From Owenia fusiformis (taxonomy: Eukaryota > Annelida > Polychaeta > Sabellida > Oweniidae), in the NCBI GenBank assembly GCA_903813345.2, contig CAIIXF020000008.1, positions 35,798,867 to 35,862,866 of the forward strand: DNA of 64,000 bases. Direction: 5' to 3'. The position numbers were made by a program, and so were the translations under genes. The notes under the pieces were generated by a model, which made no database searches, was not told the origin of the DNA, and was given only the letters and a program-made list of their open reading frames with translations. Position 1 is the first letter of the stretch; each line of letters begins with the position of its first letter. Positions 1 through 64,000 of the stretch are shown here, one piece after another.

Positions 1-209
1 AGACTATATTTAACACCTCCTGTGAAAATTTGAATGAAAAGGGCGCAAAACTCTTAGTTTTAGAAGGATTTTCTCTAAACTTACAGTATTGATTGACCTG
101 GAATGTGGAACCAATTAGAGAGACTACTTTTTCATGTGTTTCCAACACGGTTACAGTAAGGGAGTTGGCACAATGGGAAACTTTAGGGTACAATTTCTTC
201 ATAATATTG

Positions 210-670
210 GCCTTCTTTAATTCTAGATACTATATACCATATATTTTCTATTATACCATATACCATATTTTTTACACCTCTTATACCATATACGATAAAT
301 TTTGCCCCCTCTTATACAATATACAATAAATTTTCACCCTCTTATACGATATACAATATCTATATACACCCCCCCCCCCCAGATAAGGTGTATCGTATAA
401 TTGGCAATACACTTTGGTAGGTTTAGGGGAAGGGGCATGCCCCCCCCCCTGCAGAGGGCCCAGAAAGTTATTAGAGCCCAAGAATTTTGTGTGGCCTCAA
501 AATGGGCCTTTTGAGTATAATTTGGCCTTTTAGGCCTTTTTTGGGCCAATTTATCAAAAAGGGCCTTAATTTCTCAAAATTTGGGCCCAATTTTGGGTTT
601 TAGGGGGCCCAAAATTTTTTTCCATACTCAAAGCCCCCCCCCCACTTGTTATTTTCTGGATCCGCCACTG
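210..670. repeat. Low-complexity block ending in a hAT-like terminus
   Basis: The block starts with degenerate repeats of a tataccata motif, then C-runs and degenerate GGGCCCAAAATTT-type repeats. Its right edge, read on the minus strand, begins CAGTGGCGGATCCAG, a terminus often seen on non-autonomous hAT-like elements in invertebrates. A similar ACTGGCGGATCTGGGGGG stretch lies at about 63352. The partner terminus is not visible, so this is called a fragment. No coding exon is seen in positions 1-759. Confidence 0.45.
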
Positions 671-759
671 ATACATCACCATGGTGAGCAAAATTACTCA
701 TTGTTATCATTTTCATTTCAAATGTATATTCTGGTTAAGTGACACTAGCACTGACTTAC

Positions 760-912
760 ATCTACGACTTCTTCGGTGTATCTCCAGAGGCCTCCAATAT
801 CATCTGCTGTTTCGAAGCAAACCGGATCTAATCCTTCGTCCAAGCAGCATTTAATCGCGGTCAAGCCACTCGCTCCTGCACCTATGATAGCGATTTTCCT
901 TTTCTGTGACAT
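760..912 (-). CDS. Flavin-containing monooxygenase, first coding exon (gene partial)
   Basis: The exon encodes 51 residues from an ATG at 912 and ends in phase 0 at a GTAAGT donor at 759. The peptide starts [16 protein letters not shown] and continues through [14 protein letters not shown] and [10 protein letters not shown]. This is the N-terminal FAD-binding Rossmann fold of FMOs: the GxGxxG dinucleotide motif is at residues 11-16 and the conserved IGGLWR follows. FMOs oxygenate soft nucleophiles (N and S) using NADPH and O2 on the ER membrane. Transcription runs leftward; no second exon is recognisable in 1-759, so the remaining exons lie outside the window. The match to the animal FMO N-terminus is close; which FMO paralogue it is cannot be said. 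Confidence 0.88.
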
Positions 913-1487
913 TCTAGTTATAACTTTTCTGAATGTTACTTTTTAGTAGTCAAAATCCAACTGACGTTCTTCCCAAGATGCCGGAGTTCTACTATCTATC
1001 TAGTGCTCACGATCAATCGATCAATGAAAATATGACGTATACAATCGTCATTATCATGTACACGTATATAGGGTGTCTCAAGAAATATACCCAAAAGTAT
1101 ATCAACAGCATAGACAAACCAATCAATATTTTCAGACATTTTTTGCATGGTCTTGTAGTCAAAACATGTAAGTTTTTCTCCTATTCACAGTTTTTAATTC
1201 AACTTTGCCTTTTTGATACTTTAACCCCTTACCTTTATACACATAATCAATGTAAACTCAAATTTCGATGACAGTCTGCATCCGTACGATTACATTGTTC
1301 ATCACATTTGATATTTCTGGTGGAATGTTACGATTTCTGTTCGGATGCTGGTTTTAACTGTTGTCCTAGGTCTCTTAGCTTTGGTTTAGCATAAAAATGC
1401 CCCAGAGAAAAATGTATGGGCTGTTAAATCTGGTGAACAGGGAGGTCCTCACAATGTCTAATAGCCCCTTATACAGAGAGGTCAGAC

Positions 1488-2953
1488 CAGGGGCGTAGGA
1501 AGGTGTAAATTCAACACTACGCCAAAAAATCCCGCCAAAACTATGAAACAATTGTGTCAAATCTTGTATATCAAAACGCTTATTTTATGCTCGTTAAACG
1601 TCATTTTATGGCAATAGAATGCAATGTTTTCATAACCTAAATGTGAACGGAAATGTTTAAGCGATGCATTTGTATGGGCGATTGATCATACGTATAGGTT
1701 GGCGCTTCGATTTTATATGCAAGCTTAAAATCCTTGATGCCCCTTTTAATGTGCTTAAAATGTTCGAATGATTTTCATCATTTAAAATCACCATGGAAAA
1801 TCACAAATCATTCTCACTTTTCTTATGTCTCGAACGATATAGACGATCAATTTCCAAATAACAATGAGAGCTTTTTTCATCATTTTCGAATAATTGAATT
1901 GAGATATATAGTATTGTCTGATTCCATCGTGTACCGTGCAATACGACACGTACAGATTAAAGAATCTAGCTTGATCAATTGATTTAAATAAACGCATTCG
2001 TGATCAATGAAACAATTAACCCTAATGTCTGCAACCTTTTTTATAACACTAATTCGCAAGACCAAATAAACTTCCCACCACAAAGGTCAAATCGAGGTCA
2101 ACGTGACTTAGGGGGTGCCAAAAATGTTATATTTCCTAAAACAATAATCTATTATCTTTCAAATGAAATGATAATTTAGGTAATAGCTTTTCTAGAACTG
2201 AAATCGATGGAACGCGTATTTGAATAATCAACATTTTCAAGTTGTTTTTGTCTTTAACATTCATATTTCAAGAAGTACTACCAATAACAATTGGTGATAT
2301 CAAGAAAATAGATAATTGCTGACTTAACTATAATTGCTGTCTATGATTTTGCCTAGCAACGGAATATAAATTGATATAGTGAAATTGAAAAATTGGGGGT
2401 AGGGGAGAATAAAAAATATATATCTCATTTATTACGATACCACAGTTTGCATAAGCATTACAGAACATGCGCAAAAAATTGCAAAGGTATTCATCAAGTA
2501 GTTTTTGAAAAAAACTGTTTTTTCTCAAATTCGTGAAGAGGACGCGAATCACGAATATTTGGCGAAATTGTATTTTAGTTTTAAAATCCATAAGATAGTC
2601 AATAGTGGCTCGATTATCATGAAATAAAGCATGTTACTTTGCATTTTCTACAGTATTAGAACTATAGAAACAAGGTAACTTTCAATATTTTATTTTTTCA
2701 AAAAGTGTCATTTATCTGTGGTCCAGATTAGAAAAATAACAGAGGCACAAAAACCATGCAAAAGAGTACTATTGAAAAAACAAGCATATCATATGGTATC
2801 CACAAAACATTTCTTTAGGCTAGTGTGCTCGAGATTACTTTTGCACAATACAACGAGAAAATATGAATAAAGAACATTATTAATAAGCCGTTTTATTCTC
2901 ACTTTTCAACACTACGCACTGGCGTTTTGGCGTACATTGTTCCTACGCCACTG
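1488..2953. mobile_element. 1.47 kb non-autonomous element with CAG-GGCGTAGG ends
   Basis: The left end reads CAGGGGCGTAGGAAG and the right end, inverted, reads CAGTGGCGTAGGAAC. Both ends are followed inside by ACTACGCC/TACGCC motifs. The pentamer CAGAC occurs immediately outside both ends (1483-1487 and 2954-2958) as a probable target duplication. No long ORF lies inside. The CAGNGGCG termini recall hAT-like elements, but those normally duplicate 8 bp, so the family is uncertain. Confidence 0.55.
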
Positions 2954-3130
2954 CAGACGTTCAAGAAACTGCATTGGTTGGAATTCTAGTGTAGTCTTTG
3001 TTGTGTGTAGAGTAGAGGGGATTAATCAATTTGAGACCACTGTGTTTTCATTTGGGTATCATTTGGTCTCCAGGCCAGCCTGCGTAACTCTGGAAGGTAA
3101 CTCCTGAATAATTTGCTTTCTCGCTTTCTC

Positions 3131-3292
3131 TGTGGCTATTTGAAGGAGTGCTCTAATGCTCATTCCAAGCAAAAAGACCTAGAACAACTTAAGGGCAACA
3201 TCCAAAGAGAAATCAAAAACATTCCAGCGGAATTATTATCAAAAGTGAAGAACCATGAAGCAGTAAGAATACAGGCTTTCGTCCAAATATGA
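3131..3292 (+). pseudogene. Decayed Tc1/mariner-superfamily transposase, C-terminal part
   Basis: One frame reads CGYLKECSNAHSKQ, then DLEQLKGNIQREIKNIP and AELLSKVKNHEAV, ending at a stop at 3290. This is the familiar end of DDE transposases of mariner type: a GYLK motif followed by the LxxLKxxIxxEIxxIPxxLLxxV helix. The segment upstream that should carry the DD34D catalytic region and PRSPDL motif is degraded. It is a non-functional DNA-transposon relic; the neighbouring terminal motifs support this. Confidence 0.6.
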
Positions 3293-3299
3293 GTTTACA

Positions 3300-4640
3300 T
3301 TGATTATGTGGTGTGGTAAAAGGTTAAAGCATCAAAAAGGCAAGACTGAAATAAAAATGGTGTATTGGGGAGAAAACGAGTGTCCATTAAAATACAGGGT
3401 CTGTCGGCTGAACACCCTGTATTATCTTGCTATTTCACGTCAAGATAAAGAGAGACAAAAATGTGTTATATCGAACACCCTGTATTACAGCTTGCTATTT
3501 CAGGTCAAGATAGAGAGAGATGCAAGAAGTGTGTTTACCTCGATCAAAGTACCTCAGAATCTAGATGGATTTTGACAAACAAAGACGGTTAGTAAGAGAG
3601 GTGATTCTGAGGTCATCTCTGGACTTTGGGGTGTTCCATCCTCTTGTGTGATGTTTAAAACACTTTAATGTTAATAAAAATAAATGTTTATGTATCAATT
3701 CATTCTTCTGGTAACAATCGTTAGTTTGACGTCGGTATAGCAAGATATACTTATTCGAAACGCGTTCAAATATACTAAAGCTTTCTGGTCTCACAAGAGG
3801 TAAAGAAGAATCTCATGTATCTTATATTTTATAAAATTTGTACTAGAAGATACTTTATTGCAACAACACTTGAATTTCCACTTAAAAACTTGAAGCAAAT
3901 TTGAAGCAAATACTGAGTTCTTTATATTACTTGTACATCTCATTATATCTCCAAATGACTTCGTCAACGTACAGTTGACGCGTCAACGTACAGATCTGAT
4001 TTTTCATATACACAATGTAGAATTATTTGTTCAATTTAATCTTAAATTGTCCTAGAAAATGTAGTTTACAAACACATATTCTCAGAAAAATAACCCATTC
4101 TCTCAGACTGCATGGAAAAAATAACCAAACGAAATGTGAAAGACAACATTTCCCTTGGTTCGATTATGTGGGCCGATTCACTTAGAAAAAGTCCGAGTAG
4201 CACTCGAAAAAATGTTTTCGTAATTAGAAAGTTTAACCCTTTTCTCAGAGAATGCTGTTTTTTTACCATACACAAACTCGTATTTGTTTCCATCCAATTA
4301 TTTTTTTAAGAATACTAACTACGAAATATGTTGACGCTGTACGCTGTCTCAAAGGTTAGGCGTATTCTCAAAAATCGAGAAGATTGCTATGATCAAAAAT
4401 AGGCGAGCCATGTACATCTATATTTTCGAGTTATGACCTTGACCTTCTACTTTCCGATATGGTCTCAGGTACTCTGTTTTTGGATGAATTACACTACCAA
4501 ATTATTTCCCTACGGCCTTTTTACCCAAACCATTTTTGAACACTCTGTAGACGCCCAACGCCTTTTTACCCAAACCCTGACGCACTTACGGAGCCTGGCT
4601 GTCATGTACAAAAGATCACGAGATCCATGATGGTACTAAT
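3300..4640. other. Intergenic stretch, no gene seen
   Basis: A phrase of about 65 bp (acaccctgta ... cacgtcaagata) occurs twice in tandem near 3410-3540, and a short palindrome GTTGACGCGTCAAC is at 3972-3985. Reading frames here are short and show no family resemblance. Confidence 0.4.
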
Positions 4641-4645
4641 CATAT

Positions 4646-5156
4646 CACTGGTGATCCACTCGATTACACTGGTTACCAAAACGGTTCGGAATGTTCCAAA
4701 ATGTCGGAACATCGAAGGTACGATTTTTCTCTTTTCCTCATTTCACACGTAGTAGGCAGAATTCCGACGACATTTTTTAACACAAACGTGTATCAGTATC
4801 ATATGTTTAAGAAAATGTACGCACAAATAGTTCAAAAGACAAAAAAATCGTCGATTTAATTCTTCACTTAAGTTGCATAAACGGTTTTTCGAAAAACAGT
4901 TAGATCTGCACTTTTAACCAAAACCGTTTATGTAACTTAAGTGAGGAATTAAATCGACGATTCTGTTGTCTTCTGAGCTATTTTTTCGCAAGCATGAACA
5001 TTTTCTAAAACATATGATACTGATATACGTTTGTGAGAACAAAAGTCGTGGGGATTCTGCCTACAACGCGTGAGAAATCGTACCTTCGACGTTCCGACAT
5101 TTTGTTACCAAAACGAACCGTTTCGGTAACCAGCGTAATCGAGTGGATAACCAGTG
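4646..5156. mobile_element. 511 bp palindromic MITE with 5 bp target duplication
   Basis: The two halves are near-complete inverted repeats of about 235 bp. They begin CACTGGTGATCCACTCGATT on the left and CACTGGTTATCCACTCGATT on the right (inverted), and meet in a short spacer around 4885-4915. CATAT lies directly outside each end (4641-4645, 5157-5161). There is no coding capacity. Length, full hairpin form and duplication show a non-autonomous DNA transposon; the superfamily is unassigned. Confidence 0.85.
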
Positions 5157-5593
5157 CATATCATATTTCACTGTAATATAAATCGAACGCTAACATAGAA
5201 TATAAATTTTTTCTAATAGGCTATTCATAAGAATGTTTTTATAAACATTCACATAATATCATATGCAGGCATAGTAACTGAAGCGACAGGTGTCTGAGGT
5301 GTGCCTTGCTTACGTAATTGTTGTTACGCGGAAAATGCCATATATTTATGGAAGTGCGGTAAGGTGAGTATGACATGCATTTGAATATGTCATGATATGT
5401 GGGATCGTTTTACAATTTGATCGTTTTTCATCTCTCAACGAGCAATTTTCAAATGATCTTAAAGATAGTGAATTTGTTCTGTTATTCTTCAAAGTTTCTA
5501 TATTGGACATGATGATACGTATAACAGCACTCAAAAGTTATTTTTCAATAACGTGATATGGCTGTTCTGTTTCATAGCCCGAAGTATATGAGA

Positions 5594-6898
5594 TACGACG
5601 TCAGATACTGTACATCACGGCGTAACAGTGCAATTGTTCATTTTACCGACAAAATGCAAAGATTTACGCGATAAATATGCGCAATGCTCCTCCAAGTAAT
5701 TGCAAACGTTTTAATATTCGTGGAATCTTCTTAAAAACTTCAAGTTTTGTTCAGATTAATGTGCGCTTCAATACAATTCTATATTCAAAAAGGGTGTGTC
5801 ACGATATACAGAATTAGAATCACCAGAAAGTAGACATTTCAAACCCTACCCGTTTTCTTCTTTGTCGCGCTTTTCGGCCCTGCGCTCTCGTTGTCGCACC
5901 GTCTTTCTAGACTCTTTCACAATGCCCCTTGTCATATTCAACTGATAAACACAGACGAGAAGATATTAAGGATTGTTAAATGCATTATTTTTATTTAGTT
6001 TTATTTATTTAAGGCAATGAATAATAAAGGAGAACATATAATACGCTAACGGCGTAACGTCTTATTTTGTAAAGGCTTCACTTGAGGTTGCGGTGATAAA
6101 ACGATGTCTATCTCAATATATACTGGTTCAAATTAAATGAAATTAATTGTATGTAGTAAGGGGTATATTTAAAAGAACATGCTAACACATTGAAAAGTTT
6201 TGAATGTTTATCCCTTAGTTAGAAATATTTGAACTCAAAAAATGAAACGTAATTTTGTGAATTTTTCACATGGCTTCACTTCATATTTCTTTCAATTTAT
6301 ACTTCTTACAGACTGAATTTTAATCGAAATGATATAGTTTTTTGATAAAAATATAGAATATGATATGCCTTTCAGGAATCAAAAAAGAATAATTCACATT
6401 TCAAACGATTTAATGTTTAATTGATCAAAATATATATCTTGTTGGTACGAAATTCTGCCTGTCGACACTTTTTTTGCATAAATATAAGCGTTAAGTTAGC
6501 ATTGTTATATTATGACGTCATCACACAGAATCTGTTTGTCTTTTTCAAAATGGTGAATTTAAATATTGTGAAAATTTGAGAAAGATCCGTTGGGAAATGA
6601 AAAAGTTATCTTCATTTTTCGTTTAAAATTAAAATCACTTTTCTTCAAAATGTTACAGTCGACACCCGGTTTTAGCATAGAAAGTCGCATAATACGGCTT
6701 GCGTGATTCTCATTTAAAAAGTCCCAAATCAGTTATTTGGAATTCTGATAAGCAAAATATTTCATGGACATACGTGTTCAACTGATGACGAAAAATTGTA
6801 GAAAAATATGATTTTGCTGTCGAGATATTGCGGTTTTAAAAGTAAGTACGCATTAAAAATGCAGTAAAATGCCACGATGTACAGTATCTGACGTCGTA
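5594..6898. mobile_element. 1.3 kb element with 23 bp terminal inverted repeats
   Basis: TACGACGTCAGATACTGTAC at the left end is matched exactly by the inverted right end, and similarity continues for about 40 bp. The interior is AT-rich and has no long ORF. If TA is the target duplication the element is mariner-like, but TA could equally be part of the terminus. A short basic ORF lies inside at 5846-5935. Confidence 0.65.
5846..5935 (-). CDS. Small basic ORF (29 aa) inside the 1.3 kb TIR element
   Basis: The frame starts MTRGIVKESRKTV and continues RQRERRAEKRDKEENG before a stop. It is unusually GC-rich for its surroundings and strongly charged, like the basic N-terminus of a DNA-binding protein. 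The stop overlaps a GTAGGG that could be a splice donor, so it might be an exon rather than a peptide gene. No homologous family is recognised; a relic of transposase or host coding sequence is equally possible. Confidence 0.25.
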   Translation of the reverse strand: MTRGIVKESRKTVRQRERRAEKRDKEENG

Positions 6899-7512
6899 CC
6901 ATGAGTATTTAAAAGCAATTTAAAGTGTAAATATTTCAATTTAAGGGTACTCATCTCTTACCTATACTGTAGCTGATGATTAGGTAACGTATTCACAGAG
7001 AAGATTTTACTCCATCGTCTTAAAGATGAATGTGCCGCTACAGCAAAACGCCTCAAATTGCCAGCTTCGCCGAGAAAAGGTTTGCTTTAAAGCGACACGT
7101 TCTTAGTTTAGCAATAAGAAAATATACTCGGCCACCAAGATTGTTGATAGCCTTAAAGTAAGTACACCCATAAACTTTACTTTGCGTGGGATTCGTTGTG
7201 ATTCGATGGGGCAAGATCCCACGAAGTCCCATCAAGCCCCATCGAGAATGGACATGTTCATGAATTAAAAAAACGCACCTAACTTTTTTTAAAACCACAT
7301 CGTTATCTTTTGAAAGAGCGAAATCTAATGTTTGAATCTGATTTCTTAGTTGTTAAGCGACAATCTGGTAAAAACTACATTCAATATGGCAAAAATAGCT
7401 TTGTAATGACACTTTTAACATATTTTTAGACTTTGTCTCTCTGTAATTCTTGTCCACTATACCATCAACGTCTTAAGACGATTAAATTACAAAATATCTC
7501 ATTCGCGCATGT

Positions 7513-7687
7513 ACCGGTGTAAAAGGGTAGGAGGTCCTATCAAATTATGGTCCTACTCTCCATTGATTGATATGGTGACCTAAATACAACTCTTTCCCTC
7601 ATTATCTTATACGCAATCAGGGCCAGTAAGGGCCGTTAAGAAAGGGGACCATAATCCCTGGGGGACCATGATTTCTTTCACACCGGC
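7513..7687. repeat. Small imperfect inverted repeat
   Basis: CCGGTGTAAAAG at the left is answered by CTTTCACACCGG at the right, with further GGTCC/GGACC pairing inside. It is probably a short MITE; no target duplication was found. Confidence 0.35.
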
Positions 7688-7965
7688 CCAACATCAAAGG
7701 ATCTCATCTTGTTTTTAATCTTCTTTATTACAGATTTTAACCAAACCTTCAGTTTTTCACTGAAAATATAATACACAAATCACTGTCATGATTGTGTCAG
7801 CTCCTCCAGGTTGACGCCTTTATAGACGACCTTTAATGTCATCTTAGTTGACGTCATTAATTTTTTCAACTTTATTAAATACTGCATGAAATGCAATTTT
7901 TTATAATATAATTTTACAGAAATTTTGAGTTGGCGGTGGGGGAAACACGTCACTTTCCTGGATCC

Positions 7966-8150
7966 CGGGCAAGATCCCACGGAGTCCTATCAAACCCCAT
8001 CGAGAATGGACATGTTCAATCTTTGCATCGTGGGATTTCCGATCATGACGTGAGGTGTGAAGCCCAACAAAATGGGATTTAATTAGACTCCGCAGGGCAC
8101 GACGGAATTTGATGGGACAAGTTGGGACTCGATAGGGTGGGATTTTGCCC
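7966..8150. repeat. Short MITE-like inverted repeat, with a partial copy at 7208-7262
   Basis: GGGCAAGATCCCAC begins the block and GTGGGATTTTGCCC closes it. The left arm, reading on through CCCCATCGAGAATGGACATG, is repeated nearly exactly at 7208-7262, showing a dispersed family. Confidence 0.5.
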
Positions 8151-9324
8151 TATTGATGTATACTAGGCTTTACAACTGACGAGCATTCATAGAAAAGTGA
8201 TTTTCTGAGATTTTGAAAAAAATTTGAAGCAAGTTGAAAAAAGACCTTTTTGACCCTTTTTACCAGTCAGTCTAAACAGTATTTGTGAAGTTATTGGAAG
8301 TTTTAAGAATTTGTTAAATACGCCGATCGCCAACCACCAGCCGCCACCCCCCGCCACCCGCTGATCGCCAACCACCGTCACAAAAAACGGAGACCAAAAC
8401 AATATGTCACCACTTTTTAGTGATGACATAATAGGATGCAACCAACGATAAGACCGACTTTACGTTCGGAAACAGAACCCAGAATAGAGTAGATTACTGA
8501 CAAAATCTAGATTACTTCCTAAATTAAATGACGATTGGGTAATATCACAAAAGGAATTTTTTTCTCACCATACATTGTCATTATAAGAATATTGTATGAG
8601 CAGAAGTCATAAAAATTATATACGGTATACTACTTTAGTATATTTATTATAGTTTTTGAATAATATAAATACACATAGGACTTGTTTTTAAAATTGTATA
8701 TTTTCAAGCTACAACAGTATTTAAGTACTAGAATAGTATCATTCTATGTCATGTTTTTGGGAAAAAGTCCGAGTTCTGACATTATTTCAAGATTATATTT
8801 AAATTACATGAATCCTGAACCGAATTAAAAATTGGACATCCCCTTTTCCAAATCCTATAAAATTGGACATTTCTGTATCTAAAATCTTCAAAAGGTTCTA
8901 TCTGCACCCCGGAATAGCCTGACAACAGTCACAAATGACGATCATAATCGTCGCTTCAACTGTTTAATCACTTGGTCCTCATTTCTGATCTGATCTGATA
9001 TCTCAATTCCTTTTCAATAATAAAGTGGGGATCATAAGCAAAACATTGACATGTTCCAACATGTTCTTTCCAAAATTTCCCAATGCACATTTATATCAGC
9101 GTTGACCAAGTCGGTCTCTTTTACTTATCTTGATTTCTAGATTAATTCAATATCAGATAAGTAAAAAAATACCGACTTGGGCAAGGCTAATTTATATCAA
9201 CATTACTATTGTCAATACAATAGTTTTGAAATCTCACACATGCAGGTACAATAGTACAATATGCATAAAGCGATAAAACTAAAAGGTTCATATAGCACTA
9301 TAGCAGTAATCTCATCCTTATATA

Positions 9325-9911
9325 CAGGGTGATCTAGAAGTAACGTAAAAGATGTTGCCATTTCAATGCTACTGGACCAATTTTTCGTGAAACTTGGAAC
9401 AGATGTTTCCCAAACATTACTGAGTGTATACTGAAATATTAAGATTCTCCTGTTTTATTGATTGATTTTTAGGTTACTTAATGTGACGGGCGAGTTATTT
9501 GTTTTAGTAGAAAATGGAATGAAAAATTTAATTAAGACAACATTAATGTTAGTTTTAAACACTTTATTTATTAAAACCATGAACATTCAATTGCTCAATT
9601 ATTATATAGAGATTTTTTTCTTTTGCAAAATTAAATTTGCCTCGAAGACGTCACATCAGGTAACCATATACAGGAGTTTCACGAGAATTTCTCACAATAG
9701 GCTAAATAGATGAAAATAATAGGCAAAATTTGGGGAAATCATAAATTTAACATGGAAAAGTCGCTAAAAAAACAACAGGCGATTTTGTGAAAACAACTGG
9801 TGAAAATTGCCTGTTTTAAAACTCAGCAATGTTTGGAGAGCATCTGTACCACGTTCCAAGATGATTAGTCAAATAATACTGAAACGCCGACGTTACTTCT
9901 GGATCATCCTG
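9325..9911. mobile_element. Tc1/mariner-type MITE, 587 bp
   Basis: Ends are CAGGGTGATCTAGAAGTAAC and, inverted, CAGGATGATCCAGAAGTAAC, with weaker pairing over about 100 bp. TA lies directly outside both ends (9323-9324, 9912-9913). No transposase is encoded. Confidence 0.8.
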
Positions 9912-10162
9912 TAAGTAAATAACTCTAAAATATGTTTTATTCATGCTGATGTGTAAAAAAGGCAATTAATTGATAATTTCTACTTGAACATTTTTTCAAG
10001 CTTCAATAATTACAGGAGATTGGATTTTGACATAGTGATTTGTCCTGGGAGTACTGGAATTTTTACCAAACAAGTTTGCCTAGTAGCCTTAATGTCAAAG
10101 CATCTGCTTCTTGCCTAAAATTTAATCATCTTTAACAAGAGTCACATATTATACACTCTAAA

Positions 10163-10218
10163 ACTAATGCTATGTTTTTGCATAAATTCCTGGGGATCAA
10201 TTTTTCCTTCCGCAAAGC
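10163..10218 (-). pseudogene. Extra copy of the zinc-finger protein C-terminus
   Basis: Read on the minus strand this gives GKIDPQEFMQKHSISF, nearly the same as the true C-terminus KIDPQEFMQKHNVSFG at 10274-10325. It lies about 60-110 bp beyond the stop codon and so is not translated with the gene. It is a local duplication of the last coding segment. Confidence 0.75.
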
Positions 10219-10273
10219 TGTTAAATTCTGCTTCTCTCTGTCTTAACAAACATTCCATTTTGTACACATTAAA

Positions 10274-11683
10274 TTAGCCAAAGCTAACATTATGTTTTTG
10301 CATAAATTCCTGAGGGTCAATTTTTTCCTTCAGTATCTCCTTGACTTTACTAAAATCACTGGATACATGAGTTTTTCCACTTGCAACGAGGGTATATGCT
10401 CGCTTCAGCTCATTTTTTGTATGGCGCATATTCCTCCTGAGAGCTTTGTTATATTTTGAAGGTATCTGTTTATACAGGCGACAGTATGTGCTCAGCTGAT
10501 CCTGAATCTCTTCCAACAGACTGGGGTTTTCTTGATTGGGTAGTGATTGTGCTTTGGTGATCTTTGCAACTGTTTTCACTGTCAACCCAAGCGTTTTCTT
10601 CTTACCATTTGTGTGTACATGTTGATCCAAGAGATGGCTCCTTGCATTGAAAAAATCGTTGATAAACTTTTTCTTGCAATACGGACACTCAAAGATGAAG
10701 ATTGAATCTTTTGATTCTTTGTAAGGTAGATGATCAGGGAACTTTTTGTAATGATTTTTTAGTATCTTCAGTTTTGGGAATTCTTGCTCACATTTAGTAC
10801 ATATTGGTGAAGTTCTATCGGCTTTAATGAGGCATGTCTGTTTCTGCTTCAGTGGGCATATGCTGTAATATCCCTGGACGCCACCATGTACATCTGTGTA
10901 GTGTTGGCCACATACAAATATGTCACTATAAACATAAAAGCACTCTGGGCAAACAACGACCAACGATTCACAGTTTGATGTTGTGTTTTTTATTGCGAGT
11001 TTATTACGCACGTTGAGAAGTATCCAATTTTCCTTAGTTTTACCTTCCCCTTTGCGAGCCTTGTATTGGCTTGCAGAAAAGTGTAGCTTTGTCTTTAAAT
11101 GCTGGTCCATTTCTTTGTAGTGTCTTGTCATGTGGTCACAAAAGTCGCATTTATATACATCACAAATTTTATGTGTTGGTCCATTTAGAGTGACATGTTC
11201 AGTGTCATTTTCTTCGAATGTTTCATCACTCTCTTCATCAGCATCATCGTCTTCTTTGAGCTCACCATCTTCTAAGTCTTTGGACCTTTTAGGATTTTTA
11301 TTCAGAGCCTCGGGTGTTATGACTTTTCTTTTGCGACTATCACTTTTTTCTGGTCCTTCAGCTTTGGTATTTGAAATAATAGAGATATTTTGACTGTTTG
11401 TGCCAGGTATACCATGATGAAAATGTTCACTATAATCCACTCCATCCCCCTTGTCCCAATTTCCATTATTATAAGTTGATGGTGCACCAGCTTTATATTT
11501 TGCAGCTTCCATCGCAGCACTGCCTTGTATACGCAAATCATGTATGAGTACGCCTCTTGCTGCTGCAAGGTCCTTCTTTGGATAAGGTCCAGAGTAACTC
11601 TCAGATATTCTCTCTGAGGGAATACTTGTGTCAAACTTTATATGTTTAGGTTTTTGTCGATTCCAGTTCTTGCGGAACGCCAT
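10274..11683 (-). CDS. C2H2 zinc-finger protein, uncharacterised
   Basis: The 469-residue coding exon starts at the ATG at 11683 (MAFRKNWNRQ). The ATG in frame upstream (11728) is rejected because a good acceptor, TTGTTTCAG, falls at 11692, just before the MAF start, so the upstream part is intron. The N-terminal 130 residues have no known domain. An acidic stretch (about 136-161, with EEDD-like runs) follows a basic KRKV/PKRSK patch that could be a nuclear signal. Four C2H2-like fingers follow: CDFC near 179, CPEC near 245, CTKC near 295 and CPYC near 333. The tail is lysine-rich and probably helical. It is likely nuclear and nucleic-acid binding. I do not recognise the orthologue group. It is divergent from ACSS1, which starts 1.8 kb away. 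Confidence 0.85.
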   Translation of the reverse strand: MAFRKNWNRQKPKHIKFDTSIPSERISESYSGPYPKKDLAAARGVLIHDLRIQGSAAMEAAKYKAGAPSTYNNGNWDKGDGVDYSEHFHHGIPGTNSQNISIISNTKAEGPEKSDSRKRKVITPEALNKNPKRSKDLEDGELKEDDDADEESDETFEENDTEHVTLNGPTHKICDVYKCDFCDHMTRHYKEMDQHLKTKLHFSASQYKARKGEGKTKENWILLNVRNKLAIKNTTSNCESLVVVCPECFYVYSDIFVCGQHYTDVHGGVQGYYSICPLKQKQTCLIKADRTSPICTKCEQEFPKLKILKNHYKKFPDHLPYKESKDSIFIFECPYCKKKFINDFFNARSHLLDQHVHTNGKKKTLGLTVKTVAKITKAQSLPNQENPSLLEEIQDQLSTYCRLYKQIPSKYNKALRRNMRHTKNELKRAYTLVASGKTHVSSDFSKVKEILKEKIDPQEFMQKHNVSFG

Positions 11684-11825
11684 GTTTATATCTGAAACAA
11701 ACAAGAAGATGTGTTTTTTAATTATCATTAAATAAAGCTTTTAATTTTGAAAATTAAGTTAATATAGTTGGATGAACAGACCTTTTTCATATTGAATGAA
11801 TTAATGCTTTTAGAGGGGGCAGAAA

Positions 11826-12062
11826 GCCGTTTCTCGAAACGTATCATTATTAACGAATCGTTAATAGTGAATAGTTGATTCGTTTCTATGGACATCCCAT
11901 CGTTTATGGAAGACCCCCATTCGTACTCATAAATCCAATCATGGATAACGAATTGCTAAAAATCATGATGTCATCGCGAATCGTTAACTTTCGAGAAACG
12001 TAAAAATCATTATGAACAATTGAATTAACGATTCGTTAATAATGAAACTTTGGAGAAACAGC
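11826..12062. mobile_element. MITE with nested inverted repeats
   Basis: The outer arms share GTTTCTC followed by CATTATTAACGAATCGTTAAT in inverted orientation. Inside, further copies of AACGATTCG and TTTCGAGAAACG form secondary hairpins. It lies between the divergent zinc-finger and ACSS1 genes, so it may lie in their promoter region. Confidence 0.55.
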
Positions 12063-12540
12063 CTCCAGCTTTTGCCAAAGAGGGAGTTCAAAGATTGGCC
12101 CAAAATCACTTTAAAAATGTTCAAGGTGGTAAAAAACTGCATGATTCTAAAAGAATTTTGGAAAGGGGGAGGGGATACAGGCCTGGCAGGTTTCAGGTTG
12201 CAGTAGGCATGGTACTCAATAAGTGCAGGTCAGCCAGTTTTAGATTGAGGTTACCAGAACTAAATATTCTTGAGGGGATTCAGAACTAAGTCTCTTGTGA
12301 GACTGTACATGAAAAAGAACCGAAGATTGTTAAATGAGTCTGAAAATACATATTAATAACTAATGTTTGAGTGCTGCAGGTGATTACCTGGACCCAAGTT
12401 GAAGTTCAAAGTATGGGGTAACTTCGTCATGAGGCCCCTTCAACCACTGGGTTATTTCGACTATCGCCAATAAATCACATTTCCAAAGTTGGCCATCTAG
12501 GATTATGATTTCACCAGTTGGAAATTTTGATTTTTCCCTA

Positions 12541-12844
12541 AGTTCTTCGCCAGCTAAAATGTCACTCGACTTTTTTGTGATTATGAGTCAAAGAATGCAT
12601 TCTTGAGTTTCAAATGGACTTCTGTTAACTTGAAACCATCTTCTAATTTATTCCACTTACCTACCTTTTATTGTTTCTCCAAATATATTCTTTGAAAATC
12701 GGATTTTAAGGGTGTTAATCAGGGTTTGTGAAATAATTAGGATATGGTTTCAAAATTATGCACATGACAATATATGACTACTAAATGCAGGCAGGGACTT
12801 TTAATTGCCAAAAAGTCGAGTGACATTTTAGCTGGCGAAGAACT
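12541..12844. mobile_element. Mariner-type MITE, 304 bp
   Basis: Arms AGTTCTTCGCCAGCTAAAAT and onward are perfect inverted repeats for about 35 bp (to GACTTTTT). TA duplications lie at 12539-12540 and 12845-12846. It is non-coding and sits about 600 bp upstream of the ACSS1 start codon. Confidence 0.85.
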
Positions 12845-13441
12845 TAATAAAGCAGCTCGGAATGTCAAAATAATCCTAGGGCCAAAGTAACCCTAGGACT
12901 AGGACATTTTTCTATGGAGACTTCAATCTACAGTACAATATCAATAACATGTGGGCTACATCTGAGAATGTATAACAGAATCATATCCAGAAAAGAAAAA
13001 TTTATCAAAAAACAACTAAAAATTTGACCGGAAGTGCACTCAAAACTGCTATTTCCATTAAAATCTGGTGAAAAACATCTTGAAATATTACTAAACATGC
13101 GCTGTGATTAAGAATCTATCATATGAAATGCGTAATACTTACACTATCAAATGGGGAAGGCAAGAAATGCCGAAATACCGATAATTTGGGGTTGTGTGCT
13201 CTCAGTTATTTAACCGGAGCTGCGAGTTGTAACATTCTGGTAGTCTATTTAAAGTTTAGCTTCATTCTGAAAATCACTTATGATAATAATACATCTTTGA
13301 TTGAATGTTATGAGGCTAAAAAGATACAAATGAAATGTATGTGATTAAATAATATAAAATACAAATTTATGAAATCTATAGATTACATCTATTACCAAAA
13401 TGTTCAGCTCTTGACACACCCCTTTCAGAAAAACAACAACA

Positions 13442-16400
13442 ATGGAGATGTTCAAACGTGGCTCACTTTTAGTGTCAAAATCACTATTTACGAGCGGCCG
13501 ATGCTTACAAAATGGTGTCAGGCGTGTGAAGAAGAAACAGTTGTACAATATTCGATATGCATCATCTGCACAAGTTGTTTTGACTTCTACTAAAATACCC
13601 GAATTTAATGGGGTTCAAAACCTCAAAACTCACCAAGATTTGCATGAATTCAGCTTGAAAAATCCTGAAGACTTTTGGGGCAAATTAGCAAGGAGCAGAC
13701 TGGAATGGTTTAGCGACTTTGATCGGGTGCAAGAGACTGATATGACAAAAGGACTTATTTCATGGTTCCTCAATGGAAAGCTTAATGTTTCAGGTACATA
13801 TGCCCTGTGGGGGAAGTTTGAAAAATATTTAAGGACAGGGTGCATGATGGGAAATTTTCTGCATTCCTCAATTGAGTCACATGTTATTTTTCAAACAAGA
13901 ATAACTCCTTCCCCACATTGTCTACATCTTTCAAGTTTGCACAAAGAGTGCAGTTATGTGCCTAGAAAAGCCTTGTGAGAAGGTTTGCTTTGTAAAATGT
14001 ATAAAAAATGAGAAAATACAGTGAAAAAAAATTCTGAAAATTTTCTGATTTTTTTCACGGAATTTTCTTATTTCTTATACACTTTATCAAAACATTCTTC
14101 TCACAATTCTTTTCTAGGCACATAAGTGCACTCTTTGTGCAAAACTGGAAGATATAGAAAATGTGGGGAAGGAGTGATTCTTGTTTGAAAAATAACATGT
14201 GACTCAATTGAGGAATGCAGAAAATTTCCCATCATGCACCCTGACCTTAACTCCACTATTATGGCCAATTATGGGTGTACCTGGATTCATCCATACAAAC
14301 TCTGAAATTGTTCATCATCTTTGATGAATTATGGTATGCGTGGATAATCCTGGATGTCCATGCTCCAGATATGGTACAAGTGACTGCGCTTGACTGCATT
14401 GTATGCTGTATCTTAGAATCATAATCATAGGCAATTTTAGAGGAATAGGCTATTAACATTTCTTCACAGTATTTAATTTAATTTGTATTATTCAATTTTA
14501 TTATGTCCCCACCACATAGTGTGGGGCCATATTGTCGGCCTAGGAGCGTCCGTCCGTCCGTCCGTCCGTCCGTCCGTCTGTCTGTCCGTCCATCTGTCCA
14601 TACGTCCGGGAGTTTTCTCCAAAACTGCTACAGATATCACCTTCAAATTTTCAGGGATAACTTATGAGTGCATACAGATGTGGATGAAAAAATTTTAACT
14701 CGATACCTACTTCCTGTCGGCCATTTTGAAGTCAAATGCTAAAATCCTTGTCTGCAAACTTTAAGAAAAACGGCTTCTCAGTTGCTTTTAAAACTTTAAC
14801 ATCTTGTTCAGCTCACTTCATTCTAGATCTGATTAGGTTTTGGACCTGTTAGCTCAGTCATGTCAGCCATTTTGAATGTCTTAAGAAAAGTGAGCACACG
14901 ATAATACTTTGTATAATATTGAATGGTGTTTTTGAGTTTTCATACTTTAACTATTTAGTAGCTTTATAAATAATTTCAGATCTACTTTGTTGTAAAAGCC
15001 TATGTTATTGTTAACAGTAGTAATATGTGATAATTTTGTAAGAAGAAATCAGCAAAAACACATAATCACTTTTTTATTGTCGGCCATTTTGGATTTTTCC
15101 GTCCTAAAATCTTGTCTGTGAAGTCTTGTCTACGTGTTTTCAGGTGAACCGTTTGGTGGATCAATTTCAAATTTTCAGGGATGATTCTTAGTATAAAAAT
15201 CTAGATCTGATTTGTTTTTTGGCATTCTGGGTAAATGTCAAGGCAGCCATTTTGGATTTTCTGTCCTAAAATCTTGTCTGTAAAGTCTTGTCTACGCGTT
15301 TTCGGGTGAACCGTTTGGTAGATCAATTTAAAATTTTCAGAGATGATTCTTAGTATGAAAATGTAGAACTGATTAGTTTTTTGGCATTCTGGGCAAATGT
15401 CAAGGCAGCCATTTTGGATTTTCTGTCCTAAAATCTTGTCTGTAAAGTCTTGTCTATGCATTTCCAGGTGAACCGTTCTGTAGATCAATTTCAAATTTTT
15501 AGGGATGATTCTTAGTATGAAAATCTAGATCTGATTAGTTTTTTGGCATTCTGGATAAATGTCAAGGCAGCCATTTTGGATTTTCCGTCTTAAAATCTTG
15601 CCTGTAAAGTCTTGTCTACGAGTTTTTAGGTGAACCGTTTGGTAGATCAATTTCAAATTTTCAGGGATGATTCTTAGTGTGAAAATCTACATCTGATTAG
15701 TGTTTTTGGCATTCTGTTTTCTAGTTAACTGTGTGACGGATCAATTAAAATTGTGTTGGTAAAGTCTTGTCTACTCATTTTCAGGATAACCATTTGATGG
15801 GATCACCCATTGGTGGGGACATTTTGTACACATTTGTGTTCTTGTAATAAATTACCTTATTTCTTCTTACAGTGAATTGTGTAGACCGCCACATGAGGGA
15901 AGATCCCAACAGAGTTGCTTTGCTTTGGGAGAAAGATGAGCCGGGATGCCATCAAGCTGTTACATACAAGTAATATTGATATTTTACAGTACAGCAAGTA
16001 AACACTTATGTACGAGAAATAAGTACTGCTTTACTGTAAAGTACATGTACTACACTGTAATTTGAGTATCAGGGAAATGATTGATAAGTGAATCAAAGGT
16101 ACAGTACAATGTTTAATATAACTGAAATTCATTGCATGCGATTTCCAGAGAGCTGTATGACATGATGAACAAGATTGGGAATACACTGAGGAGCCATGGG
16201 GTTAGGAAAGGAGACAGAGTGGCAATGTATATGCCAGTCTCACCCTATCTGGTAGCCTCAATGTTAGCCTGTGCCAGGATAGGAGCCATACACAATGTTA
16301 TATTCGCTGGGTTTAGTGCTGAAGCTTTGGCTACTAGGATCAATGATGGTAGGCTATTTACTATTTACCCTTACTTTACTCGGCATTGTTCGCTGTGTAT

Positions 16401-19400
16401 CGATGGGGTATTTGGGGGGTGCACCCCAGTTGTCCGAAACCCAGTTGTCCGAAACCCAGTTGTCCGAAACCCAGTTGTCCGAAAGCCAGTTGTCCGAAAC
16501 CCAGTTGTCCGAAACCCAGTTCTCCGAAACCCATTTTTCCGAAACCCAGTTCTCCGAAACCCAGTTGTCCGAAAAATTTAGTCATACTTTACCAGATAAA
16601 GGGGGACGCACCTCAAGCCAGTTTCATGTCATGTATTTGGCAAAATTAATGGCATGGATGCATTCTGATGTATAGATCTCTCTCTCACTTTGAATTGCAT
16701 CCATTACACGGCGTTACCAAAATGACAGGAACGGGGGATTTATTTTACATTGTGATTCTAAAAAAGGTCATCAAAACACAATATATATTACGGAACAGTT
16801 GATCTTATCTTATTCAATATATTTTATATAGGCAAAATAAAATGAAACATTTTGAAACCGATAAAATAAGTTAACGCATAAAACTTTAAGAATAAACAGT
16901 ACACATATTACGTTGTCAAAATGTTTCGTCGCATTTAATTTCTTAGTCTCTGTCTCTTATCAAATCGTAAAATGTAAAAGAACAAAACATTCTAAACGTA
17001 ATCACTTGGGATAAACTGGAAACGAAGACAGGCTGTCCTCGTATCAAATTGGATGTTCTCCAATTCGCAAGAAGTTTCATTTTCGCCATGTACTCACTTC
17101 ATCTTTTTGAATTTAATCTCTATTTCTCGAACAGAGTACCTAAATGAAGAATAATTTTTGGTTTCAAAAGATGTACACGACGCCAACTTTACTAAATAAA
17201 CGCCTAGTAGGCTCATTTGCGTGAAAAGCCGGTAGTTGTATTTATACACTCCCCTCCATAAGTTTGGCAACCTTAGCTCCCCCATTGAACTAGGTGTTAA
17301 AGCCTCTTTACGTTTGAATTTTTATTTACGATGAAATAGCGTATAATATTGATGGAAACGTAACTTTACTTTATTTCCAATACCTCCTAATTTTCTAGAT
17401 TTTTTTCCTCCATAACAAGAGATCGAAAATTGAGGATAAATTTGATGAATTTTTTAAAATCGTCATTCCCGTATAATCCAAGGGGAAATAGAGAGTTCGG
17501 GGCAAATCAGAATCTTTTCAGTAAAAGATTCAGCAAAATTTTTTTGGTATAAAAAATTGAATTGTCTGACTTTTTTGTTCACTAAGTTTTAATTTATTTG
17601 ATGAATACTAAATTTATAGCGCTTCAAAGTCATTTTTGAAAATAATTTTTCGACTCCTGTGTTATTTCAATGGGAGAGTTTTCTTGAAAACCAATTTTGA
17701 CTTTAAAGCCCTGTAACTTTGTTGAACCTGAAGAAACATATCAATTCTTTGTTAAATAAAGTTAGCAAATTCAATTGCCTGCCTTACTCATATTTTGCAA
17801 GGACTTGGATGGATGGATATTCTGTCATATGACGTGCGGTAAATCTACCATTTCCCATTGGATGACATGGGAATGACGATTTTCAAAAAGTCATCAAATT
17901 TATCATCAATTTTCGACCTATTGTAATTTAGGAAAAAAATTGATAAAATTTGAAGGTATTGGAAATAAAGTCAAGTTACGTTTCCATCAATATTATAAGT
18001 TATTTCATCGCCGGTTAAGTAAATAAAAGTTCAACTTATGGAGGTGAGTGTATCTTCTATTGACGGAGGATAATGTTTAAAGGGGCTACAGTGCCTGTGC
18101 GTAGGAAAACTACGCTTGCCTTGGGGACTCCTACGGCGTATCCAGTTTTTCACACGCCGCAGGGTCGCCGTATAGAAATTATAACTCGGAGTTATAATAT
18201 TTGTTCATTTCTGAGGTCCCGTAGAAATCAACTGGCTCAACAAGATTGAATCATTATTTGTCAATGTTTCACGATCACTTTTCATTTGATATTACATCCT
18301 AGCACTATGAATAACATTTATAAATTGCCCTGATGTAAATAAAATGAAAAAAGTATTATTTATCAACAGAAATTTAAAATTCACCGTGCGGCTGCCGTGG
18401 GAAGTCCTATTGATCCTCATAAATTATCCCCTACTCATACTAAGTTAAAATGTGCCCATCGTGCGCCTAATGCTAATGGCGCTGTCACACTGGTCGTGTC
18501 CCGTCCCGTCTCTCAACGTACAAAGCATTCAGGCCAAAATTTAAGGAATAAGCTATAGTGAGCTGTTTCAGAACGCCGTCTGAAACGCCTTCTGATTCTG
18601 AATCCACTGTATTCATTGGACGGTGGGAGGTCGTCCATGCTTACACTTTCAGTATCTGACCCTATTATCACACCAAACTAGTTCTGACTACGCTCTCGAG
18701 AACGGGCTTAAACTGTGTGGACGGATTGGAAGTACTTAGAACCGTTTGGGGTCTACTTGCCTACTCGAAAGGGTAGTTCCAGAATTTCCACGTGGTCATC
18801 ACTTTCTGCAATCACGCGGTCTTCGACCGTTAATTGGAATTTTTGACCTACCAGATGCTTGAAAATCAAGGATTGCGAGTCTGATATTGCACCGTTTTTC
18901 TTCCATTATACCATTAAAAGCAAAACAAAATTGCATTTCTGCCAGTGCATTTCTTTATTGTAAAGAGTCTCTCGTTCTAGCAGCATTTTGGTCCCCACTC
19001 CCCAGCTGTTAGAAGGCCTTCTTACAGCTGGGGACCAAAATTACGCTGGAAGTAGGAACTCTGTTTAAGATAATAACGTACCATCAGAAAGAGATTTTTG
19101 TCATGCTTTGAATGGAACAAGTTTGAAGAAAAACGGTGCAGTATGAGACTCGTAATTGATTTTCAAATATCCGGTAGGTCAAAAATTCAAATTAACGGTC
19201 GAAGTTAGGACCGCGTGGCGACGTGGGGCAAAGGTTGAACTGTCTCAGAATGTATTGGGAACGAGGTAGAAATAAAGAATTCATATGAACGAGTCATGCA
19301 AGATACTAAAGAGATACAAATGCATTTTGATACTCAGTTTTTGGGCTATTAAAACTCCCTGTCTGCATTGAGTATAGTTATTTATTGTCCGGTGTATAAT

Positions 19401-22400
19401 TTTGAAACATTATCCTAATTTTTCACAAAACTTTTTCAATGATTCTGCAATAGTTAATGGTTGACATCTATGGCACACTAAAAACGAATTTTTTTATGCA
19501 GGGTACGTGCATGATACAGATCAAATCTTGGCTCTACTACAAACTATTACACACTTACTTCAACAGTTCAATATATCGCAAAAACACAGTTTTGATTTTG
19601 AACAATATCACCAATGGGAGAAATTCTTAAATCTAAATGTTTGGAAAGGAATACGTTTCTACTAAAACATACAAACCTCTTATATTATGATGAAAAAAGG
19701 ATAGACATCTGATATGTATATATGCCACATATATAAGTTATACGAAATGAGCATATTTTATTGATTTATCGAAAATTTGGACGAAATCTTAACAATGGGT
19801 GGTACTGAACAACCAAAATCTTCTTTTTAGATATTTTTCAGGGTAGAAATATTATCAATTGATATTGGAAAACATATTGATATTGAGAAAAGGGAATGAA
19901 AAAATTATCAAATGAATATATATAATTGTCACGGACGTCCATACGTTATTCGAATGAGATAGATATTCCTTTCGCCAGAATATTCTCTTCGACTGTGATA
20001 ATTGTCTAAAATGTTGGCGGCAGTCTTGAATTTTCACCAAGAAGGAGTGCGATTCGTGCTGGACAATGCGGTTCAAAATTTGTAGAATGTCCATATAAGT
20101 CTATGTGTCGAGAATCTAGTAAGAATATATATATGATCGTGAACTTTAGGACCCATTATTGACCGGGCTAACCGATGTCAACGTGATACCAATGTTATGC
20201 TGTCCTGATTCGCGAGGTTGCGACAAGATTCGTTACTAAGAAATTTAATTTTTTAATTTTCGGAGAACTGGGTTTCGGAGAACTGGGTTTCGGACAACTG
20301 GGTTTCGGAGAACTGGGTTTCGGACAACTGGGTTTCGGACAACTGGGTTGACCCCGTATTTGGGCAATATTTTTGGCCAAAAAGACCTGCTTTTTAAAAC
20401 CCCCATCGCCAAAAATAACTCTCACATTTTGCATTGTGCCACTTGAAATCTACATGAAATCAGCTATAGGGCGATGGCACCAGTATAAACATTGCAGGAA
20501 TATGATTTGTCTTTTATATTTTATTTTTGATAGTAAATTAAATCGTTTGCTAGTATGCGAAAAAAAAAAATTTAATCATATAACTCAATGCTTGATATGT
20601 TGGCGCTTTAATGCACCTGTGTACTAGCCTTTGAGTTTGGGCTCCCACCCTCATTCAACATGTCGAAAAGATCCTCGTGCTTCGTCCACAATTCATTGAT
20701 CCCTGGGCTTAAATCCGTTGACACTTACATTTGTCAGTACATGATTAGAAATAAGAAATAGTCCCATGTCATTCTAGCTGCTGCAGAGACTGTGATCACC
20801 GCAGACCAAGGTTTGAGAGGTGGCAAAATTATTGAACTAAAGAAGACGGTTGATGAAGCTGTTTCCCGGTGTGACTGTGTTAAGAGAGTGTTTGTTACAC
20901 AAAGGACAGGGAATGATGTATCTAGGACAGATCTTGATTTTTCACTTGAGGAGGTAGGATTGTGTTCTTAGTAAATATGTCACCACCAGAATTGGTGACA
21001 TATTGTTATAGTCTCCAACATTTTTGTGAACGATGTTCGGCGGTTGTGTTTGGCAGTTGGCATTTAGTGTCTGTATTACTTGCATTGTTTATTCATGTAA
21101 CCAGGATCTGAGAATAAGTGAATTAAGTGTAAATAGGTCAGAGGTAAAGTATAGTCCTGTATTCACCCCTAAAAAGTGCTTAGTTGAGCATTGAGACAAA
21201 AGGGATATTGCATAAAACTTTACAATGTCTTCTAGTATTTGGGACATAATTTTCACAGTTTTATTTCTGTTTCATTGACATTTTGCAATCTGTTTCATAA
21301 TTTTGATGGTTCTAAAAGGTTTGACAATGAATAAACAATGCTTTCAGAGCTTCAAGGTCATTTTTTCTGAGGGATTGATCATTCTGTATACATTGTTTTT
21401 ACAGGAGATGGCAAAACAGCATACTGAATGTGACCCTGAACCTATGGACAGTGAAGACTTCTTGTTTATGTTATATACCTCAGGATCAACAGGGAAGCCT
21501 AAAGGGATTGCTCATTCTCAAGCTGGTTATTTATTATATGCAGCTTTGACACATCAGGTATGTGTAATCTACCCTTTGCCAAGGACACTACCCTCTGAGT
21601 AAGAGTAATCAATTTAAAATATACATGTAGCCAATCAGAAAGCACTACAGATCTATACATGTACTAATAAGTTTTTTTAAACTTTTAAAACTTTAAGCAA
21701 TGACAGACTATGATTTGCTTGGGATTTGTCAGAGCTTATATTTTGTGGGGGATTAATAGGAATAGGAGTCAAAGGGTAAATACTAGAATACAGAATTCAA
21801 ATTCATTAAACTGAAAATCTGGCTGAGAGTTTTTGATCACTCAATTGATAAAACAATTTCATTGTTCAGTTAGGATTTTTCATCCAGTTGACAATTCAAA
21901 AAATTATATTATTGCAACTAGTCGAAAATTTGCTCCCAGATACGATAATCTCTGACCCTCTGTGTTTCTCTCCAGTTAGTATTTGACTGTCATCCAGGAG
22001 ATGTATGGGGCTGTGTGGCAGATATAGGGTGGATTACAGGGCACAGTTATGTGGTATATGGGCCACTCTGTAATGGGGTCACCAGTGTGCTGTTTGAGAG
22101 CATCCCAACCTATCCTGATGCAGGTTAGTATAATGTAGTTGAAGAAAATAATTTGTTAATGCCAATCTGAGGATACTTGATTTTGTCTTTTTCGTTGTGA
22201 ACATGTTGAACCCAAGGGAGAAAATTCCCGTGTTCTTCCAGCCTCACACTCATCAGAAAATTTCCCCCTTGGGTCTTATTCATGCAGAGGCAAGCCCAAT
22301 AATATTCCCAAATCTTGGGAAAATTGCCCAAATTTTCAAAGATTGTCCCAAAAATAATGGGTCCCAAACTTCAAGTAGTGGGCTCATACTTTCGAACAGT

Positions 22401-25400
22401 GGGTCCACATTTTCAGTAAATTTTCCCAAATCTTGAAATAATGGGCCCAAACTTTCAAATAATTAGTCCAATTAAGTTTTTAATAATTGGTCCAAATTCT
22501 CAACAAACAGATCTTCCCTTGATTCAATCTGATGTGAGTTCTGCTATTGTAAATATTGTATGTGGCTTTCCTTTATCCTCAAGTATGAAATATTCACCTT
22601 TTTTGTACATAGTTACTTTGACCTGCATATCGACATGTTAACATCTATATTAATGTCATTTTTATGAGAATATGCATCGTTTATTTTTTATTTATGATCT
22701 AAAGATTTTACCTCAACATTTCTTTAACCATTAACAATTGTTTATAACTGGTACAACTTGTAACTATTTCTCTTATAAATCAGAATAATTGGCTAATAAA
22801 AAGACAGCTTTTTCAAATGGCTATTTGACCTGGGGGTTATAAGTAAAGTTGTATTTCTAAGATCATGTTTAGATTTACCCTAAGAATCTATGAGCTTCTT
22901 CAAAGATAGCCTGGACTTATCTCAGGTTGACTGGGGTTATCTAAAAAGACTCTATTTTTAGTACAGTATAAAGAGAATACCCTTACATATTTTGGCACGA
23001 ATTGTATAAGATAACTTTTTCAATTTTGGAAACACCTTCCTTGAATTATATAGAGATCTACAAAATTAAATGTTCATTTTGTAATTGGTAATTTTCTGTA
23101 ATTTTTTGAAAGCAAAATATAGATTTTTTTGGGAGGAGGGTATGTTTGGATAATTTCGGACATATTAGTTCGTTTACTTTGAATATTGCTCAGAGATTCT
23201 ACCTTTCATGCCTTTAAGGTCAAGTTTTTGTATATTTATCTCTCTAGATAGGAAAACCATGAGTTCAACATGTATTAGTACTGCTATAAGTGCTATAAGT
23301 TTTGAAATCATTTTGACCTTTAACTCTTTAGTCAGATTTAAGAACCCTTAACACTTATGGCTTATGCTTGTGTTATGCAAAACTGAAGTTTATTTGTTTC
23401 CTGATGTCACTTGAAGGGTTATGATACTACCTTTGCTTGATTTTAAAATTTAAAAAAAGTCATTATTCAAAACTCACTAACTAACTAATACTTTGCAACA
23501 TGCATGTAGGTAAAAGGTTTGATTGATGTCTGGGTGTCTAGGTGGGTGGGCATAAATCATGTCTTCAAAATTCCATCAAAACCACGTATCCATTAACTTG
23601 AAATGATTACAGATGCAAGAACAGACTGTAACAAAATCTAATTTAGGCATGCTGGGTAAATTATGTGGTGGGCATTTTGGATTTTTGATAAAAAAGTATA
23701 ATATTTATATTTAATTATTTATCACCTGCCTTTGTTGGAATTTATCATCCCCCATGTTTTTATAATTCATCATCCCCCGTGTTTTTATAATTCATCATCC
23801 CCCATGTTTTTATAATTCATCATTCCCCTTGCAATTTGTAGGTCGTTACTGGGAGACAGTTGAGCGATTGAAGATGACCCAGATATATGTGGCCCCAACT
23901 GCTGTCAGGCTATTGCTCAAATCTGGGAATAGCTTTGTCACTAAATATGACAGGTCTTCACTCAGGTTGCTGGGGTGTGGTAAGTTTGAAATAACTTTGT
24001 CACTAGATCTGACAGGTCTTCACTCAGGTTGCTAGGCTGTGGTAAGTTTGAAAAAGTTTTGTCACTAAATACGACAGGTCTTCACTCAGGTTGCTGGGCT
24101 GTGGCAGGTTTGAAATAGCTTTGTCACTAAATATGACAGGTTTTCACTCAGGTTGCTGGGCTGTTGTAAGTTTGAAATAACTTTGTCACTAGATATGACA
24201 GGTCTTCACTCAGGTTGCTGGGCTGTGGTAAGTTTGAAATAACTTTGTCACTAGATCTGACAGGTCTTCACTCAGGTTGCTAGACTGTGGTAAGTTTGAA
24301 AAAGTTTTGTCACTAAATATGACAGGTCTTTACTCAGGTTGCTGGGCTGTGGTAAGTTTGAAATAACTTTGTCACTAAATATGACAGGTCTTCACTCAGG
24401 TTGCTGGGCTGTGGTAAGTTTGAAATAGCTTTGTCACTAAATATGATGACAGGTCTTCACTCAGGTTGCTGGGCTGTGGTAAGTTTGAAATAGCTTTGTC
24501 ACTAAATATGATGACAGGTCTTCACTCAGGTTGCTAGGCTGTGGTAAGTTTGAAAAAGTTTTGTCACTAAATATAAAGACAGGTCTTCACTCAGGTTGCT
24601 GGGCTGTGGTAAGTTTGAAATAGTTTTGTCACTAAATATGACAGGTCTTCACTCAGGTTGCTGGGCTGTGGTGAGTATGAAATGGCTTTGTCACTAAATA
24701 TGACAGGTCATCACTCAGGTTGCTGGGCTGTGGTAAGTTTGAAATAGTTTTGTCACTAAATATGATGACAGGTCTTCACTCAGGTTGCTGGGCTGTGGTA
24801 AGTTTGAAATAGCTTTGTCACTAAATATGATGACAGGTCTTCACTCAGGTTGCTGGGCTGTGGTAAGTTTGAAATAACTTTGTCACTAGATATGACAGGT
24901 CTTCACTCAGGTTGCCGGGTTGTGGTGAGTATGAAATAGCTTTGTCACTAAAAACGACAGGTCTTCACTCAGGTTGCTGGGCTGTGGTAAGTTTGAAATA
25001 GTTTTGTCACTAAATATGATGACAGGTCTTCACTCAGGTTGCTGGGCTGTGGTAGGTTTGAAATAGCTTTGTCACTAAATATGACAGGTCTTCACTCAGG
25101 TTGCTGGGCTGTGGTAAGTTTGAAATAGTTTTGTCACTAAATATGACAGGTCTTCACTCAGGTTGCTGGGCTGTGGTAAGTTTGAAATAGTTTTGCCACT
25201 AAATATGACAGGTCTTCACTCAGGTTGCTGGGCTGTGGTAAGTTTGAAATAGTTTTGTCACTAAATATGACAGGTCTTCACTCAGGTTGCTGGGCTGTGG
25301 TAAGTTTGAAATAGTTTTGTCACTTAATATGATGACAGGTCTTCACTCAGGTTGCTGGGCTGTAATAGGTTTGAAATAGCTTTGTCACTAAATATGACAG

Positions 25401-28400
25401 GTCTTCACTCAGGTTGCTGGGCTGTGGTAAGTTTGAAATAGTTTTGTCACTAAATATGACAGGTCTTCACTCAGGTTGCTGGGCTGTGGTAAGTTTGAAA
25501 TAGTTTTGTCACTAAATATGACAGGTCTTCACTCAGGTTGCTGGGCTGTGGTAAGTTTGAAATAGTTTTGCCACTAAATATGACAGGTCTTCACTCAGGT
25601 TGCTAGGCTGTGGTAAGTTGGAAAGATAGTTTTGTCACTAAATATGACAGGTCTCCACTCAGGTTGCTTGGTAATTTGAAATACATTGTAGCTTTTGCTA
25701 CTAGCGTTTAAAATCGTATTGTCTACTATAGGACAGAAAACCATTTAAGCCATAAAATCCATTAGGATCTGTCAGGTTTGTAACTGAGCTGCTTTGTAAT
25801 AAGCTCATTTCTGATGGAGACCGTATTCTGATTGGATTGATTTTATATTTTGTAGTTGGTGAGCCATTGAACCATGAAGCATTTGAATGGTACCATGATG
25901 TAGTAGGGGAGGGGAGGTGTCCATTGGTTGACACATGGTGGCAAACAGGTATAGCACTATTATACTTATTTTCAAAACTGCACTGTAAACTTTGCAGTTT
26001 TGCACCAATTGAGTTTGATCAGATTAGTATATTAAATGAAGTATATCAAAGTGAAATCAAAAATGTTAAAAGCATTTAAATGAGCAAGGGCTGCAACAGT
26101 TTTTGGCTTACATAGTGACCCTATGGTTCCCCTGTCTGTCAATCCATCTGTCTGACAGTCCGTCTATTTATTCATCCTTCTGTCCATGTAGTGGATAAAT
26201 GAAATCCAAAATATCACAATCTTCGCAATGCACAATTTTGTATCATTTATAACTGTTCCTAAATCACCATATGAGCCAACCAAATGGTGTCAAAATATTA
26301 TGTGTTTTCTGTGTTCCCCCTAGTATTCATTATATTCTTCCAAACAACTTGACGAATATATTATTGGAAGGTAATGGAAGCTAGTGGCATTTTCATGGTA
26401 AATGCTAATACATGTATATCTACAATGATGATATGATAACCATCAGACTTAATGACAGTCGCAGCTCTTCTTACCACTGTGAGCTGAAAATGAAAGAATA
26501 TGTGCCATAATATCAGAGGATGTTTTTAGTGAATCAATATGATGTAGTCTGAGTGAGAGAAACAAATTTTGTACAAAAATATTTTTTCTTCTTTTCACTA
26601 CCTTTATTTTACTAAACAGGACGTTTGTATATAATGAAATACTCTTTGGACATTTTCAGAGACTGGTGGTATTTGTATCAGTCCCCGTCCCTCAGCCCCT
26701 GGGGCAGAAATAAAGCCAGCTATGCCCATGAGACCATTCTTCGGCATTGACCCAGTACTGGTAGATGAAAAGGTAAATCATAACAGAAGTGATGACTTAT
26801 TGATATTATAGTCGGCAATGTGGCTGGTGTTTAGCCTTTGGCTTTTGGTGGAGGTCAGTGGGTGTCTGTAATGTATGGGAGGTGGTGACATTCTGCATGT
26901 GAATGCCTTGTTATTATTGATTACAATATAGTCATCAGTATTTGCCACTTTTGAGTTCTGTTCTATTGCATACATGCAAAGAATACAAACACAATGAAAT
27001 GCTGAGCCACTAGTTTGATGTCTATCAAGATAATGTAAAACATGGGATAGGGTAAAAATAGGGTATAAAACCCTATAGATACCCCAATAAACCCCAACCA
27101 GTTAAGCAATGAATTATGGTCACCTTCAATTGATACTACTGAGTTTGATATTTGTATAGAAGAAGCTACCGAAGTACCATGATGATCATATTCATGACAT
27201 ACATGTTACTAAATAAAAGCACAAATATATCAAATGAGAAATATATCAGAAATAAATTAGGAATAGAAATAAAATTGGAAATATAAAGACTGCTGTAAAG
27301 GTGAATTGTAAATATTGTTTTAGGGCAATGAACTCGAAGGGAATGACAAGTATGGAGCCTTGTGTATACGATCCCCTTGGCCCGGAATGGCTAGGACCTT
27401 ATATGGCAATCATGATCGTTTCTTGGAAACATACTTTAAGCCGTACCCTGGTAAGTGTAGGATTTATGCCGAAATTCCCCAAACACAATTTGAAATCTCA
27501 TTCACCTCATTCAGTCATCTTCACAAAAAGTTATGATTGTAATGGTCATTAACTCAACACATATGGCGTCACTCAATATCATGACAGGGGCATGCAAAGC
27601 CATAATCTTAAGTCAGCAAGGCAAAAGGCTTAAAGGAGGTATATTTTTGGGCTTTGTATAAAAAAACCTCCTACCTCATACCCACGTATGTTGGACATGA
27701 TACAGTTATTGAAGGGTTCAATTTTAAAGATTTTTAAATCTCAAAATAGCTCTAATTATTAACATTTCTATAATTCTGTATAATTCTGCTGTAGTAGCAA
27801 CTTGCTAAAGGGTCGTTACAAATGCATCTATAATTGTGTTTGAAGGTCTATACTTTTCTGGTGATGGGGCACATAGACATGCTGATGGTTACTACCAGAT
27901 TACAGGTAGAATGGATGATGTCATCAATGTTAGCGGGCACAGACTTGGAACTGCTGAAATAGAAGATGCAATGGTAGGTGAATCCTTACAGTAAATGCTT
28001 TGATTAATACCATTGCGGGATGAACATACATATTAAAATCAGAAATTACAAAATGGAAGAGACACTAGAATAACTACGAATACAAAATGGCATGTGCAAT
28101 GAAACCTGTGAAATGGAACACCTCTGGAAGTGGAACACTTTTCATAGTCCCAAGACCAATTGATTTTATGTTAAATCAACCTCTATAAGTGGAACATCTC
28201 TGAAGTTAAATACTTGGAACTGAGGTACCAAAGGTGTTCCACTTAAGCTACGTTCACACCAACGGCGCTTTGATGGCGCTTTAATGCGACGTGCAAAGCC
28301 GCTTCGCACACCACGTTAAAGCGCCATCAAAGCGCCGTTGGTGTGAACGTAGCTTTAGACAGGTTCTACTGTAGTTAGATATGCTGACAATAGATATGCT

Positions 28401-29829
28401 GTATTATTCCAGGATGAGCACCCTATGGTTGCAGAGACTGCTGTTGTTGGTTTCCCTCATGATATCAAAGGAGAAGGTATGTAATATTTTGTTCAAGAGT
28501 TTTACTATTTTAGGTGCATTAACTTTCAAAATATTAAGAATTCTCAGTCCATTGTTCTCTTATTATGAGCCTGGCTAAGAAATGTCCAAAACTGCAAGGC
28601 AGTTGTCAATCAAGAATCTCTGTTGGCTTGGATTGATGCAACTGATGGGGACGTCTTTAATTTTAATGTCATCACCAAGAGATGATGATGACATATTGCA
28701 ATTGCCACAATCAGCATTTTGTATGTTTATATAATTCCAGGAGTCTTTGTGTTGGGCATGGGATTACATTATATTGTTTAATATTCTCAATGAGATCATT
28801 TAATGTTTATATAATTCCAGGAGTCTTTGTGTTGGGCATGGGATTACATTATATTGTTTAATATTCTCAATGAGATCATTTAATGTTTATATAATTCCAG
28901 GAGTCTTTGTGTTGGGCATGGGATTACATTATATTGTTTAATATTCTCAATGAAATCATTTAATGTTTATATAATTCCCGGAGTCTATGTGTCGGGCATG
29001 GGATTACAATCCATTATATTGTTTAATATTCTCAATGAAATCATTTGATGTCTATATAATTCCAGGGGTTTATGCATATGTTACCTTGATGGATGAGATT
29101 CAAGAGCCTGAAGCGCAGATTATACAAGAGCTTAAAGAGATGGTCAAGAAACAAATTGCCTCATATGCAGTACCCGAAATAGTCCAGGTATTTCATCATA
29201 TATTTTTATACAAATCATAGAGTCTAAGACAAGATGTTCCAATAGTTCTCATCAAAGATCAAGACCTCTTTCTCTCCTTTTCTCTTACTTATAAATGTCA
29301 GTTTTTGTTTTCACTTTAGTAAAGAAAAGAAATTACTTTCAAAGAAATGTTAAGTTATATTCACACACGGCATTTCATTGCCTAACATGCCTAATTAAAC
29401 AATTTTTTTTTGTGAAAATCTTGAATTTCTTGTAAAAATAGCCTGCTCCTCCTAATTGACAAAATTAGGTGATAATATCCCATGACACGGCAACTAATTC
29501 TTTGGGTTTAAAGCCGAATCTTTTCCAGGTTCCCTCTTTACAGTTCATATTTATTTTTACATTTAGCCATGGAGTTTTTTAATTTTTTCTCTTCTGGGTC
29601 AAGTTAAAGACCTACTGTAACCTACAAATAATGTTTTGTTACGTTTATTCAGATTGCTCCTGGACTTCCAAAGACAAGATCTGGTAAAATTATGCGCAGA
29701 ATTCTCCGAAATGTTGCAGCGAATAAATCTGATCAATTAGGAGATATATCAACATTAGCTGATCCTTCGGTGGTTGCATCGATTGTCAAAAATCATGAGG
29801 ATGTCATGAAAATTCGAAACGGAAAATGA
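13442..29829 (+). CDS. ACSS1: Acetyl-CoA synthetase, mitochondrial type (complete, 14 exons)
   Basis: Makes acetyl-CoA from acetate, ATP and CoA via acetyl-AMP. Exons: 13442-13793, 15873-15969, 16149-16348, 20778-20953, 21405-21557, 21976-22123, 23842-23979, 25856-25948, 26660-26772, 27324-27450, 27846-27973, 28413-28476, 29066-29187, 29653-29829. All introns are GT-AG, phases match, and the total is 2088 nt, 695 residues (human ACSS1 has 689). Residues 1-45 are basic and Ser/Arg-rich with few acids, as in a mitochondrial presequence. The ACAS N-terminal domain ([10 protein letters not shown]) follows. The AMP-binding loop [10 protein letters not shown] is at 300-309. The acetate-pocket motif DTWWQTETGG is at 447-456. 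The [17 protein letters not shown] hinge follows. The catalytic lysine is K649 in [11 protein letters not shown]. Everything needed for activity is present. Intron 3 holds a 3.9 kb transposon and intron 7 a large minisatellite. ACSS2 is less likely because of the presequence. Confidence 0.95.
13833..14246. mobile_element. piggyBac-type MITE, 414 bp palindrome
   Basis: The element begins 39 bp after ACSS1 exon 1. The ends GGACAGGGTGCATGATGGG and GGTCAGGGTGCATGATGGG (inverted) open arms of about 200 bp that are almost perfectly complementary. TTAA lies at both sides (13829-13832, 14247-14250), the signature of piggyBac insertion. No coding capacity; reading through exon 1 into it gives a spurious 178-codon frame. 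Confidence 0.88.
14503..15822. mobile_element. Element with ATGTCCCCACCA ends and internal tandem repeats
   Basis: The 12 bp ends are exact inverted repeats. A (GTCC)n run is at 14548-14600. From about 15080 to 15780 there are roughly four copies of a 175 bp unit carrying GGCAGCCATTTTGGATTTT, TCTTGTCTGTAAAGTCTTG and GGTGAACCGTTTGGTAGATC. It ends 50 bp before the acceptor of ACSS1 exon 2. The ends resemble the ATGTCACCACC family seen elsewhere in the window (for example 34765-34862). Confidence 0.6.
16424..16574 (+). repeat. 15 bp tandem array, left terminal array of the 3.94 kb element
   Basis: Ten units of CCCAGTTGTCCGAAA with single-base variants such as AGTTCTCC and ATTTTTCC. All six frames stay open through it because the unit is a multiple of three, which explains the PVVRNP-like repetitive reading frames here. 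Confidence 0.9.
17247..18050. mobile_element. Mariner-type MITE, 804 bp, nested
   Basis: Ends CACTCCCCTCCATAAGTT and CACTCACCTCCATAAGTT (inverted) open arms about 230 bp long that pair through TATAATATTGATGGAAACGT and AATCGTCATTCCC. TA lies outside both ends (17245-17246, 18051-18052). It is inserted within the 3.94 kb element. Confidence 0.82.
18813..19217. mobile_element. Hairpin MITE, about 400 bp, nested
   Basis: Arms beginning CACGCGGTC and TTCGACCGTTAATT pair over nearly 200 bp and meet at about 19015 in a hairpin with CCCCAGCTGTTAGAAGGCC at its apex. Weaker pairing extends outward to about 18770 and 19240. The outer end and target duplication are unclear. Confidence 0.7.
20258..20350 (-). 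repeat. 15 bp tandem array, right terminal array of the 3.94 kb element
   Basis: Six units of TTTCGGACAACTGGG or TTTCGGAGAACTGGG, the reverse complement of the array at 16424-16574. Confidence 0.9.
22290..22500. repeat. Degenerate GGGCCCAAACTTTC repeats
   Basis: Intron 6 carries several imperfect copies of an approximately 30 bp phrase (aataatgggcccaaactttcaa). It is similar in type to the block at 500-620. Short frames through it are not genes. Confidence 0.45.
23735..23828. repeat. 25 bp tandem array abutting the exon 7 acceptor
   Basis: About 3.7 units of TATAATTCATCATCCCCCATG type end 13 bp before ACSS1 exon 7. The CCCC-rich last unit may contribute to the polypyrimidine tract. Confidence 0.75.
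23931..25675 (+). repeat. Minisatellite made from the end of ACSS1 exon 7 plus its splice donor
   Basis: About 28 tandem copies of a 61-66 bp unit. Each contains TTTGTCACTAAATATGACAG, TCTTCACTCAGGTTGCTGGG and CTGTGGTAAGTTTGAAATAG. The first copy is the genuine exon 7 end, encoding [16 protein letters not shown], with its GTAAGT donor at 23980. The later copies fill intron 7. Some carry a 3 bp insertion (ATGATGACAG). Nearly all keep the GTAAGT donor. Reading from exon 7 into the next copy meets a stop, so use of a downstream donor would truncate the protein. Confidence 0.95.
28098..28372. mobile_element. Copy of the CAGTAAAACCTGT repeat family, split by another MITE
   Basis: AATGAAACCTGTGAAATGG at the left and ACAGGTTCTACTGTA at the right are degenerate inverted ends of a family found at least six more times here (29844, 33136, 50130, 53440, 54435, 57305). 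The internal phrase GTGGAACACCTCTG is typical. A 109 bp hairpin is inserted at 28246-28354. Confidence 0.65.
28246..28354. mobile_element. Harbinger-type hairpin MITE, 109 bp
   Basis: AGCTACGTTCACACCAACGG opens an almost perfect hairpin that closes with its reverse complement. TTA flanks both sides (28243-28245, 28355-28357), as for PIF/Harbinger insertions. It contains an inner GCGCTTTAA/TTAAAGCGC stem. Confidence 0.82.
28725..29065 (+). repeat. Tandem duplication of the ACSS1 exon 13 acceptor
   Basis: Units of 80, 80, 80 and 85 bp each contain TATATAATTCCAG followed by about 12 nt resembling the start of exon 13 (GGAGTCTTTGTG in copies, GGGTTTATGCAT in the real exon at 29066). The fourth copy has lost the AG (TTCCCG). 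Using a copy acceptor would bring an in-frame TAA after about 13 codons, so only the last site gives a functional protein. Confidence 0.88.
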
Positions 29830-29843
29830 AATTAAGAAGAAGA

Positions 29844-30467
29844 CAGTGAAACCTGTAAAGAGGAACACCACTATAAGTGGAACACCTCTGCTAGTGAAAC
29901 ACTTTTCAGAGGCCCACAACCTCTATAAGTGGAACACCTCTGTTAGTGAAACACTTTTCAGAGGCCCACAACCTCTATAAGTGGAACACCTCTGTTAGTG
30001 GAACACTTTTTAGAGGCCCACAACCTCTATAAGTGGAACACCTCTGTTGGTGGAACACTTTTCAGAGGCCCACAACCTCTATAAGTGGAACACCTCTGTT
30101 AGTGGAACACTTTTTAGAGGCCCACAACCTCTATAAGTGGAACACCTCTGTTAGTGGAACACTTTTTAGAGGCCCACAACCTCTATAAGTGGAACACCTG
30201 TGTCTCAGTCTCGTGCCTCAGTCACATCATTTCATCAACAGCAACTGTACGGCGGCCATAGTTTCCCAAAACTGTGAAAAATATGCAGCATGAAATATAG
30301 GGATAAAAATTACAGTGAAGATTTCTACATCAATTTTGTGAAACTACGGCCGCTGTAGAGCAAATTAATGTGACTGAGTCAGCTGAAAACTCAGAGTCTC
30401 AAGATCAACTGACCTAATGTTAAGTGGAACACTTTTTAAAGGTACCAAAGGTACACAGGTCTACTGT
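29844..30467. mobile_element. CAGTAAAACCTGT-family element with an internal 52 bp array
   Basis: It begins 15 bp after the ACSS1 stop codon with CAGTGAAACCTGT and ends with ACAGGTCTACTG. Between about 29878 and 30200 are six 52 bp copies of GGCCCACAACCTCTATAAGT plus GGAACACCTCTGTTAGTGG. It probably lies in the ACSS1 3' untranslated region. Confidence 0.75.
30205..30383. mobile_element. Palindromic insertion, family shared with 50711-50890
   Basis: Arms starting CCTCAGTCACAT and CGGCGGCCATAGTTTC pair inverted. A related copy at 50711-50890 carries GCCTCAGTCACATTTGCTC and CAGCATACAGCAACCGTAGC. It is inserted in the preceding element. Confidence 0.55.
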
Positions 30468-31326
30468 ACTAAATGAGTTTAACAGTTCATAATTGAGAGT
30501 CTATGATTCCTACCTATATTTAAGAGCAATATTAGATATAAACGACCTTATTGGTATTACTACATCCCACATGGAAAAGGTTGAATTATATATTGTTTAA
30601 AGATATTTTTTATAAACATTTTGCCAAATTAGGACAGTGGTTTTTCTTTTGAAGAGAAATAGAAACTCAAGTTTGCAGAAACTCAATATTTTATACAAAG
30701 ACTCCTACATTTTGGGAAATGAAGCAATAATTAAGTGCTATTAGAACCATAAGGGGCTTTTTTCTCTTAAGACCATCAATGATCTAATGATCAAGTCCTT
30801 GCATCTATGAGTATAATTAATCAGGGGGTGACCAATTAGTTCACACTGTGCATCTGTTACAACAAATGGATAAAGTACCAGAACTTATTAATATGTAAAT
30901 ATTATGTGAAAGCACATCATACAGGTGAGGGTATGTAGAAAGGACTTAAGGCTACCAGAGATTTTTGTAAAGAGACACAGAATTTATAGGTTTTCTGCTA
31001 GTGATTTACACACGTGAGCATTCTTTAAACTTTTAAGATTTTTTAGTAAAGTTTTAGTAAGTCACATCGGAAATTCAAATAGTTTGATGTATCAGGGTGT
31101 TAATTGTTGAAGTATACTAACTTAGTTACAATGGTGTGCAAAAATAGAAACAAAATTTTAGTCAAAATAGACCACTATTACATCAATTTATATACACTTG
31201 ACGTGCTAAATTGCTAGAAAAATTGCAGTTTACACCATGACTTAGAAAGTACTTTCAGTTTAATGCTCATGAGCAGTACATCTGTAGGCCTCATAATGGA
31301 AGTCTCTGGTACAAATTTGTTATATA
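30468..31326. other. Intergenic stretch, no gene seen
   Basis: AT-rich, with no reading frame or repeat that I can support. Confidence 0.4.
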
Positions 31327-32414
31327 CAGGGTGGTCCAAAAAAAATTGGAACATTTGTTAATTGAACACAAAACCTTTATTTTTCCTCTGAAATGCACCA
31401 AAATTTTACTGAGTATAGTTCAGTCACTTATCTCACTGATGTTAAGTTTATAGGTGCAAGCCACAAAGTTGATGCATTAAACTAGTCAATATTTGACATG
31501 ACCCCCTTTTCTCAAATATACACTTGTCAATTTCGCCGCTACTTTTTCAAGTTTTCTTTATTTCAACGCTTTAATGAACATGTTGATTGCTATACACATT
31601 TTATAAAATCATATTTAGTTGACAAGAGTTATTTACATCTATGGTTTACTAGAAAACTATTGTGTTATTGTTAACTTAAGAATACCCCAAATCATTATTT
31701 TTATTCAAGAGTACGAAAGAAAGAACATGTAAGAGTGAGTGATTGCATAACCCATACAGCTACTAACGTGACAAAATCATTGTTTCCACTTTTCAGTAAA
31801 GGGGAAACTGACCAGTTATTTACAAGGCTTTATTCAAGACCACCTCTAAGCACATATAATATATCATTTGTGTTCTGGGAAGCTCCTTTATGATATTGAT
31901 ATATTCAATGAATATTATCCATATTAGAACAAGAAAGGGGGAGGGGGGGGCTCATTTACCAGTCAAAACAGACTGCCCTGGCCTCTTTCTTGAGAATATT
32001 CAATCAGTAATACACCTAACAATAGCCATCAAAATATGCTTGATACTACCCATCAATTTGTGTAAAAAATGTTGAATGTGTTCACATATTTGATCTTCCA
32101 AAGCAAACATATAAGTAGTTTGTTCAAGCTGAATTTTTTAATCAAGATGGCTTGGACAAAATCAAACATACAGCAAGAGTGAATGAATCATTTCAAAACT
32201 GAGTCCCAGGCTTCAACTTGTAATTCAGGAGTTTAGGGGTCATATCAAACATTGTCTAGTTTAATGCATTACCTTTGTTGTTTGCACCCATAAACTTTAC
32301 ATCAGATAAATAAGTGACCGAACTCTGCTCAGTTAAAGTTTGGTGCATTTTAGAAGAAAAATAAAGGTTTTGCGTTCAATTATCAAATGTTCCAATTTTT
32401 TTTGGACCACCCTG
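31327..32414. mobile_element. Mariner-type element, 1088 bp, long TIRs
   Basis: CAGGGTGGTCCAAAAAAAAT begins both ends in inverted orientation and the arms remain similar for about 180 bp. TA flanks both ends (31325-31326, 32415-32416). No transposase is recognisable; a 61-codon frame inside has no family features. Confidence 0.88.
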
Positions 32415-32636
32415 TATACATCTGTTATGCTATACATTTTTCATATATTTTATTGTATTTTTGAGAAAAAGTTATACTGATTGTTATGAGATATAACTAT
32501 TCATCTGGTGGTGTATCCTGTTTTATAAGGTCTTTTGATATGAAATGATAACAATTCATTTTCATTTCATTGAATTGTAATGAGTAAGAATTATAATGTG
32601 CTTAATGTGACCATATCACAAAGAATCAATCAAAAC

Positions 32637-32887
32637 ATCTTCCTAATTAAGCAGGTGTCCAGAATCCGTGCCTCCTTTTTTCCCCTTCTATAACCAATTT
32701 GGAAGCGCCCGATTTAACTGAATCACGTGATCTAATTATGCACAATGACTTATACATGCTTTCTGTCACAGTGTTGCGACAGTGATTCAGATTGCGACTT
32801 CTTAATCGGGGAAATGCTAACTGCTTATCACAGGGGGTAAAAAGAAAGAATATATTCTGGACTTTGAAGCCCTGTGATCGGAGGATG
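32637..32887. mobile_element. hAT-type MITE, 251 bp, copy 1
   Basis: Begins CATCTTCC and ends GGAGGATG, with internal TCCAGAAT/ATTCTGGA and CCCGATT/AATCGGG pairing. CAATCAAAA lies on both sides (32628-32636, 32888-32896), an 8-9 bp target duplication. Confidence 0.82.
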
Positions 32888-33135
32888 CAATCAAAAGTAC
32901 TTATATATATGTCATTCTATTAGTCTAAACGGGGAGTGTTACCAGCTTTTGTTAAATCATACGCACAATATCACACATCAAGATGTGTACTGTTAAATCA
33001 TCAATTCCATATAAATTTTATTTCACATATTATAAACTAATTGCAGCTATTTTCAGTTTTATTTTTCATATTTACTCCCATATATTTAAAGCTGTAGCCT
33101 ATATAATATGTGCATTCCGATCACAAAATCAAATA

Positions 33136-33279
33136 CAGTAAAACCTGTCTTAACAAACACCTCTCTCTAGTGAACACACACTCTTCTGACTTCTGTATAA
33201 ATTACCCTCTCTAGTGAACACCTACCAATACTGAACGTCTTTTCCCAACAAAAATCTTCAATATACACAGGTTTTACTG
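33136..33279. mobile_element. CAGTAAAACCTGT-family MITE, 144 bp
   Basis: CAGTAAAACCTGT at the left and ACACAGGTTTTACTG at the right form the inverted ends; inside is the family phrase CTCTAGTGAACAC. This is the most compact copy in the window. Confidence 0.75.
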
Positions 33280-33699
33280 TCTGGCTGTACTGTATATATT
33301 ATTCAATATATGTTATCCAATATATGTTATCCCAGGGATCTGAACTTAGGATATAAACAATTCATGTGATATTTTAATAGCCCCCCCCCCCCTACCTGTT
33401 TAGTTAAAAATCTACCTGAAGATTAAGGGTTAAGGTATTTCCATTATTCATGTATTTTGGTTATTGGCTTATATACACATGCAAATTATATACATGTATA
33501 AGTATATATAGTATGTTGTTATTAGGACACAGGGAATTTGGTTAAATAGTGTCGATATTCACTGTGTGTTGCCTTATTATTTTAGATTATACACTGTATA
33601 GTACTGTCTATTTTTAGTCTTATACAATAAAATAAACAGTATTGTAGAGAATTAGGAATATAAAATATACAAAATATAAAGTATACAATATAGTGGACA

Positions 33700-34660
33700 T
33701 AGGGAGATATGCCAAAGTTACTCAATTAGTACAAAGTGAGTACTGAATGTTTACTCTTGACATAAGGTCATGGGCAATAACCCAGATGCGAGTAGAAATA
33801 ATCTTGATTTACGTCATTCAAAATTCAAAATTCAGTCAAAGTAATATCATATTTGAAATCTACATGTAAAATTACATCTAGAAATGTGGTTTTAAAAAGT
33901 GTTTATCAATTTTGAAAAATTAATTTTCTTTGAAAATGTGACTTCTAACTCGGGGAGATTCCCCATAGACCCCATGCTATAAAATCACAAAAATGAAATA
34001 TCTTTTCTTTTAGTGGACAGATAATATTTTGCTTTACTGGACATATTTTCATTAGTATAAGTATCGGACACATAAGGGTTATATGAAAATTGAGCCACTT
34101 AAATTGATAATATTCAAGTTTAAGGGAATTTTCTTATATACCTGCCATGTTAATTGACCCGAATCAGCCACCTGGTGGTGAATCTGGTAACTACTTACTC
34201 GCATTTGGATAATTGCAAACTCAATACTAAATGAGTATGATTTCATCACTCACTCATGATATAAGTACTTATTTGATATTAAAACATCCAATGAATCACA
34301 TCCTCCTAAGCAGGTATCCAGAATCCGTACTTCCTTCTTCCCCCTGCTATAACCAATTTGGAAGCGCCCGATTAAACTGAATCACGTGATTTAATTATGC
34401 GCAATGACTTATACATGATTTTTGTCGCAGTGTTGTGACAGCCAATCAGATTGCGAGTTCTTAATCGGGGAATTGCTAACTGCTTATCCCAGGGGGTAAA
34501 AAGAATGAATAATATTCTGGATTTTAAAGCCCTGTGATCGGAGGATGATGAATCAGGACCCATTGCATTAGTGCTAATTTAGTATCGATATTTGCAAATA
34601 TGAGTACTCAATTAGTTCTAAACATAGGTTATTCCGCATATCTCCTTGTGTAGATGAGTA
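33700..34660. other. Possible larger element bounded by GGAGATATGC inverted motifs
   Basis: GGGAGATATGCC followed by CTCAATTAGTAC near 33710 is matched in inverted form near 34605-34655. It would contain the hAT-type MITE at 34299. Evidence is only this inverted pair. Confidence 0.3.
34299..34547. mobile_element. hAT-type MITE, 249 bp, copy 2
   Basis: Begins CATCCTCC, ends GGAGGATG, and is roughly 85 percent similar to the copy at 32637. ATGAATCA lies on both sides (34291-34298, 34548-34555), a perfect 8 bp duplication different from that of copy 1. Confidence 0.85.
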
Positions 34661-34764
34661 AATAGTGTAGATGAGTATAAAGTGTATATGCTGTTATATA
34701 ACAACTGAAGAACTCTTAACATATACATGTTTTAAAGTCAGTTTTTACCAATGTTGATCGTTTT

Positions 34765-34862
34765 ATGTCACTACCACAAGAGGCTACATATTGTTATAGT
34801 CTCCAACTTTTTTTGTGGACGACAGTTGGCATCTTCATATAACACATGGCAGGTGGTGACAT
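34765..34862. mobile_element. ATGTCACCACC-family MITE, compact copy
   Basis: ATGTCACTACC at the left and GGTGGTGACAT at the right frame an interior with TTGTTATAGTCTCCAACTTT. Related full or partial copies are at about 20978-21085, 26805-26935, 28668-28710, 52236-52349, 55333-55490, 55760-55855 and 55965-56030. Confidence 0.65.
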
Positions 34863-36652
34863 TTTGTATGTTAGTGCCTTGTTGATTATATGTTAATCAT
34901 ATGCATACTTTGTCATATTCTAGTTAAAACATAGGTTGCTGCAGATATACACTATAATAAATATATATTTTTAAATATAATGATATGCTGGTATTTACTG
35001 TAAATAGCAACTTATCTTAAATCATGATACAAATGAAAACAAAATATATTCTCTACGTTTATGTAAATGGCGTATTTTGTGTAGATTAGCAAACAAATAA
35101 ATTATGAAGCAATTTTATCATTTTTTCAAGCCAATTTTCAAGTCACTCAACTGTATCTTTTTCTCTCCCCATGACATGGATGGTAACCACGTGACCATTG
35201 TTTTAAATGCTGTATGAACATCATATTGGTTTCTCTTAATCATTTACAGAAACACGTTATTTTTATTCATATAATTATTTCCCAGTGATGCAGCCTCAGA
35301 AATATACATACATTTGAATATTATTCTTTTAAAGATTCTCGCAATCTTTATCCAATCAGCGTTTGCGAGTGTGTCGGCTCACGTATTAAAGGCGAATCCA
35401 ACTCAAATCCATGCAGGGGTGTATGAGGTACTCGAATAGGAAAGAGCTAGTGAAATCTGAATTTATATGCACATGGTCAATGTTTACACATGTTTGGAGT
35501 TATTGAAGAAAATGTGATATGGGTGTGGTTCCGAATTTGAAGTCATTGCTGGAAAATATGATTTTAATACGTGAAATTATATCTATAAATACAGCACTAA
35601 AAATAACAGTACACGTACATGTATGATTGTGTTCAGAAATGTTTGAAACCCTTACGGAAAATTCTGTTTGCATTTTGTCACCATTGCTCTTCCCGCATTC
35701 TAGTGCTGTTTGAATGAATATATTAATTAATGTATCCACAAACATTTAGATCATAAAAAATTATTCAATACTTGAGTGAGCACGATATGCAAGGGTTACT
35801 AAGTTGACACAGTAAATGACCACTGATATTGTGTTGGTTCATGCACACAGCGTAACACCCCTCACTTTCATAGTGAAGTGACTAATTGGTTTATGTTTAC
35901 GTTTTAATGTGTTTTGGGTTCCTTGTTACAGCGAGGGGGGCCAGTAAAGTAGACTAACATGTTTGCGTGGCAAGTTTTGATCGAATATGTGAGACACTTT
36001 CCATGTTTAAATAAAGGTTATATTGCATCCAAGACTTGTAGGATTTTAAATTGGCAAAATTATTTTTAAAACCCTTCTCGTTTATGTGCCTTTATACGAT
36101 GAGTTACAGTATATATTTTGCAAATTCAAGGAAATAAAATTTAAAATTCAATCATTGCGATAATTTTGAAGGAGAAATATTATATTTTGTGATTTCTTGA
36201 GAGTAATCATTATATCTATTCCTGGGTATCCATCATGTCTTTTCGTACAATTTAGAAGATCCTAGTTATTCGGAGGATTCAATTTATTAGACAACAGAGT
36301 GAAGGTTACTTCAAACAACAACACAAATAATTCACTTCAATATGACCGAACCCTGCGAACCCCCCCCCCCCTGGCTACGGGCCTGAGTGTATGTGACGAT
36401 GCACAGTTTTAAGACATTGCCAAAATCATTGACCTTTAGATCTCTCATAAAAAAGTTATTTACATAATCTTTACATAATCAAAACGAACAGGTATTCATT
36501 AACTATTGAAACCTCTTGACCTATCGTCTTACCTTTTTAACATGATCGGTACATGTAAATGCAGTTGTGTGTTGTATTTACATCACTTTATTAGTAACTC
36601 TAAATAGTGAATAAAGATAAATTTAATAACTGAGCAATCAAGAATAAACAAA
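34863..36652. other. Intergenic stretch upstream of the SDR gene, no gene seen
   Basis: AT-rich sequence with a C-run at 36360-36372 followed by a short repeat-like phrase. No promoter element can be placed with confidence. Confidence 0.4.
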
Positions 36653-37456
36653 ATGAGATTTTCTGGAAAGTGCGCAATTGTTACTGGTTCGAGTAGTGGC
36701 ATTGGCAAAGCAACTGCAATCTTATTGGCCAAGGAGGGAGCAAGTGTTTTGATACATGGCCGAGATTCAACAACCATCAAAGAAACTGTTGCTGAATGCA
36801 AAAAGGTTGCTGTCGATGATGCAAAGTTTCCTTATGTCCAAGGGGATATTGAAGATGATGATGTGCTGAAGAGCATTCATGAAACTGCCATTAAAGCATT
36901 TGACAAGATTGATATCTTGGTAAATAATGCAGGATATGGTATATTTCATGATTTAACATCAGGATCACTGCAGTTGTTTGATAACCTGGTTAAAGTCCTA
37001 TTGCGGGCACCAATCCATCTGTCTCAAATGTGTTTGCCCGAATTGAAACAAAGCAATGGAAATATCGTAAATATTTCAAGTATGGTTGGATGCAAAGTAA
37101 CAGACCAGATGCCTTTCTACAGCATATCTAAAGCTGGGATGAACATGTTCACACAATGTGCAGCATTGGAGTTTGGAGGCCAAGGAGTTCGTGTCAATGC
37201 TGTTTGTCCAGGCTTAGTGAAAACTCCAGCCATTAAGAAGGCAGGTGTTCCAGAAGATGCAGAGGCAGAACATTGCTCCAATGTAGCAAGATGTGTCCCA
37301 ATAGGTAAAATTGGAACAATGGATGAAACTGCCAAATTGATTGCATTCCTGGCATCTGATGATGTGTCAATGATGAATGGTGCATGTGTTGTTCAAGATG
37401 GCGGACATTCACTGATTGGACTTGATAAGGCAACATTGGAAAATGCTGCCAAATAA
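36653..37456 (+). CDS. Classical short-chain dehydrogenase/reductase (intronless)
   Basis: A single 267-residue frame. The NAD(P)-binding motif TGSSSGIG is at residues 11-18, NNAG at 91-94, the catalytic Ser at 142/143 (NISSMVG), and YSISK at 156-160 with the active-site Tyr and Lys. PGLVKTP follows at 186-192, and the C-terminal INGACVVQDGG-like segment is MNGACVVQDGG. All residues needed for a Rossmann-fold oxidoreductase are present. R37 after the second strand (HGRD) suggests NADP(H) preference, which is an inference. The substrate is unknown; the protein resembles the many invertebrate 3-oxoacyl-reductase-like SDRs. There is no signal peptide. The lack of introns may mean retroposition or an ancient intronless gene. 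The last 16 codons are the founding unit of a downstream minisatellite. Confidence 0.92.
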   Translation: MRFSGKCAIVTGSSSGIGKATAILLAKEGASVLIHGRDSTTIKETVAECKKVAVDDAKFPYVQGDIEDDDVLKSIHETAIKAFDKIDILVNNAGYGIFHDLTSGSLQLFDNLVKVLLRAPIHLSQMCLPELKQSNGNIVNISSMVGCKVTDQMPFYSISKAGMNMFTQCAALEFGGQGVRVNAVCPGLVKTPAIKKAGVPEDAEAEHCSNVARCVPIGKIGTMDETAKLIAFLASDDVSMMNGACVVQDGGHSLIGLDKATLENAAK

Positions 37457-38050
37457 TATTCACTTATTAGATTTGTTAATGCAATATTAGACAATGTACA
37501 CAAATAACATTTGCTGATTAGACTTGATAGTGTAATATAATACAATGTAGACCAGTAACATTTGCTGTTTAGACTGGATAATGCAATATTAGACAATGTA
37601 GCCAAGTAACATTCGCTGATTAAAATGGATAATGCAATATCAAACATTGTAGCCAAGTAACATTTGGTGATTAGACTGAAAAATGCAATATTAGACAATG
37701 TAGCCACGTAACATTTGCTGATTAGACTGGATAATGCAATTTCGGACAACGTAGCCAAGTAACATTTGCTGATAAAACTAGATAATGCAATATTTGGCCC
37801 AACATTAGACAATGTAGCCGGCCAAGTAACATTTGCTGTTTAGACTGGATAATGCAATAATAGACATTGTAGCCAAGTAACATTTGCTGATTCTAGACTG
37901 AAAAATGCAATATTAGACAATGTAGCCACGTAACATTTGCTGATTAGACTGGATAATGCAATATTGGACAACGTAGCCAAGTTACATTTGCTGACTTGTT
38001 CATGTAATATTAGACATTGTAGCCAAGTCATTTACTGTTTGACTGGATAA
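37407..38050 (+). repeat. 51 bp minisatellite derived from the SDR coding end
   Basis: Unit 1 (37407-37457) is the last part of the CDS, encoding HSLIGLDKATLENAAK and the stop. Unit 2 starts 51 bp later with ATTCACTTATTAGATTTG. About 12 units follow, drifting to the form AAGTAACATTTGCTGATTAG with ACTGGATAATGCAATATTAG. The repetitive minus-strand frame across it (SSLISKCYLATLSNIAL) is an artefact of the 51 bp period. Confidence 0.9.
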
Positions 38051-38090
38051 AGATAATGCAATATTAAACTTCAGTAAAGCAAAGTATAAT

Positions 38091-38580
38091 GTACAATTGA
38101 CCTACCAATCTATTCCTAATTACAATCTCAAATACAATATCTCCCAAAAGATTCACAATATGTTATAAATCGATGAAGTTATAATGGGCTCAAAGTGCAA
38201 ATATAGGTGAAAATGTTTAAATTCTCCCAAATAATAAGAATGGTAACCATCCTTATAGATGTGGAAGCCCCGCCTCTAGTGACTTTTTGACTATATGACT
38301 ATAGGAGTTTTAATAGGGTCACTAGTCTAGAGTCTGGGGTCGTGACAAATCTCAGCTCAGATATATCAATAAAGCCCCAGAGGCACATTAATGCACCTAC
38401 CATTCTTATAGAAAAAGAATACATTATTGTGAAAATATTTAGTTTTTCTGAAATAAAGTGTGCACTTTGGGGATTTTTAGAAAATATACATGGCAAGGAA
38501 TGACATGAGCCAGAAATATTCTAAAATTGAAACAATTTTTTGTTTGTCTAGAATCTGATTCTCTCTTAAATTCAACCTGT
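38091..38580 (+). repeat. Local duplication, copy 1 (copy 2 at 38969-39246)
   Basis: Shared phrases include ACAATTGACCTACCAATCTA, AATAATAAGAATGGTAACCA, and GTTCTAAAATTGAAACAATT (ATTCTAAAAT in this copy). Copy 1 holds an extra 140 bp insertion (38259-38398) that copy 2 lacks. Confidence 0.8.
38259..38398 (+). mobile_element. SINE-like insertion with 13 bp duplication
   Basis: The insert is flanked by ACCATCCTTATAG (38246-38258) and ACCATTCTTATAG (38399-38411). It carries CTCTAGTGACTTTTTGACTA, GACAAATCTCAG and a GAGGCACATTAATGCACCT end. Related sequences lie at 47115-47208 (plus) and 49669-49750 (minus). A long target duplication without terminal inverted repeats suggests retroposition. No internal promoter boxes could be confirmed. 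Confidence 0.6.
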
Positions 38581-38662
38581 ACCACATCAGGGTTTTACTA
38601 GAAAATCTTGCATCAGCCAAAATGAATAAAAACTAAACTGTTGAAGATTATAATTTTAACAG

Positions 38663-38771
38663 GGAAACAATTGCATTGAATGAGCTGCAACTTAAGCTAG
38701 AGATGCCATCGCTTGACACAGAACACATCCAGGCTGTTCAACTTATACTCATCTTTGACTACATATTGAGT
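38663..38771 (+). CDS. Orphan exon-like segment, unrecognised
   Basis: A TTTTAACAG acceptor and a GTAAGT donor bound 109 nt with one open frame: TIALNELQLKLEMPSLDTEH then IQAVQLILIFDYILS. The amphipathic helical look and good splice sites are suggestive. No neighbouring exon is recognised, and it lies between the two copies of a local duplication, so it could be chance or a remnant. Confidence 0.3.
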
Positions 38772-38968
38772 GTAAGTTCTAGCAAGATGTTGTTTTGTCA
38801 CAGAAATACAGATTCATACCAGACAAAAAATACAAATCCTTCATAACATATTAAATTAAACACAGATCCAAGCAGATGAATCAGCTAGTATTTTTTAGAC
38901 TCACCTTTCTACTACTAAAATTTAAAGGCAGAATCAGATCTATGGGGGTGACAAAATTACAAGCAACA

Positions 38969-39246
38969 TGTACAATTGACCTACCAATCTATTCCCTATT
39001 CATGATATGTTATAAATTGGTGAAGTTATGATGGATTCAAAGTGCAAAAATGGGTGAAGAATGTTTAAATATTCTCCCAAGCCCAAATAATAAGAATGGT
39101 AACCATTCTTATAGAAAAATAGTGCATTATTGTAAAAATCATTAGTTTTTAAGAAAATAGACATGAAAAGGAATGTCACAAGCCAGAAATGTTCTAAAAT
39201 TGAAACAATTTTTTGTAGGCTGCTTGCTAGATCTGATTCTCTCTTT
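38969..39246 (+). repeat. Local duplication, copy 2
   Basis: Paralogue of 38091-38580 without the SINE-like insert. It represents the empty site AACCATTCTTATAG at about 39105-39118. Confidence 0.78.
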
Positions 39247-39999
39247 AAATATCTCTACACACTTCATTTGGTGTAAAAGTCTAATTTTCTTCTAAAATTG
39301 CACATAGTCCCTTTTCAGCTTTTGCCTCTAAGCAGGCGATGTGTAATAGTCTAATCACTAGTTTAATTAGTAGTTTAATACAAACAACAAATATATTTTT
39401 AGAATACTAAAACCTATATTTACAAATACATAGCCGGATTAGTTTACAGGACCAAAATTCAGTGAATATATTACATGTATTAAGATATCAATGAGTCGAA
39501 ACAGATCTTCCTATTTTTTCCAAATTCACAAAATAAATACAGAAGATACTGTAAGTTGCTTTAATTTGACGGCCATTTTAATTTGGCATATTTTCGAAAA
39601 TCTAGATCCACTGCTGGTTATTTTTTTTAAAAACGAGGGCATTACATGTATTTGCATCTTTGTATGAACCCTCTAATATTCCCCATTTTACTGATGGGTA
39701 AATCTGCCAAATTAAATAGCAGCCAAAATTTCCAAATTTGCTCAACCCGCCAAATTAAATAGCGCCAAATTGAAGCAACTTACAGTACATGTTACTTGTA
39801 CATGTAGTGTTGTACCAAGTCATTGTACATGTAGGTGAAAGAAAGGTGGTTTGTTTGTATGTTTTTTTAACTGAATACAGAGTTATACATGTAAATGTGT
39901 CTCCAAATACAAAACAATATGATTTCAAGAGAAAGTTCGGGAAAAGTATGAAACCTTCATAGTATTTTCTCATTGAGTATCAGCTTTCAAATCGGTGTC

Positions 40000-40362
40000 C
40001 TATAAATTCTGCTTTAATTGTGCAATCTCCGCATTGAGCTCAGCCATGAATGAAGGGTCGCATTGCTGAATTCTTATCATTAAATTATTCCGTTCTGCTT
40101 CATTCCAATTGTCGAACCACTGTAAGAAAAGCTTTAGCTGGCATTTAAATATGCTCGGAGGCTTGTTATTTACATTTAGTGTACCCATTGCTTCAAATAA
40201 ATTATCAACACTTTCAGGAACTGCAATTTTTAGGAGTTCTTTTCCAAAGTCTGCCCTTTGAAATGTGGTCCAACTGGTGAACCAATGAATGACACAGTTC
40301 ATCTCTGATTCGGTGCAGGATGATGTCATCACAGCCTGAACCGCAAGATTCCCAAGATTCAT
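40000..40362 (-). CDS. C14orf119-like protein (DUF4508)
   Basis: One complete exon of 120 residues. It matches the vertebrate C14orf119 family along most of its length: EMNCVIHWFTSWTTFQRADF corresponds to the EMKCILHWFANWSGPQRERF region, KPPSIFKCQLKLFLQWFDNW to the RPPSIFECQLHLWDQWFRGW region, and EAERNNLMIRI and DPSFMAELNAEI to the tail. The human protein is 140 residues; the difference is the variable N-terminus. The function is not known. The protein is small and helical, without a signal peptide or membrane segment. It is divergent from the GON7-like gene, which starts 0.9 kb away. Confidence 0.88.
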   Translation of the reverse strand: MNLGNLAVQAVMTSSCTESEMNCVIHWFTSWTTFQRADFGKELLKIAVPESVDNLFEAMGTLNVNNKPPSIFKCQLKLFLQWFDNWNEAERNNLMIRIQQCDPSFMAELNAEIAQLKQNL

Positions 40363-41255
40363 AAAAATTGTGCGCTATGACCGTAATGTTATGTGCACAT
40401 GAATCACTAAGGATCCATGGATTGATGATTGTTCTGTTATCAGGTATCTACTGTAGCATCCGAAACCTAAGACATATTTGATCACATTCCGTCGAAGTCT
40501 TCGACTGCAGAGTCCACATCAATTAATGGTGAGCTTTTGAGTTCAAGGGTAGCTTAAATTCTTAGATGGGTGTCCTCCAAAAGTTTTATTTCAGTTCATC
40601 TCGGGGATCATCTGTATCTGGAATAAGAATGCACAAAGGTTTTTTAACATTTTGACTGGTATGTCTAGATACACCTATAAAGTGTTTTGTACTGTTGATC
40701 TTATCGCATCCTACGACCCCTTTAGACACAAATCTTGGCTTAGACGGTGAACACCGCATCTAATGCGTTGGATTGTCGTATCCAACACGATCCTCAGAGA
40801 CCCAGAGGGTGCATGAATGCACCTAATCTTGGCTTCAAGCGGTTTTTCTTCTTTTTCCAACTATTGAAATGAAATTTTCTTGATTTACAGTATTCTACAG
40901 TAACACACGGGTAACAATATGGCCATAATCTGTTGGTCAAGGGATGGCCTAACAGTGAATAACCTAACTGTGAATAGACTGAAAAGCCCTAGATAGATCT
41001 AATGAAAAAAAAAAATCAAAAATTTTGTGGGACCAATTTTACTCGGCCCTTGAAAAGCTTCTCATCACACATTGGGATCGTTTCATGGACTGTATCAAGT
41101 GGATTTTTATTGAATAACAACTGAAATCATCTATGCATGAATCGCTTCATGCTTACCTCAGAAAAAGTAGCCTTACCAACCCACAGAGCTGCAAAGTGCA
41201 AATCAAAAATTGACAACTTCCGGGAGCAATCGTGTGGCGTAATCGAGCAGCAAAT
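40363..41255. promoter_or_regulatory. Divergent intergenic region between DUF4508 and GON7-like genes
   Basis: The two start codons face away from each other across 893 bp, so a shared or paired promoter is likely by position. I see no distinct TATA box or CpG-rich core; this is inference from layout only. Confidence 0.35.
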
Positions 41256-44200
41256 ATGGGCGATATTAAAGTAACGATAGAAATAGGGGGAAGTAAACAA
41301 GTGTTTATTCAACCGTCCGGGCAGAACGTTGAGAAGGTTGACTACAAAACGGTTAAACAATCTCTAAAGACACTTCAGAAATCCACAAATGATTATTTAA
41401 CGGAAAAAATAACACAGGAAAAGAATTCAAACCCATCTGAAAATTCGAATTTTCAGCAAGGTGAGGTTTCAAAGGGATTCCATATGACGCTTCAGTTTCC
41501 TATAAGTATATTAGTTCAAACAGTCATTCACTGACAGACCTTGTCCTGTTTGTCTTTCACCTGATTTCACCTGAACTTGTGCCATCTTTGATCAAAAGGG
41601 AGGAGTTATGTGTTGTCAAAAGTAGAAAAGTTGTAGTTCTATTATTAATTGTCAATCCCAGATTCAAAAGAACAATGAAGTTTATTTTTACAATCCATTT
41701 AATGATAATATTTATTTGTGAAATCTATACTATGCGTCTGAGGTGTTGAACCTAAGACGCATAGCAGAGAACTAAGTAGAATATATTTAGACACACTTTT
41801 AGCCACTAAAGCAATGACGTAAGCAGACAGCATGTACATACATGGAAATACAAGTGCTATAAAGTGCTACACTCACCCCCCTCAAAGACAAACAGAATCC
41901 CACATATAACAATACATAGAACATTTATCCATGAAAATTAAAAAAACAATGGCTTTCGCCAAAAACTTAATTTAATAAAACTTAATTATTTGAACACAGA
42001 TAATGTGATCTTATTTATCTGGGCATACTGTTTTAATCATAATTTTGTATTTTTTTATAACACATGAGTCATAATAGTGGCGTGTCACATCAATACCACA
42101 CATAAACAGCCACTACTAGTAATATATTTGGAAAATCCCTTCCTTCCACTAAACATAACTCTTACAATGACACAAGCCTCAAAACCTACAACAGTTCAAG
42201 GTTCCAAAATGTAACGCTAGTTCATCATAAATTACCAAAATAATGTAACTTTAGTTCATCATAACTTACTAAAATACCAATTAACCTACTTCCTGCCTAG
42301 TTCAAAGAAGCATTTTCTTCACTTACTTAATTTCAACAACTTCATTTCTATTATTTTCTGCCTACTCATAATCACTTATATTACATTACTTTCAGTTTCG
42401 ATTAAATTTTAATATCAGTTGTGTTTGTATCTCAATTGTTTTAATGAACTAGACAACAGCAACGCTAAAAGCGTAGCAAATCCTATCGAACTAACATGAC
42501 CGCAATTTTTACAAAATCAAAATTCAAAGTTCACCATTATACCATTCAAAAATAATGGTTACTCACTTTTCAAAATGGCCGCCTTGTAGCCAAAGTGTTA
42601 TAAAACAATACTTGTAGTCAAAATAAAGAAAGGTTTTAAAGAAAATATTGTTCCTATACTCTCAGATAAACATAACATTTTTACTTCAAAGGATGTCAAA
42701 TGATCCCTTGACCAAGTGATCAGTTTAGTCAAGAAAGTCATTGAATTTTATATAGTCAAGTCTAGAGCCCCACAAATGAGTGCACTACGCACCTTATATC
42801 ATATACGCACTAATATCATATTTCATTCAATGCCATGGTCTTACATACTAGCCCAGGTAAAGGGTAGCACATGACGTCGTGGACTTACTTCCGGCCAGAT
42901 CATCATGGCCCCAAGGGTCAGCCAGCCCTTACCATTCCGGACTTTACCTGGCTATATAATTAAAACTGTTTCGTTCTCCCTTATCTGTTTACTTTCTCCC
43001 CCACCATTATCAAGCATTCAAGTTCATTCCTCAACAAATATTTCACACACCCATAAATATTATAAAGCTCTAGACCCAAATATATCATTCTAGAAAAATT
43101 CTGTAATGTGGACACGCTAACTCGTCAGCTAGGTGCTCCAATTAAAATGATTCCTCTAAAATGTTTTGCCAAAAAGTCATATATTATTGAATAAATAACT
43201 AGACAGAAAATCCAAAAATTGACTAGGTTTTTAGACTTTAGTCCAGGTCAAAAATAAGAATAAGTTACAGTTGTTTAAAAATGAACCATATGTTCTGTAT
43301 CCAGGTAAAGATAATTTCCAACATTGTTAACCTTTAACAATTAGCTAGCCAACATCATTTAGCACTGTTCAAAGACTGTAAAAATATGTAATAAATAACA
43401 CGAGTTTGTTTTGAGTATTCGACCTTTAGCTGAAACTTATATCATATTGGAATCTGAATCACTCGCAGATCACACTTGTAATACAATATATCATTTGACT
43501 CTGTAGCATTGTCCTTGACATGGAACTCGTTTGTCACATCGAGGTCAAGAGAGGTGGCCAGCCTAGCTCCATCCGCCTTTCTTACGAAATGGATACTACA
43601 AGTCTCGTCATCATTTGTATCATTACAAGTGACATATTCATCATCATCGGAATTGTCACTAATTGAATTATCATTGCACATGACATATTTATCATCTGCA
43701 TCATCACTAATTAAATCATCAACGCAGTAATCTTCAAACATTTTATCATATTCATCATTATCAAGTTCACTGTCATATGAGCATAAAGTACACTCATCAA
43801 AGCAAGATTCAATACCCACAGTTTCACTGTGCAGTAACATACAATTTATTGACTCAATATCAATTATCAGCTCATTTAACTGTTCAATATCATTTTTCAA
43901 TTTAATGTCATATTCTAAAGTCACGGACTCATAAATGTATATTGACGCATCAACATCAGTTACTTCATTGTCATCTAATTTGCGCATTGACTCTGCATTT
44001 TCAAATTCAATATTCAAAGATTCAGTTTCGCATATACTAAAACTTCTACAACAACTAACAAAATATTTCCTTATGAAGAGAAGACTTTTCTTTGAAAGAC
44101 TTTAAATTGATTGATTTTAAATTGATTTTACAAATAAAATTATATGCACAATTTTCATTTAATATGAAAATAATATAGAGATCTACACTCTTATTCATGG

Positions 44201-47200
44201 AACACTAGCTATAACTTGCCTGGCTTTATTTTGCAAATATTGATGCCATTTGATCAAGAACTTTTGAATCCATCCCCTGACATCCAAGAAAAGTGATTAT
44301 CAAATGCATTGCAATTTAACAACATGTGTAATTCAAAGTAATTTAGATATTAAAAAAAATGACCCACACTGATCAAAATTAATCAAAGAAATACATGTGT
44401 ATCTCCTTCTACTGGAATATATTTGAAGATTATTCATACCCTTCACTTGCACGGCCAAAGATTTCGATTTTAAGGCTTTAGACTTACGTTCAAGTCAAAA
44501 TAAAGATAGCTCTTTAAAGATATCTGAGAAATGCCAACATAGCTAACCTTTAACGAATAGCTAACCATCCAGGCTGCAACAGAACTAAATATAAGTCAGT
44601 CTTCAAGTATGCCAAAGTATAGGCAATAATCTCTTGCTGTAAGCTCAAATGATAGAAACGAGCACTATTAAAAGACTAAAAATAAGAAAACAAGTAATAA
44701 ATAACTCTCTCAACTATCTGTTTTCCCATTATACAGGGAAGAACATTAACAATCTCAAGTTTTCACACCCACTTCAAAGCATTCCAAACTGTTTGCGGCA
44801 TTTTTAGCTTTAGTGTAGAAATATTACCAAGAACCAAACCCTACTTAGTTTGGATATATTTGTGTCTAGCAACAAGCCCTTGTTTGATTGGATTATTCAC
44901 CTTATTATTAAATCTTGCAAATACTAGCTATAATACTTCGGTAACAACTAGCAAAAATATCATTATAACGTTATCATTATAACGAGTAGACCTTTCCGAA
45001 TAGCTTGCAATAGATCTCAATGTTTCAAGTATCCAAAAGAAAATAGGAGCATTTATGGTCAAACAGTCCCATGAACATGTAAAAAGTGTTCAGCTCATGG
45101 GGCTTTTTCTGGTCCAATAAAGTATAATATCTCTGACATGTTTCATTGGCAATTCACCAAACCAAAGCGATATGTATAACTTTGAAAGAGTCATGATTGA
45201 TTAATTTCTAAAACAACATTGATAGACATAAATCTGTAAAGCAATTAAAAAAACTACAATAACTTCAAATGACTGAATTTCATTGACCTTTACATATATA
45301 TTACCATTGTATCAAAAAATGCCGACCTAACATATCCAAATGTGTAATCACCAGAGTAACCAACAAAACAATTAATATGACATCTGCAATCTGAACCTAC
45401 TCTGGGCATTATTGAAAAACCAAAGAACTGATTGTCTTTGAAAATAACTGCAACTGCGCAAAAGTGTATCCACCCCTCACACACCAAATTTGGCAACCAG
45501 ACCCATAGAAAAATTAATGCATTATATCATTGTGACGCCATCTCTTTGTGCTTTAAATGTTTACATATATGCATAAAACCATAAATTGAATGATTGATTG
45601 AAAAAAAACATTATGCAAATTTCAAAACCAAAATTGATGTATGCCCAGACAAAATCAAAAATCATATTACCAGCCATATCAGCAAATGTCTTAAGGGTTG
45701 ATGTCTTAATGCAAATGTCTCTCAGGATGGTGCTTCACTTCACTCTTGTGGTAGTCAGAGATGATGGGGTCGAAGGCGTCTTGGGATAAATCATAGGCCT
45801 CAGGGTCACACGCGTGAATACCAGTTCCGCCATATCAACAAATGTCTTAAGGGGTGATGTCTTAATGCAAATGTCTCTCAGTATGGTGCTTCACTTCACT
45901 CTTGAGGTAGCCAGCGATGATGGGGTCGAAGGCGTATCGGAATACATCGTAGGTCTCGAGGGTCACCGGCGTGAATACCAGTCCTAGAATCAAGGTTCTC
46001 CACTCCTGATCTTATACAATCAGCAAGTGTTCCGTTCAATTTTGTCTCCGAATTCTTGTATTTGTCCCACACCGCTGGGGAGATATAGCTCTTTAAATGA
46101 GACGTGTAGTCCTTAGCAGCGCTCAGCTTAAAAGAGACGTGTAGTCCTTGGTAGCGTTCAGCTTGTCCCATAATTGATCAGCATGATACAGCCATAATTG
46201 TTGATAAAAGAATACAAATATCCTGTATATGAAAAGTGAAGCAGACGATTCCAGCTTGTAATAATTATCGTTAATACAGCAAACTGTATGATAAACAGTA
46301 AATCCAAGGTTCTATCCCAGAAGGGTGTTCCAGTGTTGTCAAAAGTAGAAAAGTTGTAGTTCTATTATTAATTGTCAATCCCAGATTCAAAAGAACAATG
46401 AAGTTTATTTTTACAATCCATTTAATGATAATATTTATTTGTGAAATCTATACTATGCGTCTGAGGTGTTGAACCTAAGACGCATAGCAGAGAACTAAGT
46501 AGAATATATTTAGACACACTTTTAGCCACTAAAGCAATGACGTAAGCAGACAGCATGTACATACATGGAAATACAAGTGCTATAAAGTGCTACATTATGA
46601 GTATAAACACAATCTTGGGTTCTTCCGGGTCAACTGTAAGATTTGAGTTATAATGAAAGAATAAACAATGTTGAACAAATGCACACCAGAATAGCCTGAC
46701 AACGGTAAAGTCAGATACCGTTGTCACACATGGCGGACATAACCGTCGCTTCAAATCTTCAATCACTTGGTCCTCGTTTCATGAGACTTTATCGTCGCTA
46801 ATTCTGTGCATGTACTCTTGTGATAGAGTGTCATATGAAATCCCAATTTCGATCAAATTTGGTCGTGAATCGCCACAATATAGCGTCTTCGATATCGTCA
46901 ATGACAACGGAGTCTGAATTTGGGATAATTTACAAAGACAACGGCAACGAGGATTGTTCCTTAATTGCTCAGATTATCGTCGAAAATTTGATTTTTTATT
47001 CTTGGAATGTTTCTAAATTGAGAATATTACCTCATAAAGGTTCAAATAATACACATTAAATAACTCTTTAGATATAACATGGTGGTCTAGCGCAGGATAG
47101 AGGGGGCTGCCCTACCCATGGTGACTTTGACTATTGGAGTTTAATAGTGTCGCTAGTGACAAATCTCAGTTATAGAAATAAATGCCCAGAGGTGCATTAA

Positions 47201-48890
47201 TGTGCCTCAGTGCAGGAATGCAATTGCTCACTCGCGATGTGGACGACTTTGGTTTGAATATGAAGAACTGTACTCCCAATATTTTTGCGTTCGATCTAGT
47301 TTCGCACTTTTTCGCGTTCCTAGTGAAATCGCGAAATTGTCTATTAAAATCCCCGTTGATTTGTGGATTTTTTTATTATCTGGGACTGCATTGCATTTTT
47401 TGCTTTGTAAAATGTTTGTCAAGTGTTTTTAGGCAACATGGGATAGTTTACAATATGTCTGTTTTAATAGCTTATTAGATCAAGTAAACCAAACAATTAC
47501 GACGTACAGTAATAAGGTGCAGCGTATCATTGACAAAGATGCGTAGAAGTAGTTGTACTTAGTGAAATTCGCGATATTTAATATCCGCGAAATTGTGATT
47601 TTTCAAAATTCGCAAAATTAAAACTTTGCGAAATGAACTGGAAGTACAGTACAGTGATCTTTTATTTTTCTAAACTAAAGTACCCTGTATTGTGCTTTGA
47701 TGTTAGGCAGAAAAAACAGATTATAACCATGTCAACTTAATATTAGAGCATTAATAACCTTGATGATTGTATGAAAATATAAAGATAACCTATATCCCAC
47801 ATAATGTGTTTTAAAGCGATGTGCAGGTTTAATCTAAAAGCCTCACTATGCATATTTTCAACATTTTTTGGCAAAACAAAGACTTACTTTTGAACTTTTA
47901 GTTTTTCCAATGGATTGACAAGTACCTTTATCTTTCATTAGACATCAAAAACAGCTCAAAAGGGCCACATCAAAGCTTATAATAAATGATTAAAAATATT
48001 TTTGATCTGTCAAGTTGTTATATATCAAGTTTTTACAAATGTCACTGAAAGATGGCGAAGTTGTTTGTAGTACATGATTCATTTATTTTTATAGAAGTGT
48101 ATGTCGGCATCTTTTAAATCAAGAGTTATTTAAAAACATGCATTTTGTCAAAAATGTGCATGCACTACTTAAGATTTCTGAACTTCAAATGCTGTTTTCT
48201 ATGTGACTTGTATCATATTTGATAGTGTGTACATAACATGTTTCAATGATTATTTTATCTTTTTTCCTTCTAAATTAAGCATAGTGGGCCTTTAATAGTA
48301 GTCTCATCTGATTAATAATTACAGCATTTTTTGTTTAAAGTTTTTCCTTTAGTTAATGATTCAGGTTCCAATGCTAGATTTATACATTTTAGAACTCCTT
48401 GTACTGTCGGCTAACGACACAAATGATTTTTAATGATGACAGTCAAATCAATCTGTTTTGCATATTTTCTCTTCAATGCCACTACTGCCATTTAGTATTG
48501 GCCTAAAACCTTCGTCTTTTATCTATCAGTTTTAGATATGTCCAAAGTCACAAAAAGGCTTTCATAATAACGCTGTCACAGTCATGCCAGGATCCTTGCG
48601 CAAATTAATAACATGCTCATGCTTGTGCCAGACCGTTGCAATATATACCGTAATATATGGATTTACATTGTCACATTTATAAAGTAAACATCCCAATCTT
48701 TGTAAATGTATCTCAGTAAACACAATACATTACATGTATATGGACTGATGACAAGGTGTTAAATACATTTTATATGATTTCAGAGGATGACGATGATGAA
48801 GAAGACAGCGAAGATGATGAAACTGCTGATCAGAATGGAGACTTTAAGGAACCTGAAGCCAAACGTCCAAGATCTGATGATGTCACATAG
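41256..48890 (+). CDS. GON7: GON7-like subunit of the EKC/KEOPS complex (two exons)
   Basis: Exons 41256-41460 and 48784-48890 join in phase 1 (CAA G / AG GAT) to 103 residues, close to human GON7 (100). The start is the ATG giving MGDIKVTIEIGGSKQVFIQP; the in-frame codon eight triplets upstream is GTG. The first half is predicted strand then helix (VDYKTVKQSLKTLQKSTND). The second half is very acidic (EDDDDEEDSEDDE) and ends EPEAKRPRSDDVT, matching the acidic tail and AKRPK end of human GON7. GON7 caps the LAGE3-OSGEP-TP53RK-TPRKB complex that makes t6A in tRNAs. Sequence conservation in this family is low, so the call rests on length, layout and tail. The 7.3 kb intron carries an LTR element. 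Confidence 0.68.
41611..46594 (-). mobile_element. LTR retrotransposon, young, apparently non-autonomous
   Basis: Two 261 bp LTRs (41611-41871 and 46334-46594) look identical by eye and have TG...CA ends. TTATG lies on both sides (41606-41610, 46595-46599). On the minus strand a TGGAACACCCTTC primer-site-like stretch follows the first LTR, and a purine run, GAGGGGGGTGAG, precedes the second, so the element points leftward, against GON7. The 4.46 kb interior has a gag-like short frame near 45896-46171, an internal duplication of about 150 bp (45690-45960) and an acidic frame at 43442-44017. No reverse transcriptase or integrase is recognisable, so it looks incomplete. LTR identity implies recent insertion. 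The LTR clade is not assigned. Confidence 0.88.
46595..48783. other. Remainder of the GON7 intron
   Basis: Holds a fragment at 46683-46790 (AATAGCCTGACAACGGT ... ATCACTTGGTCCTCGTTTC) that is also present at 8911-8990, and a SINE-like relative at 47115-47208. No further exon is seen. Confidence 0.5.
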
Positions 48891-51321
48891 TCAAACATTA
48901 ACATGCTTATTTTGATATGAAGGATATTTTTTAATCTGATACTTTTGGATACAAAAAGTCACAATATGGAAAAGTCCTTTGAGGACTTACATTTAAATAC
49001 AGTATATATCCTCCAAGCAGGGGTCCAGACATCATTCACTATGAACTGCTGAGTTTGGAGGGTGATGTTGCAAGGACATTCTCTTGAGAATGAGAATAAA
49101 CAATTGTACGTACAGCAGATGTTACATACACCTGCATCTACATGGGACACTGACTCTAATGGAGGAGAGAGATCTTGAAAATTAAAGGCTTATCACTTAT
49201 CTGTAGCTGTGTAAAGGCTGCTCAAAATTAATCATGTGTTAAATGTCCCCTCCAACCTAAGGTTTAGGCAATATTTCGAAACAAACAAATTGCTGAGATT
49301 TATGACTTAAATCCATTCAAAATGTCAACTGAAACTTAACAATTGTGTTCTAATATATCTAAGATCATATTGTTATGAAGAGTTCCTAGACTGTTAACTA
49401 CATGTATTTTACCAACAAAGAAAATACACTTCCCTCCATTTGTGGCAACTCGAAGTCATCTTTTTGTCACTAACCAAAGCCTGTTTAAGTTTAGCAATTT
49501 ATAATTCATCAAATGTTTAATAAACATCTGAAATATTGTAATAAAGAATAATTTTAGATTATATCAACATGGCGTGACAATCTCTAATGTGGATGGAAAC
49601 TTCAGTTTGCCAAAATTATGGTTGAGAGTGTACAATTCCTTAAGATGGGCAGTAGCCTTTGGTTACTAGCCTTGTGTTTATATATCTGAGATTTGTCACT
49701 ATTAAAACTCCTATACTGTATAGTCAAAAAGTCACTAGAGACAGGGCTTCAACTTCTACTAACCTTGTAAACTGATGTCCAGCACAAATATGTTCAAAAG
49801 TTTGCAAATACATGTAGACAGAAAACATAATTCAGATTGTTCCGAGATTCAATGTATGTTAATTTATTTCTCTTTAAACTGCAATAAAGTTTTGTACATG
49901 TATGTATATGAATATATTGGAAATATATAATTTTATATGGAATATATAAAATTGCATCTTATGTATGTTATACACAGCCAATCTCCAACAGTACCGTTCG
50001 ATACTGTTTTGACTACGTACCGAGAAATGTGGTATCGTATGGTACAGTACACTACAACAGTACTGTACGGTACTGTAAACACGGCACCCTGTGGCACCAG
50101 AGATATCAGAGTGTGGATTGGGTGCACAGTAAAACCTGTGAAGTGGAACAACTCTATAAGTGAAGCACTTTTGTAAGTCCAGCTATCATTACTTAATGTA
50201 AAAAATGAGCCTCATAAGGTGGAACACCTTCCGAGTGAAACAATATCTCGAGGAACCAATTTGTACCACTTACACACCATGTACACACTTACTTATTGTA
50301 TCTATATGCAATTGTTTACCATACATATAAAAGTATTACTTGAAATGAGATCAATAAAGGAAAATGATAAAAACAAATATTGAATGCTATGTTAGTTGGA
50401 GATCTAAATTGTTAATATCTGAAGTTAACTAACTTTACACATGTACATGGTTAGAACTATTTGTCATTAATATCAGTATATAATGAAATATTCATATTCT
50501 ATATTCCCCGAGGCTTCAAATAAATAAATGAGGTATATAACAGTATAACTATAGAATGGATGCACTGAACATGTATGTAACAGTCATCTTTGTACAATAA
50601 TTTACAATTTGTGCAGTATAGTTACAGCAAGTCTCTGTTAGACCATGCATTTGTAAATGTCTTGTAACACTAAACAGGGCAACTTCAGCCCATACACTAT
50701 TTGATCTTTGACTTAAATTTAGCCTCAGTCACATTTGCTCTACAGCAGCATACAGCAACCGTAGCTTCACAAAATGGATGTAGAAAATCTACATCGTACT
50801 GCTTATATCCTTATATTTTATGCTGCATATTTCTCGATTTTGGGAAGATACAGGCTCTGTACAGTTGCCATAGATCAAACGTAACTAAGGCATATTACAT
50901 GATAATTAATGTGTATATTTACAAAAGGAAAGGTACTCCCGTTTCCTGATGCCTGATGAATAATTTATTCTGTTTGGTCTAAATACATCATTCTGATTGA
51001 TCATTTTGTGGTTGACACTAATTATTGGAGACCATCAATGTATCAATAATGCGACTCTTCGACTTTTTAATGCACCACTAATTCAAATATAACCATGCCC
51101 CTGTGATATCATAAGTGTAACACATTTGTAAGTGTAACACATTTGTAAGTCTGTAAGTGTAACAGCTTTGTAACTGAAATTCTTTCCAATGTCCAATGAC
51201 CAACTGACTTAAAGTTCAAAATGGTCCACTGTAAGCGAAACACCTCCCAAGTCGAACACTTTTTAGAGATACGAAGGTGTTCCACAAACACATGTTTTAT
51301 TGTAGAGTAGTAGTATTGATG
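48891..51321. other. Intergenic stretch between GON7 and CRY-DASH ends
   Basis: Contains a SINE-like relative (49669-49750, minus), a GTACCGTACAGTAC-rich inverted block (49985-50090), CAGTAAAACCTGT-family copies (50130-50300 and 51110-51305) and a palindromic-family copy (50711-50890). No gene is seen. Confidence 0.5.
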
Positions 51322-51431
51322 AGAACACTATGTTGAACTCTTAAGAACATTATGTTGAACTCTTAGGAACATTATGTTGAACTCTTAGGAACATTATGTT
51401 GAACTCTTAGGAACATTATGTTGAACTCTTA
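51322..51431. repeat. 22 bp tandem array ending on the CRY-DASH stop codon
   Basis: Five units of GGAACATTATGTTGAACTCT-TA. The final TTA (51429-51431) is the reverse complement of the TAA stop, so every unit begins, on the coding strand, with TAAGAGTTCAACATAATG. Confidence 0.9.
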
Positions 51432-54400
51432 CGTTGTTGGGTTAGAGTTCTGGAAGTAGAAGTCGATGCCTCTTTGATGTCCTCTCCCCCCACGGCTACT
51501 ATTCTGTCCCCCTCTACCTCTACCCCCTCCACGACCTGACCCTCTATCTGAACCACCCTGAAAATACAGCAAGTAATTAAGAGATTATTAAGCGTATGTA
51601 TAACTAGGTAATTGTGGCTGAATTACAAGGTTAAGTATTCTCCAATACAAATGGATACAGGGTTCTCACTAGGCTTTTAGACTCCAGAGATTCTCCGGAG
51701 TCTAATGTCTTAAACCCTCTTGCTCCAGAGTCTAATAGCTTTTCCGGAGTCTAAAGTGTTTTTTCCAGAGTCTAATTTTACATTTTTGTCACATTATTTG
51801 CGGTAAAACTCTTGAGAAAATACATAAAACTGGATACAAACAAGGAATAGGAAGTCAGAAACCTTTTAGAAATAAAAATTGGGAATAAAATAGCAAGATA
51901 ATCTGAAGAAGTATGTAGTAAAGTATACTAATAGGATATCTCTGATCTCACATGGGGGAGAAGTAGTCGCGATACCACTACTAGATACCACAAAAAAATT
52001 CCTGGTGAGAGCCCTGGGGTAGGTTGGCAACCATAAGTACTGAAGCTGTAATTGCACTTTGAAAGTTAATAGCTTAAATGTAGAGACTCAGGGTACATCA
52101 ATTTTATCAAAATAAATGACTGTAGTAAAAGAAATAGTAGATTAATGCATCAAGAGAAACTCCATTTTTAGAAATTAATGTACAGTTAAAAAAACATGAT
52201 AGCAGTATACATAAAACAAGGCATTAATATACAAAATGTTAACACCTGCCATTTGTTACAGATGCCAAACACCAACCACTAAACACCAGCCTCCAATCAG
52301 CGCCACTAAAAAGTTGGAGACTAACAATGTCACCAGTTGTGGTGACATAACAATGTTAACATGCACACAAAACCTTACCTTTTTACTGTGTCGGCTCCAC
52401 TCAGGGGCAACCACTATAGGATTAGGGTATGTGTTGCCAAGCTCTATATTAGCATTAGCCAGTTGCCCTGTAGATAGAGCCCAAGGGGTGTGCACATCAC
52501 CAGTCTTGAGATTCTCCAGCTCAGGCACCCAAAGTCTCACATACTCTCCCTAGATAAAAATAGAATTTACAATAAAATATACAATATAATATGTTAATAA
52601 AATCCTATGATAATTCAGGTCTAATTCTATGAAGCTGAATTCCATGGGAGTTTAACAGATTTTAATAAACAGTACAACAAATTAGGTCTAGTCCTCAAAT
52701 CCCTACTTCGATGCGAGGTTCATTGATTTTCCAAAGTAAAGACTGGAATTGGAACACATCAGTGAGTGAGACACATCCCTTAATACGGATGAAACATAAC
52801 TGTGAACAGTCCTAAGAAGCCCATGACACATTGTTTTAATGTTTAGAGTCATGTTTTATCCATTTTAAAACTCTTCTAAATCAGAGATGATCTCAATACT
52901 ATACAACCTGGATATTTTAAGGTAAGAGGGTAACATGGCACAGCTATGATAACAGAAAAATGTGCCAAATTTTATCAATACAATTATCACATCCTACATT
53001 TTGATTTAACATGAATCTGTACTATGGGTATTACCTGGGGGTCGTAATCGAGTCCCTGTTTCACCATGTTGAACTTCCTGTCTTGACGGGGGTCATTGCC
53101 AATACCAGCGCTATATTGCCAGTTGCCATAGTTACTGCATACATCATGGTCAATCTAAAATAGTGTAAGTTTATCTTTTGTACTCTTATACCCTATAAAG
53201 GGTGAATTGAGAAATCAATAAACAAAAAAGGCTTTCTCTAATTTGGTATATGAATGTTTATAATGCAAATACAATTGACCTAGTGCAATATTGCAGCTGA
53301 GAAATTTTTCCACTTTGAAAAGCTTGAATCAGTGTTTTAACTAGAATAATATGCAATTATAAAATTTCATTTGGTAAGATATTGCACCATTAAATCAGGT
53401 TGCTTCGTAAAAATATGCAAATACATATTCACATGCAAAAAACTCTCTAATCTGAATACTACTGGCCAGTACTGGGGTCAGCCAAAAGTGTTCGGAATAG
53501 CATGTGTTCACATTTCAGGATTTTCTGAATATGTGAGTCAAAAGTGTTTGGAATAGCATGTGATCAAATTTCAAGATTTTCTTAATATGTGAGTCAAAAG
53601 TGTTCGGAATAGCATGTGATCAAATTTCAAGATTTTCTTAATATGTGAGTCAAAAGTGTTCGGAATAGCATGTGATCAAATTTCAAGATTTTCTTAATAT
53701 GTGAGTCAAAAGTGTTCGGAATAGCATAGTGTTCACACTTCAAGATTTTATTAATATGTGAGTCAAAAGTGTTCGGAATAGCATGTGTTCACATTTCAAG
53801 ATTTTCTTAATATGTGAGTCAAAAGTGTTCGGAATAGCATGTGTTCACATTTCAAGATTTTCATAATAGTATGTGAGTCAAAAGTGTTCGGAATAGCATG
53901 TGTTCACATTTCAAGATTTTCATAATAGTATGTGAATCAATGGGAGATAAAAACTTGAACCGAGAAGAAGTGTTCACACAAAGAGGTATTTGGATTAGAG
54001 AATTCAGTGTTCAGATATACAGGTTTTACAGCAGATGTAAATTGTACTGTCATGTACTACCTTAATTACTTACCAGCATTGATTCAAACCATTCTGCTCC
54101 CATCCTCCAATCCAGCTTCAGATCTTTAGTGAGAAAACTAGCAACATTCTGAAAATCAAAATTCATTGTGTAAAAATAAGGCATATGCAATTAGATCTTC
54201 GGGGGATCAAATCCTTTTATTCTCTTATTGGAATTTTATTGGAACCAAAAATATTTTAAATCTGACCAAAGGCTTGTATTCATCCAGTTTAGCTCTATAT
54301 TTAAGAAATTTGAAAATTATACAAAATCTGTACATTTTGACGTTGGACTATTTAAAGAGATCAACAAAATGTAGACCAGAATTTTATGAGGAGATACAGT

Positions 54401-57400
54401 GGTTGTTGGCTCCCAGTAAGCCAAGTAAGATCAAGTACAGTAAAACCTGTCTTATCCGAACAACTCTAGGACTAGCCAAAAGTGTCTTGATTTGCAGGTG
54501 TTCACATTTCAAGGTTTAATTAACATGAAGTCAATGAGAGATAATAAATTTGGGACAAATAAAATAGGTGTTCAGATATACAGGTTTCACTTTACACTAC
54601 AGCTTACCTGTCTGCCTCTGTTTGACATGAAACCAGTAGCTGCCATCTCTCTCATGTTTGCATCAACATAAGGGACACCTGTTCTACCCTCTGAAATATA
54701 GTAACAATACGAGAGACTCATATAAAAACTTTTACCATTGTTTAATAGACAGTCAGTGAGAACACTGGTTTTTTAATTGGATGGTGTCATATTGTAAGGA
54801 AATGATTTATCTTTAAAATGATATATTATACATAACATGATTTAGCATATAACATATGATATTTCTTTAAAACTTGAGTATTGATTTTTTGACCCACCCT
54901 GTATACTAAATCATTAGAATGATCAATGCCTAAATTCAATGAAGAAAGATTTTTAAAGAAAACAACCTGAAACTCTTAATCATTAAGAAATAAATATAAA
55001 GAATGTGGGATGATATAAATAATTTCAAATAATTGAAATACAGTCAATTAACCTGGCATAATTGACACTGCTGCTTAGTAACCAACAAACAAGAATTTCA
55101 ATGAGTTATTTCTGTATGGGATGAATTTAATCTTTTTCTTCAAATATGTATACCTTGCTAAGTTGCTATGCTGTATATTAAAAGTATTGTTTTACCTTTC
55201 CAAGCTTCAAATAGCTTTTGGTCTCGTTTCCACTCAATGTGCTTCCCCATTACACCTGTAAGAATGGATAATGTAATTACACATTGAACTGCAATTTGAT
55301 AGTACCAATTCAGTATGATACAAGGCATTAACATGCAAAATGTTACCACCTGCCATTTATTACACTTGTAACTCACTTATATTTGAAAAAGGTAAATAAA
55401 GATACAATACAATACAGACAATGACAACCAAACACCAACCACAAAAAGTTAGAGACTATAAAAATACTTCACCACTTCTTGTGGTTGCATAAAAAGTTTT
55501 CCACTCTTGGGTCTAATAAGCTTATTTTTAGCCTACTCGTAAATTTCTTTTGACTCACCATCTAAATAGAAAAGTTTATCTCCATACTTCAGTCCAACAT
55601 ATTTAAAGTAGTCGCGCCACAACAGTTCAAATACAACCCAATATGTGGACTGGTTTGATGTTCTCTTTGCCTCATATTTCTTTAGTTCCCAATAGATCTG
55701 TCGTGGAGATAAACACCCATGTGCCAACCTAAAATATAAATTTATGAATAATTATGTTTTATGGTCTCCAACTTATTTGTGGAAGGAGTTAGGCGATTGG
55801 TGCTAGGTGTTTGGCGGTCAGCATCTGCAACAAATGGCAAGTGGTGACATTTTGCATATTTTATGTCTTGTTCAATTCTTACTGTTGTGAGTATATGAAT
55901 CATTTACAAAATATCAACATGACAAAGTTGCACCACCTGGTTTTAAATATGTCTACCAAAGTGTAACAATTGTTACAGATGCCAAATGCTGATACTGAAC
56001 ACCATTCACAAAAATTGAAGCTATAAAAATATGTTAACAATTCTCGAGTGTGACAAAATGTTAAGATTATTCTTTCACATGTTATAGCAATTGTAAAAAA
56101 ATATGACATTTGCTTGTTGTGGTGATACTTTCTGATAAAGTTTGTCATCCTCAAAAACTCAATATATCATCCAAGAAATATCTCTTGTCCTAATTATCTT
56201 ACCAAGTTGAAAATTTAGTTGAATAGTCTGATCCGACCATTCCATTGCGTGTTTCCTTGTAAACAGCCACACTGTCAGTCTCCCAGAGGTATTTATTGAG
56301 TCTATCTAAGGCACTGGTCTCTCCGCCAGAGAAAGGAAATGCAGATCTTTCATCAGGTGCGATTTCTAAATATATCAAGTGTGGGATTTAAACATTAAAA
56401 TGCATTATTAATGTGTTAGACCATTTATGAGTTACAGTGTGTGCAGTGAAACTGCATTATGATTGGTCAAGAATGTTAGGAAATGATATCTTATTTTTCC
56501 AGTGTTTCCATGCATTTAGATAGACTAATAAAACACTGATATTAAGGTTTTATTAAGGTTTTACTACACTTACCTGGTACCCCTAAGTCAGACATTGTGG
56601 GAAGTTGCTGTGGGTCAAGTCCAGAGGGTAAGGGCAGGAGTCTGCCAGGCATGTTTTGTAGGGCCCGGACCTTTGAAATTTTCTCAACTTTGGCACGAAA
56701 TTGTGAATACACATCAGGAAGACTGAAATGAAATGTTTATTCTTCAGTTTCAAGACTCAGAAAAATTTGGTTGAAATGCACTGGGAGGTACATGAAAAGA
56801 ATGTCACAATTAAAGCCACAGGTGTTTTGCTCGTACCTTTTTAGATAATAAAGTTATCCTCATTATTTTAAGTCTTTCCTTATTCATTTTTTGCATCTTG
56901 TATCCTGATTTTACCTGTTAGCTGTTCTAAATGGTATATCATCTTTATGGTATAATGTAGAACCCCAAAATGTTTCAACAGGTACTCCAAGTGCTTTAAG
57001 GGCATGTTCAACATCTGTTTCTTCTTTGGTGACCTCTTCCTGCCAAGCGAGGGATACATTATCTTTGCCTATGACCTCGATCAGTTCTGATATAACAGTC
57101 TCTGGTTTCCCTTTTCTTATCAACAGATTGCTGGAAATATCAATTTCAGTATTTCATCATTTTTCTGCATGGCCACTCCAAGTGCTTCAAAATGATTGAA
57201 TCACGAATCTTAGTTGGAACCCATATGTAACACTGCAACAATTTAGATCATGTATGTACATGCATTTATAAATAATATGATCATTAAACTAGAGACAATT
57301 GTATGTATAGGTAAAGTAAAATCTGTAAAGCCAAATGTCACTGGGATCAGTCAAAGGTGTTTAGATCTTATGTATTCACATTGAGGGTCTTTTAAGTATT

Positions 57401-59235
57401 TGGCAGATTTAAAAATGGGACAAAAACAGCATTCACATTGAGAGGTATTTATTGTTCCAATCTACATGAGTAAAGGTTTTCTATTACCATAAATGTACTT
57501 CTCATTGCCTTTTGTGACATAAACTAGGATCAAAACTCAGGTATTCAAAATTCACAACTCCATACTGGAGAAACAGGTTCTTTGTCAGTTAAGTTTATGG
57601 ATAGTCTGGATACCACAGGTGATTGAAAATGGGAAGTAAGTTTTGGAATAGTAAAGTCTTGTAAGTCCACCCTTTCCCCCCCCTGTCCTCTTATATAGTC
57701 GGTGACTTTTTGAGTAATTAAATATAAATATCCATTTGTGTTACATGTATTTGTTATAATAAAAAGAAATTCACCCACCTTCCTTTTGATTCAAATGTAT
57801 TTTTCAAATCCGCAAGACTCTCGAGTAAGAACTTTAGTTTATGGGGTCCTGTTTTCTGTAGGTTGAAATGGTATGTTTCTTTGAAGTGTCTTGGGTCAAA
57901 ACAGTAGAGGGGCACAAGATACTCTGCATTTCGACATGCCCAGCATAGTACCTGAAATATAAAGGGTAGGCCCATTTGAAGTGCATGAAAGGGGCATTTT
58001 TTCAAAATTACAATACATGCATACACAACTATATGTTATCAATATGCTATCAATTTGCTATCAATTTCTAATTTTTTCTTCAACATGTATTGTAATGACT
58101 TCAGTATGAATGAAATGTCCCTTGGTCTTCTGGTCTTGGATTGGGATATTGGTTCTTGAATGGTGGGGGGAAAGGGGGTATTAGACAGTGTTTCTTTTCA
58201 CGTTAGATCATGGTTTTGGGCTATATGGGGTTTGTTTTTCTTGACTGTTATGCACTTAGAGTTTGCTTTTTCTTGCTAAGTTCCATTACAACTTTTGGTC
58301 CTTTCCCTTTGGCACAAGTGCTTATATATGTATGTAGCGCCAAAATATCAAAAGTTAAATAATAAACACTCTACCTAATCTACAAGATAACTACATGTGC
58401 ATGTACCATCATGGGCTTTCTTGAAAGGCCATGGTTCCACATGGTCTTGTTATGACCCTCAATAGCAATTGTCAACTTTGGGAAGTCTGTTGGCTGAAGT
58501 GGCTATAGCCCTTTGGCTAGAGCTGTAGAGTGTCAGTCTAGTGAACAGAGGGTCGGCTTGATTCTTGGCCTGCTACGGGGCACTTTTTTAGCAGTGTGTT
58601 AATTTAATTTTAGGAACAATACAAAAAACAACTACTGTCCCACTGAATTTAGCACAGTCCCCTTTCAGGTCTAGTTTCTAGCTCATTACACTATAGCTCC
58701 CCTTTACGAGTATGCCCAGGGTCGTTAATTCGAGTCAGATGTATGATTCACTGTGACGGGATAAGGATTCGCCTTTGTGAATCTGAGTTACGATGGGACG
58801 TCGTCTTTCAGGGGAGATGGCGTAATGACCCTTGAAACTGATAATATACGTCCATATTGCTACTAAGGTCTTGCAAGTCCTTTGGTCTTGGCTGTAGTGG
58901 CTACCAGCCCTTTCCATATTCTATTGCCAACCCACTGACTAGAGAACTCGAGTAAGCTAGCCCCTTCCTTTGCTGTTTGGCTAAAGCAGAGACATATAAA
59001 ACAAGGTGCCCCCTGGGTTATAAGAGTGTGGGGCTGTCGTCCAGACACATTTGATTTATGTGTTTGCAGGACGGCCTCAGTCATACTCTTTCTACAGAGG
59101 GAGCATGACTGAGCACCTGTGTACAAAACAAATGAACTTGGAGTCAAGATAAAAAAAACAACCAACCTGATTATCGTGATATCTCAGGTCATTCCTCAGC
59201 AAATAGATAATTGTACGTGCACGCTGTACTGACAT
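51429..59235 (-). CDS. CRY-DASH: DASH-type cryptochrome/photolyase (complete, 12 exons)
   Basis: Exons, 5' to 3': 59235-59167, 57951-57779, 57130-56915, 56722-56574, 56365-56203, 55728-55559, 55255-55196, 54690-54608, 54148-54074, 53154-53035, 52549-52379, 51557-51429. Phases match; 1578 nt, 525 residues. Start [20 protein letters not shown] is the photolyase N-terminal strand. [89 protein letters not shown] and [15 protein letters not shown] are the conserved DASH/FAD-domain blocks. The C-terminus is an RGG-rich tail ending GIDFYF, typical of animal CRY-DASH. Family knowledge: a blue-light FAD/MTHF flavoprotein that repairs CPDs in single-stranded DNA. The RGG tail suggests nucleic-acid binding (inference). 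Confidence 0.95.
53440..54035. mobile_element. CAGTAAAACCTGT-family element with an internal 56 bp array
   Basis: The right end ATACAGGTTTTAC (54029) and phrases GGGGTCAGCCAAAAGTGTTC and GAATAGCATGTGTTCACATT mark the family. About eight 56 bp units (53485-53935) carry GTGAGTCAAAAGTGTTCGGA. It lies in CRY-DASH intron 9. Confidence 0.65.
54435..54593. mobile_element. CAGTAAAACCTGT-family MITE, short copy
   Basis: CAGTAAAACCTGTCTTATCC opens it and ATACAGGTTTCACTTTA closes it. It carries the same ACTAGCCAAAAGTGT and GTGTTCACATTTCAAGG phrases as the array at 53440-54035. It sits in CRY-DASH intron 8. Confidence 0.65.
58490..58590 (+). mobile_element. tRNA-derived SINE head, probable
   Basis: GGCTAGAGCTGTAGAGTGTC resembles an A-box region. 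CTAGTGAACAGAGGGTCGGC followed by TTGATTCTTGGCC resembles the anticodon-to-B-box part of tRNA-like SINEs. The spacing is approximately right, but the B box is diverged. It lies in CRY-DASH intron 1; the tail is not delimited. Confidence 0.45.
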
Positions 59236-59376
59236 AGTTTATTTCAATTCTGCCTAGATCAGATTCACAATCAGACGAACTTGTGTAGAATGAGGAACAT
59301 CTAAACTTAACTGTACTGCAGTAACACGTTTGGTCAGCGTGACCTTGTTTGGGTTTTATAAGGGAATTCCCTATGT

Positions 59377-59382
59377 CACGTG
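59377..59382. promoter_or_regulatory. CACGTG E-box upstream of CRY-DASH
   Basis: GTCACGTGAT lies 142 bp upstream of the CRY-DASH start codon. The CACGTG core is bound by bHLH factors including CLOCK/BMAL and USF/TFE types. The motif is short and its function is inferred. Confidence 0.3.
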
Positions 59383-59459
59383 ATCTAATTTGGGAAACTT
59401 ACATACTGCAGATTTTACTACCTACTCTTATAAAACTCGCAGACACTCTATAGTATCTA

Positions 59460-61550
59460 TAGTCTAATATGGCGAGAATTGTACGAGGCCCCTCTTAGTT
59501 ATATTAGAATAAAAATGAACAAATATTATTGGTCTATATGTTGATATGAACTTAGTGGTCAATGTGTTACTATTTTGGTAGCCCCTGCAGATATATTCCC
59601 TAGATTATTGTCACCTTTATATTTAACATGGCGAGGATGGTACGAGGCCCCTCCTGGTTTAAATCAATTCTTTTGCATATTTATCGATAAAAATGAACAT
59701 ATATTATATTTATATGAACTATTGGTCGATGTGTTATGATTTTGGTAGCCCTTGCAGATATATTCCCTAAATTATTGTCACCTTTATATTTAACATGGCG
59801 AGGATGGTACGAGGCCCCTCCTGGTTTAAATCAATTGCCCGGCTTACGCTGATGATCTTGCTCTTATTACTACTGGTCATCACCAAATGAATATTTTACT
59901 TCAATTAGCTTATGATTACAGTCTTCGCTGGAGATTTGAATTCCACCCAGACAAATGTGTCATCATGTATTTTGGCCCAGGGAAAAGGGCTGCTCAAGAT
60001 TTTAAACTTGGTAAAAATTCGCTTAAAATTGTTAACTCTGCTCAGCATGTTGGAATACCACTGGGTAGTACAAATGCACATGTTAAAACTGCAATATCTT
60101 GTGCAAGAAGAAAATTTGGTTCACTCTTAGGTCTAGGCAATGGGTACGGTGGTATGCATCCCTTGCTTGGATCAAAGCTGTACTGGTCATTCTCCTATCC
60201 AACTCTGACTTATGGTTGTGCAGTAATACCTTACACTAACAATGACATTAATCTAATGGAAGGTCTGCACAAAGAGGTCGGAAAACGCATTCAGACATTA
60301 CCAAAGAATACGCCAGACCCTGTCGCCACTAGTCTGCTTGGATGGATGTCTGTTAAAGCAAAAATTGACTGTGATAGATTGATGTTTCTGTATATGTTGT
60401 TAAGGCTACCTGTAAGCTGTATATATAAGGTCATTTGTTTAGAAAGGTTAATACGGATGATGTATTTAAAATCATCATCTCAAGGTCTGAAATCTCCATT
60501 ATCTCAAATGTGGGATACTGTTGTGCAGTACAACCTCATAGACTATGTTAAGAACATGATTTTTAATGCAGAAATCCCTTCAAAACAAGAATTTAGAACT
60601 GTAGTCTACGGACGTGTCAAGAGTTTTCACAATTATAGTACTGTTTTATCATCATTAATGTATAAAAATCTAAACGTGGTGACAGGATCGTTGTCTATCC
60701 TAAAACCGAATGTATGGTGGGTGATCGCAAAAGAAAACCCCAATGTATTATACCTCTGTAAAATGATGGTCAAATTATTAACCTCGACATATTTTAACAG
60801 TAGACGCCGTGAGGGTGACACAACTTTATCAGAAATCTGTATATTTTGTGATCTTAACGAAAGAGAAAGTGTTAAGCATTTCTTGATTACTTGTCCAGCT
60901 TTTACTGATGTTAGAAAACCCTTACTCAATTTAGCGAGGGGTAATCTGAATGTAATGAACGACGATTATATTCTTAAAGTGATTCTAGGAACTGTATACA
61001 ATGATGATAAGGAGACTCTGTTACTCATAGCTATGCATGTGTACGAGTTACACAGGCATAGGCAATTTCTTGTGGATAAAAGTTAGTTATCCTCTTTACC
61101 TTACATCAAGTAACACAAATATGTTTTATAATTTTATTTAATTTTCTCTACATGTTAATATGAATGTAACTCTCTTTTATTTAAGAGGTAAATAAATTAT
61201 ACATACAATATGCATATTCATCATTAAAAATGAGCGAATATTATGTTTATATGAGCTATTGCTCGATGTGTTACTTTTGCTAGCCCTTGCCCTAAATTAT
61301 TGTCCCCTTTATATCTAACATGGCGAGGATGGCACGAGGACCCTCCTGGTTTAATCAATTCTTATGCATATTTATCAATAAAACGAACATTTATTATGTT
61401 TATATACACTATTGTTCAATGTGTTACGATTTTTGTAGCCCTTGCAGATATATTGACTAAATAATTGTCACCTTTATATTTAACATGGATGATTGTACTA
61501 GGCCCCTCTTGGTTTAATCAATTCTTATGCATATTTATCAATAAAAATCA
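59460..61550. repeat. 165 bp tandem array split by a LINE
   Basis: Five units can be aligned by TTTAACATGGCGAGGATGGT and ACGAGGCCCCTCCTGGTTT (near 59465, 59625, 59792, 61316, 61483). Units 3 and 4 are separated by the LINE at 59837-61207. Confidence 0.82.
59837..61207 (+). mobile_element. 5'-truncated LINE (non-LTR retrotransposon)
   Basis: The sequence opens in the reverse transcriptase palm with AYADDLALITTGHHQ, the catalytic YADD box, and continues as one open frame (ATG at 59887) to a stop at 61084-61086. HPDKCVIMYFG and AQHVGIPLG are the usual post-palm motifs. A C-terminal CCHC knuckle, CIFCDLNERESVKHFLITC, occurs about 90 residues before the end. A short 3' tail ends in AATAAATTATACATACAA. 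The 5' part (endonuclease, fingers) is missing, as expected from incomplete reverse transcription. The clade may be Jockey/CR1/I-like, but I cannot settle it. The remaining frame is undamaged, so insertion is fairly recent. Confidence 0.88.
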
Positions 61551-61614
61551 AGGATCAGTTTAATACACTACTAATAGACCATTCCAGAAAAATCGAGTTG
61601 ATACACAACTAACA

Positions 61615-63185
61615 AACCCACGGTGTTATAGCATGATGGTTACATCAAGGCGATTTGCAAAATTTTGCGGTAAGGATAACAAAAAATGGCGGATGGGAAA
61701 GACAGCATGTCCTCTTTCTCGCCTGTAGGCAAGATTCACACTTGACATTATACTTTTATATGCCATTTGGTGTCAGTATTAGTCATGTATTATTATTGTA
61801 AATACATTTTTTTCTTCTAAATAATAAATAATAAAAATAATAAATAAATAAAGATATTTCTCTCATAAAATTGAGAATTACAACGTGAATGGTGCGTGTA
61901 CTACCATGAAATTTGGTCAACATTATTATCAGGGTATGTAGAACATGAATACAATGTATGTTAAATCAATTCACACTTCTGTCTGAAGTGTTTATGAATT
62001 TAAAAATCTTTTTGAATCAGATCATATAATATTAATCCTAGAATGCAATTTAGGTACTAACATGGGTTACCTATATTTCACAAGTAATCCAAATGTGCTC
62101 TTCTAAATAGTGATTGTTAGATCAAAGACATTTCAAAGCATATTTTTGATTATATCTGTTACGTCCTTATTATGTAACATTATAGTCTAATGTTTGTGTT
62201 CTGATTTTAGTTGTTGATGGCAATAATGATGTTTTCACATGCTTTTCATGAATCTTAAAAATTTGCAAAATAGAATAGCTTTAAAAAGAGGGGGAGAAAC
62301 CCCAGGGTTCAAAGATGACATACGCTTATAATGTAAATCTGTATTGAGATGACATCGTCGCTGATTGGTTTAGCGAGTCGATCGTTGATTGGTTTAAAAC
62401 TAGGTCAATTTGAAAACTTTAAAAACCAAGATGGAGGGTACGTTTTCGACAAAAGGTGTGTGAAGGAGCAAATCGTATGTCATCAATTGAATCATGGGGT
62501 TTTCCCTCCTCTTGCTGTGAAATTTCAATAGTTCAAGTTCAATGTTGTCTGTTCTGAAAGATCCTAATTAAGATGAATATTCCGTCACAAAATAGTACAA
62601 GATGAAGCAAAAATCTCTGAGTGAAGGGAAGCAAAAAAGAAGCGAGTCATTTTTGAGATGTCACAAATCTGACTTAAACCTAACTTTCAACTAATTATCA
62701 ATAGTAAGTTAGGTGATAATTAGAGATTAACTTACATCAAACTTACAACTAACTTTCAACTAATTTACGTAAATAGCTCATTTGCATATTGATGGTAGTT
62801 AATCGTTAATTAAGTTGCAAATTAAGCGTTAATTAAGTTGATAATTAGCTCATTTGCATGTGAATTTTTACACCTAACTCTCAACTAATTATCAATAGTA
62901 AGTTAGGTGATAATTGGAGATGATTTTCCATAGGCTTTTTTTCAATTGGGCAGGCACCAATTTGCAAAGAATACGTTCAAAATATACATTACTAAATGCA
63001 TCACCGAATACGATGCCTACAAAAATCGTTCATCCTTTCATTGATATAAAGTAGTAGAAAATAATGCACCAACCTTTGTTTTCTGTTCCACCGCGGCCAT
63101 TTTATTGGATAAATCAGTGATCGTAGTCGTCTAATCTCGTTTTCAGAGGTGTCGTAACTGTCATGCTATAACACCGTGTTGAGTA
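61615..63185. other. Region bounded by inverted GGTGTTATAGCATGA motifs
   Basis: CACGGTGTTATAGCATGATG near 61620 and, inverted, CACGGTGTTATAGCATGACA near 63180 face each other. Each is followed inward by an ATGGC start-like context. The interior has direct copies of CTAACTTTCAACTAATTATC (62682 and 62875, the second CTCTCAAC). It may be a 1.55 kb element or a diverged inverted duplication. Confidence 0.4.
61800..61855. repeat. AATAA microsatellite
   Basis: Short A/T-only tract of AATAAATAATAAAAATAATA type. Confidence 0.8.
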
Positions 63186-64000
63186 ATGCCAGTTTTAATA
63201 CATAACTTATAAACCACTTGGCTAAATCAGTTTTCATGGTGTATTGGTGATCTATTGGTGATGTATTAGTGGTATATTAGATTTCTTTTTTACTTGGGAT
63301 ATTTTCAATTGTATCGTGGTAAACTAGTTGAAATCGCATAAAGTACATATTACTGGCGGATCTGGGGGGCGAGGTGGGCCCCAAAAAGTGGGCATTTTTG
63401 GTCATAAACGGGCCTTCTAAGGCCTTATTTATTAATGTTAGTCCACATTACATTCATTAAATATATATCTATAGTGTCTATTTATATTGTGTCAAGTTCA
63501 CTCAATCCAAGAAATTACAGATTTTAATGTTAAAAAGTCAAATTTTCTTTAAATATATCAGACACTTTGTTAAGTATAACTTTCAAATGTATTGATGTTG
63601 TATTTGCAACATATGTCCTCTTGAGACTTCAAAGCTCTTGGAATTACAGTGTTCGGTGTTTACCATATAAAATTTGATAAAATGTTGGTCTTTTGTCAAT
63701 TTCATATTTTTTTTAAAAGCTTTATCTATTTATTCTTCCCCATACCCTTTCTCCTTCAACTTGTCCTTATACTTCATTATATCTTGTGGTGAATTTAATT
63801 TTAACTGGATTTAAGTATTCCTTAGAAATTTCTCACTATATGTCAGTATTTTTCAACCATTTTTGAAATAAAAAATGGTAAAAATAGGTCATTTTTCAAC
63901 TTGCTTCAATTTAGCCAATTTCTTTTTGAAAATAATTTGATGCCCTCACCCATTTTGAGATATATTAACACAAAAAGTGAGAAGTCAAAGGAGGAGGAAA
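63186..64000. other. Right flank, no gene seen
   Basis: Contains an ACTGGCGGATCTGGGGGG motif at 63352 that recalls the hAT-like terminus near 670, followed by GGGCC-rich then AT-rich sequence without recognisable exons. Confidence 0.4.

Follow-up and report, generated by a model that had tools for sequence, protein, structure and literature searches.

Tandem arrays straddling splice boundaries and stop codons of four genes in an Owenia fusiformis window: a known type of repeat and a suggestive excess

Why do tandem repeats lie across the edges of coding sequence, and is duplication aimed at those edges? This question is raised by a 64-kb stretch of the Owenia fusiformis genome (the window), in which an earlier note described five local repeats, at five coding boundaries of four genes, and held that they were seeded exactly at exon edges and had expanded outward, possibly as a process acting throughout the genome. 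We completed the gene models by splice-site joining within the window. The ACSS1 model comprises 14 exons (13442-29829, forward strand), and its spliced, full-length and open 692-residue protein matched acetate--CoA ligase (TIGR02188, E 2.1e-275); the CRY-DASH model has 12 exons (59235-51429, reverse strand; TIGR02765, E 1.2e-183). The zinc-finger ORF gave sub-threshold Pfam matches throughout, the best being PF23107 at 20.6 bits against a cut-off of 30. The coding map further included a DUF4508 gene (103.4 bits) and a GON7-like ORF that scored 18.9 bits against a cut-off of 25. In total, the map holds 30 coding exons with 60 coding boundaries, six of which are stops, and 6.4 kb of coding sequence; it was built from coding exons only, with untranslated exons left out. 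Edge counts used 36654 as the SDR start (36653 in the model) and 10275 as the zinc-finger end (10274 in the model), which left the set of edge-touching arrays unchanged. No Rfam match was obtained across the whole window at gathering thresholds. A 219-residue Asp/Glu-rich ORF (43445-44101), which had no Pfam match, holds a weak 51-bp internal repeat.

All five repeats were recovered where the earlier note had placed them, by TRF, a lag scan, a gapped scan and copy alignment, and in every case the added copies extend away from the coding sequence, leaving the gene intact (Table 1). The five repeats passed the gapped-scan threshold, at which four first-order Markov random sequences yielded no pair, and a chance origin is rejected on this basis.

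Table 1. Repeat arrays and coding features of the window, in window coordinates
Feature	Position	Strand	Evidence
120-bp two-copy duplication covering the C-terminal end of the zinc-finger gene with its stop	10160..10331	-	gapped scan
25-bp array ending 10 bases before ACSS1 exon 7; left out of the edge overlaps	23739..23831	+	TRF, lag scan
ACSS1 exon 7, its last 52 bases being the founding part of the 62-bp array	23842..23979	+	gene model; TIGR02188
62/65-bp array that starts in the 3' part of exon 7 and continues through intron 7 sequence	23928..25671	+	TRF, lag scan, copy alignment
80-bp array reaching across the exon 13 acceptor to cover 9 coding bases	28723..29074	+	TRF, lag scan
SDR coding sequence, single exon	36653..37456	+	Pfam adh_short_C2, E 2.9e-53; NCBIfam short-chain dehydrogenase models
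51-bp array whose founding unit is the SDR 3' coding end (16 codons plus stop)	37405..38050	+	TRF, lag scan
Broken arginine-kinase fragment with two tandem duplications	45673..46164	-	Pfam ATP-gua_PtransN (PF02807), E 9.9e-15
22-bp array of five units, unit 1 opening with the CRY-DASH stop (51429-51431)	51322..51431	-	TRF, lag scan

Two of the five repeats lie at splice sites of ACSS1. The array at exon 7, for which about 28 copies had been reported, contains 28, and its first copy consists of the last 52 coding bases together with the donor and the start of the intron. Copy alignment revealed that the GTAAGT donor is kept in 22 of the 28 copies, that, with gaps counted, individual copies have between 0 and 14 alignment columns departing from the consensus, and that blocks of variants are common to several copies, a pattern that block-wise exchange would fit. 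The peptide encoded by exon 7 can be aligned to solved acetyl-CoA synthetases from other organisms; the coding copy is therefore likely the source of the array and the intron copies probably derived from it. At exon 13, which starts at 29066, the acceptor segment occurs five times at a spacing of 80 to 85 bp, the four extra copies described previously lying upstream of the true acceptor, and the similarity extends nine coding bases into the exon. Two inverted repeats were also observed in ACSS1 introns, one in intron 1 (13829-14250; 202-nt arms, 89% complementary, 18 nt apart) and one in intron 11 (28242-28358; 58-nt arms, 90% complementary, 1 nt apart).

The remaining three repeats lie at stop codons. 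The 51-bp SDR unit corresponds to the last 16 codons plus the stop, as the earlier note had proposed, and six subsequent units, when compared with the coding copy, showed 69-76% identity. In CRY-DASH, the five 22-bp units start from the TAA stop, which is the whole of the coding overlap (3 bases), the preceding base being mismatched. The zinc-finger gene carries one extra copy of its C-terminus at a spacing of 120 bp, with 57 coding bases included; this duplication was absent from the loci of the first, ungapped scan and passed the gapped scan. No intron is modelled at these three arrays, and in these models they do not span an exon-intron boundary.

Since one of the amphioxus repeats discussed below appears to have been aberrantly assembled in a genome draft, according to the amphioxus globin paper, some of the present arrays might be collapsed or over-expanded by assembly, and their copy number could be wrong for this reason. 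As an account of the arrays themselves, assembly error is highly improbable, given that the divergence among the 62-bp copies and between the SDR units and their coding copy is unlike the simple mis-joining of one sequence.

TEs were considered as the source of the five arrays and rejected after the array regions had been matched elsewhere in the window. Neither the zinc-finger region nor the sequence preceding the exon 13 array or following the exon 7 array had a match elsewhere in the window; the sequence preceding the exon 7 array had two weak ones (44 bp at 77%, and 17 bp). The SDR 3' region did have matches, all four of which concern 38089-38295, outside the array proper; those of the CRY-DASH 3' region concern 51111-51292, again outside the array proper, in the 8 of 11 matches listed.

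We subsequently compared the five repeats with the other arrays of the window. The list, compiled by hand from the TRF, ungapped and gapped scans and including weak short arrays, contains 28 arrays, of which five lie on a coding boundary and 23, some of them weak, make no contact with a modelled coding edge, indicating that tandem duplication is common in this window anyway. Five random sequences gave top scores of up to 16 in the ungapped scan, and we therefore regard arrays scoring 17 to 18.5 as weak. None of the 28 arrays is fully contained in modelled coding sequence (6.4 kb), where rotation placed a mean of 1.4, and 55 of the 60 coding boundaries are without such an array.

Eight arrays were labelled TE-linked by our own call. 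A 52-bp array at 29845-30203, which starts about 15 bases past the ACSS1 stop (TRF start 29867), has 30 matches outside itself, among which the eight listed include single occurrences at 28097-28215 and 50126-50168. A 56-bp array in a CRY-DASH intron (53477-53940) has nine outside matches, the eight listed including a single copy at 54474-54550. Both received the label because their sequences recur elsewhere in the window. For a 162-bp array and a CGTC array, the label follows from end sequences read by eye, with two weak outside matches, and for the repeats at 59509 and 61209 it follows only from their position as flanks of a reverse-transcriptase ORF. That ORF belongs to a remnant (59509-61546; RVT_1 at 21.3 bits against a cut-off of 29.6) with paired repeats about 165 bp apart on both sides. 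Two arrays with a 15-bp unit, at 16425 and 20258, match one another as inverted copies with ~94-97% identity. They bound, in opposed orientation, a 3.9-kb stretch of ACSS1 intron 3 (16416-20355) that, judged by sequence, looks like a foldback-type element with tandem-repeat ends. Exact-pattern scans with parts of the 52-bp, 62-bp and 15-bp units gave no match in viral contigs in any case, and a scan of genome contigs with part of the 52-bp unit gave none either.

If the boundary itself seeded duplication, through splice signals or stop-codon context, the coding share of the unit should be constant. By contrast, the coding part amounts to 52 of 62 bases at exon 7, 9 of 80 at exon 13, 52 for the 51-bp unit of SDR, 3 of 22 in CRY-DASH and 57 of 120 in the zinc-finger gene. 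The resulting shares (0.84, 0.11, 1.0, 0.14 and 0.47) keep no fixed register, are spread over the range and are compatible with a uniform distribution (KS P 0.80, with low power at n=5). No sequence common to donor, acceptor and stop is visible, and no DNA or splicing signal obviously links stops with splice sites. Stops, moreover, account for three of the five arrays at edges but only 6 of the 60 modelled boundaries, and most boundaries have no array. The claim of seeding exactly at exon edges thus fails in two respects, since a stop codon, where three of the five arrays are located, is no exon edge, and since the coding part of the unit varies. Although the occurrence at five boundaries in four genes is above the selection-filtered expectation given below, seeding by the boundary itself is very unlikely, and targeting of duplication to coding edges is not supported.

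What donor, acceptor and stop cases have in common is that one complete coding copy is left, which is a property of selection rather than of mutation. A duplication that straddles a single coding boundary spares such a copy, so that random seeding followed by purifying selection explains both the direction of growth and much of the placement. The earlier note had argued that selection explains the direction and not the placement of the arrays; the first part is consistent with all five cases, whereas the second does not hold to that extent.

We therefore asked how many arrays would be expected on coding boundaries under such a filter. All P values refer to one window that was picked after the pattern had been noticed, and the TE labels are our own. 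When the final arrays were placed at random, with coding overlap beyond one unit forbidden (Null 1), 5 of 28 arrays on a boundary compared with 1.30 expected (P 0.0073). Placing the founding unit only (Null 2) raised the expectation to 1.34 (P 0.0081), a second P value from the founding-unit null being 0.0007. With the first scan alone, which leaves out the zinc finger, the count was 4 of 26 against 1.06 expected (P 0.018), and the first-scan sets ranged from P 0.0003 to 0.018 depending on the set. Omission of the eight TE-linked arrays gave 5 of 20 against 0.79 (P 0.0007), restriction to strong arrays gave 5 of 14 against 0.98 (P 0.0016), and restriction to arrays both strong and not TE-linked gave 5 of 7 against 0.48 (P printed as 0.0000). 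With a minimum coding overlap of 10 bases, the excess shrank to 3 of 28 against 1.05 (P 0.082). Across sets and cut-offs, the selection-filtered nulls thus spanned P <0.0001 to 0.08. Rotation of the exon map, which applies no selection filter (Null 3), placed a mean of 4.0 arrays on an edge, with a probability of 0.35 for five or more. The excess at coding boundaries is accordingly suggestive and depends on the null.

A purely random seed leaves part of this excess (5 of 28 against ~1.3) unexplained. It could be accounted for if exons and their surroundings were more prone to tandem duplication than other DNA, owing for instance to transcription, base composition or breaks in exonic DNA, with selection then keeping the duplications that straddle an edge; the excess would be regional and not aimed at boundaries. 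This alternative draws on the excess over the filtered null and on the seven strong arrays that are not TE-linked, five of which straddle a coding edge while a sixth lies in the arginine-kinase fragment. The numbers are small, they come from a window chosen for the pattern, and the excess weakens to P 0.08 at the cut-off of at least 10 coding bases and to P 0.35 under plain rotation. We consider this alternative rather unlikely; a regional excess in exonic DNA is possible but unproven.

The arginine-kinase fragment offers a control, in that it is kinase-derived sequence broken by a frameshift and stops that can still be aligned to solved arginine kinases. It contains tandem duplications of 35 and 156 bp, the former not a multiple of three. 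By our reading of the alignment, the 35-bp copy corresponds to approximately residues 17-28 of the solved kinases and the 156-bp unit starts near residue 64, its far end running past the alignment; the upstream copy is beyond detectable similarity and had no Pfam match. Among ten ORFs tested around the fragment, none matched the catalytic domain of a kinase; a match to the N-terminal domain in one ORF stayed under the cut-off (22.1 against 25.7 bits), and two ORFs gave chance-level matches to other families. Together with the lack of arrays inside intact coding sequence (0 of 28), these duplications are consistent with random seeding and purifying selection. The control is a weak one, because both duplications might themselves have crossed former exon edges, and if they did, they would count for a higher rate of duplication in exonic DNA.

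Collectively, we favour the reading that the five arrays are locally born minisatellites whose seeding was not aimed at coding edges and which selection has filtered, with a probability of about 0.62. What we observe are the repeats with their units, reading frames that stay intact and an overlap that varies; from these we infer the following molecular process, selection and history. A segment of 22-120 bp would give rise to a tandem copy of itself through some general mechanism, for which slippage, template switching and unequal exchange are candidates, and its position would be random relative to coding edges. Duplications in the coding interior would be purged by selection, and those straddling a boundary tolerated, as the gene retains a complete coding copy together with its splice site or stop. 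Later rounds may then have added further copies on the non-coding side.

A broader extension of these data, which we regard as distinctly unlikely, is that this lineage has several-fold more tandem duplication in transcribed exonic DNA, such that a sizeable share of its genes carries arrays of this type at splice sites and stops. Each array would then contribute as many as dozens of surplus splice sites or 3' UTR units, from which new introns and extended 3' ends could be built. If the excess were true genome-wide, it would make a still-active source of intron gain and 3'-end growth accessible to counting, and would allow a test of whether transcribed exons are hot spots of tandem duplication. 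The arginine-kinase fragment suggests that mutation and selection could be separated by comparing exons with pseudogenes whose old intron positions are known.

The observation is confirmed, and its type is already known, with cases like those of ACSS1, at splice boundaries, described in amphioxus; the window adds two splice-boundary and three stop-codon cases. In a literature search no equivalent of minisatellites at stop codons was recognised by title, and we do not claim the class to be unpublished. Intron gain offers one comparison: an excerpted review describes how tandem duplication of an exonic segment with a splice-like AGGT yields a new intron (PMC3443670). The 62-bp unit likewise holds a donor, and an AGGT in its exon part; in the excerpt the outcome is a new intron, whereas here an existing intron is extended or the array follows a stop codon. 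Potato reportedly provides a case of intron gain by tandem genomic duplication. In humans, the excerpted report describes variable internal tandem repeats, with an average unit of 30 bp, at exon-intron boundaries of genes in segmental duplications (PMC2812944). These resemble the present arrays in being minisatellites at exon-intron boundaries; there, the repeats are reported to create new introns or to make exons longer and were identified from a comparison of paralogues with transcripts, whereas our data are genomic sequence.

The closest likeness is to the amphioxus 'mirages', defined as tandem duplications that span intron-exon boundaries. As far as the portions of the papers used here extend, mirages occur in Adh3 and two globin genes, at 5' and 3' boundaries, where regular splicing is undisturbed, one globin gene differs in copy number or length between haplotypes, and the repeats are proposed as a source of new introns; the PGBD5 paper adds repeats of 60 and 108 bp in PGBD5 and cites troponin C (PMC3087553, PMC3902484). 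As in those descriptions, the ACSS1 units, with 52 and 9 coding bases, run across a splice boundary, both 5' and 3' cases occur, and the gene is otherwise intact, mirage units measuring 10 to 160 bp. Regular splicing and haplotype polymorphism were reported for amphioxus, whereas here a single genomic sequence is at hand. Its G+C content of ~35% is lower than that of amphioxus (~41%). Three of our five arrays, those of SDR, CRY-DASH and the zinc-finger gene, lie at stop codons, a class absent from the amphioxus descriptions in these portions, and their units span no modelled exon-intron boundary. By our reading, these three would have arisen by the same process and fall outside the definition of a mirage, whereas the two ACSS1 arrays, on the features of their sequence, fit what the amphioxus literature calls mirages.
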